From: Dyadobacter sandarakinus
GTDB lineage: Bacteria > Bacteroidota > Bacteroidia > Cytophagales > Spirosomataceae
Assembly (NCBI RefSeq): GCF_016894445.1
Contig: NZ_CP056775.1
Location: 620,001 to 684,000, forward strand
Direction: 5' to 3'
Length of the DNA stretch: 64,000 nucleotides
The translations under genes were made by a program, and so were the position numbers. Below the pieces are notes generated by a model that had not been told where the DNA came from, ran no database searches, and was given only the letters and a program-made list of their open reading frames with translations. Of the stretch, positions 1 to 64,000 are shown piece by piece. The stretch's first letter is position 1. Each line of letters starts with the position of its first letter.

Positions 1-1050
1 CCTTACACATCGGGTATTGTGAACGATGTTACGTTTATCCGCTCCATGTACACGGAGGCGATCAACCATGATCCGGCCGTAACTTTCTTCCAGACCGGCA
101 GCCAGCAGGGCGGGCGGCCTTCGTGGGGCTCATGGATCAGCTACGGACTTGGTTCCGACAACAAGAACATGCCCTCGTTTGTAGTACTGCTTTCCAAAGG
201 CCGGGCAGGGGACCAGCCACTATATGCCAAGTTATGGAGCAATGGATTTCTGCCATCCGTCCACCAGGGCGTAGTTTTCAGGTCGGGGCCTGACCCGGTT
301 TTTTACCTCAACAATCCCGAGGGCATTGACCGCGGAAGTCGCAGGCGCATGCTGAACACGCTTGCCAAATTACAGCAGCGTCAGTTTGAAAAGATACTGG
401 ACCCGGAAATCAACTACCGGATGTCGCAGTACGAAATGGCGTATCGTATGCAGACTGCCGTGCCCGAGACCATGGATATTTCCAAAGAGCCTGAATACAT
501 ATTCGATCTGTACGGGGAAGAGTCCCGCAAGCCGGGAACATTTGCTGCCAACTGTCTGCTTGCGCGCAAGCTGATCGAGAAGGACGTGAAGTTTGTACAG
601 TTGTATCACCAGGGCTGGGACCAGCACGGTAATCTGCCCAATGATATCAAGACGATGGCCAAAAGCGTGGACCAGGCGTCGGCGGCATTGATCACCGACC
701 TCAAACAGCGCGGATTACTGGATGAAACGCTGGTGATATGGGGAGGGGAGTTTGGCCGGGGGGCATATTCCCAGGGCAAGCTCACGCGCGACAATTACGG
801 CCGTGACCACCATCCCCGGAGCTTTACAATCTGGATGGCGGGAGCTGGAGTGAAAAAAGGCTTTGTATACGGGGAAACCGACGAGTTTGGCTATAACGTA
901 GTCAAGGATCCGGTGCATGTGCACGATTTTCAGGCTACGGTCATGCACCTGCTCGGTGTGGACCACGAACAGCTGATCTTCAAACATCAGGGAAGAAGGT
1001 ACCGGCTTACCGACGTACACGGAAAAGTGGTAAAGCCGCTTCTGGTGTAG
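1..1050 (+). CDS. DUF1501 family protein, 3' part only
   Basis: The reading frame is open from the first base of the window, so the N-terminus, where a Tat or Sec signal would lie, is missing. The visible part of about 349 residues has the features of the DUF1501 family, which belongs to the alkaline phosphatase/sulfatase-like superfamily: SRRRMLNTL, the QLYHQGWDQHGN segment, the GGEFGRGAYSQ motif, the GRDHHPRSFTIWMAG metal-site-like motif and a C-terminal VHDFQATVMHLLG segment. DUF1501 proteins are exported and often sit next to DUF1549/DUF1553 cytochrome-domain proteins; that partner would lie upstream of the window. The substrate is unknown. A strong hairpin 21 bases after the stop ends the unit, so this gene is not co-transcribed with what follows. 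Confidence 0.9.
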   Translation, partial: PYTSGIVNDVTFIRSMYTEAINHDPAVTFFQTGSQQGGRPSWGSWISYGLGSDNKNMPSFVVLLSKGRAGDQPLYAKLWSNGFLPSVHQGVVFRSGPDPVFYLNNPEGIDRGSRRRMLNTLAKLQQRQFEKILDPEINYRMSQYEMAYRMQTAVPETMDISKEPEYIFDLYGEESRKPGTFAANCLLARKLIEKDVKFVQLYHQGWDQHGNLPNDIKTMAKSVDQASAALITDLKQRGLLDETLVIWGGEFGRGAYSQGKLTRDNYGRDHHPRSFTIWMAGAGVKKGFVYGETDEFGYNVVKDPVHVHDFQATVMHLLGVDHEQLIFKHQGRRYRLTDVHGKVVKPLLV

Positions 1051-1071
1051 GGTTATTGCCGGAGGGAAGTT

Positions 1072-1147
1072 TGCCCTTCAACTGTGCTCAGGGTGACAAG
1101 GATAGTCTTGTCGCCCTAAGCGCAGTTGAAGGGCATTTTCGTTTTTT
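1072..1147 (+). terminator. Long-stem terminator after the DUF1501 gene
   Basis: An outer stem TGCCCTTCAACTG (from 1072) pairs with CAGTTGAAGGGCA (ending 1135). An inner stem pairs CAGGGTGACAAG with CTTGTCGCCCT. T-rich sequence (TTTTCGTTTTTT) follows at once, as in intrinsic terminators. Confidence 0.8.
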
Positions 1148-1177
1148 CAAGAAAAATAAAAAAAGTTCAAAGCACGG

Positions 1178-1209
1178 TTTGATAATTCGGTTTTATTAAC
1201 CTTACTTTG
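1178..1209 (+). promoter_or_regulatory. Bacteroidota-type promoter
   Basis: TTTG at 1178-1181 is followed after 20 bases by TTACTTTG at 1202-1209, one mismatch from the TAnnTTTG -7 element of Bacteroidota primary-sigma promoters. It is the only good match between the upstream terminator and the sterol-desaturase/SusCD unit, so it probably drives that unit. The -7 element abuts the palindrome at 1209-1227. Confidence 0.55.
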
Positions 1210-1227
1210 TCTATCAAATTTATAGAC
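1209..1227. promoter_or_regulatory. Operator-like palindrome at the transcription start
   Basis: GTCTATCAAATTTATAGAC is a 19-bp palindrome with eight of nine pairs matched. It begins at the last base of the -7 element, so a bound protein would cover the transcription start and act as a repressor. The GTCTAT...ATAGAC arms recall sites of Rrf2-family regulators (CymR/IscR type) that control sulfur genes. This assignment is inference; the palindrome itself is directly visible. Confidence 0.5.
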
Positions 1228-1279
1228 TATGGCTTTGAACCACCCTTGTGCCATAGGAAACCTAAATAATCACTCGTTT

Positions 1280-1375
1280 ATGAAAGCGAATGTTTTACGC
1301 GTTTCTGTTTTGTCTTCGGCAAACAAGGGGGTCACATCATGCATGCCCATGCAAGGTTGCTGTTGCAGCTGCTGA
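1280..1375 (+). CDS. Cys-rich leader peptide (31 aa), possible attenuator
   Basis: This short ORF starts with ATG about 65 bases after the predicted transcription start. It opens with MKANVLRVSV and ends with CMPMQGCCCSC directly before TGA, giving six Cys and two Met in the last eleven residues. A run of rare sulfur amino-acid codons at the end of a leader ORF is the hallmark of leader peptides that sense cysteine supply, such as the cysteine attenuators of actinobacteria. CTGCTG at its stop codon (1369-1374) can pair with CAGCAG at 1441-1446, which would compete with the hairpin at 1429-1444. The operator-like palindrome upstream fits sulfur control. It could instead be a chance ORF; ribosome profiling or conservation would decide. 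Confidence 0.45.
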   Translation: MKANVLRVSVLSSANKGVTSCMPMQGCCCSC

Positions 1376-1428
1376 TCTCCACTGATTTCGTCCATCCATT
1401 TTTACGTACCGGAAATATTCCCGGGCAG

Positions 1429-1444
1429 GCTGCCGTAAGGCAGC
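1429..1444 (+). promoter_or_regulatory. GNRA-type hairpin in the leader
   Basis: GCTGCC-GTAA-GGCAGC forms a six-pair stem closed by a GTAA loop, a GNRA-type tetraloop in RNA. It lies 54 bases after the leader-peptide stop and shares bases with a possible alternative pairing to the end of the leader ORF. The rest of 1376-1546 is GC-rich with further short inverted repeats and no convincing gene. Confidence 0.35.
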
Positions 1445-1546
1445 AGTGCTGACAGGAAGCTGATTTTCGGTGGTTGTCAATCGGCAACCTGCCGGCATGC
1501 TGTCCAGGGGATATTTCCGATATCCATCTCCCAAAACCGTTTCGCT

Positions 1547-1666
1547 ATGACATCGGCTGACTTCGTCCTTTTGGCCAAGAAGATAGCAGTAGGCATCCTG
1601 CTGACCCTTGTTCCCTTCGCATTGATCGCCGGCGGTATCTGGCTGGCCTACCGTTTCATCAGTTGA
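1547..1666 (+). CDS. Small single-pass membrane peptide (39 aa)
   Basis: ATG at 1547 opens a 39-residue frame beginning MTSADFVLLAKKIAVG. One hydrophobic stretch spans roughly residues 13-37 (IAVGILLTLVPFALIAGGIW), with two lysines before it and an arginine near the end. It stops 19 bases before the sterol-desaturase start and so would be co-transcribed and possibly translationally coupled. I do not recognise a family. The composition is that of a real membrane helix, but an ORF this short can arise by chance. Confidence 0.4.
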   Translation: MTSADFVLLAKKIAVGILLTLVPFALIAGGIWLAYRFIS

Positions 1667-1685
1667 CTACCTTAACATCCATTCT

Positions 1686-2795
1686 ATGAAAGTTGACCAA
1701 GCGCTTGCCCGAAAAATCACCAGGGATGCCAGCCTGAGCATACTGCTTTACCTGGCACCCATTGTTCTGATGTTTACTGCATTTTACCTCACCGGCTACA
1801 AGCCCTGGCAGGGTGGGGGAGGAGTACCCTTCCGCGTACCGGGGTTTCTGGAAGATGTGTTCAAAAACCTGAGCTCATGGGGGCTGCCGGTTATTGTACT
1901 GGTGATCGGAGTGGCCGAATTTGCTGCCGGGCTTTATGAAAACAAATGGAACAAGAATGAGCGCATGCTCGATATCACCTGTTTTGTGGTGCCCAAGATC
2001 ATTATCCGTCCGCTGGTTACCTATTACAGTCTTCAGTTGCTTCCCCAATTACTGCCGAACCTGAAAGATGTATTTTCGTGGGTCCCGTTCTGGTGGGCAT
2101 TCCTGATCATTGCAGTGGCCGACGACCTGACCCAGTACTGGTACCACCGCCTGCACCACCAGCTTCCCTGGCTCTGGCGCTTCCACCGGACACACCATAG
2201 TGCTCCGTATATGGGTATGGCAATGGCGAGCCGCCAGAACATTATTTATACCATATTCTTTTCGCAAACCTACCTTACCGCCGCGCTGACTTACGTCGGG
2301 ATGGGTTATGCGGCCCTCTTTGTAAAAGTGATCAAATCGCTGATTACTACGGGTGCGCATTCGAGCATTCCCTGGGACAAACCTTTTTATGAAAACAAAT
2401 GGCTGAGCCCCGTAGGGTGGGTTATGGAGAGGCTGATCTCGACCCCGGCTACCCACCACGCGCACCACGCCGACACCGCCGATGATGGTATCGGGTACTA
2501 CAAAGGCAACTTTGGCAACATGTTTTTTATCTGGGATATCATTTTCGGTACCGGCATTATCACCCGCAAGTACCCGAGTGCTTATGGTATCAAGCATTAC
2601 ATGGAAGAGGAATGGTACGCGCAATTTGCCTGGCCCATCCTGAAATCCAAAAAAGAAGGCAGCGAACTGTCTGCCGAGGGACCCATGGTAGGCGATGCGA
2701 TACCGGAGCCCGTGCTTGAACCGATCATCCTTTCCCATGAACTGCCGCTGATTGAGCCGATACAGGCTGAGCTGATTCCGGCCCGCACGGCCTAG
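1686..2795 (+). CDS. Sterol desaturase / fatty acid hydroxylase family membrane protein
   Basis: This is a 369-residue integral membrane di-iron enzyme of the fatty acid hydroxylase superfamily. The eight-His metal site is visible in three boxes: HRLHH (H154, H157, H158), HRTHH (H167, H170, H171) and HHAHH (257-261). Hydrophobic segments lie near residues 15-35, 62-80, 105-125 and 140-152. Family members hydroxylate or desaturate lipids, sterols, carotenoids or alkylglycerols using O2; the substrate here cannot be told. A hydrophilic tail after about residue 320 is rich in Pro and Glu. It is the first large gene of the unit that continues into SusC/SusD, an unusual pairing that suggests work on an imported or envelope lipid-like compound. 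Confidence 0.88.
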   Translation: MKVDQALARKITRDASLSILLYLAPIVLMFTAFYLTGYKPWQGGGGVPFRVPGFLEDVFKNLSSWGLPVIVLVIGVAEFAAGLYENKWNKNERMLDITCFVVPKIIIRPLVTYYSLQLLPQLLPNLKDVFSWVPFWWAFLIIAVADDLTQYWYHRLHHQLPWLWRFHRTHHSAPYMGMAMASRQNIIYTIFFSQTYLTAALTYVGMGYAALFVKVIKSLITTGAHSSIPWDKPFYENKWLSPVGWVMERLISTPATHHAHHADTADDGIGYYKGNFGNMFFIWDIIFGTGIITRKYPSAYGIKHYMEEEWYAQFAWPILKSKKEGSELSAEGPMVGDAIPEPVLEPIILSHELPLIEPIQAELIPARTA

Positions 2796-2811
2796 TCATG
2801 CAACTTCAAAA

Positions 2812-2850
2812 GCCCGGCAGGAAGCCGTACAAAAAGCGGCACTGCCGGGC
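2812..2850 (+). promoter_or_regulatory. Intercistronic stem-loop before susC
   Basis: GCCCGGCAG (2812-2820) pairs with CTGCCGGGC (2842-2850), and inside it GCCG pairs with CGGC around a short A-rich loop. No T-run follows, so it is not a standard terminator. It may adjust the amount of susC mRNA relative to the desaturase, for example by RNA stability or partial termination. Confidence 0.45.
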
Positions 2851-2894
2851 AACACCACTCCTATGAATAGTTAACATTACTTTTTCCCACAAAA

Positions 2895-5800
2895 ATGAAA
2901 AAACACTTTTACCTGATCTGGCTATTGGGTGTATGGTTGCTCAGTACCCAGCTGGTACAGGCCCAGGATGTTATTAACGGGATCGTCAAAGATGACTCGG
3001 GACAAGGTTTGCCTGGTGCGACCATCAATGAAAAAGGAACTTCACGAGCTGTCGTAACCGATGTGGACGGGAAGTTCAGCATTGCGCCTGCCAAAGAATT
3101 TCCATTTACCCTGCAGATCAACATGACCGGTTTCCAGCAGCAGGAAGTCGAGATTTATGAGCTGAGTGACGAGGCTGTGGAGGTGACGCTGAAGACAGCC
3201 AATTTGCTCGACGAAGTAGTGGTGATCGGGTATGGGGAACAAAAACGCAAGGATATTACCGGCTCGGTAGCATCTGTTCCCATTGAGATCAAAAGTCAGC
3301 CGGTGGCGTCGGTGGAGCGTTTGCTGCAGGGCTCGGTGGCTGGTGCCGTCGTCACGCAGACCTCCGGCCAGCCCGGTGGGGGCGTGAGCGTGCAGATACG
3401 CGGTAACAACTCCATTACGGCCGGGAGTGATCCTTTGTATGTGATCGACGGGTTTCCTGTTAATAATGATTACAGTCTCGCAGATGCCGGGGTGACCGAC
3501 GGCTCGAAGATCAATCCGCTCTCCACGCTGAACACCGCCGATATCGAGAATATCGACGTGCTGAAAGATGCTTCCGCTACGGCCATTTACGGGTCACGGG
3601 GAGCCAATGGCGTTGTTATTATTACGACAAAAACAGGTTCTAAAAATAAGTCTTCCATCAACTATGATGCATTTTACGGAACGCAAAAGGTAATCCGCAC
3701 CATACCGCTTTTAAATGCAGCCGAGTGGTGGGCTTTGCGTAAAGATGCGGCTGCCAACTCAGGCAAAACGGCTTCCATCCCCAGTGTAACCGGCTACTCG
3801 CTGGACACGACGGGTGCCGGCACCGACTGGCAGGACGCAGCATTCAGAAGTGCCTCCATGCAGAGTCACAACATTTCCATTCTCTCTGGTTCAGATAAGA
3901 CCAAACTGGCGATTTCAGGTAATTATTTCAAACAAAACGGGATATTGCAGCATACGGATTTCCGCCGGTTTTCAGCCCGCGTCAACCTGGACCACCAGTA
4001 TAATGACCGCTTTCGTATCCTGGCCAGCCTCAATGCGAGCAACATCAAAGCCAATGTAGCGCCCGCTGCCATTGTGGGCAACCTGCTGCAGACGCCGCCG
4101 GCACTTCCGATTTACCAGGACAACGGAGGATTTGTGATTAACAGTCCGTTCGAATCGGCATTGCAAAACCCGATCAACTCCCTGTACAATCAGCTCAATG
4201 AAAGCATTACAAACCGTTTTCTCGGCAATGTTGCGGGAGAATATACCCTTGCCAACGGGCTGAAAGCGAAAGTGCTGGTGGGTGCCGATGTGGTGGGCAA
4301 CAAGCAAAACCGCTACCTGCCGAGCACGACTGCGGAAGGTGCGGCACTGAGCGGTAATGCCATTGTAGGTACCATCTCTACCATCAACTGGCTGAATGAA
4401 AATACACTGAGCTATGACAAGGAGCTTAATGAAAAGAACCGCGTGAATGCCGTAGTCGGGTTTACCGCCCAGACATCGCAGTCTAAGAGTACCATTGCGG
4501 AGGCGGCAGGGTTTGCTACGGATGCCTTTGAATACAACAACCTGGGTACCGGTATCACGAGTATTGCTCCGCGCTCGGTGGCCAGCAAGTGGGCGCTGGC
4601 TTCGTACCTGGGCCGGATCAACTATGCATTTGACGACCGCTATCTGGTAACTTTCACGCTGCGTGCCGACGGTTCTTCCCGGTTTGGAGCGGGTAATAAG
4701 TGGGGGTATTTTCCGTCTGCGGCCCTGGGCTGGAACCTGAATAATGAGAAGTTTTTCCAGCAGTTTAAAAAAGTAAGCCTGCTGAAACTGCGGGTGAGCG
4801 GTGGCGTGACGGGTAACCAGAGCATCCCGCCCTACCAGTCGCTGTCGCAGCTTGCCTATTTCCGCTACAATTTTTCCAATGCCACCGTTTCGGGTTATGC
4901 GCCCAATACGGTTCCGAACCCCAACCTGGGTTGGGAAAAAACCTTCCAGCTGGACGGAGGCGTAGACCTGGGATTGTTTAAAAACAGGCTGAATGTGGTA
5001 TTTGACTACTATTATAAAAGGACTTCCGACTTGCTGCTGACGCGTACCGTCGCAGGGTCGTCGGGCTTGTCGGACTTTTACAATGGACAAGCTTCGACCA
5101 TTTACCAGAACATCGGTGAGGTAAGCAACCAAGGGATCGAATTGTATGTCAATTCCCAGAATACTACCGGTGCATTCAAATGGAATACCATCCTTATTTA
5201 TGCAAAAAATACCAACAAGATCCTGAGCCTGGGCACCGGAGTGGACCAGATCATCCCGATTATCAGCCAGCCATCGATTGCGAAAGTAGGGTACCCGCTG
5301 GGATCATTCATCGTGTACCAGACTGACGGGATCATTCAGGCAGGTGATGCCGCACTGACCCCACAACAGAACAAAAGTCCGGGCGGGCAGAAGTACAAGG
5401 ACCTGAATGGCGATGGTGTGATTACCCAGACAGGTGACCGGGTAGTGATCAAAAATCAGCCGGGTTTTACAGCCGGGCTCACCAACTCATTCACTTACAA
5501 AGGCTTCGACCTCACGGTATTCTTCCAGGCTTCAATCGGCGGAAAACTCTACAACCAGAACCGCGCCAACCTTGAACTGGGTACCGGCTACGTGAATGCA
5601 TCCCGCGTGATGCTCGACCGCTGGACCCCGTCCAACACGAATACGGATGTAAAAGCCGCATTCCAGGATCCTGCGATTACCATTTCGGACCGGTTTATTG
5701 AGGATGCGACTTACGGCAGGTTGAAAAACCTCTCATTGGGCTACAATATTCCGAAGTCGGTATTGTCCAGGATCAGGGTCGAGAACCTGCGCGTTTATGT

Positions 5801-5951
5801 CTCTGCGCAAAACGCAATTACCTGGACCAAGTACACGGGCTATGATCCGGAGGTGAGCCTTAACGGTCAGTCCCTCATCAACAAGGGCATTGATCAGGGA
5901 GTTTATCCAAACAACAAATCATTCCAGGCAGGGTTGTCGCTGTCATTTTAA
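2895..5951 (+). CDS. SusC/RagA-family TonB-dependent outer-membrane transporter
   Basis: This 1,018-residue protein has the normal SusC length. A signal peptide ends near LVQAQ (residue 24). Next comes a carboxypeptidase-regulatory-like domain (about 25-105, VINGIVKDDSGQGLPGATI), the VVIGYGEQKRKDITGSV plug start, the SusC signature YVIDGFPVNN, and the DATAIYGSRGANGVVIITTK plug end, then a long beta-barrel ending in LSLSF with a terminal Phe. SusC proteins import large substrates such as oligosaccharides or peptides through the outer membrane using TonB energy, with SusD as the lid. SusD starts 16 bases after the stop. There is no anti-sigma/ECF pair beside it, so control probably acts through the leader region at 1178-1546. 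Confidence 0.95.
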   Translation: MKKHFYLIWLLGVWLLSTQLVQAQDVINGIVKDDSGQGLPGATINEKGTSRAVVTDVDGKFSIAPAKEFPFTLQINMTGFQQQEVEIYELSDEAVEVTLKTANLLDEVVVIGYGEQKRKDITGSVASVPIEIKSQPVASVERLLQGSVAGAVVTQTSGQPGGGVSVQIRGNNSITAGSDPLYVIDGFPVNNDYSLADAGVTDGSKINPLSTLNTADIENIDVLKDASATAIYGSRGANGVVIITTKTGSKNKSSINYDAFYGTQKVIRTIPLLNAAEWWALRKDAAANSGKTASIPSVTGYSLDTTGAGTDWQDAAFRSASMQSHNISILSGSDKTKLAISGNYFKQNGILQHTDFRRFSARVNLDHQYNDRFRILASLNASNIKANVAPAAIVGNLLQTPPALPIYQDNGGFVINSPFESALQNPINSLYNQLNESITNRFLGNVAGEYTLANGLKAKVLVGADVVGNKQNRYLPSTTAEGAALSGNAIVGTISTINWLNENTLSYDKELNEKNRVNAVVGFTAQTSQSKSTIAEAAGFATDAFEYNNLGTGITSIAPRSVASKWALASYLGRINYAFDDRYLVTFTLRADGSSRFGAGNKWGYFPSAALGWNLNNEKFFQQFKKVSLLKLRVSGGVTGNQSIPPYQSLSQLAYFRYNFSNATVSGYAPNTVPNPNLGWEKTFQLDGGVDLGLFKNRLNVVFDYYYKRTSDLLLTRTVAGSSGLSDFYNGQASTIYQNIGEVSNQGIELYVNSQNTTGAFKWNTILIYAKNTNKILSLGTGVDQIIPIISQPSIAKVGYPLGSFIVYQTDGIIQAGDAALTPQQNKSPGGQKYKDLNGDGVITQTGDRVVIKNQPGFTAGLTNSFTYKGFDLTVFFQASIGGKLYNQNRANLELGTGYVNASRVMLDRWTPSNTNTDVKAAFQDPAITISDRFIEDATYGRLKNLSLGYNIPKSVLSRIRVENLRVYVSAQNAITWTKYTGYDPEVSLNGQSLINKGIDQGVYPNNKSFQAGLSLSF

Positions 5952-5967
5952 TTATCAGGAAAGAACA

Positions 5968-7536
5968 ATGAAAAGCTATTCATATATTTTGCTTGCCATG
6001 CTGGCCACGGGGCTTGGTTCCTGCAGGGAATTTCTGAAAGAGGAGCCTGAATCCTTCCTTTCGGAAGACCAGTACTACAAAACACAAACCGATGCCATCA
6101 ATGCGGTAAATGCGGTTTACTTCTTTCTGAATTCAGGCGGAAGCAACATTCAGACACCTTATAATACGCTCTTCAACACGGGCATGAACATGGCCGGTGA
6201 CGATGAGGATCCGGGTCCGGGAGCGACCAACCCGGATGTGCGCTCGCTGTCGGTTCTGGCACATTCGTCCAGTAACCTGCGTATTTATGAGATCTGGCAG
6301 CAGCATTATGCGGCGATTAAAAAAGCGAACGTAGCCCTGGAAAAGATCCCGACCATCAACTTCGATGATGCATTGAAGCAGCGGCTTCTGGGAGAGGCCA
6401 AGTTCCTGCGGGCTTTGTATTACTTCAATCTGGTGCGTTTGTACGGGGATGTGCCTCTTGTTACCGAGTACCAGAAGTTTGTGGATGCGGGTGCCTATGA
6501 AATTGCCAAATCGCCTTCGACAGAGGTATATGCACTGGTTGAGAAGGACCTTACCGAGGCGGCTGCCGTGCTGCCCGCTAGCTACGGATCGCCGGATGTA
6601 GGCCGGGCTACTTCGGGTGCCGCCAGGGCATTGCTTGCAAAGGTGTACCTTACCAAAGCTTCGCAGCCGCTTAACCTTGCAACGCATTATAAGGATGCCT
6701 TGGCCAGGGCAGAGGAGGTATTGTCTGCCGCAGACGGTGGCACAGGCACCTATGGCTACGACCTGAATGCCAACTATGCAGAGGTGTTTCTGCCTGCTTT
6801 CAAGAACAATAAAGAGCACCTTTTCTCGGCCCAATTCAAGTCCAATTCGCTCAATCAGGGCAATAGTGAATACCCAAGGTCCATTCTCTCGGGAGTGCCC
6901 GGGCTGAATGGTAACTATGCCCACATGGTGCGTTTTTATACCCAGGGAACCGACAAGTTTTTCAGTATTTACAAGCTGTTCCGGCCGGATGACAAGCGGC
7001 GCGATGTTACTTTCACGCGGAGCTTTACCAGCCCGACCAACGGACGGAAGTATGCGCTGCCCATCGCCAACACCAGCGTAACCGCGGATTCCACGCCTTT
7101 CTGGAACAAATGGAGAGATCCTGCTTCATCGGCTGTGACAAACCAATCGGCTTCGAATGTGCCCATCCTGCGCTATGCCGAAGTACTGCTCATTCACGCC
7201 GAAGCTGAAAATGAAGCCAATGGACCAACGGCCAAGGCGTACAAATCAATTAACCGCGTCCGGAGCCGGGCAGGTTTGCCCGCTTTAACGCCGGGTTTGT
7301 CCAAAGACCAGTTCAGGGACTCCGTGTACCTCGACCGCCGTCTTGAACTGACTTATGAGTACCAGCGCTGGTTTGACCTGATCCGCCTGAAGGATGCTAC
7401 CGGAAAATCTACATTCGTGACTAACCTGCATAAAGTGGGCAAAACCAACGCCGCCGACAAACACCGGCTGTACCCGCTTCCACAATCGGAAATCGACAAC
7501 AACAAGCTGCTTGTCCAAAACTCGGGTTGGGAGTAG
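5968..7536 (+). CDS. SusD/RagB-family outer-membrane lipoprotein
   Basis: I chose ATG at 5968, preceded by AGGAAAG, because it gives a proper lipoprotein signal: MKSYSYILLAMLATGLGSC with the lipid-modified Cys at 19. The mature protein of about 500 residues carries the SusD N-terminal region (LKEEPESFLSEDQYYKT), the helical TPR-like region (AEAKFLRALYYFNLVRLYGDVPL) and the C-terminal motif RRLELTYEYQRWFDLIRL. SusD binds the substrate at the cell surface and closes over its SusC partner. No enzyme next to the pair reveals the substrate. The gene is followed 16 bases later by a very strong terminator. Confidence 0.95.
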   Translation: MKSYSYILLAMLATGLGSCREFLKEEPESFLSEDQYYKTQTDAINAVNAVYFFLNSGGSNIQTPYNTLFNTGMNMAGDDEDPGPGATNPDVRSLSVLAHSSSNLRIYEIWQQHYAAIKKANVALEKIPTINFDDALKQRLLGEAKFLRALYYFNLVRLYGDVPLVTEYQKFVDAGAYEIAKSPSTEVYALVEKDLTEAAAVLPASYGSPDVGRATSGAARALLAKVYLTKASQPLNLATHYKDALARAEEVLSAADGGTGTYGYDLNANYAEVFLPAFKNNKEHLFSAQFKSNSLNQGNSEYPRSILSGVPGLNGNYAHMVRFYTQGTDKFFSIYKLFRPDDKRRDVTFTRSFTSPTNGRKYALPIANTSVTADSTPFWNKWRDPASSAVTNQSASNVPILRYAEVLLIHAEAENEANGPTAKAYKSINRVRSRAGLPALTPGLSKDQFRDSVYLDRRLELTYEYQRWFDLIRLKDATGKSTFVTNLHKVGKTNAADKHRLYPLPQSEIDNNKLLVQNSGWE

Positions 7537-7552
7537 AAAGGTAAAATGAGCC

Positions 7553-7594
7553 CAAACAAAAAGTCCTGCAAGGTATTGCAGGACTTTTTGTTTG
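7553..7594 (+). terminator. Terminator after susD
   Basis: A perfect 19-bp stem (7553-7571 with 7576-7594) closes a GGTA loop. The stem itself contains A5 and T5 runs, so it can end transcription on either strand. It closes the sterol-desaturase/SusCD unit. Confidence 0.9.
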
Positions 7595-7900
7595 TAGGGG
7601 TGTACCATTACCGGATCAGCTGCAGATTACCGGAAAAAAGATCTTGTAACTTTTTGTGTAGCAGTTTTATGTACTTGCTTACGTATATACAAAAGAGTTA
7701 TAGGACAGCTTTATTCGAATTTATGCGTAATAATTTGAATATCTAACTAAAATCAGTAAAAATAACTTTTACGCACATCGATTTACTTTTATAGATCATT
7801 GCACATAATTGTTATGTAGGGGTAAGTAAAATAATTTCACTATTCCAAGATCGGGTCCGCAGAAATATTTTGCGGACTGCACTTTACTCGTCTTCCAATC

Positions 7901-7924
7901 CCGTTTCGTTTGTCAATTTGCCCG
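7901..7924 (+). promoter_or_regulatory. Shared upstream motif, copy 1
   Basis: CCGTTTC, six bases, then CAATTTGCCCG, 765 bases before the start of the giant gene. The same 11-mer recurs upstream of the modular genes at 41976 and 60704. Its function is unknown; candidates are an activator or repressor site or part of a non-standard promoter. Confidence 0.45.
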
Positions 7925-8430
7925 CTTCGTTTGTAAATCCTTTTTGGATCGTAGGCCAATCCTGAAATTTGTTTTCAGTTAAGCAAAAGCCCACTTTTTA
8001 AATCAACCGATATTTTGAATTTAAAGCGTTTCCAGCTGCGGTTTTTACAGCCATAGTTAGTTCGCAGGGCACCGACAAGCATGAAGCCTTGTCAAGTAAT
8101 TTGGATATTTTCCTTTTTTGGATTTTCAAATGGATTGAAGAAAATAGGATTAAATCTGATCAGAAGAAATAACAACCCGACATTACCCTACACAGTTTAC
8201 TGTGGTTGCGATGTTTGAAAAGCTTAATAAACCGCGCAGTTACTGTGAACCACGTATAACCCTCAATTTAATCAGTTACAGTTTTTTGCCGCAAATCCTA
8301 TGGATTTTGGCCCTGATCCTGAGCTAAGCGAAGTCTTACCAGGCAGTTTGCAAATGGATGCAGGCGATTCAGGAACAACCAGACCGGTTTGCGATCAACT
8401 CAAACGTTCGTCATTACTTACAACAAAGCT

Positions 8431-8553
8431 ATGATTTCCAAGATTTACCTGAGAGACCCTTACCCGCCCGAATTGCCTCTGGTGTCCGCTGCTGACATCA
8501 TCCCCGCCCATGCCTGTAAACCATCCTACGGTCGTTTTCAGCCTGCATTTTAA
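8431..8553 (+). CDS. Possible 40-aa ORF in the leader
   Basis: ATG at 8431 opens a 40-residue frame (starting MISKIYLRDPYPPELPLVSA) within the leader. It has no signal peptide, membrane helix or recognisable family. It may be chance; it is listed only because the frame is clean and lies in a long leader without other content. Confidence 0.15.
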   Translation: MISKIYLRDPYPPELPLVSAADIIPAHACKPSYGRFQPAF

Positions 8554-8688
8554 TCTACCTGAGTTACCCTGAGATTGCGCTTATATGCTGTCTGACGACG
8601 GCATTGCTGTGCAGTTACAGCCCGGATTTTAATATCCTTTTATCAACTATTCATATTTCGCTCTGTTAAACTACCTCTATTCAACACT

Positions 8689-11600
8689 ATGAAAAAGGGA
8701 AATTCCTTTGTTCACAAGCTAACTCCTTTACTTCCGAAGGTATGGTCTGTGCTCATTCTGATCGGGTTGATTGTCAGCGTGCAGACCTCTGCGCTTGACT
8801 TTGACCGCGACGGCAGTTTCTTCCCGTGGCGCTCCGCGGGGAAAAGCAGCACAGCAAACAACGGACTGACGACCAGTCCAACGACGCAAAGCCGGGTAAC
8901 TAAGTTTACCGGGCAAAATCTGCTTAAGACCCTTGCCGATGCGGCAAGTGCGCTTTTCCAGTCACCTACCGTGGCGGAAGAGCTGGCTGACCAGACGGCC
9001 ACAACAGGAACGTCATTTTCTTACACCATTCCGCAGACTGCCTTTGCAGATGCCGATGGAGACGTGCTTACCCTGGCTGCTACCCTGGACAATGATGCTG
9101 CCCTCCCTGCCTGGCTCTTGTTTGATCCGGCAACCGGCGTGTTCAGCGGTACACCTGCTGATGCTGCAGCTTACAGCATCAAGGTAACTGCCAGCGATAA
9201 AGAATCGTCGGTGTCCAGCACATTCGACCTCGTGGTTTCGGCACCGGCTCCTGTGAACCATGCTCCCGTGGCTGGTACCATCGCCAATCAGAATGCGACT
9301 GCCGGAACAGCTTTTAATTTTGCACTACCTACCTCCACTTTTACAGACAGCGACGGGGATGCGCTGACTTACTCGGCCACACTGGCTGATGACAGTGCGC
9401 TTCCTGCCTGGCTTTCATTCAATGCTGCAACGCAAACGTTCAGCGGTACACCTTCCCTGGCGGCGACGATCAGCATCAAAGTATCCGCAACCGACAGCAA
9501 GGCTGCTGCGTCTGCTTCATTTGATCTTGTGATCGCACCGGCAGCACCTGTAAACCATGCTCCTGTGGCCGGCACGATTGCTGCGCAAAACGCGACTGCC
9601 GGAACACCATTTACCTTTGCATTACCTGCCTCCACTTTTACCGATAGCGACGGCGACGCGCTGACTTACTCAGCGACCCTTGCCGACGACAGTGCTTTGC
9701 CTGCATGGTTGAGCTTCAATGCGTCTACCCAAACATTCAGTGGTACGCCATCCGCAGCGGGATCCTACAACCTGAAAGTATCAGCCACTGACGGAAAAGC
9801 TGCTGCAAATGCCAGCTTCACCCTTGCCGTTGCTGCTGCTCCTGTTGTTACCTGCTCACCGCTGAGCACACTACCTTGCGACCAGCTTGCTGTTTCCCTG
9901 CCTTTCAATCTTACATTCAATGGTAACGAAGGCGGGCTTAGCGATAAAAATAATGTAGGTACCGGTTTCAAACTGGCAGATGCTTACTCTGGTACCCGTG
10001 CTTCTACTGACGGTGCTGCAAGCTCATCCATAATCGGCTACGAACCTTCCAAGCTGACTGTCGCCAATGATGTGCTGAGCATTGTAAGCAACAAGGGACT
10101 TGCGTTTACCAACAGCAACAACCAGATCAATGCCCTTGGCGTGAATTTCCCTGCAAGCGGCAAAGTGGTATTTGAAACAACCATCATTAAACCATTCAAC
10201 GGATCCAACTCCGAGCAGGGTGGTATCTGGGCTGGTTTGAACGACAAAACTTATGTGAAGCTGGGCATCACCGGCAATAAAGTGGAATTGCGCCGCGAGC
10301 TGAATGATGTTTCTTCCACCGTAACCGGAACTGCCAATACGGACCAGCGTATTACTGAAACCATCACAGGGCTGAGCACCCAGACTGTACGCCTTCGCAT
10401 GGTGCTGGATTTTAACAACAGTATCCTGGAAGGTTATTATTCGATTGATGGTGTGAACTATATCCTGATCGGTACCAACTATGCTACGCCGGTGCTCAGC
10501 ACTGCGGGTATGGGACTGACGGGAACCCTCAGAGCCGGTATTTTTGCAAGTTACCGCAGCGGTGCTAACGCCGTTACTTACAATTTTGACAACTTCTCCA
10601 TCCGCAACCACGAGTATCCTTTGGTAGCAGCACCTTACCGTATCAACGCAGGTGGTGTGACCAGAACGGTTGACGGACAGGTTTTCAATGCAGATAACAC
10701 TTATGCTACTGTTACTGGCACCACCAGCAACAGTAACTTTGCCATGTCAGGCGTGAGCGTTCCGGAGCTTTACTACGAACGTCGCATCGGCAGCAACATT
10801 TCCTATTACCTGCCTATCGCAAACGGTAAGTACACCGTGAAGCTGCACATGGTTGAAAACTTCCAGACGGCTCCCAACAAGCGTGTATTTGACGTTAAAG
10901 TTGAAAATGCAGCTGTTTTGCGCAATCTCGATCTTTATGTAGAAGGTGGTAACAAAACCAAGGTTGCTGTCATCAAATCAATTGATACGGAGGTAAAAGA
11001 CGGTGCGCTCAATATCGACTTCACCGCTACGGTTGACAATGCAGTAATCAATGCCATCGAAATCCTGCCTTATGTGGTTGTAAATGCGGCCCCCGTGTTT
11101 TCACAGCCAACTTATACTTTCAGCAAGAGTGAGCCCGGTGCGGCAAACTCAGAAGTAGCAGCAGTTTCAGCCACAGATGTTGCGGACCAGACTTTGACAT
11201 ACAGCATTACTGCCGGTAATGAGGCGGGCAAGTTTGCGATCAATGGCGCGTCAGGGATGATTACACTGACCGACACGGTTTCGTACTCCGCCAACAAACC
11301 TGCCTACGCGCTTACCGTCACTGCTACTGACAATGCAACACCTCCATTGTCCGCAACTGCTGCGGTGAATATCAGCATCACGCAGTTTCAGGCACCGAAC
11401 CAGGCGCCTGTTGCGGGTACCATCGGTGCACAGTCTGCCACTGCGGGTACCTTGTTCAGTTATACAATCCCGGCAGGTACATTTACCGATGCCGACAATG
11501 ATGCAATGACTTACTCGGCTACCCAGTCTGATGACAGCGCATTGCCCGCCTGGCTTTCCTTTAATCCGGCTACGCAGGTTTTCAGCGGAACACCGGCCAA

Positions 11601-14600
11601 TGCAGGCACTGTGAACCTGAAAGTCACTGCGACAGACGGTAAAGCTTCTGCCAGCACCACTTTTGCGGTGACCACCAATGCAGCGCCTATCGTGGCAGGA
11701 TGTCCTCCAACGAGCCTGCTTCCCTGCGAGCAGTTGAAGGTATCTGTGCCATTCAGCCTGACATTTAACGGAACAGAAGGCGGCCTGGTCGACAAAGCCA
11801 ATGTGGGTACAGGTTTCAGAATGGCTGACGCCTACTCAGGCACACGCCAGGCTACTGACGGAACGCCGAGCTCGGAAATTATCGGCTATGAGCCTTCCAA
11901 GCTGACGATCGCCAATGATCGCCTGAGCATTGTAACCAACAAGGGTATTGCCTTTTCGACCGCTTCACAGGTAAACAACAACCAGATCAATGCACTGGGA
12001 GTAGGTGTTACTGCAGCGGGCAGGATGGTCTTTGAAACAACGGTAATCAATCCTGTAAATGGAAACAACTCTGAACAGGGTGGTATCTGGGCCGGATTGA
12101 ACGACAAGACATTTGTAAAACTGGTCGTAACCGGCAACAGGCTGGAAATGCGCAGAGAGTTGAACGATGTTTCCATTGTTGATGCGACTACTGCCAATAC
12201 GGATCAGCGACTCTCTCCAGTTATTACAGGTCTGAATGCAATGACCGTAAGGCTGCGGATGGTGCTTGATTTTGCCAATAATACACTGGAAGGATCGTAC
12301 TCGACCGACGGTGTTAATTATGTAACGGTAGGTACCAACTACGTTACGCCTGTGATCAGCATCGCGAACATGGGAATGGGCGGACAAACCATTTATGCGG
12401 GTCTTTATGCCACGCACCGCAATGGTACCACGCCGGTTACTTTCACCTTTGACAACTTCTCGATCAGAAACCAGGATTACCCTGTTGTATCCGCACCATA
12501 CCGCATCAATGCCGGTGGTGTTGAGCGCACGGTAGCTGGTAATGTGTTTCATGAAGACAATGTTTACGCAGTAGTGGCAGGCTCTACTTCCAATGCTACG
12601 TACGCGTTGACAGGAGTTAGTAACCCTGAACTTTACTACGAGCGTCGTTTCGGAGCCAACCTTTCCTACAACCTGCCGATCGCAAACGGAAAATACACCG
12701 TGAAGCTGCATATGGTAGAGAACTTCCAGTCTGCCGCCAACAAGCGTGTGTTTGATGTAAAGGTTGAAAATGCGACTGTCCTGAAAAACCTTGACCTTTT
12801 TGTAGAAGGCGGTAATCTGAACAAGGTCGTGATCATCAAATCGATTGATACGGAAGTTACCGACGGTGCACTGAACATCGACTTCACGTCTTCGATTGAT
12901 AATGCCGTGATCAATGCAATCGAGATTCTGCCTGCTGCTATTCCAAACAAAGCACCCGTTTTTGCAAGTTCTGCTTTCAATTTCAGCAAAGCGGAAGACG
13001 CAGACCTTGGCGCGGAAATAGGAACGGTTACAGCAACAGACACCACCACCCAAACAGTATCTTACGCCATCACAGCGGGCAATGGTGCCGGCAAGTTCGT
13101 GATCAATGCGAGCACTGGTGTTATTACATTGGCAGGCGCGCTCGACTTCGCGACAACACCTTCGTATGCACTTACGGTAACTGCTACCGACAACGGTACG
13201 CCGGCACTTTCCTCTACTGCTACTGTAAATATTACGGTAATCGATGTGGAAGATGCCAACCATGCGCCGGTTGTAAATGCGCCGGTGAGCAACCAGACAC
13301 TGGTGGTAAACACAAACCTGTCTTTTACGCTTCCTGCAAATACATTTACTGATCCTGACAACAACCAGCTTTCACTGACAGCAACCCTGGTTGACGGCAG
13401 CGCACTTCCTGCATGGCTTAGCTTCAATGCTGCAACGCAGGTGTTCAGCGGTACACCGACGGTGATCGGTGCCTATACGGTGAAACTGACTGCAAGCGAC
13501 AGCAAGAAGGAAGTTTCGACCCAGTTTACCATTACGGTTACTGAGCCAAACCGTACCCCGGTAGTCATTTCGGCTCCCGAGGCACAGACCATTACGGCAG
13601 GTCAGGCATTCTCCATCATTACGGGTTCATTCTCTGATCCGGATGCAGGCGATGTGCTGACTTACTCGGCTACACTGGAAAACGGAGATGCTTTGCCGGC
13701 ATGGCTGCATTTCAGCAGTGCTTCGCAGAACTTCACCGGAACTGCACCAGCTGAAACAGGTACATTAAGAATTCTTCTGAGTGCAACCGACCACGCTCAG
13801 GCTTCTGCAAGTGCAGTGTTTGATCTGAAAATTGAAGCAGCACCGGCATCGAACGGCTGCTCACCGATCAGTACACTCCCTTGTGACCAGGTTAATGTGA
13901 CCCTGCCTTTTGCGATTACATTCGACGGCCAGGAAGGCGGCGTGCTCGACAAGAGCAATGTTGCGACGGGCTTTACAATGATCGATGCTTATACAGGTAC
14001 ACGTCTGACTGAGGACGGCACTGCCACATCTTCAGTAATTGGTTACGAGCCATCCAAGCTGACGATCGCTAACGGAAGGCTTACCATTGTTGCCAATAAG
14101 GGTATTGGTTTTGCCACGGGCAACAACCAGATCAACGCACTGGGTGTAGGTTTCCCTGCAAGTGGTAAACTGGTGATTGAGACTACGGTTATTAATCCAT
14201 TCAATGGTACCTCTTCGCAGCAGGGTGGTTTGTGGTTCGGTTTGAACGATAAAACTTTTATTAAACTGGCTGTGACCGGCAACAAGGTAGAAATGCGGAA
14301 GGAACTGAATGATGTTTCTTCTACCACCGCCACGACTGCTAATCCAGACCAACGCATTACGGATGTCATTTCAGGCCTGAATAACCAGACCGTTCGCCTC
14401 AGACTGGTAGCGGATCTGTCTAAAAACACGCTTGAAGGATTTTACTCAACAGACGGTGTTAATTACATCAACGTAGGTACGCGGTACACTTCCGCTTCCA
14501 ACCCTGCGGCCATGAACATCAGCAGCATGGCGCTGAATGGAAAAACAGTGTATGCCGGTGTGTACGCCAGTTACAGAAATGCAACCACACCTGCCTCATT

Positions 14601-17600
14601 TACTTTCGACAGCTTCTCGGTACAAGCTCAGGAACCAGCCAAAACCCTGACCTTCACCCCGAATGCACTCGACCTGACTGCAGTACAGGGCCAGGCTGTA
14701 ACCGCTACCAGCACCACGCTGACGGCCAGCACAGGAACTCCTGCGGTAACATTTACCAACAGTACAGCAAGCTGGCTGACATTGCCTGCTGCGGCAACCG
14801 GTACCGTAACATTCGGACCTTCCAATTTCAGCACCACCATGGCACCTGGTATCTACGAGGCGACCGTGACGGCTACTGCGGATGGTTACGAGCCTGCACA
14901 GCTGCTGATCAACCTGACGGTAACTTCATCCAGTGCACAGCCACAGGTGAAAGTTAACTTCCAGGATCCTAACACCGTACCTCCGACAGGATGGGTAAGG
15001 GATTACGGACAGGGTTTTGGACCAAGAACAGGTGCCAACCAGGGTTCCAACCTTGAATACGGCTGGCGCAAACCTGCTGAAAGAACCCCGCTCGACCTTT
15101 CGGTAGGCGGCACAATCCCGGGTAACGGACGCAAGCGCACCACGCCTGCGGATGTGACACTGGCAACGTTCATGCACATGCAGGCCAACACCATTTCCGG
15201 AACATTCAACGGTACCAAAGCCGAAGGTCTGTGGGAAATGAAAGTGCCGAATGGTATTTACGAAGTGACCGTTTCAGTAGGTGATTCGGATCCGGGTACG
15301 GTTTCTGAAAGCCACAGCATTAATGTGGAAGGTGTAAGTCTGATCAGCAAGTTTGTACCTTCCGGTACTGCTGGCACTGCAACCCGCTTCAAATCGGCCA
15401 AAGCAACTGCCCGCGTACTCGACGGCTACCTGACGATCGATGCCAGTGGTGGTACCAATACAAAAATCAACTCGGCGATCATTACTCCGATCGACCTTTC
15501 TCCTTACCTGGTATGGTCTGCGAGCGAGCATTCATTGGTCATCGAAACAGGTACAACAGATACAGATAAAACATTCTCGCTGGACATCAGCCACTCAACA
15601 TCCGACCCGGCACTGCCGATCGCGCTGAATGCTGTGTACAACGACAACTCTCCGGCCTGGCTTACTTTCAACGCTACGCACAACGGTGATGAGCCGAACG
15701 TAACGTTCAATTACTCGGCTGCGAGAAACCTGCCGGAAGGCCTTCATACTGCGGTAGTAACTGCTTCTGCAAACAACTACATCAGTGCAAGCGTGCTGAT
15801 TCGCGTGACGGTACTGGCACCGGGAGCTAACCAGCCTTATGTGGTTTCTTCCAGTCCTGCCAATGGTGCAACCAACGTAAGTGTTAACCTGGCGAGCGTA
15901 GCGGCCAACAACATCTTTGTTCCGGAAATCGCGGGCTTCAAGGGTGGTGTTGATAAAAATACCGTGAACGCCCAGACGGTGAAGCTTTACAAAATGTCCG
16001 GTGACGCGCTGATCCAGATTCCTGGTACGTTCCAGGGAACAGGTGGTGGCGATGCCATCAGTATCACGCCGGAATTTGCACTCGAAATCAATACGAAGTA
16101 CAAGTTCATGGTAACGAGTGGTGTAAAATCATTCAGTGGTGCTTCCTTCCTTCCTTACGAGGCGATATTCACAACAGGTTCCTACGTAGCGCCGCCGGCT
16201 AACCCGGTAGCAGCTGAGTTCGCACCGAAAGTGGTTATCCCGGGTACGGTTGGTAAAAAATACACCAGCGTACTGTTTGGTCCGGACGGCCGCTTCTATG
16301 CACTCCGCCTGGATGGTGTGATCGAACGTTTTACCGTAGATCATGAAACCGGTATGCTGTCCAACCAGACAGAGATCAAGTCGCTGACCAATAAATACGG
16401 AGCACGCTCCTCAGTAGGTCTGACGTTTGACCCGACATCTACTGCCGATAACCTGGTAGCCTGGATCTCGCATTGCAGCGCCGGTCTGACCAACGCTCCT
16501 GAATTTGACGGTAATATCTCACGCCTGTCGGGAGCTAACCTGGAAAACGAGCAGCTGGTGCTTACCAAACTGCCACGTTCCAAAGCGGATCACCTTGTGA
16601 ACAGCATTGCATTCGGTCCTGATGGCGCATTGTACTACAACCAGGGAAGCCTTAGCTCAATGGGTCTGTATGACGCAACCTGGCAGCGCGATGAAAGCTT
16701 GCTGGCAGCAACTGTAATGCGTCTCGACCTGAAAAAGCTGTCGGGGATGACATTGCCGCTTGATGTAAGAACAACGTCCAACCAGGCGCTGATCAATGCA
16801 GCTCCTGCTGACAACATCCGCCTTTCGGATGGTACTTATAACCCATATGCGACCAACTCTCCGCTGACGATCTATGCTTCCGGTGTACGTAATGCATTTG
16901 ATTTGCTGTGGCACTCCAACGGTCAGCTGTACGTTCCTGCCAACGGTTCTGCCGCAGGTGGTAACTCTCCTGAATCCGTAATCGGCACCCGCCGCCCGGA
17001 TGGTTCATTCTACAGTGGCTCTTATGTAAAACCAACCAATGGTGTGGTGGTACAAAATGACTGGTTGTTCCGTGTGAACCCGATTAAACCTGTGGGTTAC
17101 TATGGTCACCCGAACCCGCTTCGTGGTGAGTACGTATCCAACCGTGGTTATATCGACAACCCTAAGTATGATGCAGGCCAGGGCCCGGATGTAAACTACC
17201 GCGGCGCAGCCTACAACTTCGAGCTCAACAAATCACCAAACGGTGTGATTGAGTACAAAAGCAATGCATTCAACGGTGCGATGAAAGGCCGTATCCTGGT
17301 TTGCCGGTTCAGTGGTGGCAGTGACATTATCGTGTTGCAGCCAGGCTCTATGACGGCAGTGCCGGATGTAAACTCGCCTGAGTCCGACGACCGTATCTAT
17401 GATATCATCGGTGCACAGACAGGTTCAGGTACAAACGGGATTACAGGTCTTTCAGGCTTCACCAATCCGCTTGACCTTACCGAAGATGTACAAACAGGTA
17501 ACCTGTACGTCATCGAGTACAACTGGAATAACAACGCAGGTAAAACATCACAGATCGTGATGCTGAAAGCTACCTCCGTGTCCGCACCAAAAGGTATCGC

Positions 17601-20600
17601 CAGCGTTACACCTGCCGAAATCGTGGATAACGATGTAGTAGGAGGAGCAGCAGGTACAGCGCATACGGTTCGTATCGCTAATACCGGTAATGCCAACCTG
17701 ACAGTAACAAGCATTGAGCTGATCGGAGCCAACAAGGATCAGTTCCAGCTGCTGGGAGCTCCTGCTCCGACGGCTGCATCGCCGATGACCGTACTGAGAG
17801 GAAGCGCCTCTACTTTCAACATCGTATTCAATCCGACCAGCGCAGGTGTAAAAACAGCTACACTCCGCGTGACCAGCGTTGATAATGAAGTAAGTGAAAT
17901 CGTACTCCGCGGGTTAGGTACTGCCGGACTTTCCGGTACCAACGAGCCTTCACTGCAGGCTATTCTTGACCTTCACAGTGTGAATGTTAATGTAGGCGAC
18001 GATGACAAGAATACCAACATCATCCATAGCACCGACTTTAAGGCGCCACTGCTGGGCGAAGAGGTGTCTATCCAGTCGTTCAAACGCCTGACCGACGGCC
18101 CGGTGATCATTGAGCCGCTGTCTGTCTTCGGACCTCAGGATCCTGCGGGTATTGTAACGGGTCTTGGCTGGTACATCTCGGGACAAGCAAATGCTAAAAA
18201 CGAGCTGTTCACGGTATCCAACGACTTCTACCAGTCTGTTGATCCTCAGATCACGGGTACACCGGTGTTTGATCCGGGCATCGAAGCTTTCGGATTCTAC
18301 TCGCGCTGGCCATACTTCAACAACCGTCACCTGTACAGTGAAGATGCCCTGAACACATTTACGGGAGCTATTCCTCACCATGTAAGGATATACCCGCTCA
18401 AAGGTGACAATGGCAATGTGATCGAAGGATCGTACGTGGTTGCATTTGAAGAGCACGTTTCCGGCTTCGACTATCAGGATATTGCTTTCATCGTACGTAA
18501 CGTAAAATCGGCCACGGACGTAGTAGCAAAAACACTGACGGTATCATCGCCAACACTGACTTTTGCAAACGTAAAAGGTACGTCTACACCTGCTCAGAGC
18601 CTGACGATCGCTGCAAGCGCAGGAACACCTGCCATCACGGTAACCAAGTCGGCATCCAGCGACTGGCTCGTACTTCCTGCAGCACCTGCACTGGGTGTGA
18701 ATGCATTCGGAATCGACGCAACCGGCCTGGCTGCGGGATCATACAATGCGACGGTAACCATTGCAGCAGCAGGTTATACAAGCACAAACGTAGCAGTAAC
18801 ACTGAACGTGACTGCGCCGGCTTCTCAGGCGACCATCGCCGTGAGCAGCAGCGAGCTGATCTTTGATGCGCTTAAAAATACAACAGCAACCAGAAGGGTT
18901 ACTATTACCAATACCGGAACAGACGAACTCCGCATTGAATCCGTAACATTGGGCGGTACCAACCCCGATAAGTTCAGTGTACAGGAAATTGTGGTTGAAA
19001 ACGTACCTGCGGGCTCTTCGATAGCGCCTGAGCAAACCAAGACTTTCGACGTCAAGTTTATACCGGGTAACACAATCGCTACATACAATGCAGCATTGAC
19101 GATCAACAGCAATGCAGGCAACCTGCCAAGCATTAATGTAGGACTCTATGCCATGTCCCTGAACGGATACGAAGGCAGCAACGAGCCTCCTTTGCAGACG
19201 GTTGTCAATACGCTTGGTTATAAAATCAACGTAGGATGGACCACACTGGCAGACGGCGTACAGCCTGTCATGAAGGGTGAGGAAGTACTGATTCCGTTGT
19301 TTGAAAAAGCAGCCAGCGGTCCGGTAACCATCACGCCGGTGGCACGTTACTCGCCTAACCAGGAGCTTCCTTTCGGATTCTTTACTAAATCCGGCAACAC
19401 TCCGGTAAGAACGGGTGTAGGTACACTCTCGGGCGTCTTTGGGCAGCACAATACATTGTTCCCGCAGATCGTGGCCGGTACAGACCAGTTCAGCACAGAC
19501 CAGCCTTTCGGTATCTATGTAGTGGGTCTGGAAAATCGCCTGTCATTCTCGGAAGATGCATTGAATGCAGGCGGACCTGCACTGCACGCGGTACGTACTT
19601 ATCCGCTGAGAGACCGTCAGGGAGAGCTTGTGCCAAACAGCTACCTCGTATGTTTTGAGGATGCTTCCAACGGTGACTACCAGGATTATGTATTTGTTCT
19701 TAAAAATGTAATTCCGGCAGGAAGCCGCAAAGAGCTGGTATTTGACGCAAGTAACCTTGCATTCAACACGCCGCTCAACGGAACATCGGCTGCGAAGACC
19801 ATCACGCTCCAGGCCCGCAACGGAACACCTGCTGCCGTGAGGTTCTCGAAATCCAATACAAGCTGGCTGGTAGCACCAAGCCCGGCATTGGGCAGCCTGT
19901 CCTTCAATGTCAATACGGCCGGACTTACTGCCGGTGTATACTCGACAACGATCAATGCAGAAGCGGATGGTTTTGCCAGCGCCGCATTGACGATCAGTCT
20001 GCACGTTACCGACGTAAGTGCCAAAGCTGTAAAAGTTAACTACCAGCTTGCTACTACCGCAACACCGGCAGGGTACCTGGCAGATATCGGTCAGCTTTAC
20101 GACGACACCCGCGGCTACGGCTGGATCAACGCGACCACGAAAGCGCCGAAAGACAATTCAGCCAACATGCGTGAGCGGAGTTCCAATACAGTAGAAACAA
20201 GATTGCGTACACTCGCCCTGATGCAGGCCACCGGCAGCGGACAAACTCCGGGAGCCTGGGAAATGAAAGTGGATGCGGGCATGTACAACGTAACGGTTGG
20301 AGTAGGTGACGTAGGTTTCTACGACAGTAACCACCGCATCAACGTGGAAGGAACGACCGTGATCTCGAACTTCATCCCGAATGCCCAGACGCCTAACCAG
20401 ATTGTGACGGCAACGGTTGAAGTAACTGACGGAAAGCTGACCATTGATGCAACCGGAGGTACCAATACGAAAATCAACTTTGTGATTGTTGACCCGGCTA
20501 CTGCCGAGGGCGACTTCACTCCGCCGGTGGCTGCGCTCAGCCTGAAAGGTACCCTGCAGTCTGCGGGCGTATACACCAACCAGGTGATGGTGACGGTAAA

Positions 20601-23600
20601 TGCTTCTGATGCGGGCGGATCGGGTCTTGCCAATGTACTTTACAGTATCAACAACGAGGCCTTCCGCGACTACTATGGTCCTGTGATCATCAATGCTGCC
20701 GGTACTTACAGCTTCCGTGCAAAAGCAATTGACGGAAACAAAAATGAGACGACCAGCTCCGCATTGTCATTCAGCGTGGTGCAGACGCAGCCAAGCAATG
20801 CCAATATGGTGGTTGAAAACCTTGACAAGTTCCCGGCCAACGATCAGCTGACATTCTCGCTCATCCAGGAGCCATGGAGAAGAACGAACGACGACGGAAC
20901 ATTTACGCCGTACAACCGTAACCATGACGTGGTGAAAGCCAGGATCAGCAACAAGGGCACTGCCGCTCTGACCATCAGCAGCCTGGCACTTTCCAACCCT
21001 GCTGCCTGGAAGATCGCAACGATCAACAATGTGGCTTACGATCCCGCAACTGCTGCTGCCATCACCGTTAATCCGGGCACATCCATTGAAATGGCAGTTC
21101 AGTTTGTAGCACAGTATCCTACCGGAAGAGTGCGGATCCTGAACGACACCTTGAAGATCATGTCTAACGATGACGTGGCACCAAGAAAAAATATCGTCCT
21201 GCGCGGATTGTGGCAGGCTGCCGGCGAGGGTAACAGCGAGCCGAGAGCTTCCGAGATCATCAGTGCATTCGGTATGAAGTCTAATGTTGGGTTCCAGCAT
21301 GACGACGGTACCAACACCGGAAACAGCCTGGTTCTGAACACAGACGAGATTATGTCGGCCTACTTTGCCCGTGCTGATGCAGCCAAGCCTGTTTCAGTAG
21401 TACAAATGGGCGCTTACCACGGCTGCTGTGCATCTGTTGAGAACGTGGAGTACTTTGTAAAAGGTACCAACACTTACTCGACCCTCTTCACGCACCATGG
21501 TCTCGACGGACAATCGCTGCTTCCTTTGAAGGCCGGTAACTCGAATGCCATTGCAGAAGGATCGTTCAGCCCGACCGGCTTGTTCGGCTTCCGCGTATCG
21601 ATCTCGAACTCTGACCGTACCAAAAACCTGGAAGGCAAAATCGGCCTCCGGTTCTGGAAAGCAGTTGACAACAATGGAAACGTAATTCCGAATGCTTATA
21701 TCATCGGTCATGACTACATCGGCAAGCCCGGAATCACCAATTACGATTACCAGGATAACGTGTACTATGTGACCAACATCAAACCTGAAACGGGTACTGC
21801 CAATTATTCTGACCTGGCATCTACTCCTTCGGCAGTTGACTTCGGATCACAGGTGGTAGGTCTTACCAATACGCAGAACATCGACCTGAAAAACCTGGGT
21901 CTTACCTATGCAAATGGTACTACCGATCCTTCGGTGACCATCAAGAGTGTTGAAATCGCAGGACCAAACCTGAATGAGTTTGCCGTCGGAACCGCAACAT
22001 CGTCAAGCCTGGCTCCACAGGAGTCGACCACGCTGACTGTGACCTTCCGTCCGAGCACGCCGGGTATCAAAAATGCGGTACTGCTTGTTAATTATACCAG
22101 CAGTCTTTCACCGGTGCGTATTCCGCTCTATGGTATTGCCAATGACAACTGTAACCTCATCGGTGTGCTGAAACGCATCAAAGGTGGTTCCGATGCTGAG
22201 GTGAATATCAATGGTAAGGTTTGGGAAGCAGACAGGAACTATCGCCTCGGATCTATCCAGCTGGATAAGCCTGCCGCTACACCAATCGCTGCTACGGATG
22301 ATGACGTGCTTTATCAAACATACCTGTCCGCAGCTGCCGACCTGGCTGAGACGCGCTATCAGATTCCGGTGGCTAACGGTACTTATAAAGTCAGGATGCA
22401 CTTTGTGGAGAACTTCTTTACCGCTGTGGGATCACGCGTGTTCAGCATCAGTCTTGAAAACGTACTGCGCCAGTCCAACTTCGATATTTTCAGAGAAGTA
22501 GGCTACAAGACAGCGCTTGTGAAAGACTTTGAAGTAAGTGTTACCGATGGCAGACTGGACGTTAAATTCAATCCGTCTGTGAACCGGGTAGCCCTCGCAG
22601 GTCTTGAAATCTTCAACTCGAATGCGAATCCGAATGCAGTGGTATTGACGCAGGAAGCGGTTGTAGGTGCAGAATGTGCCAAGTCTAACGGATCTATCAC
22701 CTTCGGGGTTGCCAACTCCAATGTGTCAAGCTTCCTCTATAAAATGGGAGAGAGCGGATCATACCAGACTTCGCCTGTGTTCAGCAACCTGGCCTCCGGA
22801 GATTATACTTTCTATGTGAAAGAGAACTTCAATGGTGGCTGTGAAACTTCCAAAGTGTTCACAATCCCAGAGCGCAACGGAATCACATTTACTGTAACTG
22901 CTCCTGAAATGTCGTGCAGCGCTCCATCCGGAACAGCCACGATCAGCAACCTTGCAGGCGGAAGCGGAGGAAACTATACGGTATCGTGGGGTACTACTCC
23001 GGTACAGACAGGACTTACTGCGACCAACCTGCAGCCAGGCAATTACTTCGTCACTGTAACAGACGGATCAGGTTGTACCAAGGTTCAGCAGGTAACGGTT
23101 GCCCGCAAGGCCAACTGCCCTGTAACTGCAATCAGGATCAATTCAGGTGGTGACGCGTACCTCGCTTCCGGCAACAGACAGTTTGCAAGCGACGCATACT
23201 TCGGTGGCACTAACGGTACATCATCCCTGCCAAGCGGTGATATCCTGAATACGACTGACGATGCGATTTATATGACTGAGCGTTCTTCTGCATCATTCAA
23301 CTACAGCATCCCGGTAACAAACGGAAACTGGAACGTAATCCTGCACTTTGCAGAGATCTGGTTCGGAGCTCCGGGTCGTGGTGCGGGTGGCAGCGGAAAA
23401 CGTGCATTCAACGTGGATGTGGAAGGCAGCCGAAAACTGACCAACTATGACATCTTTGCCAAAGCAGGCGGTGCACTGAGAGCTATTCAGGAAACCATCC
23501 CTGTGACCATTACAGACGGTATTGTCAATATCAACTTTACCGCAGGAACTGCCAACTTGCCGAAGATCTCAGCGATCGAGCTGATCATGACCTCACCGGC

Positions 23601-25932
23601 TGAAAACGTGGAACCTGAGCTGGCAGCGATCGGCAACAAGGCAGCGACCGTAGGCCGTGCCCTGACCTTTACTGCTTCGGCAACCGATGCCAATACAGGA
23701 CAAACCAAAACGTACTCGCTGACAGATGCACCTGCTGGTGCGTCCATCAACGCCACTACCGGAGCGTTTACCTGGACACCGACGACTGCGGGAACATTTA
23801 CCTTCACGGTTAAAGTGACTGACAATGGTACCCCGGCCCTGTCTGATCAGGAGACGATCACGGTGACCGTGGCGGAAGCGCCTGCACCTACTGCGATCCG
23901 CATCAATGCGGGTGGAGCTGCTTACCTGGCTTCGGGCAACCGCCAGTTCATTGCCGATACTTACTTCGGAGGTACTGACCGCACCGGCAGCATTGCTACC
24001 ACGGACATCCAGAACACGACTGACGATGCGTTGTATCTGTCTGAGCGTTCATCCGCCGGGTTTACATACAGCATCCCTGTTAACAATGGTAACTGGACAG
24101 TAGTACTGCACTTTGCAGAGACCTACTATACAACCAATGGTACCGGCAAGCGGAGGTTCAATGTGGATATGGAGGGAAGCCGCAAGCTGACCAACTATGA
24201 CATCTTCGCCAAAGCAGGAGGCGGACTGAGAGCTGTTCAGGAAACGTTTGATGTGGCAGTTGCCGACGGCACGCTCAATATCAACTTCCTGGCCGGTGCA
24301 GCCAACCTGCCGAAAGTGTCAGCCATTGAAGTGATGCCGAAAACAGCCGAAGTGAACGTAGCTCCTGAGCTGGCATCGATTGGAAACAAAACGGTGACAC
24401 TGGGTCAGCCGGTAAGCTTCACGGCTGCTGCAACGGACGCCAATGCAGGCCAGACCAAAACGTTCAGCCTGGTAAACCAGCCTGCTGGTGCTGCGATCAA
24501 CGGAACAACCGGCGCATTCACCTGGACTCCGGCAGCGGCAGGTACATTTACCTTCACTGTAAGAGTAACAGACAATGGTACGCCAGCCCTGTCCGATGAG
24601 GAAAGCATTACCGTAACGGTTAACAATGCGCCTGCAACAACATCTGCGATCCGCATCAATGCTGGTGGAGCTGCTTACCTGGCTTCGGGCAACCGCCAGT
24701 TCATTGCCGATACTTACTTCGGAGGTACTGACCGCACCGGAAGCATTGCTACCACGGACATCCAGAACACGACTGACGATGCGTTGTATCTGTCTGAGCG
24801 TTCATCCGCCGGATTTACTTACAGCATCCCTGTCAATAATGGTAACTGGACAGTAGTACTGCACTTTGCAGAAACCTACTTTACAACCAATGGTACCGGC
24901 AAGCGGAGGTTCAATGTGGATATGGAGGGAAGCCGCAAGCTGACCAACTACGACATCTTCGCCAAAGCAGGAGGCGGACTGAGAGCTGTTCAGGAAACGT
25001 TTGATGTGGCAGTTGCCGACGGCACGCTTAATATCAACTTCCTGGCCGGTGCAGCCAACCTGCCGAAAGTGTCAGCCATCGAAGTAGTACCAGCTGCCGA
25101 AACACCGGTGAACAGCACCGTGACCCTGACCCCTCAGGCTGACTCGTACGTACGGACCGGAACTTATGCCGGTGCCAACTACGGAAACGAAACGTCGGTA
25201 GTGGTGAAAGCAGGCAGCGGCGACGGTATCACGAGGACGGGCTATATGAAATTTGCACTGGGAAGCCTTACACAGGTAACGTCTGCCAAGCTCCGCATCT
25301 ACGGAAACAATACCGAGAACACGACAGCCATCAACCTGTCAGCATACGGTGTGACAAACGATTCGTGGACCGAGACAGGCATCAACCTGAACAATGCTCC
25401 GGCCAGTTTATCAACAGCATTGGGAACCGTAAGTGTGAACAACACGGCCAAGTACTACGAGATAGACGTGACCAACTTTGTGAAAGAGCAGCTGGCGGGT
25501 GATAAGGTAGTGAGCATCGCGTTGAAAAACCCGACTTCACAAAACCGGAACCTGACGTTCAACAGCAAGGAAAATGCAGCCAACAAGCCACAGCTTGTTA
25601 TCCAGACCGGAACATCTGCTGCCCTGCGCACAAGCCAGGAAATGATCGCTCCGTCGGAAGAAGTTGTGGAATATGCCAAATCACAGGTGTACCCGAACCC
25701 GGTTCCGAAACGTTTTACCGTAGAGGTGTCGGCCAAACATTCGGACGATGTGCGCCTGCAACTTATCAGTGAAATGGGTAGAACTTACCCGGTGGCGCTG
25801 CCAGGAGACTTCAAGGCAGGCAACAAGGCAGAAGTGGAGATATCCAACCATTACCTGAGCAGAGGTGTATACCTTCTCAAAGTAACGTCTTCTGCTGCCA
25901 CAGAGGTAATCAGGGTAGTCGTACTCGACTGA
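8689..25932 (+). CDS. Giant modular T9SS-secreted adhesin/lectin-like protein (5,747 aa)
   Basis: A signal peptide (about 1-36) and a C-terminal T9SS type A sorting domain (about 5666-5747, from VYPNPVPKRFTVEV) mark a protein exported to the cell surface or medium. Order by approximate residues: three CADG/He_PIG Ig-like repeats (94-384); ConA-like lectin domain (388-640); malectin (647-794); cadherin-like (798-901); CADG; ConA-like (1005-1261); malectin (1270-1414); cadherin-like; two CADG; ConA-like (1724-1980); BACON (1985-2080); malectin-like (2084-2268); BACON-like; SbsA-type Ig (2382-2498); glucose/sorbosone dehydrogenase-like propeller (2508-2961, H2635 and R2734 conserved); ASH domain; DUF4114-like (3085-3276); BACON; ASH; DUF4114-like; BACON; malectin-like (3779-3938); OmpL47-like; DUF4114-like with a GCC motif (4036-4371); ASH; malectin (4488-4646); two SprB-like repeats (4651-4810); three malectins with Ig-like linkers (4814-5469); DNRLRE/CBM96-like (5474-5641). 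The content points to polysaccharide or glycan binding and adhesion. Domain edges are by eye. Confidence 0.92.
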   Translation: MKKGNSFVHKLTPLLPKVWSVLILIGLIVSVQTSALDFDRDGSFFPWRSAGKSSTANNGLTTSPTTQSRVTKFTGQNLLKTLADAASALFQSPTVAEELADQTATTGTSFSYTIPQTAFADADGDVLTLAATLDNDAALPAWLLFDPATGVFSGTPADAAAYSIKVTASDKESSVSSTFDLVVSAPAPVNHAPVAGTIANQNATAGTAFNFALPTSTFTDSDGDALTYSATLADDSALPAWLSFNAATQTFSGTPSLAATISIKVSATDSKAAASASFDLVIAPAAPVNHAPVAGTIAAQNATAGTPFTFALPASTFTDSDGDALTYSATLADDSALPAWLSFNASTQTFSGTPSAAGSYNLKVSATDGKAAANASFTLAVAAAPVVTCSPLSTLPCDQLAVSLPFNLTFNGNEGGLSDKNNVGTGFKLADAYSGTRASTDGAASSSIIGYEPSKLTVANDVLSIVSNKGLAFTNSNNQINALGVNFPASGKVVFETTIIKPFNGSNSEQGGIWAGLNDKTYVKLGITGNKVELRRELNDVSSTVTGTANTDQRITETITGLSTQTVRLRMVLDFNNSILEGYYSIDGVNYILIGTNYATPVLSTAGMGLTGTLRAGIFASYRSGANAVTYNFDNFSIRNHEYPLVAAPYRINAGGVTRTVDGQVFNADNTYATVTGTTSNSNFAMSGVSVPELYYERRIGSNISYYLPIANGKYTVKLHMVENFQTAPNKRVFDVKVENAAVLRNLDLYVEGGNKTKVAVIKSIDTEVKDGALNIDFTATVDNAVINAIEILPYVVVNAAPVFSQPTYTFSKSEPGAANSEVAAVSATDVADQTLTYSITAGNEAGKFAINGASGMITLTDTVSYSANKPAYALTVTATDNATPPLSATAAVNISITQFQAPNQAPVAGTIGAQSATAGTLFSYTIPAGTFTDADNDAMTYSATQSDDSALPAWLSFNPATQVFSGTPANAGTVNLKVTATDGKASASTTFAVTTNAAPIVAGCPPTSLLPCEQLKVSVPFSLTFNGTEGGLVDKANVGTGFRMADAYSGTRQATDGTPSSEIIGYEPSKLTIANDRLSIVTNKGIAFSTASQVNNNQINALGVGVTAAGRMVFETTVINPVNGNNSEQGGIWAGLNDKTFVKLVVTGNRLEMRRELNDVSIVDATTANTDQRLSPVITGLNAMTVRLRMVLDFANNTLEGSYSTDGVNYVTVGTNYVTPVISIANMGMGGQTIYAGLYATHRNGTTPVTFTFDNFSIRNQDYPVVSAPYRINAGGVERTVAGNVFHEDNVYAVVAGSTSNATYALTGVSNPELYYERRFGANLSYNLPIANGKYTVKLHMVENFQSAANKRVFDVKVENATVLKNLDLFVEGGNLNKVVIIKSIDTEVTDGALNIDFTSSIDNAVINAIEILPAAIPNKAPVFASSAFNFSKAEDADLGAEIGTVTATDTTTQTVSYAITAGNGAGKFVINASTGVITLAGALDFATTPSYALTVTATDNGTPALSSTATVNITVIDVEDANHAPVVNAPVSNQTLVVNTNLSFTLPANTFTDPDNNQLSLTATLVDGSALPAWLSFNAATQVFSGTPTVIGAYTVKLTASDSKKEVSTQFTITVTEPNRTPVVISAPEAQTITAGQAFSIITGSFSDPDAGDVLTYSATLENGDALPAWLHFSSASQNFTGTAPAETGTLRILLSATDHAQASASAVFDLKIEAAPASNGCSPISTLPCDQVNVTLPFAITFDGQEGGVLDKSNVATGFTMIDAYTGTRLTEDGTATSSVIGYEPSKLTIANGRLTIVANKGIGFATGNNQINALGVGFPASGKLVIETTVINPFNGTSSQQGGLWFGLNDKTFIKLAVTGNKVEMRKELNDVSSTTATTANPDQRITDVISGLNNQTVRLRLVADLSKNTLEGFYSTDGVNYINVGTRYTSASNPAAMNISSMALNGKTVYAGVYASYRNATTPASFTFDSFSVQAQEPAKTLTFTPNALDLTAVQGQAVTATSTTLTASTGTPAVTFTNSTASWLTLPAAATGTVTFGPSNFSTTMAPGIYEATVTATADGYEPAQLLINLTVTSSSAQPQVKVNFQDPNTVPPTGWVRDYGQGFGPRTGANQGSNLEYGWRKPAERTPLDLSVGGTIPGNGRKRTTPADVTLATFMHMQANTISGTFNGTKAEGLWEMKVPNGIYEVTVSVGDSDPGTVSESHSINVEGVSLISKFVPSGTAGTATRFKSAKATARVLDGYLTIDASGGTNTKINSAIITPIDLSPYLVWSASEHSLVIETGTTDTDKTFSLDISHSTSDPALPIALNAVYNDNSPAWLTFNATHNGDEPNVTFNYSAARNLPEGLHTAVVTASANNYISASVLIRVTVLAPGANQPYVVSSSPANGATNVSVNLASVAANNIFVPEIAGFKGGVDKNTVNAQTVKLYKMSGDALIQIPGTFQGTGGGDAISITPEFALEINTKYKFMVTSGVKSFSGASFLPYEAIFTTGSYVAPPANPVAAEFAPKVVIPGTVGKKYTSVLFGPDGRFYALRLDGVIERFTVDHETGMLSNQTEIKSLTNKYGARSSVGLTFDPTSTADNLVAWISHCSAGLTNAPEFDGNISRLSGANLENEQLVLTKLPRSKADHLVNSIAFGPDGALYYNQGSLSSMGLYDATWQRDESLLAATVMRLDLKKLSGMTLPLDVRTTSNQALINAAPADNIRLSDGTYNPYATNSPLTIYASGVRNAFDLLWHSNGQLYVPANGSAAGGNSPESVIGTRRPDGSFYSGSYVKPTNGVVVQNDWLFRVNPIKPVGYYGHPNPLRGEYVSNRGYIDNPKYDAGQGPDVNYRGAAYNFELNKSPNGVIEYKSNAFNGAMKGRILVCRFSGGSDIIVLQPGSMTAVPDVNSPESDDRIYDIIGAQTGSGTNGITGLSGFTNPLDLTEDVQTGNLYVIEYNWNNNAGKTSQIVMLKATSVSAPKGIASVTPAEIVDNDVVGGAAGTAHTVRIANTGNANLTVTSIELIGANKDQFQLLGAPAPTAASPMTVLRGSASTFNIVFNPTSAGVKTATLRVTSVDNEVSEIVLRGLGTAGLSGTNEPSLQAILDLHSVNVNVGDDDKNTNIIHSTDFKAPLLGEEVSIQSFKRLTDGPVIIEPLSVFGPQDPAGIVTGLGWYISGQANAKNELFTVSNDFYQSVDPQITGTPVFDPGIEAFGFYSRWPYFNNRHLYSEDALNTFTGAIPHHVRIYPLKGDNGNVIEGSYVVAFEEHVSGFDYQDIAFIVRNVKSATDVVAKTLTVSSPTLTFANVKGTSTPAQSLTIAASAGTPAITVTKSASSDWLVLPAAPALGVNAFGIDATGLAAGSYNATVTIAAAGYTSTNVAVTLNVTAPASQATIAVSSSELIFDALKNTTATRRVTITNTGTDELRIESVTLGGTNPDKFSVQEIVVENVPAGSSIAPEQTKTFDVKFIPGNTIATYNAALTINSNAGNLPSINVGLYAMSLNGYEGSNEPPLQTVVNTLGYKINVGWTTLADGVQPVMKGEEVLIPLFEKAASGPVTITPVARYSPNQELPFGFFTKSGNTPVRTGVGTLSGVFGQHNTLFPQIVAGTDQFSTDQPFGIYVVGLENRLSFSEDALNAGGPALHAVRTYPLRDRQGELVPNSYLVCFEDASNGDYQDYVFVLKNVIPAGSRKELVFDASNLAFNTPLNGTSAAKTITLQARNGTPAAVRFSKSNTSWLVAPSPALGSLSFNVNTAGLTAGVYSTTINAEADGFASAALTISLHVTDVSAKAVKVNYQLATTATPAGYLADIGQLYDDTRGYGWINATTKAPKDNSANMRERSSNTVETRLRTLALMQATGSGQTPGAWEMKVDAGMYNVTVGVGDVGFYDSNHRINVEGTTVISNFIPNAQTPNQIVTATVEVTDGKLTIDATGGTNTKINFVIVDPATAEGDFTPPVAALSLKGTLQSAGVYTNQVMVTVNASDAGGSGLANVLYSINNEAFRDYYGPVIINAAGTYSFRAKAIDGNKNETTSSALSFSVVQTQPSNANMVVENLDKFPANDQLTFSLIQEPWRRTNDDGTFTPYNRNHDVVKARISNKGTAALTISSLALSNPAAWKIATINNVAYDPATAAAITVNPGTSIEMAVQFVAQYPTGRVRILNDTLKIMSNDDVAPRKNIVLRGLWQAAGEGNSEPRASEIISAFGMKSNVGFQHDDGTNTGNSLVLNTDEIMSAYFARADAAKPVSVVQMGAYHGCCASVENVEYFVKGTNTYSTLFTHHGLDGQSLLPLKAGNSNAIAEGSFSPTGLFGFRVSISNSDRTKNLEGKIGLRFWKAVDNNGNVIPNAYIIGHDYIGKPGITNYDYQDNVYYVTNIKPETGTANYSDLASTPSAVDFGSQVVGLTNTQNIDLKNLGLTYANGTTDPSVTIKSVEIAGPNLNEFAVGTATSSSLAPQESTTLTVTFRPSTPGIKNAVLLVNYTSSLSPVRIPLYGIANDNCNLIGVLKRIKGGSDAEVNINGKVWEADRNYRLGSIQLDKPAATPIAATDDDVLYQTYLSAAADLAETRYQIPVANGTYKVRMHFVENFFTAVGSRVFSISLENVLRQSNFDIFREVGYKTALVKDFEVSVTDGRLDVKFNPSVNRVALAGLEIFNSNANPNAVVLTQEAVVGAECAKSNGSITFGVANSNVSSFLYKMGESGSYQTSPVFSNLASGDYTFYVKENFNGGCETSKVFTIPERNGITFTVTAPEMSCSAPSGTATISNLAGGSGGNYTVSWGTTPVQTGLTATNLQPGNYFVTVTDGSGCTKVQQVTVARKANCPVTAIRINSGGDAYLASGNRQFASDAYFGGTNGTSSLPSGDILNTTDDAIYMTERSSASFNYSIPVTNGNWNVILHFAEIWFGAPGRGAGGSGKRAFNVDVEGSRKLTNYDIFAKAGGALRAIQETIPVTITDGIVNINFTAGTANLPKISAIELIMTSPAENVEPELAAIGNKAATVGRALTFTASATDANTGQTKTYSLTDAPAGASINATTGAFTWTPTTAGTFTFTVKVTDNGTPALSDQETITVTVAEAPAPTAIRINAGGAAYLASGNRQFIADTYFGGTDRTGSIATTDIQNTTDDALYLSERSSAGFTYSIPVNNGNWTVVLHFAETYYTTNGTGKRRFNVDMEGSRKLTNYDIFAKAGGGLRAVQETFDVAVADGTLNINFLAGAANLPKVSAIEVMPKTAEVNVAPELASIGNKTVTLGQPVSFTAAATDANAGQTKTFSLVNQPAGAAINGTTGAFTWTPAAAGTFTFTVRVTDNGTPALSDEESITVTVNNAPATTSAIRINAGGAAYLASGNRQFIADTYFGGTDRTGSIATTDIQNTTDDALYLSERSSAGFTYSIPVNNGNWTVVLHFAETYFTTNGTGKRRFNVDMEGSRKLTNYDIFAKAGGGLRAVQETFDVAVADGTLNINFLAGAANLPKVSAIEVVPAAETPVNSTVTLTPQADSYVRTGTYAGANYGNETSVVVKAGSGDGITRTGYMKFALGSLTQVTSAKLRIYGNNTENTTAINLSAYGVTNDSWTETGINLNNAPASLSTALGTVSVNNTAKYYEIDVTNFVKEQLAGDKVVSIALKNPTSQNRNLTFNSKENAANKPQLVIQTGTSAALRTSQEMIAPSEEVVEYAKSQVYPNPVPKRFTVEVSAKHSDDVRLQLISEMGRTYPVALPGDFKAGNKAEVEISNHYLSRGVYLLKVTSSAATEVIRVVVLD
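23893..24332 (+). repeat. Near-identical malectin repeat, copy 1
   Basis: 440 bp encoding one malectin module of the giant protein. It matches the copy 753 bp (251 codons) downstream with about 11 differences by my reading. Only one of these changes an amino acid (Tyr to Phe in the TYYTTNGTG/TYFTTNGTG segment). The intervening Ig-like linker has clearly diverged from its counterpart. Confidence 0.85.
24646..25085 (+). repeat. Near-identical malectin repeat, copy 2
   Basis: Second copy of the 440-bp malectin unit, 753 bp after the first and about 97.5% identical. The first malectin of this block (23128-23595) is related but much more diverged at the DNA level, so these two copies are either a recent duplication or kept alike by gene conversion. 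Confidence 0.85.
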
Positions 25933-25955
25933 TCTATGAATAGTTAAATTGTGGG

Positions 25956-25990
25956 AAACGCCCTCTGGATTCCGGAGGGCGTTTTTATTT
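25956..25990 (+). terminator. Terminator after the giant gene
   Basis: AAACGCCCTC (25956-25965) pairs with GAGGGCGTTT (25975-25984) and is followed by TTATTTTG. It lies between convergent genes, 23 bases after the giant gene's stop and directly before the stop of the minus-strand esterase. Confidence 0.85.
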
Positions 25991-25992
25991 TG

Positions 25993-26865
25993 TTAATCTT
26001 TTTTCAGATACCCGTTGTCGGCCAGCCAGTCGGCCAGCCGCTGGGGCCACGATTTGATACTCTGCCGGTCCGAGCGGTTGCCCATGTTGAAGCCATGGTC
26101 CCCTTTGGTATAAAGGTGTGCTTCCACAGGACGTTTGGCCTCGCGATACCGGGTTAAAAGATCCACCGTAGTTACCGCGCAGCAGGGGTCGTCATTGGCG
26201 GCCAGCAAAAATGCGGGAGGCGCATCCTGTGGTACCTTGTCGGGAATGCCCAGCGGTCCGGGATAAATCAGCATCTGAAAATCGGGCCTGCCGTCAAGCC
26301 GGTCGATAGGATCCTTGGCAGTGGTTTCGCCTTTGCCGGAAGTGTAAGCTACGGACGCTACCACTTCGCCCCCGGCCGAAAAGCCGAGCATACCCACACG
26401 TGAAGGATTGATGTGATACCGGGAAGCCAGGCTGCGCACCTGCCGCATTGCCCGAAGTGCATCCTCGCGGGGCTGTTTATCCAGCGAGTAGGGGGAGCCG
26501 TCTTCTCTTGGCAGCCGGTATTTTAATACAAAAACAGTGACACCGAGCCTTGCCAGGTATTGAGCCGGCTCCACACCCTCTGCATTGTACACCAGCAGCC
26601 TGAAACCGCCACCCGGGCATACCACCACCGCAGTACCATTGCCCTTTCCGGCTTCCGGCAGGAACACTTCCAGCGAAGGATTGTGAATGTTTTTAACCCA
26701 GTAATCCTTGGCCTGCTCCGGTTCTTTAGCCCGGCTTTCGAAGCCTGGTGCACCATTTTTCCAAAGTGGTATCACCTCATTTTGCTGGGCCAGGGCGTGT
26801 TCATGCAGTTGTGCAAATGTGAAGGCCGCAGCCAGCAGCCCCGCATGTAATTTGTTTAGTTTCAT
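25993..26865 (-). CDS. Secreted alpha/beta-hydrolase (esterase/lipase, BD-FAE-like)
   Basis: I chose the ATG at 26865 (MKLNKLHAGLLAAAF), which gives a clear signal peptide ending near ALAQQ; an upstream ATG at 26904 would bury it. The 290-residue product has an oxyanion-hole motif CPGGGF, the nucleophile elbow GFSAGGE, an acid segment ANDDPCC and the catalytic His in KGDHGFNMG. The closest known groups are carbohydrate acetyl-xylan esterases and BD-FAE-type feruloyl or acetyl esterases, so periplasmic or secreted removal of ester groups from plant polysaccharide is likely. It is a single gene on the minus strand, convergent with the giant gene. Confidence 0.85.
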   Translation of the reverse strand: MKLNKLHAGLLAAAFTFAQLHEHALAQQNEVIPLWKNGAPGFESRAKEPEQAKDYWVKNIHNPSLEVFLPEAGKGNGTAVVVCPGGGFRLLVYNAEGVEPAQYLARLGVTVFVLKYRLPREDGSPYSLDKQPREDALRAMRQVRSLASRYHINPSRVGMLGFSAGGEVVASVAYTSGKGETTAKDPIDRLDGRPDFQMLIYPGPLGIPDKVPQDAPPAFLLAANDDPCCAVTTVDLLTRYREAKRPVEAHLYTKGDHGFNMGNRSDRQSIKSWPQRLADWLADNGYLKKD

Positions 26866-26945
26866 CTTGTCTGTTTCTTTTTTATTTGAAACAAATAAGA
26901 GCATGAAGGCAGCATTATACCTGCGTCAGGCGATGAACCACGGCC

Positions 26946-27334
26946 TCAGCTTAACTGCTGTAATGCCGGAAGATTAGAAAAATGATGATCGCGCGTAAAT
27001 AGGGGAATGTCATATACAATGCACGTTGCACCAATCCAGATGTCATTTTCAGGAATGGGCGTGCCGGTAATACGAAGATGTCTTTTGAGGTCAGCGTACA
27101 TTGCTGCCACGGCGTTCACGGTGTTAAGGATGCGGCAATCTTCAATGAAGCCCAGGTAGCGCGGAAGGTTGTACGAAGCCCTCGCTGAGTTTTTTGCACC
27201 ATACAATAATTCTCCGCAGACAACAACCGGGAGGTAGATCAGTTCAAAATGGGAAGCGCAAGAATTGTAGAAAGGTTGTTATTCAGGACTTCAATGGCGA
27301 TGTTGGTGTCAAGCGCTATTTCTTTCAGTGCCAT
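26946..27334 (-). pseudogene. vapC: VapC-type PIN-domain toxin, frameshifted
   Basis: ATG at 27334 starts inside the end of the antitoxin gene (10-base overlap). The frame reads IALDTNIAIEVLN and then stops at 27239-27241. In the -1 frame the PIN domain continues as FELIYLPVVVCGELLYGAKN through to ENDIWIGATCIVYDIPLFTRDHHF and a stop at 26946. Joined, the two parts give about 130 residues, the usual VapC length, with all four acidic positions present: D in LDTN, E in CGELL, D in ENDIW and D in TRDHH. One base appears lost near the CCC at about 27250. Intact VapC proteins are RNases that cut tRNA or rRNA. Either the toxin is dead or this is a sequencing error. Confidence 0.8.
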
Positions 27335-27552
27335 TCCCCATCGATTCCTCCGAATGCGTCATTGATTATGCCTGCTACTTCGGCAGCCTCCTGGTTGCCA
27401 ACGGTGCCGGCGTGCGCAAGTACTTTGTCCCGGTTCGACTGAGAAGTTGTATTTAGTTTCAGAGTCTGCAATAAATGGAGCAGCTGGGGCTGCATTGCTT
27501 CATCCTGTGAGATCAATGCCAGGTCCTGTTGTATGCGATCCTGTATAGTCAT
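27325..27552 (-). CDS. vapB: VapB-type antitoxin
   Basis: This 75-residue protein precedes and overlaps the PIN-domain toxin by 10 bases, the standard antitoxin-toxin layout with translational coupling. The N-terminus (MTIQDRIQQDLALISQDEAM) is helical. The C-terminus ends FGGIDGEW, matching the aromatic-rich tail with which such antitoxins fill the VapC active site. The NRDKVLAHAGT segment is also typical of Bacteroidota VapB partners. If the toxin is truly broken, this gene may be under relaxed selection or may neutralise a related toxin elsewhere. Confidence 0.75.
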   Translation of the reverse strand: MTIQDRIQQDLALISQDEAMQPQLLHLLQTLKLNTTSQSNRDKVLAHAGTVGNQEAAEVAGIINDAFGGIDGEWH

Positions 27553-27704
27553 GTGTAATGTGGTTTGCTGAGTTGCAAGTATAATAATTTACAAAACAAT
27601 TTATACCAGGAAAGCGGGGTAAAAACACAGCGCAGAAAAGGAGGGTTAGCCGGTGCGAATCATGGCATCCGGCTGACAGGGTTGTACAGCCGGATGTCAT
27701 TGCA

Positions 27705-29303
27705 TTATTTAGCGTCGGACAAAGGTACGAGCTGGGCTTTCAGGTCGGGGGCGGGCATGTCCTTATTGAAGGGGAACATAGGCCGGTTAATCCGCTTGTA
27801 TTCCAGACGGTCGAGGTTTTGATCCACGCCACCGGGCGTGAGCGCCAGGAGCCAGTCTGCGCGCATGTTGTACAGCTCAGGTTCAAGATAGCCGATCTTG
27901 ACAACCACAATATCCGACTTGCGGGGATTGAGCCCGAGGCGGGTAAAGTCAGCCTCTTTGTGGTAAGGCTTGCGTTTCTGCGTCACGATCACGTGCACAC
28001 TTCCCACTTTTACCACCACTTCCACCTCGGCATTTTTATCACCATATTCAATCGACTCCACAATGCCCGACAGCTTTACGGGCGGTGCAAAACGTGCATC
28101 GACACGTGCACCCGCGTATCCCTCCACTTTCTTGCCTACACCTGCTGCGATGGCGCTTTTAACAAACTCAGGTCCGGGAATGGATGCATAGATCAGCGAA
28201 GGACCATTGACGGACTGGAATTCTTTTCTTTTCAGGATTTCTGTTAAAGTCCAGGTTACGTCACCAGCACCGCCGGCAGTAGGGTTATCGCCGGAGTCGC
28301 TGATAAAGAAAGGATGCTTGTTGCTGGCCAATGCCTTGTCCAGGCTTTCCTGCAGTGAAGCAGTAGGGGCAACAAATGCAAACTCGTTCCTGACTTTCCA
28401 AAAGCTGGCAGCCAGCTTTTCGGCTGTTGCAGTTACTTTCGCCTTGTCGTCGCCGGTGACCATCACCACGGCATGGTTCCGGGGCTCGTCGGCCCAGGCA
28501 TATCCGATCCAGATCGCCGCGTCCACGATGCCTTCCTGCACGGATGCGGGCGCAACCTGGGCGTACAGGCTTTTTCCCGGCTCAATGCGAGTACTTGTTT
28601 TTTCTCCCGGCAGTAGGATCGGAACCGGTATCCAGGCTTTGTAAGCGGGCTTTCCCTTTCCGTTTTCCATGCGCGTGAGCAGGTTACCGACTGCCCGGCG
28701 CTTGGTCTGCAGGGCATCCTCATGGGGTGCCATACGGTAGCAGGTAATAATATCCGAATGCTGTGCCAGTCGCCAGGAAACGTTGCCGTGCAGGTCCATG
28801 GACGTCGAAATTAACGTTTTGGTGCCTACCACTTCGCGGATGCGTTTGAGAAAGTCTCCCTCGGGATCGTCCAGTCCCACCACGCTCATGGCTCCGTGAA
28901 TATCGTAGTACAAACCGTCATAGGGCAGGTTTTTTCTTAAAAGGTCGAGCGACTGCTTCACCAGCGACTCATAGGCTTCGCGGGTGACCGCTCCGCCCGG
29001 CAACGATTTTCCTACCAGTGTCGGAAACCATTGTGCACCTTTGCGCAAGGCCGAGTCTGTATGCATGAAAGGGTATGAGGTGAACACTTCCTCGCCGTAT
29101 TTGGCATGGAATGCTTCCTCGGTGGTGAGGGCGGGAGAAAAGGTGCTCGACTCGATGCCCAGGCCTGCAATAGCAACCCGGCGGGTAGCCTGTGGATGGC
29201 TTTGCTTCCCGCTGCTTTGCCGGGAAGGATGGTCAGGTGCAGAGAGGCAGGCAGCCGAAATAAAAATAGAAAATGCTGCTCCCAGCAGAATAGCTTTCTT
29301 CAT
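27705..29303 (-). CDS. Exported M81-family metallopeptidase (MlrC-like)
   Basis: ATG at 29303 (MKKAILLGAAFSIFISAACL) is preferred because it starts a signal sequence, possibly a weak lipoprotein signal with Cys at 19. The 532-residue protein then shows the MlrC/M81 start VAIAGLGIESSTFSP and the metal-site motifs YYDIHGAM and SMDLHGN. Further family segments are TCYRMAPHEDA, FISDSGDNPTAGGAGDVTW and the C-terminal VVVKIGYLEPELYNMRADWLLALTPGG. MlrC opens linearised microcystin peptides; the wider family acts on unusual peptides or D-amino acid compounds. The substrate here is unknown. It is divergent from the DPP-IV-like gene, with 92 bases between the starts. Confidence 0.88.
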   Translation of the reverse strand: MKKAILLGAAFSIFISAACLSAPDHPSRQSSGKQSHPQATRRVAIAGLGIESSTFSPALTTEEAFHAKYGEEVFTSYPFMHTDSALRKGAQWFPTLVGKSLPGGAVTREAYESLVKQSLDLLRKNLPYDGLYYDIHGAMSVVGLDDPEGDFLKRIREVVGTKTLISTSMDLHGNVSWRLAQHSDIITCYRMAPHEDALQTKRRAVGNLLTRMENGKGKPAYKAWIPVPILLPGEKTSTRIEPGKSLYAQVAPASVQEGIVDAAIWIGYAWADEPRNHAVVMVTGDDKAKVTATAEKLAASFWKVRNEFAFVAPTASLQESLDKALASNKHPFFISDSGDNPTAGGAGDVTWTLTEILKRKEFQSVNGPSLIYASIPGPEFVKSAIAAGVGKKVEGYAGARVDARFAPPVKLSGIVESIEYGDKNAEVEVVVKVGSVHVIVTQKRKPYHKEADFTRLGLNPRKSDIVVVKIGYLEPELYNMRADWLLALTPGGVDQNLDRLEYKRINRPMFPFNKDMPAPDLKAQLVPLSDAK

Positions 29304-29342
29304 ATTTTGATTTTTAACAAACAGACGGTATAATGTTCGTCT

Positions 29343-29372
29343 TAAAAGTAGCTTATTTTGCAATAGTACAAA
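29343..29372 (-). promoter_or_regulatory. Promoter for the M81 gene
   Basis: On the minus strand TTTG (29372-29369) is followed after 18 bases by TACTTTTA (29350-29343), one mismatch from TAnnTTTG. Transcription would start near 29336, about 33 bases before the chosen M81 start codon. This supports the 29303 start over the longer frame that begins at 29384. Confidence 0.4.
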
Positions 29373-29395
29373 CAGACCATCCATTATTTACCCAT

Positions 29396-31726
29396 ATGAA
29401 AAAGTGGTTACCCCTGGTACTTCCGGTGCTGATAGCAGGCCCATCCCTGGCACAGCAGGCCCGGTTTACCGATAAAGATTACGAACATGCGGAAATGTTC
29501 CTGGCTCATCATACCCAGAGGTACCTCGACCAGGTGCCAGGTAAGCCGGTGTGGCTCAGCGGTGAAAGGTTCTGGTACCGGGTACTTACATCCGCAGGCA
29601 GTGAGTTTGTGCTGGTCGATGCGCGGCGCGGGACAAAATCGCCCGCATTCGATCATGAAAAGCTGGCCAAAGCACTCAGGGCGGTTTCAGGAAAAAATTA
29701 TACAGCATTCATGCTGCCGTTTCAGGAGTTTACTTTTTCAGCGGACCAAAAATCAATCCTGTTTTCGGCGGCTGGCAAAAAGTGGAGCTGCAACCTGAAA
29801 ACTTACCAGCTGACGGAAGATGCAGCCTCAAAACCAATACATGCGGCCGAGCGGGAAGCAGGAATGTTGTCTCCCGATGGTAAAAAAGCAGCATTTATCA
29901 AAGACTGGAACCTGTGGGTGCGGGACGTTGAAACCGGCCAGACGACCCAGCTTACCACTGACGGCACAACCAATTTCGGCTATGCAACGGATAATGCAGG
30001 CTGGCGGCATAGTGACAGGCCGGTTTTGTTATGGTCTCCCGACTCACGGAAAATTGCAACTTTTCAGCAGGATGAGCGGCGTGTGGGGGATATGTACCTG
30101 GTGACCACCAACGTAGGCCACCCAAGGCTCGAAGCCTGGAAGTACCCGCTGCCGGGTGACAGCGTGGTGGCCATGATCCACCGCGTCATCATCGAAGTCG
30201 GAAACCCCAAGGTGGTGCGCCTGCAGGTACCGCCGGACCCGCACCGCTCCACGCTCGGCGACGACATCAGCCGGGCAGGTGTACTCAATGATGCCGAGTG
30301 GAGCTCCGACGGTTCGCAGCTTGCATTTGTATCCACTTCCCGCGACCACAAGCAGGCGCGCTTCCGGGTTGCCGATGCCACCACAGGGGCAGTAAAGGAT
30401 ATTTTCGAGGAAAATGTGCCTACCCAGTTTGAATCGGGCCAGAATGCCATCAGCTGGAAATACCTGGCTGCGGGCAGGGAGGTGATCTGGTACTCGGAGC
30501 GTGATAACTGGGGACATTTGTACCTGTACGATGTAGCGACCGGCCAGCTCAAAAACCAGATCACCCGGGGAGAATGGGTAGTGACGCAGCTCGTGCGGGT
30601 GGATGAGAAAAAAAGGCAGATATATTTCCTTGCCAATGCGCGCGAGGGTGGCAATCCATACTATACCCGCTTTTACAAAGTGGATTTTGACGGAAAAAAC
30701 CTGACCCTGCTGACACCAGAAAAGGGCGTACATGCAGTGACACTGTCTGCCTCGGGCGATTATTTTACCGACAGCTACTCTGAGCCCGATGTCGCGCCCG
30801 TGTACGTACTGAGGAACAGCGCCGGGAAGCAGCTGCTCGAACTGGCCAGAACGGATGTATCCCGGCTCAAAACTGCCGGCTGGAAACCGCCAATACCGTT
30901 TTCGGTGAAGGCGCATGATGGTAAAACGGATGTTTACGGTCTGCTGTATACGCCGACCCGAATGGATTCGACCCGGAAGTATCCGGTGGTGGACTACATT
31001 TATCCCGGTCCACAGGGAGGGAGTGTGCGTACCTGGGCATTCAGCGCATCGCGGCGCGACAACCAGGCACTTGCCGAGCTGGGCTTTATCGTGATGGAAC
31101 TCGAAGGTACCAGCAACCCGCTCCGCTCCAAGCGCTTCCATGATATGAGTTACGGCAACATGGCCGATAATACACTGCCCGACCAGGTGGCAGCCGTACG
31201 GCAGCTGGCCGCGCAGCATGCCTGGATAGATACGACAAAGGTGGGAATCTGGGGCCACTCGGGTGGCGGGTTTGCGGCCGCCTGTGCAATGTTCCGCTAT
31301 CCCGACTTTTTCAAGGTGGGCATTGCGGAATCGGGTAACCACGACAACCGGAATTACGAGGACGACTGGGGCGAACGCTACAATGGTTTGCTGCAGGAAG
31401 GCGGCGCAGACGGACACTCCAGCTACCACGCGCAGGCCAATCAGGTACATGCCGGGAGGTTGAAAGGAAAGCTGCTGCTGGCCCATGGGCTGATGGACGA
31501 CAACGTACCACCCTACAACACCATGCTGGTAATTGAGGCATTGCAGGATGCCAATAAGGATTATGACCTGATTGTTTTTCCAAATACGCGCCACGGTTTT
31601 GCCAATTACACGGGCTACATGATGCGCCGCCGCTGGGACTATTTTATCAAAAACCTGATGGGCAGCGAACCACCCAAAGAGTACCTGATGAAGTATTCGG
31701 AAGATCCACGCAACCACGTTGAATAG
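29396..31726 (+). CDS. DPP-IV-like serine peptidase (family S9)
   Basis: ATG at 29396 gives a signal peptide (MKKWLPLVLPVLIAGPSLAQ). The 776-residue protein has a DPP-IV-type N-terminal propeller (about 80-500) and a C-terminal peptidase S9 domain with the triad S622 (GHSGGG), D701 (MDDNVPP) and H733 (RHGF). The 32-residue Asp-His spacing matches human DPP-IV (708/740). Such periplasmic enzymes remove dipeptides, usually X-Pro, from peptides. The propeller segment DAEWSSDGSQLAFVSTSRDH is typical. The GH127 gene follows after 24 bases, so the two are likely co-transcribed. Confidence 0.92.
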   Translation: MKKWLPLVLPVLIAGPSLAQQARFTDKDYEHAEMFLAHHTQRYLDQVPGKPVWLSGERFWYRVLTSAGSEFVLVDARRGTKSPAFDHEKLAKALRAVSGKNYTAFMLPFQEFTFSADQKSILFSAAGKKWSCNLKTYQLTEDAASKPIHAAEREAGMLSPDGKKAAFIKDWNLWVRDVETGQTTQLTTDGTTNFGYATDNAGWRHSDRPVLLWSPDSRKIATFQQDERRVGDMYLVTTNVGHPRLEAWKYPLPGDSVVAMIHRVIIEVGNPKVVRLQVPPDPHRSTLGDDISRAGVLNDAEWSSDGSQLAFVSTSRDHKQARFRVADATTGAVKDIFEENVPTQFESGQNAISWKYLAAGREVIWYSERDNWGHLYLYDVATGQLKNQITRGEWVVTQLVRVDEKKRQIYFLANAREGGNPYYTRFYKVDFDGKNLTLLTPEKGVHAVTLSASGDYFTDSYSEPDVAPVYVLRNSAGKQLLELARTDVSRLKTAGWKPPIPFSVKAHDGKTDVYGLLYTPTRMDSTRKYPVVDYIYPGPQGGSVRTWAFSASRRDNQALAELGFIVMELEGTSNPLRSKRFHDMSYGNMADNTLPDQVAAVRQLAAQHAWIDTTKVGIWGHSGGGFAAACAMFRYPDFFKVGIAESGNHDNRNYEDDWGERYNGLLQEGGADGHSSYHAQANQVHAGRLKGKLLLAHGLMDDNVPPYNTMLVIEALQDANKDYDLIVFPNTRHGFANYTGYMMRRRWDYFIKNLMGSEPPKEYLMKYSEDPRNHVE

Positions 31727-31750
31727 CTTTTTTGCCTAACGTTCCCTAAC

Positions 31751-33736
31751 ATGATCAATCCCTTTCGCGTACTTTCCGCGGCTGTCTTTTCTTTACTCAT
31801 CCCTGCGGCCCGGGCTCAGGCACCGGTTACCTGCAGGCAGCTTCCGCTGGGCGACATTCGGCCGGCCGGATGGCTGAACGAAATGCTGGTTCGGCAGCGG
31901 GACGGGCTCACCGGCCACCTCGACGTACATTACCCGCTGGTAATGAATGAGCGGAATGGCTGGCTTGGCGGTGACGGCGACCAGTGGGAGCGGGGGCCTT
32001 ACTGGATCGACGGGCTGGTGCCGCTCGCCTACATGTTGCACGACGAAAAGCTGATTGCGAAGGCAAAACCATGGGTGGAGTGGGCATTGAACAGCCAGCA
32101 GCCGGACGGCTACTTTGGTCCGGCAACGGATTACCCGCAGGAGGAAGGCCTGCAGCGTGACAACAGCCGCGACTGGTGGCCTAAAATGGTGATGCTCAAA
32201 GTACTCCAGCAGTACTACTCGGCTACCAAAGACCAGCGGGTAATCACCCTGATGACCAACTATTTCAGGTACCAGCTGAAAGAACTCCCCCAAACACCCC
32301 TTGGCCACTGGACTTACTGGGCAAGGTTCCGCGGCGGCGACAACCTGATGATGGTGTACTGGCTGTACGACATTACAAAAGCACCTTTTCTGCTGCAATT
32401 GGGCGAGCTGCTGCACAGGCAGACTTTTGATTACACGGGCTCATTCCTGCATACCGGGCTGCTCGCACAAACAGGCAGCATCCATTGTGTAAATCTGGCC
32501 CAGGGGTTCAAGGAGCCGGCTGTGTACTACCGCCATCATCCCGACAAAATGTACCTGAATGCGTTGAAGAAAGGTTTGGCTGATCTGGATAAATACAATG
32601 GGATGGCACACGGCCTCTATGGGGGTGATGAGGCATTGCACGGCAACAATCCCACGCAGGGCTCGGAGTTCTGCAGTGCCGTGGAAATGATGTTTTCACT
32701 TGAAACGGCCCTTGAAATTACCGGGGATGTGGATTTTGCTGACCGGCTCGAGAAGATCGCATTCAATGCACTGCCTGCCCAGGCGACCGACGATTTTATG
32801 GCGCGCCAGTATTTTCAGCAGGCTAACCAGGTGATGGCCACCAGGCAGGTCCGCAACTTTGCGGATAACCATGGGGGTACTGACGTATGTTACGGCGTGC
32901 TTTCGGGATATCCTTGCTGCACGTCCAACATGCACCAGGGCTGGCCTAAATTTGCCCAAAATCTGTGGTATACGACTGGCGACCGGGGAGTAGCCGCACT
33001 GGTATATGCACCGAGTGAGGCCAAGGTCCGGGTTGGTGGTCGTGAGATGGTGTGGAAAGAAGAAACCAACTATCCTTTTGACGAATCGGTGCGGTTTTCA
33101 CTTGAAAGCGGCGTACCGGGCCCGGCTTTGAACTTTCCCTTTTACCTGCGGGTGCCTGCCTGGTGCAAAGAGGCGACCATACTAATCAATGGCAAGGTGT
33201 GGGAAAAGTCGGAGGGGGGGAAAGTAGTTGCGCTGCGGCGCGGATGGAAAAATGGCGACCGGGTAGAGCTCCAACTGCCGATGCACATTTTCAATCGTCG
33301 CTGGCAGGAGAATGCGCTCTCGGTGGAGAGAGGCCCGCTGACCTTTGCATTGAAGATCGGTGAGCAGGAAACCAGGGTTGCCAATAGCAAGGATCCCGTT
33401 GCCTACGGAAGTAGTTTTATTGAAGTGCGTCCCGCAACCGACTGGAATTACGGGCTCTACCATGTGCCGGAAGCCAGGATATCGGAAAATTATAGCGTAG
33501 CCCAGCAGAAAGACGTAGCCGCATATCCCTGGAATTTGCAGAACGCCCCTGTCATCATCCGTACCAAGGCCAGGAAGATACCTTCCTGGAAGCTGTACAA
33601 TGAAACCGCAGGGCCCATTCCGTACAGCACGATTTACAACATGGAAACGGCCGCGGAGGAAGAGGATATCGAGCTGGTGCCTTATGGCTGCACCCAGCTC
33701 AGGATCTCGCAATTTCCTGTTATCGGCGGAAAATAG
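31751..33736 (+). CDS. GH127 beta-L-arabinofuranosidase (DUF1680)
   Basis: This 661-residue exported protein has a signal peptide ending near ARAQA. It carries an (alpha/alpha)6-barrel from about residue 30 (LPLGDIRPAGWLNEML) and beta-sandwich domains after about 430. The zinc/thiolate active site of GH127 is visible as E306 and C308 (GSEFCSAVE) and C389-C390 (GYPCCTSN), equivalent to E338, C340, C417 and C418 of Bifidobacterium HypBA1, where the Cys is the nucleophile. Known GH127 enzymes release beta-L-arabinofuranose from hydroxyproline-rich glycoproteins such as extensins. Its pairing with a prolyl-type peptidase fits stepwise breakdown of plant cell-wall glycoproteins; that link is inference. 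Confidence 0.9.
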   Translation: MINPFRVLSAAVFSLLIPAARAQAPVTCRQLPLGDIRPAGWLNEMLVRQRDGLTGHLDVHYPLVMNERNGWLGGDGDQWERGPYWIDGLVPLAYMLHDEKLIAKAKPWVEWALNSQQPDGYFGPATDYPQEEGLQRDNSRDWWPKMVMLKVLQQYYSATKDQRVITLMTNYFRYQLKELPQTPLGHWTYWARFRGGDNLMMVYWLYDITKAPFLLQLGELLHRQTFDYTGSFLHTGLLAQTGSIHCVNLAQGFKEPAVYYRHHPDKMYLNALKKGLADLDKYNGMAHGLYGGDEALHGNNPTQGSEFCSAVEMMFSLETALEITGDVDFADRLEKIAFNALPAQATDDFMARQYFQQANQVMATRQVRNFADNHGGTDVCYGVLSGYPCCTSNMHQGWPKFAQNLWYTTGDRGVAALVYAPSEAKVRVGGREMVWKEETNYPFDESVRFSLESGVPGPALNFPFYLRVPAWCKEATILINGKVWEKSEGGKVVALRRGWKNGDRVELQLPMHIFNRRWQENALSVERGPLTFALKIGEQETRVANSKDPVAYGSSFIEVRPATDWNYGLYHVPEARISENYSVAQQKDVAAYPWNLQNAPVIIRTKARKIPSWKLYNETAGPIPYSTIYNMETAAEEEDIELVPYGCTQLRISQFPVIGGK

Positions 33737-33860
33737 GCGATTAGCTAAGCTGATGGTATGGTTAAGGCGGGCAGGTTTTAACGATTTGTTTACGATCAAC
33801 GGGAACGGAAAAAAGCTTTTGGCAATTCCTTACTAGTAGCTCCTGCAAAAAATTTATCCA

Positions 33861-34979
33861 GTGAATGACCCGAAATACAGCGGGCCGGTAATTAAGAAAG
33901 GCCAGCCCGACGACACCTACAAATTTCTGCCCCTGCCTGCCCCGACCGGCAACTATCCATACCGGCTCAACATCCGGAAAGTACTCCCGGGCATTTCGTC
34001 CGACAGCTTTTCATTCCACATGCTGGGCGACAGCGGCAGCCTGAAAGATTCGAGTTTTCTGACCAAGGTTGTGCAGGAAATGGTAGACCAGTACGCGCAT
34101 CCCGATGCCAGCGGCGGTACGCTCGGGTTCCTGTACCACCTGGGTGACGTGGTGTACAATCATGGGGAGGCGATCGAGTATCAGCGGCAGTTTTTCGGAC
34201 CTTTTACATCCTATCCCGCCCCTGTGTTCGCCATCCCGGGCAATCACGACAGTGACGTGAATACGGACAGCCGGGTAAAGTACAAGAGCCTGGAACCATT
34301 CAAAACCGTTTTCTGCGATACCCATCCCAGGATGGTACCATTCAGCGGCAATGCAGCCCGCAAGAGCATGATCCAGCCCAACATTTACTGGACATTGCAG
34401 ACGCCCCTGGCCAACATCATCGGTTTGCACAGCAACGTACCCAAATACGGTGTGATCACACCCGCCCAGCGCGAATGGTTTGTGGAGGAGCTCAAAGCGG
34501 CACAGGCCGAAAGGCCCGGCAAAATGCTGATCGTGTGTATACACCATGCTCCCTATTCAGCCGACATCAACCATGGTTCGAGCATGCCCATGATCCGGTT
34601 TTTTGAGGAGGTTTTCCTGGAAACAGGCATCCATCCCGACATTGTTTTCAGCGGGCATGTGCATAATTACCAGCGTTTCCACAAGAAATATGAGGACGGT
34701 AAAATAGTCCCGTTTGTAGTGGCAGGTTCTGGCGGGTATGATGAGCTGCATCCTGTGGCATCCCTTTCCGATCGCCGGTTTACCGGGCTGAACAACCTGT
34801 TTGAGGAAGTGGTACTGGAACGTTACTGCGACGATCGCCACGGTTTTTTACGGATTGATCTGGCCAGGAATGGTACTGGCGTGGCACTTACAGGCAAGTA
34901 TTACACCATTGTGCCCGCTACCGAACAAAAGCCCGACCTGCTGGTACAGCTCACCGACGAGTTTGAAGTGCATACCTGA
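33861..34979 (+). CDS. Purple acid phosphatase-like metallophosphoesterase
   Basis: The product is about 372 residues. The frame has no ATG near its start; in-frame stops at 33834 and 33837 leave GTG at 33861 as the best start. The five metal-binding blocks of purple-acid-type phosphatases are all present: GDSG (D57), GDVVY (D96, Y99), GNHD (128-130), CIHH and GHVHNYQR. There is no signal peptide, so it may act in the cytoplasm, or a signal could be missing if the true start differs. The substrate may be a phosphomonoester or diester. It lies 124 bases after the GH127 gene on the same strand and ends before a terminator. Confidence 0.85.
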   Translation: MNDPKYSGPVIKKGQPDDTYKFLPLPAPTGNYPYRLNIRKVLPGISSDSFSFHMLGDSGSLKDSSFLTKVVQEMVDQYAHPDASGGTLGFLYHLGDVVYNHGEAIEYQRQFFGPFTSYPAPVFAIPGNHDSDVNTDSRVKYKSLEPFKTVFCDTHPRMVPFSGNAARKSMIQPNIYWTLQTPLANIIGLHSNVPKYGVITPAQREWFVEELKAAQAERPGKMLIVCIHHAPYSADINHGSSMPMIRFFEEVFLETGIHPDIVFSGHVHNYQRFHKKYEDGKIVPFVVAGSGGYDELHPVASLSDRRFTGLNNLFEEVVLERYCDDRHGFLRIDLARNGTGVALTGKYYTIVPATEQKPDLLVQLTDEFEVHT

Positions 34980-35020
34980 TTTTCAAAGCTTTCCGCTAAA
35001 TAAAGTTTGATCTGCTGAGG

Positions 35021-35041
35021 CCCGGCAGCGTGCCGGTTTTT
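35021..35041 (+). terminator. Terminator after the phosphoesterase
   Basis: CCGGCA-GCG-TGCCGG forms a six-pair stem with a three-base loop, followed directly by TTTTT. It lies 42 bases after the phosphoesterase stop and about 40 bases before the DUF2278 start. Confidence 0.75.
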
Positions 35042-35082
35042 GTAGCTTACCGAATGTTCCACACCTTTTAACCGCTACCAAT

Positions 35083-36084
35083 ATGCCTTTGAAAAATTAT
35101 TGTGTGCTGAAAGCCAGGGTGACCGGCAAGAAGCTCGCCACCAAAAATTCGCCCCACTACCAGGTATTGCTGGAAGATGAAGCCGGTTCCAAACACCGCA
35201 TTGCGATCAATGTCATGTCGCAGCTGGCGCCTTCAGAGCTGCTCTACTACTTCACAGACAATTTTGAGCACGAGCTGATCGACAGGATTAAAGAAGCAGA
35301 TCTGCCCAGCGGTTTCACACCTGTACCTTCCGAACCCAACGGGCTGGCGCTTGATTTTGTCAGGAGAAATCTTTTTGATAGCGCCCTCATGAAGCCGCTG
35401 CCCTTCGACCTGCCCGGCCCCGACAATGACCTGAATGAAAAGCTTGACTTTTACATTACAAAAGCATTGAACGATCCGGGAGCCGAGCTGTATGCATTTG
35501 GAGAAAGGTGGGGACCCGAATCCAACCGGAAAGACCAGTACTTTGGTTTTTTGCCGGGTTCGGGCATCCACGACATCCACATGAACCAGGGAAATGAGGG
35601 TAAGTTCAGGGCTGATAATGGTACCTGGCAGGACGGCGGCATGCTGCTGCATTTTACGCAGACCGATGAATGGGTAGCCCTTTTTCTTGCATTCCAGTCC
35701 CAGTCTTTCCATACCGATGAGCAGGGTAACCCGATGGCCGGAGCGCCTTCGCCAGCCACATCCGAAAAGGACCTCTACATCATTGCAGCCCTGGTTTCAC
35801 CCGGAGGCAGCGAGGAAGAAAAGGTGTATCTGCTTAATGCAACCTCCGCTACCATCAGTCTGGACGGATACATGCTGACCGATAAATTGGAACGCGGGCT
35901 GCCGCTGGATGGTCTGCAGGCCGGCGCGGGCGAGGTTGTTATTGTACCGGTAACCGGAGACCAATTTCAGCTCAGCAACAACGGAGGCACGCTTTCGCTC
36001 CTCGATCCGACCGGCAAAAACATCGCCGGTGTAAGCTATACCAAAAGTCAGGCGTCGCGCAAAGGAAGGCTCATCGTATTCTGA
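35083..36084 (+). CDS. YukJ/DUF2278 protein with lamin-tail-like C-terminus
   Basis: This 333-residue cytoplasmic-type protein has no signal peptide. The N-terminal two thirds match DUF2278 (YukJ): MPLKNYCVLKARVTGK, LALDFVRRNLF, and PGSGIHDIHMNQGN near residues 165-180. The last 85 residues (VYLLNATSATISLDGYMLTD to SYTKSQASRKGRLIVF) look like a lamin-tail domain, a small Ig fold often attached to nucleases and surface proteins. The role of YukJ proteins is unknown. The stop codon directly abuts the stop of the minus-strand nucleosidase gene. Confidence 0.85.
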   Translation: MPLKNYCVLKARVTGKKLATKNSPHYQVLLEDEAGSKHRIAINVMSQLAPSELLYYFTDNFEHELIDRIKEADLPSGFTPVPSEPNGLALDFVRRNLFDSALMKPLPFDLPGPDNDLNEKLDFYITKALNDPGAELYAFGERWGPESNRKDQYFGFLPGSGIHDIHMNQGNEGKFRADNGTWQDGGMLLHFTQTDEWVALFLAFQSQSFHTDEQGNPMAGAPSPATSEKDLYIIAALVSPGGSEEEKVYLLNATSATISLDGYMLTDKLERGLPLDGLQAGAGEVVIVPVTGDQFQLSNNGGTLSLLDPTGKNIAGVSYTKSQASRKGRLIVF

Positions 36085-36894
36085 TCACAGGCTGCCCACC
36101 ACTGCCATCACCAGTACCGCGGCGTTTTTGGCTGCGGTCTGGTAAAAGGCCATCATATCGTTTTTAGCTTTGCTGTTAGCCTTGTCGCTCATGCTCCGGA
36201 TGATCAGGAAAGGCGTATGGTATTGATAACACGTTTGTGCGATGGCCGCTCCCTCCATTTCGGTAGCGGCAGCATGTAAGTCCTTCTGCAGCCGGGCCGT
36301 CGCATTTTCGGAAGATACAAACACGTCGCCTGTCACAATCACACCTTCACGCACGAGCGGCTCAAAGCTCCCGTTTTCCCGCACAATCTTTTCAAGCGAA
36401 AGGCCCCGGGATGCCTTGATCGCCCTGGCTACCAGCGCGGGATCACAGGCAAATGCAAGCGGATTTTCCTGCATGTTAAACGGATTGGCAGTAGGCCGGT
36501 ACACCATGGCACTGTCCGTGACGGTACCGAAATCATGGTAGGTAACTTCTGTGCCGATGACGATATCGCCCGGAGAAAGTGCCGGATCAATCCCGCCGGC
36601 GATGCCCGAGAAAACGATCTCCCGGGGTTTGAAATGCTCGATCATCAGGGCCGTGGCTACCGCGGCATTTACCTTACCGATGCCCGTCTGGGCGAGTACC
36701 ACAGGTTTTCCGCTCAGGGTACCGCGCACAAATTTCACCTGCATGATCAGGGTATCCCGCTTATTCTCCATTTTGCTTTGCAGCAGTACCAGCTCGGGAG
36801 GAAACGCGCCCAGGATGCCTGTAACCTGCTGGGCAGCGGTTTTTTGTAAAACAATGAAAAGGAGAAACAGACTGGCGTAAAGCGTTTTCTTCAT
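36085..36894 (-). CDS. Exported MTA/SAH-type nucleosidase
   Basis: The 269-residue product starts at 36894 with a signal peptide (MKKTLYASLFLLFIVLQKTAAQQ); the longer frame start at 36963 would hide it. The rest is a full MTAN/purine nucleoside phosphorylase-like fold. ILGAFPPE carries the Glu matching E12 of E. coli MTAN, GIGKVNAA and SGIAGGID are the sugar and base loops, MEGAAIAQ matches M173/E174, and SMSDKA holds the catalytic Asp (D197). MTAN enzymes cleave methylthioadenosine or S-adenosylhomocysteine to adenine plus a ribose derivative and are normally cytoplasmic. Here the signal peptide predicts a periplasmic enzyme. Its start is two bases after the stop of a purine permease gene, so it would feed adenine to that transporter. 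Confidence 0.88.
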   Translation of the reverse strand: MKKTLYASLFLLFIVLQKTAAQQVTGILGAFPPELVLLQSKMENKRDTLIMQVKFVRGTLSGKPVVLAQTGIGKVNAAVATALMIEHFKPREIVFSGIAGGIDPALSPGDIVIGTEVTYHDFGTVTDSAMVYRPTANPFNMQENPLAFACDPALVARAIKASRGLSLEKIVRENGSFEPLVREGVIVTGDVFVSSENATARLQKDLHAAATEMEGAAIAQTCYQYHTPFLIIRSMSDKANSKAKNDMMAFYQTAAKNAAVLVMAVVGSL

Positions 36895-36896
36895 TT

Positions 36897-38195
36897 TTAT
36901 AATAGTAAAGCAAGCAATGCAAAGAGGTTGATGATCCACAAGGCCAGGCTGATCTCGCTCCATTTACCGGCGGTAACCTTTAAAACCGTCCAGCTCAGAA
37001 AGCCCCAGATAATGCCCTGCGTGATGGAATAGGTAAACGGGATCAGTACCATGGCGAGAAATGCAGGAAATGCTTCTTCCAGGTTGTTCCACCGGATGCG
37101 GATCACCGGCTTCATCATAAAAACACCCACCAGCACCAGTGCCGGCGCCGTGGCGATCGAGGGAATGGCACTCAGCAGGGGCGAGAGGAACAGGAAGGGA
37201 AGGAACAGCACAGCTCCGGTCACTGCAGTCAGCCCCGTTTTGCCACCCTGCTCAATGCCCACGGCCGACTCGATGTACGCGGTACCCGGACTGCTTCCTG
37301 CCAGACCTGCAATGGTGGTTGACAAAGCGTCCACGACCAGCGACTTTTTAATATGCTGAGGCTCGCCGTTTTCGTCCAGCAGGTTGGAAGCTTCGGCCAG
37401 TCCCACAAAGGTGGAGAGGCTGTCAAACATATCCGTAAATACAAATGCAAGGATCACCGGCGCGAGGCTCCATTGCAGTGAGTTTACCAGGTCGAGCTGG
37501 AAAAAAAGCGAGAAATCGGGCATTGCCACCAGCTTTTCTATGCTGATGATTACCTCGCTGCCGCCCCACCACCGCCCGGTGGGCCAGGCCAGGAGGCTTG
37601 TCAGTACAATGCCGATGAGGATGCTGCCTTTTACTTTTCTGATCAGTAAAATGACCGTTATCAGAAGACCGGCCACAAAGGTCAGTACGGCCGGGGTAAG
37701 CTGGCCCAGGCTGATCATGGTAGCCGGGCTGGCCACGATAAACTTCGCGTTGGCAAAGCCGATGAGGGTGATAAACAAGCCGATCCCCGACGCGATTGCA
37801 TACCGGAGTGGCTTGGGTATCGCCTGCACAATGTACGAGCGGACGTTGAGGACCGAAAGCAGTAAAAAGAAGACGCCCGACCAGAATACGGTGCCCAGCG
37901 CGACCTGCCAGCTGAGCTTGTAAGTAAACACGGCTGTAAAGGTGAAGAAAGCATTCAGCCCCATACCCGGCGCTACCAGAATTGGATTATTGGCATAAAG
38001 CCCCATCAGGAGGCTGCTGAAAAAACAAACCGTGATCGTTGCCGTCAGTACCGCCGGAAATGGCATTCCTGTCTGACTGAGTATGGCGGGATTAACAACA
38101 ATGATGTAGGCAGTAGCCAGAAAGGACGAAATCCCTGCAAGAATTTCAGTGGAAACAGTTGTATTTTTTTGATCCAGCCCGAAAGAAAATCCCAT
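36897..38195 (-). CDS. NCS2/AzgA-family purine permease
   Basis: This 432-residue membrane protein has about 12-14 hydrophobic segments. AzgA/PbuG-type signatures are visible: TEILAGISSFLATAYIIVVNP at the start, APGMGLNAFFTF, the FTDMFDSLSTFVGLAEASN motif and the GSSPGTAYIESAVGIEQGGKTGLTAVTGA segment that lines the substrate site. Members import adenine, guanine or hypoxanthine with protons. It is the first gene of a two-gene unit, with the exported nucleosidase two bases downstream. Together they form a compact salvage route in which purine nucleosides are cleaved outside the inner membrane and the base is imported. Confidence 0.92.
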   Translation of the reverse strand: MGFSFGLDQKNTTVSTEILAGISSFLATAYIIVVNPAILSQTGMPFPAVLTATITVCFFSSLLMGLYANNPILVAPGMGLNAFFTFTAVFTYKLSWQVALGTVFWSGVFFLLLSVLNVRSYIVQAIPKPLRYAIASGIGLFITLIGFANAKFIVASPATMISLGQLTPAVLTFVAGLLITVILLIRKVKGSILIGIVLTSLLAWPTGRWWGGSEVIISIEKLVAMPDFSLFFQLDLVNSLQWSLAPVILAFVFTDMFDSLSTFVGLAEASNLLDENGEPQHIKKSLVVDALSTTIAGLAGSSPGTAYIESAVGIEQGGKTGLTAVTGAVLFLPFLFLSPLLSAIPSIATAPALVLVGVFMMKPVIRIRWNNLEEAFPAFLAMVLIPFTYSITQGIIWGFLSWTVLKVTAGKWSEISLALWIINLFALLALLL

Positions 38196-38370
38196 AACAA
38201 CGACTTTCTTTCCAAGATAGGGATTAAGGATTGGTTAAAAAAATCAGGGTAAGGGTCCCGGAATGGGTAGAATACCATAAATCGACGCATTTGTAAGGGT
38301 AAGTTAGGTTCGATTTCTTCTTTGCAGGGGAGCCACGCCCGAAATAGGGCAAAGGCTCCTGAATTGTCAA

Positions 38371-41154
38371 ATGATCCATATGTCCAGGGCACCTCGTTTT
38401 GTTGGCCGGCGCGTACTCACTGCCGGTATGATCCTTCTCATTATTTCTGCTGCGCTGTTTGCAGGTAAGTCGCGCCTCTGGCGGAAGCAAGCTGCATTAC
38501 ATGCAGACAGTACACAAATCGGCAACTTCGTGGAGCCGGACTTTCCATTTATTTCCACCTCCGTGGACGCTCGCTCGCTGGGCACTGCTTTTCCAAAAAG
38601 TAACATCGCCGCCCGTACCCTGGCTTTGCAGCTGGGCGACAGTGCGTACGTATGCTTTGATACCGACCTGCTGCGATGGTCAGTAGCCTGGACAGGCAAA
38701 TTCCTGCCCATGGTGCAAATGGCCCAGATCTCGTACCGTGATTTTTTTAATAAAAACAATCAGGTAACCACGGTCACCGGGTCGCCGCGCATCGCCACGG
38801 GCTCCTATGCAGGCTGGTCTGTGGAAGCACCTGCGTTTTCCGATGAAAACCGGCAGCCATCGTGGCAGCCCATGCCTGCTGAGCAGGGGCGCTGGAAGGG
38901 TTTGTATGTGTTTGGTAAACAGGCGATTCTTCAGTATACGGTCGGGAAGTCGGAAATATCTGAGCTTCCCGGTGCGGCGCGCTTCGGGAGTGAAACCGCA
39001 TTTACCCGTACGATGCAGGTCGGGGCAGGAGGTACAGACCTGTACTTTACGGCGGCAGACGTACCCAATGCATCCGGCAGCGAAATCAAAGGGCAGATCG
39101 CCTATGTATACCAGGGAGCCGGGAAGGACTCGGTAACGGCAGTGGCTGTGCTGGGAAAAAGTGGCGGCGTGCAGGCCGGAATCACCAATGGCCGCTACCT
39201 CACTGTACGCATACCAGCGTCGGCCAGGTCGCGTGACATGGCGGTGGCGATCTGGAAAGGTCCGGCGAGCCGCAGGGGTGAGTTTGAAAAATATTGCCGG
39301 ATAAAACCCGCTGCCATGCCCGACTTCCGCAAGGGCGGGCCTGCACACTGGAAGCAGGCTGTGACCACAGCCGGAAAGCTTGCTCCTGATACGGCCGCCT
39401 ACGTCACGGACCAGCTTACACTTCCCTTGCCCAATCCATGGAAAAGGAACGTGCGGGTGGCGGATGTGGGTTTTTTCAGCAATGGGCGCGCAGCGGTTGT
39501 TACGTTCGACGGAGATGTCTGGACTGTGGACGGGATCAGCAAGAACCTGGCTCAGCTGAAATGGAAACGTTTTGCTTCAGGCCTGCACGAACCGATGAGC
39601 ATCGAGATTGTCAAAGATTCTGTATATGTATTTGGTAGGGAAGGCATTGTGCGGCTTCACGATATCAACCACGACGGGGAAGCTGATTTTTATGAAAATT
39701 ATTCCAATATCATGCAGCAATCGCCCGAATCCCGCGAGTGGGCCGCTGACCTGGTGACAGCTCCGGACGGTAACTTCTATATTGCCAAAGGCGGCAGCCT
39801 GGATAATGGTCCCGGCGTAACCAAAGCGGTTGCCAAGGGTTTCAGGGCGGGGTCTGATCAGAACGGGTCGGTGATCCGCATTTATGAACATGGCCGCAAA
39901 ATGGAGATAGTAGCCACCGGGTTTCGCGGGCCCTACCTGGGCATGCATCCCCGCACCGGCGCGCTCACTGCCTCCGACCAGCAGGGTAACTTTGTGCCGT
40001 CCACACCCATTTACCTGATCAAAAAAGGCGACTATTTTGGCGTGGAGCCTACGGTTCACCGCAAAGACCAGCCTGAAATTACCCGGCCCCTCACCTGGAT
40101 CCCGCATAATGTAGACCGATCCAGCATCAGCCAGGCCTGGGTAACCAGTGACCGCATGGGCCCGCTGAATGGCAGCCTGGTGCATTTTTCATTCGGACGC
40201 CCCGGTCTTTTCCGCGTGCTGATCGACAGTGCGGCTACAAACATACAAGGAGGGGTTTCGGTCATTCATGCGGACTATCCGGCGCCTACTTCCAAAGGTG
40301 CAATGAACCCGGCCGACGGACAGTTGTACGTGGGCGGCTTCAACCTTTGGGGCTCAACTTCCACCGGCATCAGTGCTTTGCTGCGGCTGCGGTACACGGG
40401 TAAAACCAGCCTCCTTCCCGGCCATTTCAGGGCAGGTAAGCAGGGGATCGTACTCGGCTTTGACACACCCCTGGACCGGAAAACGGCCGAGGATGTAAGT
40501 CATTATCAAATCAAACGCTGGAATTACAAGCGCACGGAAGAATATGGGTCCGGGCACTTCAAGACCGATGGGTCGAAGGGGGAGGAGACACTGCCGGTGG
40601 CGGGCGCATACCTCTCGGCCGATAACCGGAAGGTGCTGCTGCTGATCCCGGATATGCAGGAGGTGGAACAAATGGAGCTGAACTATACATTGCGGACAAC
40701 GTCGGGACTTGCCACTGCGGAAGGTTTCTGGTTTACGGTTAATGATGCGGGCGACATGGACCTTTCCAGGTACGGGTTCAAAGATGTGAACCTTGCATTA
40801 TTGTCGGTTAAGAATGAAAGCGCGCCGGTTAAGGCGGCGAAAGAAGCACCGGCAACAGCACAGGCAGGCAAAGCGCTTTTTCAGAAAATGGCATGTGCAG
40901 GCTGCCACTCGGAAGGGCTGAAAACCGATGGCATGTATGGCCCGCCTTTCCAGAATCTTTATAAATCCAGACGGACGTTTGAAGATGGAAGCACTACGGT
41001 TGCAGACGAAAAATACATCCGGGAATCGATCCTTGATCCGGGGCGGAAAGTAGTAAAAGGTTACAGTCCCGAAATGCCTTCCTTTGAAGGAGTGCTGTCT
41101 GATAATGAAATCGAATCCATCACCCTTTATCTGAAATCACTGGCAGGAAAATAG
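38371..41154 (+). CDS. DUF6797-type propeller protein with C-terminal cytochrome c domain
   Basis: The 927-residue protein has an N-terminal signal or anchor (hydrophobic at about 15-32). A DUF6797-like region (about 45-310) follows, then a six-bladed-propeller-like region (about 340-680, NPWKRNVRVADVGFFSNGRA) related to membrane-bound dehydrogenases. The C-terminal class I cytochrome c has heme attachment C842-A-G-C845-H846 and a likely axial Met at M902 (EMPSF). Such fusions occur in Bacteroidota and Planctomycetota as periplasmic oxidoreductases that pass electrons to the respiratory chain; the substrate is unknown. It is divergent from the purine permease and followed by a terminator-like hairpin. 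Its propeller is distinct from those of the modular proteins nearby. Confidence 0.85.
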   Translation: MIHMSRAPRFVGRRVLTAGMILLIISAALFAGKSRLWRKQAALHADSTQIGNFVEPDFPFISTSVDARSLGTAFPKSNIAARTLALQLGDSAYVCFDTDLLRWSVAWTGKFLPMVQMAQISYRDFFNKNNQVTTVTGSPRIATGSYAGWSVEAPAFSDENRQPSWQPMPAEQGRWKGLYVFGKQAILQYTVGKSEISELPGAARFGSETAFTRTMQVGAGGTDLYFTAADVPNASGSEIKGQIAYVYQGAGKDSVTAVAVLGKSGGVQAGITNGRYLTVRIPASARSRDMAVAIWKGPASRRGEFEKYCRIKPAAMPDFRKGGPAHWKQAVTTAGKLAPDTAAYVTDQLTLPLPNPWKRNVRVADVGFFSNGRAAVVTFDGDVWTVDGISKNLAQLKWKRFASGLHEPMSIEIVKDSVYVFGREGIVRLHDINHDGEADFYENYSNIMQQSPESREWAADLVTAPDGNFYIAKGGSLDNGPGVTKAVAKGFRAGSDQNGSVIRIYEHGRKMEIVATGFRGPYLGMHPRTGALTASDQQGNFVPSTPIYLIKKGDYFGVEPTVHRKDQPEITRPLTWIPHNVDRSSISQAWVTSDRMGPLNGSLVHFSFGRPGLFRVLIDSAATNIQGGVSVIHADYPAPTSKGAMNPADGQLYVGGFNLWGSTSTGISALLRLRYTGKTSLLPGHFRAGKQGIVLGFDTPLDRKTAEDVSHYQIKRWNYKRTEEYGSGHFKTDGSKGEETLPVAGAYLSADNRKVLLLIPDMQEVEQMELNYTLRTTSGLATAEGFWFTVNDAGDMDLSRYGFKDVNLALLSVKNESAPVKAAKEAPATAQAGKALFQKMACAGCHSEGLKTDGMYGPPFQNLYKSRRTFEDGSTTVADEKYIRESILDPGRKVVKGYSPEMPSFEGVLSDNEIESITLYLKSLAGK

Positions 41155-41195
41155 TACGCACAGGCCGGATGTATTTCGACTTTACGTAAAAATTA

Positions 41196-41247
41196 GCGCG
41201 GTAATTAAGTAACTATACCGGCACCATAGTTGCCGCGCTTTATTTTT
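41196..41247 (+). terminator. Terminator-like hairpin after the cytochrome gene
   Basis: GCGCGG (41196-41201) pairs with CCGCGC (41233-41238) and AACTAT (41211-41216) pairs with ATAGTT (41226-41231), with a nine-base bulge on the left side. TTTATTTTTATATT follows. Confidence 0.5.
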
Positions 41248-41975
41248 ATATTGAAATAAAATGCTCCTGAAATAGCTTAATATTAATCATGTAATTATTT
41301 CTTTGGCGCGCATATAAATGTTTCTGTAAATGCATTGCACTAACTTAAATATGTGCTCTATTTTGGTATTTAAGTATAAAAAAATAGGAATAAAAGTGCC
41401 TGCGTTTAGGACGAATCGTTATGGTATTTCAGTATTACTTAACTGCCTGAATTACGTGCCGGATATCTGAATGCAAGAACAAATATTGACACTACCATTT
41501 AATAAAAATGCAGAAGTTTTGACATCAGGCTTCATTTTGCTTAGGAAAAATATTTGTCCGTTTCATACCCCAATTTGCCCGGCTCACGAAATTTAACCTA
41601 AGTACCCCGCTTGTTTTTAGCATTTTTACAGCATCACACTAACCTGCTCCGCATCTTAAAGTTGAGGCAATGTTTTAAATCCGATTCCTGATCGATTTGC
41701 ATTGTATTTTTTAACCTAATTAAATCTTTAATTCAGAAACGACAATTAAGATCTGATTAGCTTGAATTTTCTGTCGACTTATCCCGGGTTGATCTCGTTT
41801 TTGACAAAATGTCATTGAAGCTCCGGCAGACTTTTCATTTTACACTACCCACCTGATATTAATCGCTTTTTTCTCAAACCAAGACACACTATTGCAGGTG
41901 CTGGCCTTCAAACCGGCATGTATGCGCCTATGAATGGTAAACCCTAAACTTTTTAATAAGAAACTCAACAACGTT
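41248..41975 (+). other. AT-rich non-coding leader upstream of the 1,737-aa modular protein
   Basis: No gene is seen in this stretch of about 730 bases. It contains the shared motif at 41558-41581, then TTTTTACAGC (near 41623) and TTAAGATCTGATTAG (near 41746). Both resemble segments in the same order in the leader of the giant gene. No clear TAnnTTTG promoter was found. An alternative ATG at 41934 would lengthen the downstream protein by 14 residues. Confidence 0.6.
41558..41581 (+). promoter_or_regulatory. Shared upstream motif, copy 2
   Basis: CCGTTTC, six bases, then CAATTTGCCCG, 395 bases before the chosen start of the modular protein. Spacing and both halves are identical to the copy before the giant gene (7901-7924). 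Confidence 0.45.
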
Positions 41976-44900
41976 ATGCGCTATAAATTTATCCTCAACA
42001 AATCTTACCTGTTCATCTTTCTTCTGCTGGTATGCAGCGGTAAAATCCGTGCGAACAATCCGGGTGAGGAACCCGCCACCCGCAAGCCCGAAAATAAAGG
42101 TTTATTCGCCCTGCCGGCAGTTGCAGGATGCGGGTCCATCAGCACTTTTCCGTGTACGGCATTAAAGCAGTCGCTGCCGCTTTACCTCGTTTTTGACAAT
42201 CATGTCAGCGGAAGTCTTACCGATAAAAATGGTGTGGGTACCGGCTTCCCGATGGCCCGGAATTACTCAGGCCGGCGGCTGATCGCCGACGGCTCGCCTT
42301 CCGTTGCACAGGTGCCCGGCTATGAGCCGTCGCGCATTACGCTCAGCGGGGGCAGGATCAGGATGCTGGCCAACAAAGGTCTTGACTTCAAAACCGAAAA
42401 TAACCTGATCAATGCGCTGGGCGTGCAGGTACCTACTGCCCGGAAGATGCAGATTGAGGTCAAGGTGGTTTCTCCCAGCCAGAACATGAATTCTGCCCAG
42501 GCAGGATTGTGGTTCGGGATCAATGACAAGACTTTCCTCAAACTGAGCGTCGGCTATAAGAAGGTGGAGCTTCGGAGAGAACGCAATGATGTAACTGCAA
42601 CGGTTACCAACACGTCCAACCCCGACCAGCGCGTCACAGGAACCGTGGAAGGTATGTCCAATAAATCCGTACGCCTCCGGCTTGTGCTCGATTTTGTGAC
42701 CAACAAAGCGGAGGGCTTCTATTCCCTTGACGGTATCACTTACATCAGTACGGGTAGCCGGTACAGTGACAAATCTGTGAATATCAGCGATCTGGGTTTT
42801 ACGGCGGACAATGTTTTTACGGGTATTTACTGCACCTACCGCGACGCGCTTTTGCCTATTACTTACAGCTTTGACGACTTTTCGGTAGAGGACACCAGCC
42901 AGCCTGATTCCCAGTTCCAGAATGTAAACGTCAACTTTCGTCCGCAGGGAACGGCAGCACCTTCCGGCTACATAGCAGACTATGGCTTACCCTTTGACAA
43001 TACGCGGAAATATGGCTGGGTAAATCCTTCCAGCATGCAGCCTATTGATATGAAGCTCAATATGCGCCAGCGGACCGGCACAGATGCCCCGCCACAGCAG
43101 CTTTCGGTGGTACAGATGCAGGCAACTGTTGGCGGACAAGTGCCCGGTACCTGGCAGTACCTCGTCCCGAACGGCTTTTACCAGGTGACAGTCAGCGCCG
43201 GCGATTATGACTACTTCAACAGCTGTCACCAGATCAATGTCCAGGGATTACCGCTGATCAGCGACTTTACGTCCAGCACACAAACCAGGTTCCGCGTCCG
43301 CACGGGGTTTGTGCAGGTCAATGACGGCAAGCTGACCGTGGATGCGCTCGGGGGAGATAATACAAAGATGAACTACGTGTCCATCAAAAAAGCGGTTGCG
43401 GTAGCGGATGCTGTTGCACCTACGGCAAGTGCCAGATTTGTAGGAAAAACGCAGTCCAGCAATGTATATCTGGACCAGGTTCAGTTGTACCTTACTGCAA
43501 GTGATGAGGGTGGGGCTGGGCTTAAAAGTTTCCAGTACGCGCTCGACGGGGATGTGTATACCAATTATGTTGCCCCTTTTTCCATCAGCACCCAGGGCAA
43601 CCATACCCTGAAAATCAAGACAGTTGATGGTAACAACAACCAGACGATCAGCAATACTTACAACTTCACGGTTACCCAGCCGTCCCAGAAAATACAGTTT
43701 TCAAGTGAGCGGCTTGCTTTCACGATCCTGAGAGGCAACCCCGTACCTGCCCAAAGTGTGACGGTAACTCCCACTTCGGGTTATACCCTGACCAAGTCGG
43801 AAGCGCCCTGGCTCACCCTTCCCGGCGCTTCGGGCAAGCTGACATTCGGGCCACAACAGATTGCTACCAACCTTGAACCAGGACGGTATCAGGCGCACGT
43901 AATGGCTTCGGCAAACGGGTATGAAGCGGGTAACCTGGTGATAGACCTGCTTGTGATTGATCCGCTTACTGCCAGAACAATCAATGTGAATTTTCAGGAC
44001 CCGGCCACCAAGCCGCCTTTGAACTATGTCAGGGATTTTGGTCAGGCATTTGGTCCAAGAATGGATACCGATCAGTCTGTGGGGCTGGTTTATGGCTGGA
44101 AACGGCGCACGGACGGTACTCCGCTTGACCTGAGCGGCAATGGAAGAAAGCGCCCGTATCCGCAGGATCTGCTGCTGGCGACTTTGCTGCACATGCAGGC
44201 GGATGATATCACCACCAATTTCCAGGGTACCAAAGTAGAGGGCTACTGGGAAGCGAAAGTGCCCAACGGAACTTACGACGTGACTGTGTCTGTGGGTGAC
44301 GGTGTTGTGAATACAGCTCCCGAAGCACACTTCATCAAAGTGGAGGACATCGTCGCGATCCAGAACTTTGTGCCGAGTGGAAAACAGGGCACGATCAGCC
44401 GGTTCAAATCCAATACCATCAGGGTGGTCGTGAAGGATGAGCTGCTTACCATTAATGCAGACGGGGGTAATAATACCAAGATTACCCATGCCAACATTGT
44501 ACCCGTATCGCTGAGCCCTTACCTGTACTGGTCTTCCAAAACTTCCAACCTTATTCTGGATAAAACAGCGTCTGATACCAAGATTCTTTCTGTTTCGCTC
44601 GGCCGCTCGGACAATGCTTCCGGTACTTACAGCATATCGGCCACCTATGGGGCCGGCGCCAGCAACTGGCTGACGTTTGGCACAACCGCAAGCGGCGTGT
44701 TGCCATCCGTATCATTCAACTACACAGCCTTGCGCAATCTTCCGCTAGGTATTTACAAAGCGACGGTGAAAGCTACATCGGGTACACTCACGAGCGCCGA
44801 GTTCAATATCCAGGTGAATGTAGTGGATGGTAAGAAGCCCTACGTGATCTCGTCCAATCCAGCCAACGGTGCCAGCAACGTGAGTCTGAACATGCCCCTC

Positions 44901-47189
44901 GCGGCCGCCAATAACCTTAGTATTCCAAGTGCCGCAGGCGTGAGCGGGGTGGATAACAATACCATTGATACCACGTCCGTCTTTTTGTACAAAGTCGTCA
45001 ACGGTCAGCAGACGGTTGTATGGGGTACTGCACAGGGATCCGTAGGGGGAGACGTAATCAGTAAAAATGCCAAGTTCGGTCTTGAACCCAGCTCAACCTA
45101 CCGGTTTGTGGTAACAACCAAAGTGAAGTCTTTGCTCGGTGATTCCTTTGCACCCTATGAAGCTACATTTACCACATCATCAGCACCGGTCGATTCGTCC
45201 AATATCCTGAATGCGCGTTTCAAAAAAGTTACGCTGCCGGCAACGCAGAACAAAAAATACACTTCCCTGGCAGTAGGGCCTGACGGCAAGCTGTACGGGC
45301 TGCGCATGACCGGCGTGATCGACCGCTACGTGATCGACCATACGACGGGACAGCTGTCATCCCAGCAGACAATTAATACATTGTTTAACAAATACGGCGA
45401 TCGTCTGGCGATTGGTCTCGCTTTTGACCCGACTGCTACATCGGCCAACCCCATCGTATGGATAACCCATTCAAAAGGGGTAACAACCAACGGGCCGGAG
45501 TTTGACGGTAACCTGTCGCGCTTGTCCGGGGCAAACCTGGAAAACGAGCAGCTGATGGTAACCCGCCTTCCAAGGTCTACCAAGGATCACCTGGTCAACA
45601 GTGTCGCCTTCGGCCCGGACGGTGCGCTTTATATCTGCCAGGGAAGTATGAGTTCTGCAGGCAGGTACGATTCCGAATGGCAGCGCGACGAGTCCTTGCT
45701 CTCGGCGACGGTGCTCCGGCTGGACATCAGCAAGCTGACCACCCTGCCGCTGAATGCGCAAACCACCTTTAACCAGGCACTGATCAATGCAGCACCGCTG
45801 AACTCGGTTACGTTCAGTGACGGTACCTATAATCCGTACGCTTCCAATGCGCCGCTGACGATTTTTGCATCGGGTGTGAGAAATGCATATGACCTGTTGT
45901 GGCATTCCAATGGTCAGCTGTACCTGCCTACCAATGGTTCGGGCGGGCAGGGTAATACACCTGCATCTGTACCGGGCACCCGCAAGGTGGATGGTACCTT
46001 TTACAGCGGTCCCGAAGTTCCTGCAACAACCGGCGTACAGGCCCAGACCGACTGGCTGTTCCGAATCAATCCGTCCAAACCGGTAGGATTTTTCGGGCAT
46101 CCCAATCCATTGCGTGGTGAGTATGTGATCAACCGCGGATACCAGGACGACACCCTTTATTTGCCATCTGTCAAGGCGGATGCCAATTTCAGGCCAGGGT
46201 TTGATTTTGGCACAAACAATTCACCCAATGGTGTAATTGAGTATAAAAGCAATACATTCAACGGTATTCTGAAAAACAAGGTACTGGTAGTCCGCTTCTC
46301 GGGCGGCGGCGACATTGCCGTACTCGAACCGGGCTCAAAGGTGAAAACAGGGAATCCGTCGGATGATTCAATTTATGATATCGTGAAAATCAATACAGGA
46401 TCCAGCAATATGGGACTGACAGGAATGTCGGGTTTTGGTAATCCGCTTGACCTTGTGGAAGATGTTGTCAATGGAAACCTGTATGTATCCGAGTTCAACT
46501 GGAACGATGATCCGACGCTTATTCCGCAGATCACCCTTTTGCAGGTGACGAATGCAACACCGCCTCCGGTGATGAGCCTTGCAGCTACCACGCGTACTGC
46601 CCAGCCCGACGCCAATGCTCGCCAGTACGACGTGGCACTGGGCAATGATGGCGGCGGTGTGTTGGAGATCAAGGAAATCCGGCTGGCCGGTTCAGGGTCG
46701 CTTTCCATGGAAGATATCCTGCTGCCATCCAGCGGCGCACCTTTAAGAATTCCAAAAGACAGTACCGTCAACTTCCGGGTGCTCGCATCCGCCAATCTGG
46801 GCCGGCTGGCCAAAGGCAAACTCATTGTAACCAGCACGGACAATACGGTAAAGGAAATCGAGATCAACGGTGCTGACGGTTTGGAGCTGCTGCGCGCAGC
46901 CGAGTCGGACGACAATAAAGGCGAAGACCACCATATGACCGTGTATCCGAACCCAAGTTCCGGTAATCCCGTGAACATCCGTCTGGAGAAATTCAACCGG
47001 CAGGAACCTGTGACCATTTACCTGTACGACCTCAAAGGCAATGTGATCAGAACCGTGAGCGGCGTGGCCGATGGGCGGGGTGAGTTCAGTATGCAGCTCA
47101 CGGACAAAAGCCGTAAGCCAGGCTCGTACATTGTGAAGGTGGTGTACATCTCCGGCGCACGTTTTGCCAAGATCGTCCAGGCAGATTAA
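41976..47189 (+). CDS. Modular T9SS-secreted lectin/propeller protein (1,737 aa)
   Basis: The start at 41976 (MRYKFILNKSYLFIFLLLVC) gives a normal-length signal peptide ending at IRA. Order by approximate residues: ConA-like lectin domain opened by a CX7C pair (51-305), malectin-like (316-474), OmpL47-like Ig (478-567), BACON (571-664), malectin-like with NVNFQDP start (666-845), BACON-like (846-953), SbsA-type Ig (954-1068), glucose/sorbosone dehydrogenase-like propeller (1076-1522, H1205 and R1302 conserved), an ASH-like domain (1532-1638) and a T9SS type A sorting domain (1654-1737, VYPNPSSGNP). Much of this repeats residues 1724-2961 of the giant protein. Glycan binding at the cell surface is likely; sugar oxidation by the propeller is possible but unproven. 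The next modular gene starts 142 bases downstream with no terminator seen between them. Confidence 0.9.
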   Translation: MRYKFILNKSYLFIFLLLVCSGKIRANNPGEEPATRKPENKGLFALPAVAGCGSISTFPCTALKQSLPLYLVFDNHVSGSLTDKNGVGTGFPMARNYSGRRLIADGSPSVAQVPGYEPSRITLSGGRIRMLANKGLDFKTENNLINALGVQVPTARKMQIEVKVVSPSQNMNSAQAGLWFGINDKTFLKLSVGYKKVELRRERNDVTATVTNTSNPDQRVTGTVEGMSNKSVRLRLVLDFVTNKAEGFYSLDGITYISTGSRYSDKSVNISDLGFTADNVFTGIYCTYRDALLPITYSFDDFSVEDTSQPDSQFQNVNVNFRPQGTAAPSGYIADYGLPFDNTRKYGWVNPSSMQPIDMKLNMRQRTGTDAPPQQLSVVQMQATVGGQVPGTWQYLVPNGFYQVTVSAGDYDYFNSCHQINVQGLPLISDFTSSTQTRFRVRTGFVQVNDGKLTVDALGGDNTKMNYVSIKKAVAVADAVAPTASARFVGKTQSSNVYLDQVQLYLTASDEGGAGLKSFQYALDGDVYTNYVAPFSISTQGNHTLKIKTVDGNNNQTISNTYNFTVTQPSQKIQFSSERLAFTILRGNPVPAQSVTVTPTSGYTLTKSEAPWLTLPGASGKLTFGPQQIATNLEPGRYQAHVMASANGYEAGNLVIDLLVIDPLTARTINVNFQDPATKPPLNYVRDFGQAFGPRMDTDQSVGLVYGWKRRTDGTPLDLSGNGRKRPYPQDLLLATLLHMQADDITTNFQGTKVEGYWEAKVPNGTYDVTVSVGDGVVNTAPEAHFIKVEDIVAIQNFVPSGKQGTISRFKSNTIRVVVKDELLTINADGGNNTKITHANIVPVSLSPYLYWSSKTSNLILDKTASDTKILSVSLGRSDNASGTYSISATYGAGASNWLTFGTTASGVLPSVSFNYTALRNLPLGIYKATVKATSGTLTSAEFNIQVNVVDGKKPYVISSNPANGASNVSLNMPLAAANNLSIPSAAGVSGVDNNTIDTTSVFLYKVVNGQQTVVWGTAQGSVGGDVISKNAKFGLEPSSTYRFVVTTKVKSLLGDSFAPYEATFTTSSAPVDSSNILNARFKKVTLPATQNKKYTSLAVGPDGKLYGLRMTGVIDRYVIDHTTGQLSSQQTINTLFNKYGDRLAIGLAFDPTATSANPIVWITHSKGVTTNGPEFDGNLSRLSGANLENEQLMVTRLPRSTKDHLVNSVAFGPDGALYICQGSMSSAGRYDSEWQRDESLLSATVLRLDISKLTTLPLNAQTTFNQALINAAPLNSVTFSDGTYNPYASNAPLTIFASGVRNAYDLLWHSNGQLYLPTNGSGGQGNTPASVPGTRKVDGTFYSGPEVPATTGVQAQTDWLFRINPSKPVGFFGHPNPLRGEYVINRGYQDDTLYLPSVKADANFRPGFDFGTNNSPNGVIEYKSNTFNGILKNKVLVVRFSGGGDIAVLEPGSKVKTGNPSDDSIYDIVKINTGSSNMGLTGMSGFGNPLDLVEDVVNGNLYVSEFNWNDDPTLIPQITLLQVTNATPPPVMSLAATTRTAQPDANARQYDVALGNDGGGVLEIKEIRLAGSGSLSMEDILLPSSGAPLRIPKDSTVNFRVLASANLGRLAKGKLIVTSTDNTVKEIEINGADGLELLRAAESDDNKGEDHHMTVYPNPSSGNPVNIRLEKFNRQEPVTIYLYDLKGNVIRTVSGVADGRGEFSMQLTDKSRKPGSYIVKVVYISGARFAKIVQAD

Positions 47190-47331
47190 CCATTGTAATT
47201 GACAGTAATTTATGCTTCATATTCATCTAAAAACCTCATTATCATAAGTATATCTATGGTCGGGAGTGCTTAGGTTACCACCTGCATTCCCGATTTGCTT
47301 TTTATTCTGCATAACTCAAACGAACCAGAAC

Positions 47332-50300
47332 ATGAATGAAAGTTTACGTGTCCAACCCAGCCCCCCGCTAAGAAAAATCCGGAAAGCCGCCCTGGCAGGC
47401 TCCCTGGCGATGATGATGTGTCTCGGCCATGAGGCCGGGGCTGGTGCTGCTGCCCCGCTGGCCGGTCCGTGCGCTCCTGTAAGTACGCTGGATTGCAATG
47501 CACTTACCGTAGGCATGCCTTATAATCTTTCATTTACCTCGGGTGTAACCAATAGCATTGTTGACAAAAATGGCACAGGTACCGGCTTTACCGCAGTAAA
47601 TACGTACTCGGGTACCAGGCTGTCTGCCGACGGATCTGTTTCCAATGCATCGGTTCCGGGATATACACCATCCAAAATCACCGTCACCGGCGGCCGCCTG
47701 CAGGTAGTTGCCAGCAAAGGAATTGACTTTCAGGCCAACAACAATCAGATCAATACCCTGAGTGTGCGGGTGCTGGCTACACAAAAATTTCAGATCGAGG
47801 TCAAACTTTTGAATCCTGTAAATGGAGCCGACTCGCAGCAAGGCGGTATATGGTACGGTCTGAATGACAAAACATTCGTGAAGCTGGGCGTGACTGGCAA
47901 CAGGGTTGAACTTCGCAAAGAGTTTAATGACGTGTCGAGCACCACTTCGGGCACCGGCAACCCTGATCAGCGCCGGACAGGTGTGATCAGTAACCTGAAC
48001 ACCCAGACCGTGTGGCTGCGCCTCGTGATCGATGCAGGTACGAACACCGCAGAAGGATTTTACTCCACAAATGGAACCACCTATACAAGTACAGGCGCAG
48101 GCTACGGCACTTCCGGGGTAAGCATTTCGGGAACAGGGCTTACCGCCGGCGAGCAGTATGCGGGTATTTTTTCAACTTACCGCAATGCATCCGCAGCGGT
48201 TACCTATACTTATGACGATTTCGCGGTAACATCCCTTGCCAGCCAGGCGAGTGCGAGTATCAACTTTCGCCCGTCGGGCAGTGCGGCACCTTCCGGCTAT
48301 ACGGCGGATAACGGTTTGCCATTTGATGCAGGCCGCAAGTTCGGCTGGCTTACCGCCACTACTTCGCAGCCTTCGGATTACAGCGCCAATACCCGCCTGC
48401 GGACCGGAACCGGCGATGCACGCCAGCTGTCGCTGATTCAGATGCAATCAAATGCCAACAACACAACACCCGGCAAGTGGGAGTATGTGGTGCCCAATGG
48501 AAGTTACAGAGTATCCGTCAGTGCCGGCGACAATAATTATTTTGACAGCAACCACCAGGTCAATGTGGAAGGCCTGCCTGCCATCACGGACTTTGCCGGT
48601 TCGTCGGCGACCAAGTTCAGGGTAGGCACCGCGCTGGTGCAGGTTTCGGATGGAAGGCTTACCATTGATGCAACCGGCGGTACCAACACCAAAATGAACT
48701 ACGTGACATTTGCGCCGGCTACTGCTGTTACCGACAACACTGCACCTACGGCCAGTGCGCGTTTTACCGGCAGTCTGATGTCGGCAGGTGTGTACAACGG
48801 TGCAGTAAGGGTGATCATGACTGCGGCTGACAACGGAGGCTCGGGACTGAAGACTTTTCAGTATGCATTGAACGGAGGTTCTTTTACCAACTACACCGCA
48901 CCGTTCAGCGTAAGTACGCCAGGCAATTACAGCTACGTGATCCGGGTTGTGGACGGAAATAACAATACAACTACGACAAGTGCATTCAGTTTCTCGATTT
49001 TCGCTCCTGCTTCACCGGGTGCATACATGGTATTGCGCAACCTGGATGGCTTCCCGGCAAACGATCAGCTGACTTTTTCACGCATTCAGATCCCATGGAG
49101 ACGTACATCGCCTGAGGTAACTCCCTACAACCGGAATCATGATGTTGTAAAACTGAGAATCCAGAGCAAGGGATCGGGCAGTCTAACGGTCAGCAATCTG
49201 GTTTTGTCGAACCCATCAGCCTGGAAGGTCATTGCAATCAACTCCGACAGTTCGGCGGCAACACCGGTTTCAATCAATCCGCGCGGATCGGTGGATGTGG
49301 CGATCAGGTTCACGGCACTCGATGCTTCCACACGGGTGAAGGTTTTTCATGATACGCTGACGATCAACAGCAATGATGGAAATACACCGGCCCGGAAAGT
49401 TGTGCTGCACGGTTTGTACCAGCGCATGGGTGAAGGTAAAAATGAACCCCATGCACAGGAAATCATCAATGCATTCGGTTTTACTTCCAAAACCGGTTAC
49501 GGATACGAAGACAATGGAAACAATGGCAACTCGGTAATGCCCAGCTCCAACGAAGTGCCCATTTCTTATTTTGTCAGAGCGGATGCGACAAAGCCGGTGA
49601 CAGTACGCCAGCTGGCTGCTTACCACGGGTGCTGTGCTGCTACGGAAACGTTCCGTTATTTTGCCAAAGGATCAGGTACGCTGAACGCAGTGTACGCCCA
49701 TGATCCGCTGGACGGACAATCGCTAAGTCCAAGGCTCCGCAATTCGACCCAGGCTGCGATAGGAACGTTCAGCCCTGCGGGCAGTTTCGGTATCCGTCTG
49801 GGAACCACTTCCTCTTCGGACCGTACGCAGAATGCCGGTGGTATCATCGGGATCCGTTTCCTGCGTGCGATTGATATGAACGGCAATTTTGTTCCGAATA
49901 CCTACTTTGTGAACCACGATTATATCGACAACTCATTCACGAATTATGATTATCAGGACAACATTTACATCATTGAAAATGTAAAGCCGGAAACAGGTAC
50001 CGTGAATTACTCCGACCTGGCCAGTACGACCTCCTCAGCCATCAACTTCAATCCCACGCTCACAGGCGCCAATTCGTCCTCGACCGTGACGTTGAAAAAC
50101 ATGGGTACAACCTATTCCAACGGCAGCTCCGACCCAAGTATTACCATCAAGAGCGTCAGGATTGTGGGGCCTAATGCCAGTGAATTTTCCTACACGGCAC
50201 TGAGCACAACGTCCCTGGCCGTACAGGCTACTACGCCTTTAACAGTCCGGTTTGCACCGTCAAGTGCAGGTATCAAAAATGCGGCAATCCTGGTCAACTA

Positions 50301-51153
50301 CAATAATTCAAAGTCGCCGCTGCGCATTCCGCTCTATGGAATTGCAAACAGCAATGCGTCTACCGTGAGCGTTGTACGACGGATCAAATCCGGTTCGAAC
50401 GCAGCATTGACCGTGGGTGGTGATACGTATGAAGCCGATAACACCTATCGCACAGGCTCCATACAACTGGATACGCAAAGCCCGCCGAATGGCGTGGCCG
50501 GAACCGATATCGATGCATTGTACCAGAGCTATCTTTCCGCCAGTACGGACTTGGCCCAGACCGGCTACGACATTCCGGTGAGCAATGGTAACTACCTGGT
50601 GAGAATGCACTTTATCGAAAACTTCTTTACAGAAGACGGTGCGCGCGTTTTTGGTACCACCATTGAAAACCAGCCGGTACTTTCCAACTTCGACATTTTT
50701 GCAGAGGCAGGATACCGGACGGCCCTTGTGAAGGATTTTGCCGCCACAGTTTCGGATGGTGTGCTTACAATCCGCTACAATCCGTCTGTTAACCGGGTCG
50801 CGATTGCTGCCATTGAAATATTCAGGCTGGTAAACAGCGGTGCGAGGATCGCAGCTGAGCCGGAAAATGAGATCGTGGGCGAGTCGGGAGCCATGGAAAT
50901 GGCCGTATACCCGAACCCCGCTGCGGGTGGAGAGGTTTACCTTGACCTGAGAAACTTTGGCAAGAATGAGCCCGTGGATGTATCGGTGGTTAACCTGTTT
51001 GGTACTGCGGTAAAACGTCAGCAGGTGGCAACGGATGCAGAAGGCAGGGCCCGCGCAATTTTGTATCAGAATGAAAAACCTGCAAAGGGAATTTACCTGA
51101 TCCGTGCGCAGTCATCCTCCGGAGCACTTACTACGAAGCTGCTTGTGGAGTAA
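47332..51153 (+). CDS. Modular T9SS-secreted lectin/malectin protein (1,273 aa)
   Basis: ATG at 47332 (MNESLRVQPSPPLRKIRKAA) starts a signal peptide ending near GAGA; a longer frame from 47266 is less likely. Order by approximate residues: ConA-like lectin with a CX7C opening (47-302), malectin-like (306-463), OmpL47-like Ig (468-560), a DUF4114-like module with the AYHGCCAATE motif and YDYQDNIYIIENV end (562-887), an ASH domain (890-1008), malectin (1009-1167) and a T9SS type A sorting domain (1192-1273, VYPNPAAGGE). From residue 306 to 1167 the order equals residues 3779-4646 of the giant protein. It has no propeller. A strong terminator follows. Confidence 0.9.
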   Translation: MNESLRVQPSPPLRKIRKAALAGSLAMMMCLGHEAGAGAAAPLAGPCAPVSTLDCNALTVGMPYNLSFTSGVTNSIVDKNGTGTGFTAVNTYSGTRLSADGSVSNASVPGYTPSKITVTGGRLQVVASKGIDFQANNNQINTLSVRVLATQKFQIEVKLLNPVNGADSQQGGIWYGLNDKTFVKLGVTGNRVELRKEFNDVSSTTSGTGNPDQRRTGVISNLNTQTVWLRLVIDAGTNTAEGFYSTNGTTYTSTGAGYGTSGVSISGTGLTAGEQYAGIFSTYRNASAAVTYTYDDFAVTSLASQASASINFRPSGSAAPSGYTADNGLPFDAGRKFGWLTATTSQPSDYSANTRLRTGTGDARQLSLIQMQSNANNTTPGKWEYVVPNGSYRVSVSAGDNNYFDSNHQVNVEGLPAITDFAGSSATKFRVGTALVQVSDGRLTIDATGGTNTKMNYVTFAPATAVTDNTAPTASARFTGSLMSAGVYNGAVRVIMTAADNGGSGLKTFQYALNGGSFTNYTAPFSVSTPGNYSYVIRVVDGNNNTTTTSAFSFSIFAPASPGAYMVLRNLDGFPANDQLTFSRIQIPWRRTSPEVTPYNRNHDVVKLRIQSKGSGSLTVSNLVLSNPSAWKVIAINSDSSAATPVSINPRGSVDVAIRFTALDASTRVKVFHDTLTINSNDGNTPARKVVLHGLYQRMGEGKNEPHAQEIINAFGFTSKTGYGYEDNGNNGNSVMPSSNEVPISYFVRADATKPVTVRQLAAYHGCCAATETFRYFAKGSGTLNAVYAHDPLDGQSLSPRLRNSTQAAIGTFSPAGSFGIRLGTTSSSDRTQNAGGIIGIRFLRAIDMNGNFVPNTYFVNHDYIDNSFTNYDYQDNIYIIENVKPETGTVNYSDLASTTSSAINFNPTLTGANSSSTVTLKNMGTTYSNGSSDPSITIKSVRIVGPNASEFSYTALSTTSLAVQATTPLTVRFAPSSAGIKNAAILVNYNNSKSPLRIPLYGIANSNASTVSVVRRIKSGSNAALTVGGDTYEADNTYRTGSIQLDTQSPPNGVAGTDIDALYQSYLSASTDLAQTGYDIPVSNGNYLVRMHFIENFFTEDGARVFGTTIENQPVLSNFDIFAEAGYRTALVKDFAATVSDGVLTIRYNPSVNRVAIAAIEIFRLVNSGARIAAEPENEIVGESGAMEMAVYPNPAAGGEVYLDLRNFGKNEPVDVSVVNLFGTAVKRQQVATDAEGRARAILYQNEKPAKGIYLIRAQSSSGALTTKLLVE

Positions 51154-51175
51154 CATAGCATAAAAATGATTGTTA

Positions 51176-51208
51176 AATGGGCAGCCTTACAGGTTGCCCA
51201 TTTTTTTT
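51176..51208 (+). terminator. Terminator after the modular pair
   Basis: AATGGGCAGCC (51176-51186) pairs with GGTTGCCCATT (51192-51202) with one G-T pair around a TTACA loop, followed by eight T. It ends the 41976-51153 unit. Confidence 0.9.
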
Positions 51209-51254
51209 GGTACAATTTTAGAACATGTCTTTGCATTCACCATGATGTAAAAAC

Positions 51255-51782
51255 ATGCACACCCACCTGTCTGCTTTTCCCGATTCGCCCGCGAAAGATA
51301 ATCCCGGCTTCGCCACCCGCCTCGTAACGCTCACTGTCAATGGTAATCCCGTTGTGCTTGATGTTCAGCCCTGGGTAAGTTTGCTCGACGCCCTGCGCGA
51401 CCGTGCCGGACTTACCGGTACAAAAAAAGGATGTGATCATGGTCAGTGCGGGGCTTGCACGGTACTTTGTGACGGCGAGCGCGTGCTGAGCTGCCTCAGT
51501 CTCGCGGTCATGAAAGACGGTTCCGAAATCACCACCATTGAAGGCGTGGCCCGGGATGGTGTGCTGCAACCCATTCAGCAGGCATTTATTGATCACGATG
51601 CATTCCAGTGCGGTTACTGCACCCCGGGACAAATCTGCAGTGCCATAGGTCTGATGCGCGAGGGCAAAGCCAAGAGCCGCGATGAGGTAAAAGAACTCAT
51701 GAGCGGGAACCTGTGCCGCTGCGGTGCCAATACCCAGATTATTGATGCCATCATGAAAGTTCAGGAAAACCAGACACGATGA
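51255..51782 (+). CDS. paoA: Aldehyde/xanthine dehydrogenase iron-sulfur subunit
   Basis: This 175-residue small subunit of a molybdenum hydroxylase carries two [2Fe-2S] clusters. The plant-ferredoxin-type ligands are C60, C65, C68 and C80, and the second cluster uses C119, C122, C154 and C156 (CGYC and CRC). It moves electrons from the molybdenum site to FAD. The order small, FAD, large subunit is that of PaoABC-type periplasmic aldehyde oxidoreductases. No convincing Tat signal (twin Arg) is visible in the first 30 residues, so the location is open. It overlaps the next gene by four bases (ATGA). The paoA symbol is by analogy. Confidence 0.9.
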   Translation: MHTHLSAFPDSPAKDNPGFATRLVTLTVNGNPVVLDVQPWVSLLDALRDRAGLTGTKKGCDHGQCGACTVLCDGERVLSCLSLAVMKDGSEITTIEGVARDGVLQPIQQAFIDHDAFQCGYCTPGQICSAIGLMREGKAKSRDEVKELMSGNLCRCGANTQIIDAIMKVQENQTR

Positions 51783-52798
51783 ATCCATTTGCATTTGCTC
51801 AGGCAAACACGGTAGGCGAAGCGCTTGCCGGTGTACACGATACGGAGCGTGCCAGCTTTGTGGCGGGAGGCACCAACATCCTTGACCTCATGAAATACGG
51901 GGTATCGCATCCCGGCATGCTGGTGGATGTTACGCGTATTCCGGACTTAAACGCCATCAGCGCTTTGCCAGACGGAGGTCTACGGCTTGGCGCGCTCGCA
52001 ACCAATGCGCATACAGCCTACCATCCGGAGGTTGAACATAGATACCCGCTGCTGTCAAAAGCGATACTGGCAGGTGCTTCTCCCCAGATCCGTAATATGG
52101 CCACCAATGGCGGCAACCTGCTGCAAAGGACCAGGTGCTACTATTTCTATGATCCCGATACGCCCTGCAATAAGCGCGAGCCCGGCAGCGGATGCTCCGC
52201 CCTCCACGGGTATAACCGGAATATGGCCATACTGGGTACAAGTCCCGATTGCATTGCCGTGTTTCCATCGGATATGTGCGTGGCACTGGCAGCGCTGGAT
52301 GCACGGGTGCAGGTAGCCGGGCCGGCAGGGGAGAGGAGTATTGCATTCGGGGATTTTCACAGGCTGCCCGGCGATAAGCCGGAAGTAGACAACACACTGG
52401 CTGCGGGCGAGCTGATCACGTCGATTGACTTGCCTGCAAAGGGTTTTGAGAAGTATTATACCTATCTGAAAATCCGCGACCGGAGCTCATACTCCTTTGC
52501 GCTGATCTCGGTGGCCCTGGCTTTTGAACTGGAAGATGGCCTGATCCGTGAAGCAAGGCTGGCGCTTGGAGGCGTGGCCCACAAGCCCTGGCGCTCGCCC
52601 GAAGCCGAGCAGTACCTGGCGGGCAAGGAGCCAATACCTGAGCATTTCAGTAAAGCAGCAGCTCTCGCGCTTGATGGAGCCGTGGGATATGAACACAATC
52701 ATTTCAAAATTGAACTTGCGCGGCGTGCCATTGTCCGTACCGGCATGATGGCCCTGCAACCGGAAACCCAGCTGCCCGGTGCGCAGCCTTCTCTTTAA
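51779..52798 (+). CDS. paoB: Aldehyde/xanthine dehydrogenase FAD subunit
   Basis: This 339-residue FAD-binding subunit has the CO-dehydrogenase-flavoprotein fold. The FAD pyrophosphate loop is FVAGGTNILDLMKYG near residue 31. The second FAD motif is SPQIRNMATNGGNLLQRTRCYYF near 99. A four-Cys group (CYYFYDPDTPCNKREPGSGCSALHG) follows, as in PaoB, which holds an extra [4Fe-4S] cluster there. The C-terminal domain includes KIRDRSSYSFALISVALA. Start and stop fit tightly between the partner subunits (four-base overlap upstream, 11-base gap downstream), so it is translated as part of the operon. Confidence 0.9.
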   Translation: MNPFAFAQANTVGEALAGVHDTERASFVAGGTNILDLMKYGVSHPGMLVDVTRIPDLNAISALPDGGLRLGALATNAHTAYHPEVEHRYPLLSKAILAGASPQIRNMATNGGNLLQRTRCYYFYDPDTPCNKREPGSGCSALHGYNRNMAILGTSPDCIAVFPSDMCVALAALDARVQVAGPAGERSIAFGDFHRLPGDKPEVDNTLAAGELITSIDLPAKGFEKYYTYLKIRDRSSYSFALISVALAFELEDGLIREARLALGGVAHKPWRSPEAEQYLAGKEPIPEHFSKAAALALDGAVGYEHNHFKIELARRAIVRTGMMALQPETQLPGAQPSL

Positions 52799-52809
52799 AC
52801 ATATTCAGG

Positions 52810-55048
52810 ATGTCGATAAAAGGAACAATTGGCGAGCCGGTGAGCCGGCTGGAAGGAGAACTTAAAGTAACGGGCGACGCCCGCTATGCCGGCGATTACC
52901 CTGCGGCAGACCTGCTTTACGGGTATGTGGTCAACAGTGTTATTACTAAAGGGACCATAGAAAAAATGGACACCTCGCGTGCATTGGCAGTACCCGGCGT
53001 AGTGAAGGTATTTACGCATGAAAACAAACCTTCTCTCGCATGGTTTGACTTCAAGTATGCAGATATGGATGCGCCGCCCGGATCGGTGTTCAAGCCTTTG
53101 CATGATGATAAGATCCTGTACAACGGACAGCCCATCGCGCTGGTCGTGGCGGATACCTTCGAGGCCGCGCGCTTTGCAGCTACCCTGGTGCAGGTGGTGT
53201 ACAAGGAAGAATCTTTTTCAACCAACATTCATGATAATGCAGGCAAGGCCCGGGATCCTAAAAAAGGATTGGCAACCTTACTGAAACCACCTCCGCCCAA
53301 GCCGCAGGGGGATTTTGATCAGGCATTTTCGGGCGCCGCTGCACAGGTTACCGCGCACATTGAGCATGGTACCGAGCACCATAATCCTATGGAGCTGTTT
53401 GCGACCACCACTGTTTACGAAGGCAAAGGAAAGCTTACGATTTACGACAAAACGCAGGGTACCGTCAATAGTCAGCTCTACGTCTGCAATGTATTCGGGT
53501 TGAAATTCAAGAATGTTCGCGTTGTTTCACCTTATGTGGGCGGCGCATTTGGGTCGGTGGTTGCGGCCGCAGTACCAGCTGTTTATGTCCGTGATGGCAG
53601 CGCTTGAACTGAAACGCTCCGTACGTGTGGTACTGAGCCGCAAGCAGATGTTTACCTTTGGCCACCGCCCGCCTACCCTGCAGACCATGCGCTTCGGTGC
53701 CGATGCTTCCGGACGGCTTACTGCGCTCGGACATGCTGCCTTGGGAGAAACTTCACAGTTTGAAGATTACATTGAAAACGTCGTAAACTGGGGCGGGATG
53801 CTTTATCCTGCGGAAAATACAAAGCTGGAATACCAGATCATACCCATGGATGTATTTAGCCCGCTGGATATGCGTGCGCCGGGAGGAAGTACTGGCATGC
53901 ATGCCATTGAAAGTACCCTCGATGAGCTGGCTTACGCCCTGCACATGGATCCCGTACAGCTTCGCCTCGCCAATTATACCACCACCGATCCCAGCAAGAA
54001 AAAACCATATACGAGCAAGGAGCTGAAAGCCTGCTACGAGCAGGGTGCCGAGCGTTTTGGCTGGTACAACCGCAATCCTGAGCCGCGCAGCATGCGCCGC
54101 GGAAGCAAGCTGGTGGGCTACGGTATGGCTACCGGGATATGGGAGGCCAACCAGCTGGTAGCCCGCGTCGCCGCTACGGTACGTAGTGATGGAAAGCTGC
54201 ATATTTCCAGTGCGGTCACGGACATTGGCACAGGTACCAAAACCGTCATGGCGCAGATTGCGGCAGACGAGCTGGGACTGCCCATTGAAAATGTAATTGT
54301 AGGATATGGCGACAGCGATATGCCTTTTGCACCCATTCAGGGGGGCTCTTTCACGCTGGCAACCCTGGGTTCGGCCATTCAGGCGAGTTGTATGGCATTG
54401 CGTAAAAAGCTCTTGAAAATTGCAGCCAAAGCGCCGGATTCACCTTTTTCAGGCTTAAAGACAGATGATGTGGTTTTCAGGGACGGAATGTTTTTTCTGA
54501 AAGACAATCCTGCACAAATAATGTCACTGCAAACTGTAATAGAGCTTAATAAAGGCAAGGAAGTACGCACGGTCAATACCGGTCTGCCGCGTGTATTCAA
54601 AACCAAAAACTACGCCCGTGCAGCACATAGCGCGGCTTTTGTAGAAGTGGAAGTAGATGAAGAGCTGGGAATCATACAGGTAAAGCGGGCCCTCACCACC
54701 GTAGCGGCAGGCCGCATCATCAATCCCAAAACGGCACGCAGCCAGATCCTGGGCGGCATGGTGTGGGGTATCAGCAAGGCGCTGATGGAAGAGACTTCAC
54801 AGGACCACCGCCTCGGCAAGTACATGAATCCCAACCTGGCCGAATACCACATTCCCGTCCACGCCGATGTACATGACCTGGACGTGGTTTTTGTGGAGGA
54901 AAAAGATGAGCTGATCAATGGACTCGGCATTAAAGGAGTAGGGGAGATCGGGCTGGTGGCCATGGTACCTGCGATTACGAATGCCATTTTTCATGCAACA
55001 GGAAAGCGTATACACAAGCTGCCCGTCAGGCTTGATGCATTGTTGTAA
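52810..55048 (+). pseudogene. paoC: Molybdenum-binding large subunit, frameshifted (PaoC/XdhA-like)
   Basis: Two frames together make one large subunit of about 745 residues, the usual PaoC length. The first frame (52810-53607) matches to VSPYVGGAFGS at 53556 and then runs out of homology. The second frame carries on from LRPQYQLFMSVMAALE at 53561 to a stop at 55048. Four bases (GTGG, 53557-53560) stand where the family needs one Gly codon, so one base has been gained. The break falls in the GGAFGSG loop that binds the molybdenum cofactor. The rest is intact, including GGSTGMHAIESTLDELA and GVGEIGLVAMVPAITNAI with the catalytic Glu. Either the enzyme is inactivated or the read or assembly has an error; the lack of other damage favours a recent or artificial change. 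Confidence 0.85.
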
Positions 55049-55116
55049 ACACTTTTGTCAAACAAAACTTAACAGAAGGTTAACCGCGGGGATAGTTTAA
55101 GGAAATACTGGAAAAA

Positions 55117-55124
55117 TACTTTTG
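55117..55124 (+). promoter_or_regulatory. -7 promoter element before the 55147 operon
   Basis: TACTTTTG is an exact match to TAnnTTTG and lies 22 bases before the start codon. The -33 side is weak (GTTTAA, 18 bases upstream). It would begin transcription of the four-gene operon 55147-59476. Confidence 0.4.
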
Positions 55125-55146
55125 GGCATCTGAACTGTAAAGGTCG

Positions 55147-56133
55147 ATGCCCAAAATGAAAAGCTTTCCCGCTGCACTGGCTTTATGGCCGCTCTTCTTT
55201 CTCCTGCTGTTTTGTACCAACTTTTCTGTCCCGGCTGTGTATGGTGTACAACCGGCAGCATTGCTCAAAAATGCTGTATTTATAAGTGACACTGTCCGCG
55301 CAGGCTCATTCTCGGTCATTACCTACAATATTGCAGGCCTTCCTCAGGGCCTGTCCAGTGCGGCTGGCAACCGTGCCCAAAGTACCGGAAGCATCGGTGA
55401 AAAGCTGAATGCTTACGATATCTGCCATGTGCAGGAGGATTTCAACTACAATGACCAGCTTTATAACAGCGGCAATGCGCACCCGTACCGCTCAGGTTCA
55501 AAGGGCCCGGTGCTTTTTGGCGATGGCCTCAATACCCTTTCCCGGTACCCGGTATCGGAGCTCAAAAGGGTAGCCTGGACGCATTGTACCGGCGCCGATT
55601 GCTTTACACCCAAAGGTTTCAGCTACTCGCGGATAGCCATTCGCCGGGGCGTGTTTGTGGATTTTTATAACGTACATGCCAATGCATTCAACCATCCCGA
55701 AGCCGCAGCAGCACGTCGTGGCAACCTGCGCCAGCTTTCGGAATACATCAGGAAGCACTCGGCCAACACAGCGGTGGTGATCATGGGTGACCTCAATGCG
55801 CATTATACTTTTGCGGACGACAATGTGCACGATCTGATCAGGGATAATGCACTGAGCGATATCTGGGTTGAATTGAAATGCAATAAAAAGTACCCCGTCG
55901 AAAAGGACGCGCTTCCAGCCAGCAACATCCTCGACCTGACCGATTCCTCTGAAACCATTGACAAGATCCTTTACCGCAGCAGTGCGGTCGTGCAGCTTGT
56001 TCCGGCAGCATACCGGTTTGAAAAAGAATTGTTCAGAAATGAAAAGGGCAGCCCGCTTTCCGACCACCACCCGGTAAGCGCAGTTTTCAACTGGAAACTT
56101 CCTGAACTACCCTTACTGCTGACCCAAAACTGA
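55147..56133 (+). CDS. Exported endonuclease/exonuclease/phosphatase (EEP) family protein
   Basis: The 328-residue protein has an N-terminal signal or anchor (ALALWPLFFLLLFCTNFSV). An EEP fold follows: SFSVITYNIAGLP, the catalytic Glu in CHVQEDF, the HANAF segment, the metal-binding MGDLNAHY and the SDHHPV end motif. Members include DNases and phospholipid or sphingomyelin phosphodiesterases; the NIAGLP start and secreted form recall sphingomyelinase-like enzymes, but the substrate is uncertain. A second start (ATG at 55156) is equally possible. It is followed after 13 bases by a glycosyltransferase and is probably the first gene of an envelope-related operon. Confidence 0.85.
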   Translation: MPKMKSFPAALALWPLFFLLLFCTNFSVPAVYGVQPAALLKNAVFISDTVRAGSFSVITYNIAGLPQGLSSAAGNRAQSTGSIGEKLNAYDICHVQEDFNYNDQLYNSGNAHPYRSGSKGPVLFGDGLNTLSRYPVSELKRVAWTHCTGADCFTPKGFSYSRIAIRRGVFVDFYNVHANAFNHPEAAAARRGNLRQLSEYIRKHSANTAVVIMGDLNAHYTFADDNVHDLIRDNALSDIWVELKCNKKYPVEKDALPASNILDLTDSSETIDKILYRSSAVVQLVPAAYRFEKELFRNEKGSPLSDHHPVSAVFNWKLPELPLLLTQN

Positions 56134-56146
56134 CTGTTCCCGGCCG

Positions 56147-57319
56147 ATGGAGAAAATCCGTGTTGCTTTTTTCGCTGATATACTGATCGAAGAGTTCGAC
56201 GGGGCTTCACGCACCATGTTCCAGCTCATTCGCCGGATTGATCCCCGCCGGTTTGAGTTTCTTTTTATATGCGGTACCGGGCCTGATACCCTGGCCGCTT
56301 GTGAATGCATCCGCATTCCCAGCCTCACACTGCCTTTTAACAACACGTACTCGGTGGCTTTGCCGCAGCTGGCAGGTAAAGCGCTGGAAGATAAGCTGCA
56401 AGCATTTGCCCCCGACGTCGTGCATATTGCAACGCCTTCTTTGCTCGGGAATTATGCCCTCCGCTTTGCCCATCACCGGGGTATTCCGGTACTGACGATC
56501 TACCATACCCATTTTATTTCCTACCTGGATTACTACCTCAGCAAAGCACCTTTTCTGATCCGGTACGCACGGGAAAGCATGGCAGCCGTGCATACGCGCT
56601 TTTACAATCAGTGCGACCGCATTTATGTCCCTTCCGAAAGCATTGCCAGGGAAAAGGTTGCTATGGGTGTTTCGCCGGGCAGGATCATGATCTGGAAGCG
56701 CGGGATCGATACCGTTCTTTTTAATCCCGGTAAAAGGAACCCTGCATTGATGAAGCGTCTGGTGGGCAATACCAGGCCCGTCATCTTGTTTGCCAGCAGG
56801 CTGGTTTGGGAGAAAAACCTGGAAACGCTGATCCGCATCTACAACCTTTGCCGCCAGGCGGAACTGCCTTATAACTTTGTGATTGCGGGCGACGGCGTGG
56901 CGCGCAAGGCTTGCGAACAGCAGATGCCGGGAGCTGTTTTTCTGGGTAAAGTGGATCACCAGACCCTGTCGGGCCTGTATGCCTCCGCGGATATTTTCCT
57001 TTTTACCTCCATATCTGAAACCTATGGCAACGTGGTCGCCGAAGCCATGGCATCGGGACTTCCGTGCGTCATTGCCGATGGCGGCGGCTCTGCCGATTTT
57101 GTGGCCCAGGGCGAAAACGGGTTCAAGTGTGATCCCGGAGATGCAGCGGACTATGTGGGCAAGCTCCGGCTGGTGCTGGAAAACCGTGCGGTCTGGGAGC
57201 GCTTTGCCGCTGCGGGGAGGGCACTCAGCCTAACACTCGACTGGGAGCAGCTTGCAGGACAGTATTTTCATGAAATAGGAAAAATGGCCGGACAACTTGC
57301 GGCCGGTGAACTGGCATGA
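56147..57319 (+). CDS. GT4-family glycosyltransferase
   Basis: This 390-residue two-domain GT-B glycosyltransferase has the N-terminal segment VAFFADILIEEFDGASRT and HTHFISYLDYYL, resembling the MgtA/SqdX mannosyl- or quinovosyl-transferase group. The C-terminal nucleotide-sugar domain has VILFASRLVWEKNLETLI, FLGKVDHQTLSGLYASADIF and the E-x7-E motif in SETYGNVVAEAMASG. It probably adds a sugar from a nucleotide donor to a lipid acceptor at the inner membrane. It overlaps the flippase-like gene by four bases, so their products probably work together on a glycolipid or surface polysaccharide. Confidence 0.88.
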   Translation: MEKIRVAFFADILIEEFDGASRTMFQLIRRIDPRRFEFLFICGTGPDTLAACECIRIPSLTLPFNNTYSVALPQLAGKALEDKLQAFAPDVVHIATPSLLGNYALRFAHHRGIPVLTIYHTHFISYLDYYLSKAPFLIRYARESMAAVHTRFYNQCDRIYVPSESIAREKVAMGVSPGRIMIWKRGIDTVLFNPGKRNPALMKRLVGNTRPVILFASRLVWEKNLETLIRIYNLCRQAELPYNFVIAGDGVARKACEQQMPGAVFLGKVDHQTLSGLYASADIFLFTSISETYGNVVAEAMASGLPCVIADGGGSADFVAQGENGFKCDPGDAADYVGKLRLVLENRAVWERFAAAGRALSLTLDWEQLAGQYFHEIGKMAGQLAAGELA

Positions 57320-58326
57320 AAACCTGGAAAGTGCTGCTGGCCGGGATGGTCTGCTTTTTCTTTTATGTTTTTGTAAAAACCACAGACCTGCGCCTGGTAT
57401 GCGCCTCGCTCCGTCAGGTTGATTTTCGCTTCTTTTATCTGCTTCTCACCACATTTGTGGCCAACTGGTGCGGGGCAGTCGGCTGGAAGTACTGCATGGG
57501 CAGACAGGCAAAAGGCATTTCGGTTTCATACCTGTTTCTGATCCGGCAGATTGGGGAAACGGTGGGGCTGGTCAATCCCGCGGGGATTGTGGGCGGAGAG
57601 GCCTGCAAAGTATACCTGCTCGCCGGCCGGCTCCCGCAAGCCACGGCAATTACCGCATCCCTGCTGATTTCGCGGGTGATCATGGCAGCGACCCAGCTGA
57701 TCCTCTTTATGGTAGTTGCTGTACTCATCTCCATGCAGGGTTCATTCAGGCTCCCGAATCTGCCAGCCGTACCTGCGAAGAGCATGGTTTACATTGCTGC
57801 CTGTATCCTCTTCCTGATCGTGGCCGGCAGATTACTCGTCACCAAGTGGAAGCCGCTTCAAACAAGCCGGCGTGCTGCCAGCATGCGGTTAAAGTTCAGC
57901 CAGAGCATAGGGGAAGTAAGGCAGGCGTTTTTTCTTTTTTTTACAAATGACAAAAAAGGCCTGGTGCTTGCCGCTATCTTTTTTTCAATGCATTGGGTGC
58001 TGGGTGCAGTGGAAATTTACCTGATCCTGCTGTTTCTGCATGTGCCGGCTACGATGCTGCAGGCCATGTTTGTAGATCTGGGTGTTACCTTTTTTAAGAC
58101 GGCGGGCGGGTTTATACCCGGTCAGCTGGGGGCTGAGGAGCTCGGCAACCGCGTGATGCTGGGCGTACTAGGCCCAGCGGCAGCGAGCGCATGGCTTACG
58201 TTATCCGTGCTAAGACGTGCTCGCCAGCTTTTCTGGATACTATTTGGTTTGGCGGCTTACCTCATTCGGTTGCGGTCGGGCCGTCTTTCTTCCGCAGTAC
58301 ATGGAAATATTGTTCGTAAGCCATAA
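57316..58326 (+). CDS. Flippase-like / LPG-synthase-TM-type membrane protein
   Basis: This 336-residue protein has about eight transmembrane segments and matches the lysylphosphatidylglycerol synthase transmembrane (UPF0104, AglD-like) family. Typical parts are LTTFVANWCGAVGWKY near residue 45, IRQIGETVGLVNPAGIVGGEACKVYLL near 75, and DLGVTFFKTAGGFIPGQLGAEELG near 255. Stand-alone members lie beside glycosyltransferases and are thought to move or shape lipid-linked sugars across the membrane. It overlaps the upstream GT by four bases and the downstream GT by 26 bases, which implies tight co-translation. Confidence 0.85.
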   Translation: MKTWKVLLAGMVCFFFYVFVKTTDLRLVCASLRQVDFRFFYLLLTTFVANWCGAVGWKYCMGRQAKGISVSYLFLIRQIGETVGLVNPAGIVGGEACKVYLLAGRLPQATAITASLLISRVIMAATQLILFMVVAVLISMQGSFRLPNLPAVPAKSMVYIAACILFLIVAGRLLVTKWKPLQTSRRAASMRLKFSQSIGEVRQAFFLFFTNDKKGLVLAAIFFSMHWVLGAVEIYLILLFLHVPATMLQAMFVDLGVTFFKTAGGFIPGQLGAEELGNRVMLGVLGPAAASAWLTLSVLRRARQLFWILFGLAAYLIRLRSGRLSSAVHGNIVRKP

Positions 58327-59476
58327 ATACCCGCCGGCAATCGGGGGAATGGAAAAGCAGAGCTATGAGCTGATCACCGGCATGCAGCGGCACGCACGGG
58401 TACATACCATTGTATACGATGGCAGCGGCAGCAGGCTGCTGTTTTTCCTGTCGTTGCAAAAAAGGATACTCTGTATGTGCCGGCAGCATCCGGGGATTTC
58501 CGTGATCCACTTCAACGATGCGCTCATCGCAGCCATGTGTCTCTGGCACAAAGGCTATGGTCACCTGGCGCGCACTGTAACCCTGCACGGCCTGGATGTG
58601 GTGTTTCCGCTGGGTTTGTACCAGCAATACATTCTCCCCCGTTTCAACCGTTTTGACCTGCTGATTGCGGTAAGCAGGGCCACTGCCACGACCTGTGCAG
58701 AGCGGGGTCTGATGCCCGGAAAGCTGATGGTGATCCACAATGGGGTTGATCAGCAGCAGCAGGCTCAGGTAACCAGGAGGGAGGCCGCCCGATATATCGA
58801 GGCGAAGTACGGGCTCGATCTGGCAGGCAGGCAGGTATTGCTTTCCGTGGGCAGGCCAGTCAGGCGCAAGGGTTTTTCATGGTTTATCCGCGAGGTACTG
58901 CCCATGCTCGGAGACAATGCGCTATACCTGATGGCAGGTCCGTACCGCTCTAAAAGAACATGGGGCAACCGGCTTTTTTCCTTACTTCCAGCGGGTTTCC
59001 GCCAGCTTACTGAACTCTTTTTCGGCCTGCCTTCCGATGAAAACAAAATCCGGGAGCTTGCAAAAAGAACCGAAAACAAGAACCGCTATCAACATTTGGG
59101 TAAAGTACCGGCGGAGGATCTGAGTATGCTCCTGAGCGCGGCAGATGCATTCGTCATGCCCAATATTGCCGTAAAAGGGGACATGGAAGGTTTCGGGCTG
59201 GTATGCCTGGAAGCCAGTCTGCATGGCACGCCGGTGCTTGCTGCTGAGCTCGACGGGATAACAGATGCGGTACATCATGGTAGAAATGGTTTTTTGCTGC
59301 CTGCCGGGGATGCCGGTGCATGGGTACTGGCACTGAGCGAATTAAACTTGAATCAATCCGCTGATCCAATTTCAAGTGATATGGCTCAGCATTATACAAG
59401 AACGCATTTCAGCTGGAAAAGGATGGTGGGCGGCTACTACAAAGCCTTTCAGGAAGTAATTATTAAAAAAAATTAA
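58301..59476 (+). CDS. GT4-family glycosyltransferase
   Basis: The start at 58301 (MEILFVSHKYPPAIGGMEKQ) gives the canonical GT-B opening, while the longer frame from 58217 lies wholly within the flippase gene. The 391-residue product has VTLHGLDVVFPLG, the hinge VIHNGVDQQQ, VLLSVGRPVRRKGFSWFI and the E-x7-E-type motif EGFGLVCLEASLHG in the donor-binding domain. The acceptor is unknown. It is the last gene of the operon. No clear terminator is visible in the 60 bases before the response regulator. Confidence 0.88.
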   Translation: MEILFVSHKYPPAIGGMEKQSYELITGMQRHARVHTIVYDGSGSRLLFFLSLQKRILCMCRQHPGISVIHFNDALIAAMCLWHKGYGHLARTVTLHGLDVVFPLGLYQQYILPRFNRFDLLIAVSRATATTCAERGLMPGKLMVIHNGVDQQQQAQVTRREAARYIEAKYGLDLAGRQVLLSVGRPVRRKGFSWFIREVLPMLGDNALYLMAGPYRSKRTWGNRLFSLLPAGFRQLTELFFGLPSDENKIRELAKRTENKNRYQHLGKVPAEDLSMLLSAADAFVMPNIAVKGDMEGFGLVCLEASLHGTPVLAAELDGITDAVHHGRNGFLLPAGDAGAWVLALSELNLNQSADPISSDMAQHYTRTHFSWKRMVGGYYKAFQEVIIKKN

Positions 59477-59536
59477 GAACCATTCTTCAAGGCACAGTTT
59501 TTTTCTTTTACCGGAAAATATAAATTTCCCCCTGGT

Positions 59537-59956
59537 ATGAGTGGTATTCATGGTGCATTGGGAGCACCCGGTCCGATTTCCTGCCTTGTCATAGACGATG
59601 ATACAGAAGATCAGGAGATTTTTCTTTTAGCCTTACAGCAGTCGCATCCAACGGTTTCTTGCAGCTTTTCCTGTGACGGAAATGAAGCGGTAAAATTGCT
59701 TGAAAGTAATAATCTGCCCATTCCTGACTATATTTTTCTGGATTGGAATATGGTATTGTCTGATCCCATCGACTGTATACGTCAGTTGCGCGCTTTGCAG
59801 GGCACAGCCCATATCAACATCAATATCCTGAGTGGTGAAATACCGATGATCACAGATCATGATATGCAGGAATTAGGGATTTCAAAAGTAATCCGCAAAC
59901 AGGGGACTATTCCTGACTTGTCCAACGAGTTGAGGAAGGTTGTCGTCACTGGGTAA
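59537..59956 (+). CDS. Stand-alone response regulator (CheY-like receiver)
   Basis: This 139-residue single receiver domain has no output domain. The acidic pair D20-D21 (LVIDDDTEDQE), the phosphorylation site D69 (YIFLDWNM), the switch residue S99 (NILSGEIP) and K121 (VIRKQ) are present. The DDDxEDQEIFxxAL start is the form common in Bacteroidota single-domain regulators that take phosphate from hybrid histidine kinases. The usual K-P after the lysine is K-Q here. No kinase lies in the window, so its partner is elsewhere. Confidence 0.88.
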   Translation: MSGIHGALGAPGPISCLVIDDDTEDQEIFLLALQQSHPTVSCSFSCDGNEAVKLLESNNLPIPDYIFLDWNMVLSDPIDCIRQLRALQGTAHININILSGEIPMITDHDMQELGISKVIRKQGTIPDLSNELRKVVVTG

Positions 59957-60404
59957 ATCTTCTACATCTTTGAACCTCCGCAGGCAGCGGAAAAGCTTTG
60001 TACCTCCACTCTTCAAATCCTTGTTTTCAGAACCTCAAAAGGAAGCATTTAGCAAGCAATATCCGAACTTCCTCGACCAGCTTCTACGGCAATAATATAT
60101 TCTTTCGCATCTAGTTACAGGGCATTGTAGAACCCGCATAATCCAGCCCTTTTTACATCGAAATTCAGGCTTAAATACCCAAATATGCCCGCCAGTACGC
60201 ACAGGGAAGTTTTTCAGCTTGCTGCGTATATGGATGCACGTTAAATGGCACTTCTCCGTGTTCGTGTAAAATTAGATATATCCAAGTTATTCTTAAATAT
60301 TATGGCGGTGACTAATCTATCCGGCCTTACTTATCGTTGATATAGTCAAAGGTTCTGGCTGAAACAGCCCGGAGGAACTAAAAGGAAATGCTGTAACCAG
60401 CTAC

Positions 60405-60438
60405 TTTGCTGGGAGTTGCGAACTATTTAGTACATTTG
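60405..60438 (+). promoter_or_regulatory. Bacteroidota-type promoter
   Basis: TTTG (60405-60408) is followed after 22 bases by TACATTTG (60431-60438), an exact TAnnTTTG. Transcription from here would give a 5' leader of about 260 bases that includes the shared motif. Confidence 0.45.
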
Positions 60439-60524
60439 CGGAACCAATTAATTTATTGCGTAAACCATACTCATAATAACTCTATAACGACGATGAAAAC
60501 AACTTTTGGAAGAGGCTGAATTGC

Positions 60525-60548
60525 CGGTTTGACAAATCAATTTGCCCG
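60525..60548 (+). promoter_or_regulatory. Shared upstream motif, copy 3
   Basis: CGGTTTG, six bases, then CAATTTGCCCG, 156 bases before the 60704 gene. The right half is identical to the other two copies; the left half differs at two of seven bases. In this copy CAAATCAATTTG also forms a small palindrome. Confidence 0.4.
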
Positions 60549-60703
60549 TCTTAATTCAATACTGTTTGATATGGAATTTGGCAGTCTGTTTTTGCCGACA
60601 GATTTATTGTTGAACACCGTGGCAGCAGAACTCAGAATGGCGGTCAAGGCATGTTCCAGGTTTGGACATGAGTGATCATTGTTCGTTCCCAAAATGAAGA
60701 ATC

Positions 60704-63700
60704 TTGAAAAAATCTACGTTTTTAACACTATATCTGAAAGAGGTAATTTGTTATAAAATATGCATACTATTAACGTTCCTATGTGTATTTTCTAATCGGG
60801 CGAATGCGTTATCCGGTTATTTTTCGAATAAATTGCCTATACACACCGCCAGCATGGATACCTTGTCCGACCGTACGCGCATCGGACAAAGTGACTATGG
60901 ACAAACCGCTGCCAGTGCCAAATTACTTCAGGCCAAAGCACGGGACATCGATACCGGCATCAAACTGCCCGAATCTGAAAAGATACGTACTGCCGCTCCC
61001 AAGCGTCCGGTTAAAATCAATTTTTCCGTTCAGCGTATCAGCTTTACCGTTTTAAAAGGTCAGCTCATTCAACCCCGGGTGGTCAAGATTCTGTCGGAAC
61101 TCACTGGGCCCGTTTTCAGGCTCGTCAAGACAGAGGCCAAATGGCTGCACCTGCCGGACACGACCGACGGGCTGCTTACATTCGGTCCGCGCTCCATCAA
61201 TTCGAACATCAAGCCGGGGCAGTACCATGCGATGGTAACCTGCACCGCTGACGGGCATATTCCCGCTTCACTGCTGATCGACCTGCAGGTGATCGATGCC
61301 ATGCATCCGCAAACCCTGAACATCGACTTCCAGGATCCGAAAAGTGAGCCGCCGCTGGGGTACCTGAAAGATTACGGGCAGCCTTTTGGCTGGCGTTCCG
61401 GTAAAGATCAGGGCACAGGGCTGGTCTACGGCTGGAAGGATCGTGCTACCGGCAAGGCGCTCAATCTTACCCCCAATGGTCGGAATCGCAATACACCCGA
61501 CGACGTGTTGCTTGCGACACTCGTGCACATGCAGGCCAACCATATTGCCAATCCCAGGTGGAAGGGTGTCAAACGGGAAGGATACTGGGAGATCAAAGTT
61601 CCCAATGGTACCTATGACGTAACCGTAGCAGTAGGAGACGGCCGCGTAACATCCAAGATCGAGAAACACTCCATTTTTGTAGAGGGAAAACTGGCGATCA
61701 ACAAGTTTGTCCCGAATGGTAAAAAGGGTACGATCAGCCGGTTCAAATCGGCTACGGTCCGGGTTGACGTAAAAGATGAGCTGCTTACACTCAGCGCAGA
61801 TGGTGGTACCAGTACCAAAATCAACTCCGTGTCAATCAAGCCGGTGACGGTGAGCCCTTATGTATTTACGAGCACCAAAAACGTCAATCTGACCTTGGTG
61901 AAAGGCTCGAAAGGGGAGAAGGCGTTTTCCATGGTCATGGGCAATTCCAATAATGCATCCGGTCGTTACGAGCTAGGGATCAGCTATGGGCGCGGCGCTA
62001 AAAACTGGCTGCATTTTGATAAACATATTGCTGGAAGGCAGCCTGCCGGCAGGTTTGACTATGCTGCGGCGGAGCACTTGCCGGTCGGCATTTACCATGC
62101 AACATTGAGGGTGAGCTCGGGAGAATTGACCAGTGCATTGTTTTCCGTGCAGATTAACGTAGTCGATGGTAACCGGCCGTATGTGGTTTCGTCCACACCG
62201 CTGAACGGCACAGCACGCATCAGCCTTAAGTCAGCCAGTATTGCGGCGAACAACCTGCATATTCCTGCCAAAAAAGGTATAAAAGGGGGTGTAAACAATA
62301 CAACCATCACGAATCGTACGGTAATGCTCCTGAAACTGGTGGATTCAAAGTTTTATCCGATCCGCGGCACCGTGCAGGGAACCGGCGGAGGCGACGTGAT
62401 CAGCTTTACACCTACGCGGGAGCTTGAACCGAATACGATTTATAAATTCGTGATTACCAGGGGTGTCAAATCGTATGCAGGAGCTCCTTTTGCACCTTAC
62501 GAGGCTACTTTTACCACCGACGAGGCCATCATTGATTCCAGCAGCATGCTGCGTGCGGAATTTACACGAGTACCTATCCCAGGGACACGTAATAAAAAAT
62601 ACACTTCGCTTACAATCGGGCCCGACGGGAAGTTCTATGCCCTGCGGCTCGACGGGCTGATCGACCAGTTTACGTTTGATCATAAAACCGGCTTGCTGAC
62701 CGGTCTGAGGGTAATCAAAACCCTGGTAAGCAGGTACGGACTGCGCTCCGCAATCGGGATGGCCTTTGATCCGGAATCTACTCCTGAAAACCTGATCCTA
62801 TGGGTTTCCCACTCCTCGGCCGGGATGTCCATGGCACCCGCATTTGACGGCAATATTTCCAGGCTGGAAGGTTCGAGTCTGCAGCGGGAGCAGCTGATGA
62901 TTACAAATCTGCCACGCTCCAAACGCGATCACATGATCAACGGACTGGCATTCGGGCCGGACGGTGCATTGTACATGAGCCAGGGCAGCAATAGTTCGGC
63001 CGGTCTGTACGATGCCGACTGGCAGCGGCACGAGAGTCTGCTGGCAGGTACGGTTTTACGGCTTGACAAAGCGAAGCTCAGGTCATTCAACCTTCCGCTC
63101 GATGTAAAGACAACATCAAACCAGCGGGCCGTAAACCAGGCTCCGAAGGTAGCGCCTACCATGTCCGATGGTACTTACAACCCCTATGGAAGCAAGGCGC
63201 CAGTCACCATTTTTGCCTCGGGCGTGCGGAATGCATACGACTTGCTGTGGCACTCCAATGGGCAGCTGTACCTCCCCACAAACGGTTCGGGCGGTGGCGG
63301 TAATTCCCCGGCATCCGTGGCAGGCACCCGCAGGCCTGATGGTACATTTTACACCGGGCCGCGCATTCCTGTGACCACCAACATACAGGTGCAGCACGAC
63401 TGGCTTTTCCGGATCAATCCGAACCTGCCTGTGGGCTACTTTGGCCACCCGAATCCGATGCGCGGAGAGTATGTCCTCAATCGTGGGCCGGAGGACAATT
63501 CGCTGTACCTGCCGTCCGTCAAAGCAGATAAAAATTACCGCACAGGCTATGATCTTGGATTGAACAAGTCGCCCAACGGTGTGATTGAATATAAAAGCAA
63601 TGCATTCCGGGGAGCGTTGCAGGGCAAGATTCTGGTATGCCGGTTCTCGGGCGGAGGCGACATTATTGTGCTGGAACCGGGTTCAATCAAGAACACGCAC

Positions 63701-63958
63701 CAGAAAGGCGATGACGGTATTTACGATATTATAAAAGTGCATTCGGGCTCGGGCAATAATGGTCTTGTCGGCATGTCGGGCTTTGGGAATCCATTGGATA
63801 TTGTTGAAGATACGCTCAATGGTAACCTCTATGTGATCGAACATAACTGGAACGACAGTCCTAATCTCTCTGCCCAGATCACGCTGCTCCGCGTAAAAGA
63901 AGGTCCTGAACCAGCGCCGCTTGCCAAAGAGGCTGCAGGCAAAAACAAGAAGAAATAA
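60704..63958 (+). CDS. Modular propeller protein without T9SS sorting domain (1,084 aa)
   Basis: The frame has no upstream ATG (in-frame TGA at 60695), so TTG at 60704 is the best start. It gives a plausible signal peptide (KKSTFLTLYLKEVICYKICI to NALSG). Order by approximate residues: BACON (100-199), malectin-like with LNIDFQDP start (200-382), BACON-like (383-490), SbsA-type Ig (490-608) and glucose/sorbosone dehydrogenase-like propeller (617-1066, H743 and R842 conserved). It then ends in a Lys-rich tail, GKNKKK. This order is identical to residues 1985-2961 of the giant protein. The missing sorting domain suggests it stays in the periplasm or uses another route. Confidence 0.88.
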   Translation: MKKSTFLTLYLKEVICYKICILLTFLCVFSNRANALSGYFSNKLPIHTASMDTLSDRTRIGQSDYGQTAASAKLLQAKARDIDTGIKLPESEKIRTAAPKRPVKINFSVQRISFTVLKGQLIQPRVVKILSELTGPVFRLVKTEAKWLHLPDTTDGLLTFGPRSINSNIKPGQYHAMVTCTADGHIPASLLIDLQVIDAMHPQTLNIDFQDPKSEPPLGYLKDYGQPFGWRSGKDQGTGLVYGWKDRATGKALNLTPNGRNRNTPDDVLLATLVHMQANHIANPRWKGVKREGYWEIKVPNGTYDVTVAVGDGRVTSKIEKHSIFVEGKLAINKFVPNGKKGTISRFKSATVRVDVKDELLTLSADGGTSTKINSVSIKPVTVSPYVFTSTKNVNLTLVKGSKGEKAFSMVMGNSNNASGRYELGISYGRGAKNWLHFDKHIAGRQPAGRFDYAAAEHLPVGIYHATLRVSSGELTSALFSVQINVVDGNRPYVVSSTPLNGTARISLKSASIAANNLHIPAKKGIKGGVNNTTITNRTVMLLKLVDSKFYPIRGTVQGTGGGDVISFTPTRELEPNTIYKFVITRGVKSYAGAPFAPYEATFTTDEAIIDSSSMLRAEFTRVPIPGTRNKKYTSLTIGPDGKFYALRLDGLIDQFTFDHKTGLLTGLRVIKTLVSRYGLRSAIGMAFDPESTPENLILWVSHSSAGMSMAPAFDGNISRLEGSSLQREQLMITNLPRSKRDHMINGLAFGPDGALYMSQGSNSSAGLYDADWQRHESLLAGTVLRLDKAKLRSFNLPLDVKTTSNQRAVNQAPKVAPTMSDGTYNPYGSKAPVTIFASGVRNAYDLLWHSNGQLYLPTNGSGGGGNSPASVAGTRRPDGTFYTGPRIPVTTNIQVQHDWLFRINPNLPVGYFGHPNPMRGEYVLNRGPEDNSLYLPSVKADKNYRTGYDLGLNKSPNGVIEYKSNAFRGALQGKILVCRFSGGGDIIVLEPGSIKNTHQKGDDGIYDIIKVHSGSGNNGLVGMSGFGNPLDIVEDTLNGNLYVIEHNWNDSPNLSAQITLLRVKEGPEPAPLAKEAAGKNKKK

Positions 63959-64000
63959 ACTGATTTACTTCACCTTGCTAAAAAGGTGCTGAGCCCGGTG

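Follow-up and report, generated by a model that had tools for sequence, protein, structure and literature searches.

A Bacteroidota family of modular, probably exported proteins built on two cores, and its possible place in the exopolysaccharide matrix

Described systems near to the proteins treated here include the matrix adhesins of Vibrio, whose exopolysaccharide (EPS) locus also holds the gene for RbmB, a lyase acting on that EPS, and the SprB-type gliding adhesins, SprB itself having a sorting tail of type B and SprF as its partner. According to PMC10102183, Bap1 and RbmC of Vibrio cholerae are modular secreted biofilm matrix adhesins in which a beta-propeller binds the cell's own EPS, with more domains of lectin type. 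The window, the whole 64,000-nucleotide stretch of Dyadobacter sandarakinus DNA that was analysed, encodes four proteins, G, A, B and C (Table 1), which are members of a Bacteroidota family whose modular, probably exported proteins are built on two co-occurring cores. No description of such proteins was found in the open-access literature searched.

Block architecture of the four proteins

The sequence-only reading that preceded this analysis had described four modular proteins with a common order of blocks, all on one strand, and both the open reading frames and BLASTP bore this out. The positions that it took as the starts of A and B, 41976 and 47332, are later ATG codons: A starts at 41934 and B at the GTG at 47266, A lying immediately upstream of B. 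The giant, G, runs from He_PIG, cadherin, lectin and malectin repeats through the P-core, DUX-1, DUX-2 and the B-body with DUX-3 to an SprB-like region (a label of this study, without a profile match), malectin repeats, CBM96 and a type IX secretion system (T9SS) tail. The P-core consists, in order, of a BACON-like block, the malectin-like block ML2, a second BACON-like block, Big_5/SbsA-Ig and a GSDH-fold propeller (PROP).

Table 1. Positions of the four genes, their blocks and an intergenic stem in the window
Feature	Coordinates	Strand	Remarks
G, giant, 5747 aa	8689..25932	+	ORF list and profile searches
G, three LEC (lectin-like) blocks	9844-10620, 11680-12483, 13837-14625	+	
G, LEC stretch overall	9844..14625	+	malectin, cadherin and He_PIG blocks interspersed
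G, P-core	14629..17571	+	common to A and C
G, DUX-1 and DUX-2	17896..19824	+	ASH and BACON-like blocks in between
G, B-body	20023..22626	+	ML2, OmpL47, ASH, DUX-3, ASH, malectin; common to B
G, three malectin domains	23122..25086	+	He_PIG spacers
G, CBM96/DNRLRE domain and T9SS type A sorting tail	25117..25920	+	
A, P-type, 1751 aa	41934..47189	+	LEC, ML2, OmpL47, P-core (43689-46586), T9SS-type tail just below cut-off
B, B-type, 1295 aa	47266..51153	+	LEC, ML2, OmpL47, ASH, DUX, ASH, malectin, T9SS tail
C, short P'-type, 1084 aa	60704..63958	+	TTG start; P-core only (61001-63928)
Stem followed by T run	7558..7592	+	between SusD and G; read by eye

The block matches among the four proteins have BLASTP E-values of 0 to 2e-174. 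Residues 1974-3141 of G are 48% identical to A 574-1695, 1981-2972 are 51% identical to C 100-1075, and 3712-4642 are 49.5% identical to B 258-1186; A and C share 57% identity, and A 66-584 and B 69-582 share 52.5%. Absent from the text of the earlier reading is the LEC block, of which A and B each have one copy and G has three (386-644, 998-1265, 1717-1991). Further propeller, LEC, DUX/B-body and malectin relatives lie outside the window in the 6.07 Mb genome, among them another P-B pair at 58.7-73.2 kb; the genome has 49 malectin matches.

Curated cut-offs are passed by malectin in G and B, by He_PIG, cadherin and CBM96 in G, by Big_5 (SbsA-Ig) in G, A and C, and by OmpL47 in G, A and B, while ASH/choice-of-anchor D scores above its cut-off in G and below it in B. 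BACON, without a Pfam match at E<=0.01, is kept as a label. A block previously called DUF4114-like failed its profile test, PF13448 having no match in the whole genome at E<=10, and the block was therefore named DUX; a fold search with it returned no confident match, the best being 7f91, a lectin, at E=0.028. Among the matches listed, no Pfam or NCBIfam model fits DUX or covers the order ML2-BAC2-SbsA-PROP or ASH-DUX-ASH-MAL. Sorting tails were scored with TIGR04183 (curated cut-off 23 bits), which gives 42 bits for G, 30.8 for B and 22.9, just under the cut-off, for A; C has no match to this model at E<=0.01, and P' proteins, like C, are without a sorting tail. SprA, the T9SS component checked, is encoded in the genome (SprA_N, 488 bits).

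The two cores travel together. In 392 Bacteroidota genomes, with scoring limited to four first-look candidates in each, the PROP query A2 (E<=1e-40) and the B-body/DUX query (E<=1e-15) each found six, and these were the identical six; a set of 79 relatives gave a like result, with the propeller matches and the B-body matches above 60 bits confined to one set of six genomes. PROP and DUX are there either fused in giants or carried on separate genes, and since three of the six hold both blocks in one giant the co-occurrence is partly by construction. With that qualification, the idea of one recurring modular family whose blocks co-occur in other genomes stood.

Neighbouring exopolysaccharide genes and the matrix reading

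At all nine Mucilaginibacter loci found with the P-core, and in genomes G301 and G436, the gene immediately ahead of wza and wzc, in the same orientation, belongs to the family; in G265, wza-wzc and a giant gene diverge from each other. In the window's genome the set P-LytTR-B, at 58.7-73.2 kb, adjoins a large EPS cluster comprising an initial transferase, pyruvyl transferases, Wzi, two lyases, UGDs, GTs, Wzx, Wzc, Wza and CpsB, in which no Wzy was recognised, and the same layout of P-B and EPS cluster is found in D. bucti and G012. The window copies G, A, B and C lie away from the wza locus.

Some EPS link is present in 15 of 23 genomes, including G012, where the wza match falls in a 144-aa frame and Wzc extends across two overlapping frames; the contigs of MAG56 (L041, L043, L052) and L058 are too short and stand outside this count. 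The eight genomes without a link by the measure used are G001, G006, G076 (short contigs), Rhodocytophaga, Pontibacter, Paraflavisolibacter, G391 and G269, where a Wzc-like gene close to a PROP gene of 581 aa was not counted for want of a Pfam Wza. Because of these eight, the claim that the P-B pair is always EPS-linked was dropped. Distance alone is weak evidence in the Dyadobacter group, the chance of such proximity being 0.07-0.25 per genome, a figure that uses hand-entered locus and wza counts and assumes uniform placement; the three EPS-linked cases of this group are probably one inherited event.

Over ten genome pairs in which both P and B have LEC (the P of G301 being on a different contig from its B), LEC blocks from one genome are more alike than those of swapped partners, the true pairing being the best of 24 and of 720 permutations. 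In the window pair A-B, LEC is unmatched (50% versus 65% to a foreign P). The LEC tree comprises 26 hand-chosen proteins.

Relatives of the smaller members often adjoin EPS genes, and this suggests a tie of the slime coat to the cell. The reading preferred here, at a probability of roughly 0.48, is that the proteins form part of the extracellular matrix made of the cell's own EPS, working like Vibrio Bap1/RbmC. P and B would leave via Sec and, where a tail is present, the type IX system; their lectin-like, malectin-like and propeller blocks would, judging by gene linkage, bind the cell's own EPS, which would thereby be held at the surface and cross-linked; and the giant would be an old single-chain version carrying both cores, extended by internal repeats. 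In favour of this reading, besides the gene linkage, are the co-occurrence of the cores, the sorting tails with SprA in the genome, the matched LEC blocks, and a propeller fold common to sGDH, AA12 and HHIP, of which HHIP was solved with heparin. Against it count the position of the window copies, the eight unlinked genomes, the other neighbours of solitary members, the tail-less C and P' proteins and the unmatched LEC of A and B. That the proteins have some glycan-related surface role, as the earlier reading had supposed, is likely. It is put forward more tentatively that P, with its GSDH-fold propeller, and the DUX protein B may form a hitherto undescribed two-protein EPS-matrix module of Bacteroidota, type IX-exported and adjoining wza-wzc, with LEC blocks kept matched by within-genome exchange and, in some lineages, single giants of about 4,000-6,500 residues, an independent counterpart of Vibrio VPS-Bap1/RbmC.

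Mucilaginibacter is named for its slime, and the genus includes an EPS-producing species. No protein partners of this slime are described in the literature searched, and the genes directly before the export gene at every Mucilaginibacter locus examined are named targets for a direct test.

Nutrient capture, redox and gliding roles

The proteins could instead serve feeding, keeping polysaccharides from plants or other sources at the cell surface for uptake by SusCD and for hydrolases. Solitary P or B genes and giants often have non-EPS neighbours: SusC-/SusD-like genes no further than about 8 kb from a family gene and, near four loci, DUF7133 genes, in some cases accompanied by cytochrome c. 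For this reason nutrient capture and redox roles are both kept as readings. A SusC-SusD pair lies upstream of G, and the window also encodes a GH127; GH127 (72%) adjoins one G012 giant, SusCD flank a D. bucti giant, and solitary P (L046, L047, L129, L061) or B (L135, L150, L151) genes have SusC-like genes at a distance of 2-8 kb, with SusD too at L046, L047, L129, L150 and L151. The 49 malectin matches accord with such a role. However, SusCD genes are common in such genomes, none was seen next to P-B pairs, whose common neighbours are EPS genes, and the terminator-like stem and T run between susD and G makes co-transcription unlikely, susCD and G being probably separate transcripts. Nutrient capture is judged unlikely, although it outranks the other alternatives.

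The fold of the propeller raises another reading, in which PROP is an active sugar dehydrogenase, of PQQ type or similar, that oxidises extracellular EPS or another sugar and passes electrons to a cytochrome. The predicted model (pLDDT 82) confirms an sGDH-type fold (Foldseek E 4e-13, TM 0.54 to 1c9u_A), with sGDH and AA12 as the nearest folds and HHIP, solved with heparin, as a further relative. The His of a 'DH' motif and an RN motif are invariant across 33 sequences and have counterparts in the aligned enzymes. Family genes have DUF7133 genes nearby at L032, L129 (at 55 bp, together with cytochrome c), L139 (also with cytochrome c) and L152; a window gene at 38371-41154 (DUF6797/DUF7133/cytochrome c) is upstream of A; and TIGR02604 (PVC-type heme-binding) matches the propeller weakly. 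Yet HHIP, a non-enzyme, retains the same His, Ser replaces the Asp or Glu that follows 'QG' in the aligned chains, and Pfam GSDH and TIGR02604 both score below cut-off; activity of this kind is judged improbable.

Less probable again is a giant acting as an SprB-like adhesin or gliding track protein, for cell movement or surface attachment. Its size, T9SS tail, cadherin/He_PIG repeats and self-labelled SprB-like repeat region, together with SprA in the genome, would suit such a function, but SprB uses another type of tail and the partner SprF, and PorP/SprF was not called among the neighbours whose larger ORFs were scanned with Pfam.

Ancestry of the giant and comparison with known systems

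The giant had been thought to grow by fusion and shuffling of blocks out of its neighbours, and the block trees that were to decide the matter place it elsewhere. In the PROP tree, G groups with other Dyadobacter-group giants and with the giant of Rhodocytophaga, a member of another family; placement with A or C is rejected by the AU test (p=1.5e-10); in the DUX tree, DUX-3 of G groups with other giants and not with B (AU p=2.7e-4). Only blocks of more than 350 aa (PROP) or 150 aa (DUX) were kept, a filter that leaves the split G001 giant without a PROP row; duplicate or cut loci are omitted (L034, L036-L038, L040, L042, L044, L046, L047, L059, L060), and the distant giants of G265, G269 and G391 are in neither tree. 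Despite the identical block order, recent within-genome assembly of G from the window's A, B and C is effectively ruled out by these trees and AU tests and by the existence of same-backbone giants in other genomes.

Since the PROP and DUX-3 blocks of G are closer to those of other giants than to A, B or C, G is, on the evidence of the trees, an old gene of its own whose backbone predates these species; an adjacent P-B pair may have fused long ago, or a giant may have split. What survives of the growth proposal is internal duplication: two malectin copies at a distance of 753 bp in G share 97% identity across 300 nt, and G has been lengthened in this way. No other genome examined has the layout of four genes in 55 kb, and no conserved giant neighbourhood was found, the flanks differing among the giants read except for GH127 beside one and SusCD beside another. 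Giants in which these cores are joined offer an example of the building and lengthening of very large surface proteins.

With sGDH, ASD, AA12 and HHIP the family shares the propeller fold and the His and RN motifs. It differs from the enzymes in the Ser at the Asp/Glu position and in low identity (among the matches listed, 15-18% to sGDH/ASD and 11-13% to AA12/pyranose dehydrogenase); PDB sequence matches of the propeller are weak and partial, and the P-core has none at E<=0.01. The giant resembles SprB-type gliding adhesins in its size, its richness in repeats and the presence of SprA in the genome, and differs in the type A tail and in having no SprF-like partner among the scanned neighbours. 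The sorting tail and the malectin, choice-of-anchor D and OmpL47 domains are those of T9SS type A cargo of Bacteroidota, whereas the fixed orders ML2-BAC2-SbsA-PROP and ASH-DUX-ASH-MAL set the family apart from it. Bap1 and RbmC are absent from the best 50 of 1085 Foldseek matches to PROP; as PMC10102183 describes them, they have an 8-bladed propeller, in contrast to the GSDH-like fold here, and other accessory domains, the T9SS tail being a feature of the present proteins. What the two systems have in common is a modular plan with a beta-propeller and lectin-type domains, and probably secretion, the tie to the cell's own EPS being here one of gene linkage.

Architecture of the window proteins and their relatives

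Reading of open frames in the genome of D. sandarakinus (6.07 Mb, single contig) confirmed all four long proteins of the sequence-only reading on one strand: the giant (G), A, B and C. The blocks that it had seen as common to the giant and the others were borne out by BLASTP, in which G 1974-3141 matches A at 48% identity, G 1981-2972 matches C at 51% and G 3712-4642 matches B at 49.5%, while A matches C at 57% and B at 52.5% across ~520 residues. Pfam and NCBIfam support malectin, He_PIG, cadherin, Big_5, CBM96 and OmpL47 among these proteins, as well as ASH/choice-of-anchor D, with B below cut-off, and type IX sorting (T9SS) tails, with A marginally below cut-off and no tail recognised in C. 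The label 'DUF4114-like' was dropped for lack of a match to that profile, and the block is called DUX here; its model (pLDDT 85) has no confident match among PDB structures. The propeller (PROP) model (pLDDT 82) matches the folds of sGDH, AA12 and HHIP; a set of 33 sequences keeps the motif His and RN without exception, but Ser stands where the aligned chains carry Asp/Glu. G also carries three copies of a lectin-like block (LEC), and A and B one apiece.

A scan with block profiles made from the window proteins yielded three recurring classes among relatives. P-type proteins have the C-terminal order ML2 (malectin-like)-BAC2-SbsA-PROP, frequently with ASH and a tail; B-type proteins carry ASH-DUX-ASH-MAL (malectin), frequently with LEC-ML2-OmpL47 ahead and a tail behind; and giants combine the P-type core, DUX copies, the B-type body and additional repeats (Table). 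Shorter forms with a single DUX also occur in D. sediminis and D. flavalbus, and more distant giants in genomes G265, G269 and G391. A contig labelled Acidimicrobiia (Actinomycetota; L058) holds a giant-type fragment (31% identity), by misbinning or transfer.

Within D. sandarakinus, PROP relatives above 600 bits occupy five places (three within the window), LEC eight, and the B-body, above 500 bits, four. A second P-B pair, with proteins of 2278 and 1796 aa, is encoded at 58.7-73.2 kb, and the propeller closest to that of C is the 63.6 kb copy (69%), neither A nor G. Malectin matches number 49 in 6 Mb; outside the giant, the frames that carry them encode 473-1,797 aa.

Table. Features located by the analysis (L, loci read, with coordinates within the locus; G, numbered genomes; P', short P-type)
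Feature	Location	Remark
Giants of this backbone	D. bucti (two), G012 (two), Rhodocytophaga aerolata	block profiles
Giant	D. sediminis	interrupted by contig ends; block profiles
Giant	D. flavalbus-like G001, L126:2738-2741	two overlapping frames; block profiles
Giant	G076	variant block order; block profiles
B directly before wza-wzc	L048, L049/L202, L050, L053, L054/L203, L055, L057/L204	7 Mucilaginibacter loci; same strand
P' directly before wza-wzc	L045, L051	2 Mucilaginibacter loci; same strand
LytTR response regulators	L030:10163-11020, L044:14886-15764, L132:14588-15409, L158:4264-5040	Dyadobacter group
DUF7133 genes	window 38371-41154; L032:16296-17999; L129:6441-9572; L139:3206-5455; L152:41-2911	
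Thermolysin-type metallopeptidases, ~1,400 aa, T9SS tails	L037:8594-12808, L150:10920-15119	near family genes, D. flavalbus-type genomes
1638-aa paralogue, PROP-ASH-MAL-ASH	L033:4163-9079	propeller strongly diverged (29% identity)
Molybdopterin subunit, xanthine-dehydrogenase-like operon	window 52810-55048	two overlapping ORFs, break within MoCoBD_1; may be frameshift, sequencing error or decay

Origin of the giant and its repeats

Growth of the giant from its window neighbours, as first suggested, is contradicted by the block trees. The 51 rows of the PROP tree include nine of giant type, from the Dyadobacter group and Rhodocytophaga, that cluster as a single clade (support 100/99); the giant-type rows of G076, on a very long branch, and MAG56 fall outside it, and A and C are placed among Dyadobacter and Mucilaginibacter P-types (29 rows, 100/100). 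Forcing G, A and C together cost 240.8 log units (AU p=1.5e-10), and forcing A with C was borderline (AU p=0.043). The 56-row DUX tree resolves the three DUX positions of these giants into distinct groups, each spanning genera (support 89/70, 99/98 and 95/90), and uniting the third DUX of G with B cost 109.8 units (p=2.7e-4). Together, the trees and the rejected groupings indicate that the giant is an old gene in its own right. Its repeats are changing still: the LEC copies within one G012 giant are near-identical to one another and the window giant holds a 300-nt repeat that is 97% identical.

When LEC partners were permuted within sets of four Dyadobacter-group and six Mucilaginibacter-type P-B pairs, the true partners gave the top summed identity among all 24 and all 720 permutations, which gives a hint that the block passes between partners. 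The pair-by-pair signal is modest: the LEC of the own P exceeds every foreign P in the 58.7-73.2 kb pair, G012, MucNORP, both MucLimno copies and G301; it is outdone by a foreign P in the window pair, bucti, MucJRF, MucGoss and MucPsy.

Co-occurrence and linkage to exopolysaccharide genes

The sequence-only reading had looked to co-occurrence in related genomes, and this was found for two of the blocks: PROP (E<=1e-40) and the B-body (E<=1e-15) match the same 6 of 392 Bacteroidota genomes. Across 79 relatives, the propeller matches and the B-body matches above 60 bits point to one common set of six genomes, a count that leaves out weaker partial matches elsewhere, to other GSDH-like proteins or to ASH segments, and a 215-bit match in G052 to ML2 alone. 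Co-occurrence in G265, G269 and G391 is by construction, because both blocks are fused in one giant; in G301 and G436 they lie on separate genes. The family is scarce in the genus (5 of the 47 genomes examined).

All nine Mucilaginibacter loci have the exopolysaccharide (EPS) export genes wza and wzc directly after a family gene and on its strand. The order in G301 and G436 is P'-B-wza-wzc, a further P gene of G301 being located elsewhere, and Wzx and initial-transferase-like genes come next in both downstream flanks read further (L164, L165). In D. sandarakinus, the second pair, as a P-LytTR-B set, adjoins an EPS cluster extending to wza near 108.7 kb, in which no Wzy was recognised; the same layout in D. 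bucti and G012 is probably one inherited event. LytTR response regulators separate P from B in the Dyadobacter group and recur within the neighbouring EPS cluster, which suggests shared control. The giant of G265 is divergent from wza-wzc. The EPS link is present in 15 of 23 assessed genomes and was not seen in the others: G001, G006, G076 (short contigs), G079, G080, G090, G269 and G391. The window's A-B and C sit away from the wza locus; C is closely preceded by two GT4 genes and one LPG-synthase-like gene.

Candidate roles and known systems

We give a probability of just under one half to an EPS-matrix protein system, in which P, B and giant proteins would leave the cell mostly through type IX secretion and putatively bind its own polysaccharide. 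A nutrient role is less likely but possible; in its favour, solitary P or B genes have SusC-like genes 2-8 kb away (L046, L047, L061, L129, L135, L150 and L151; raw occurrences), and such genes also stand beside a D. bucti giant, as in the window. A redox role is somewhat less likely again but also possible: it draws on DUF7133 genes near family genes at four loci in relatives (2/4 with a cytochrome c domain; raw occurrences) and on the window DUF6797/DUF7133/cytochrome c gene upstream of A; the DUF7133 proteins are possible electron-transfer partners.

Among the top-ranked entries of an open-access library, no title or abstract opening describes the family. The propeller of Bap1/RbmC is described in PMC10102183 as binding Vibrio EPS; no homology is claimed for the present family, whose likeness to Bap1/RbmC lies in the proposed way of working.
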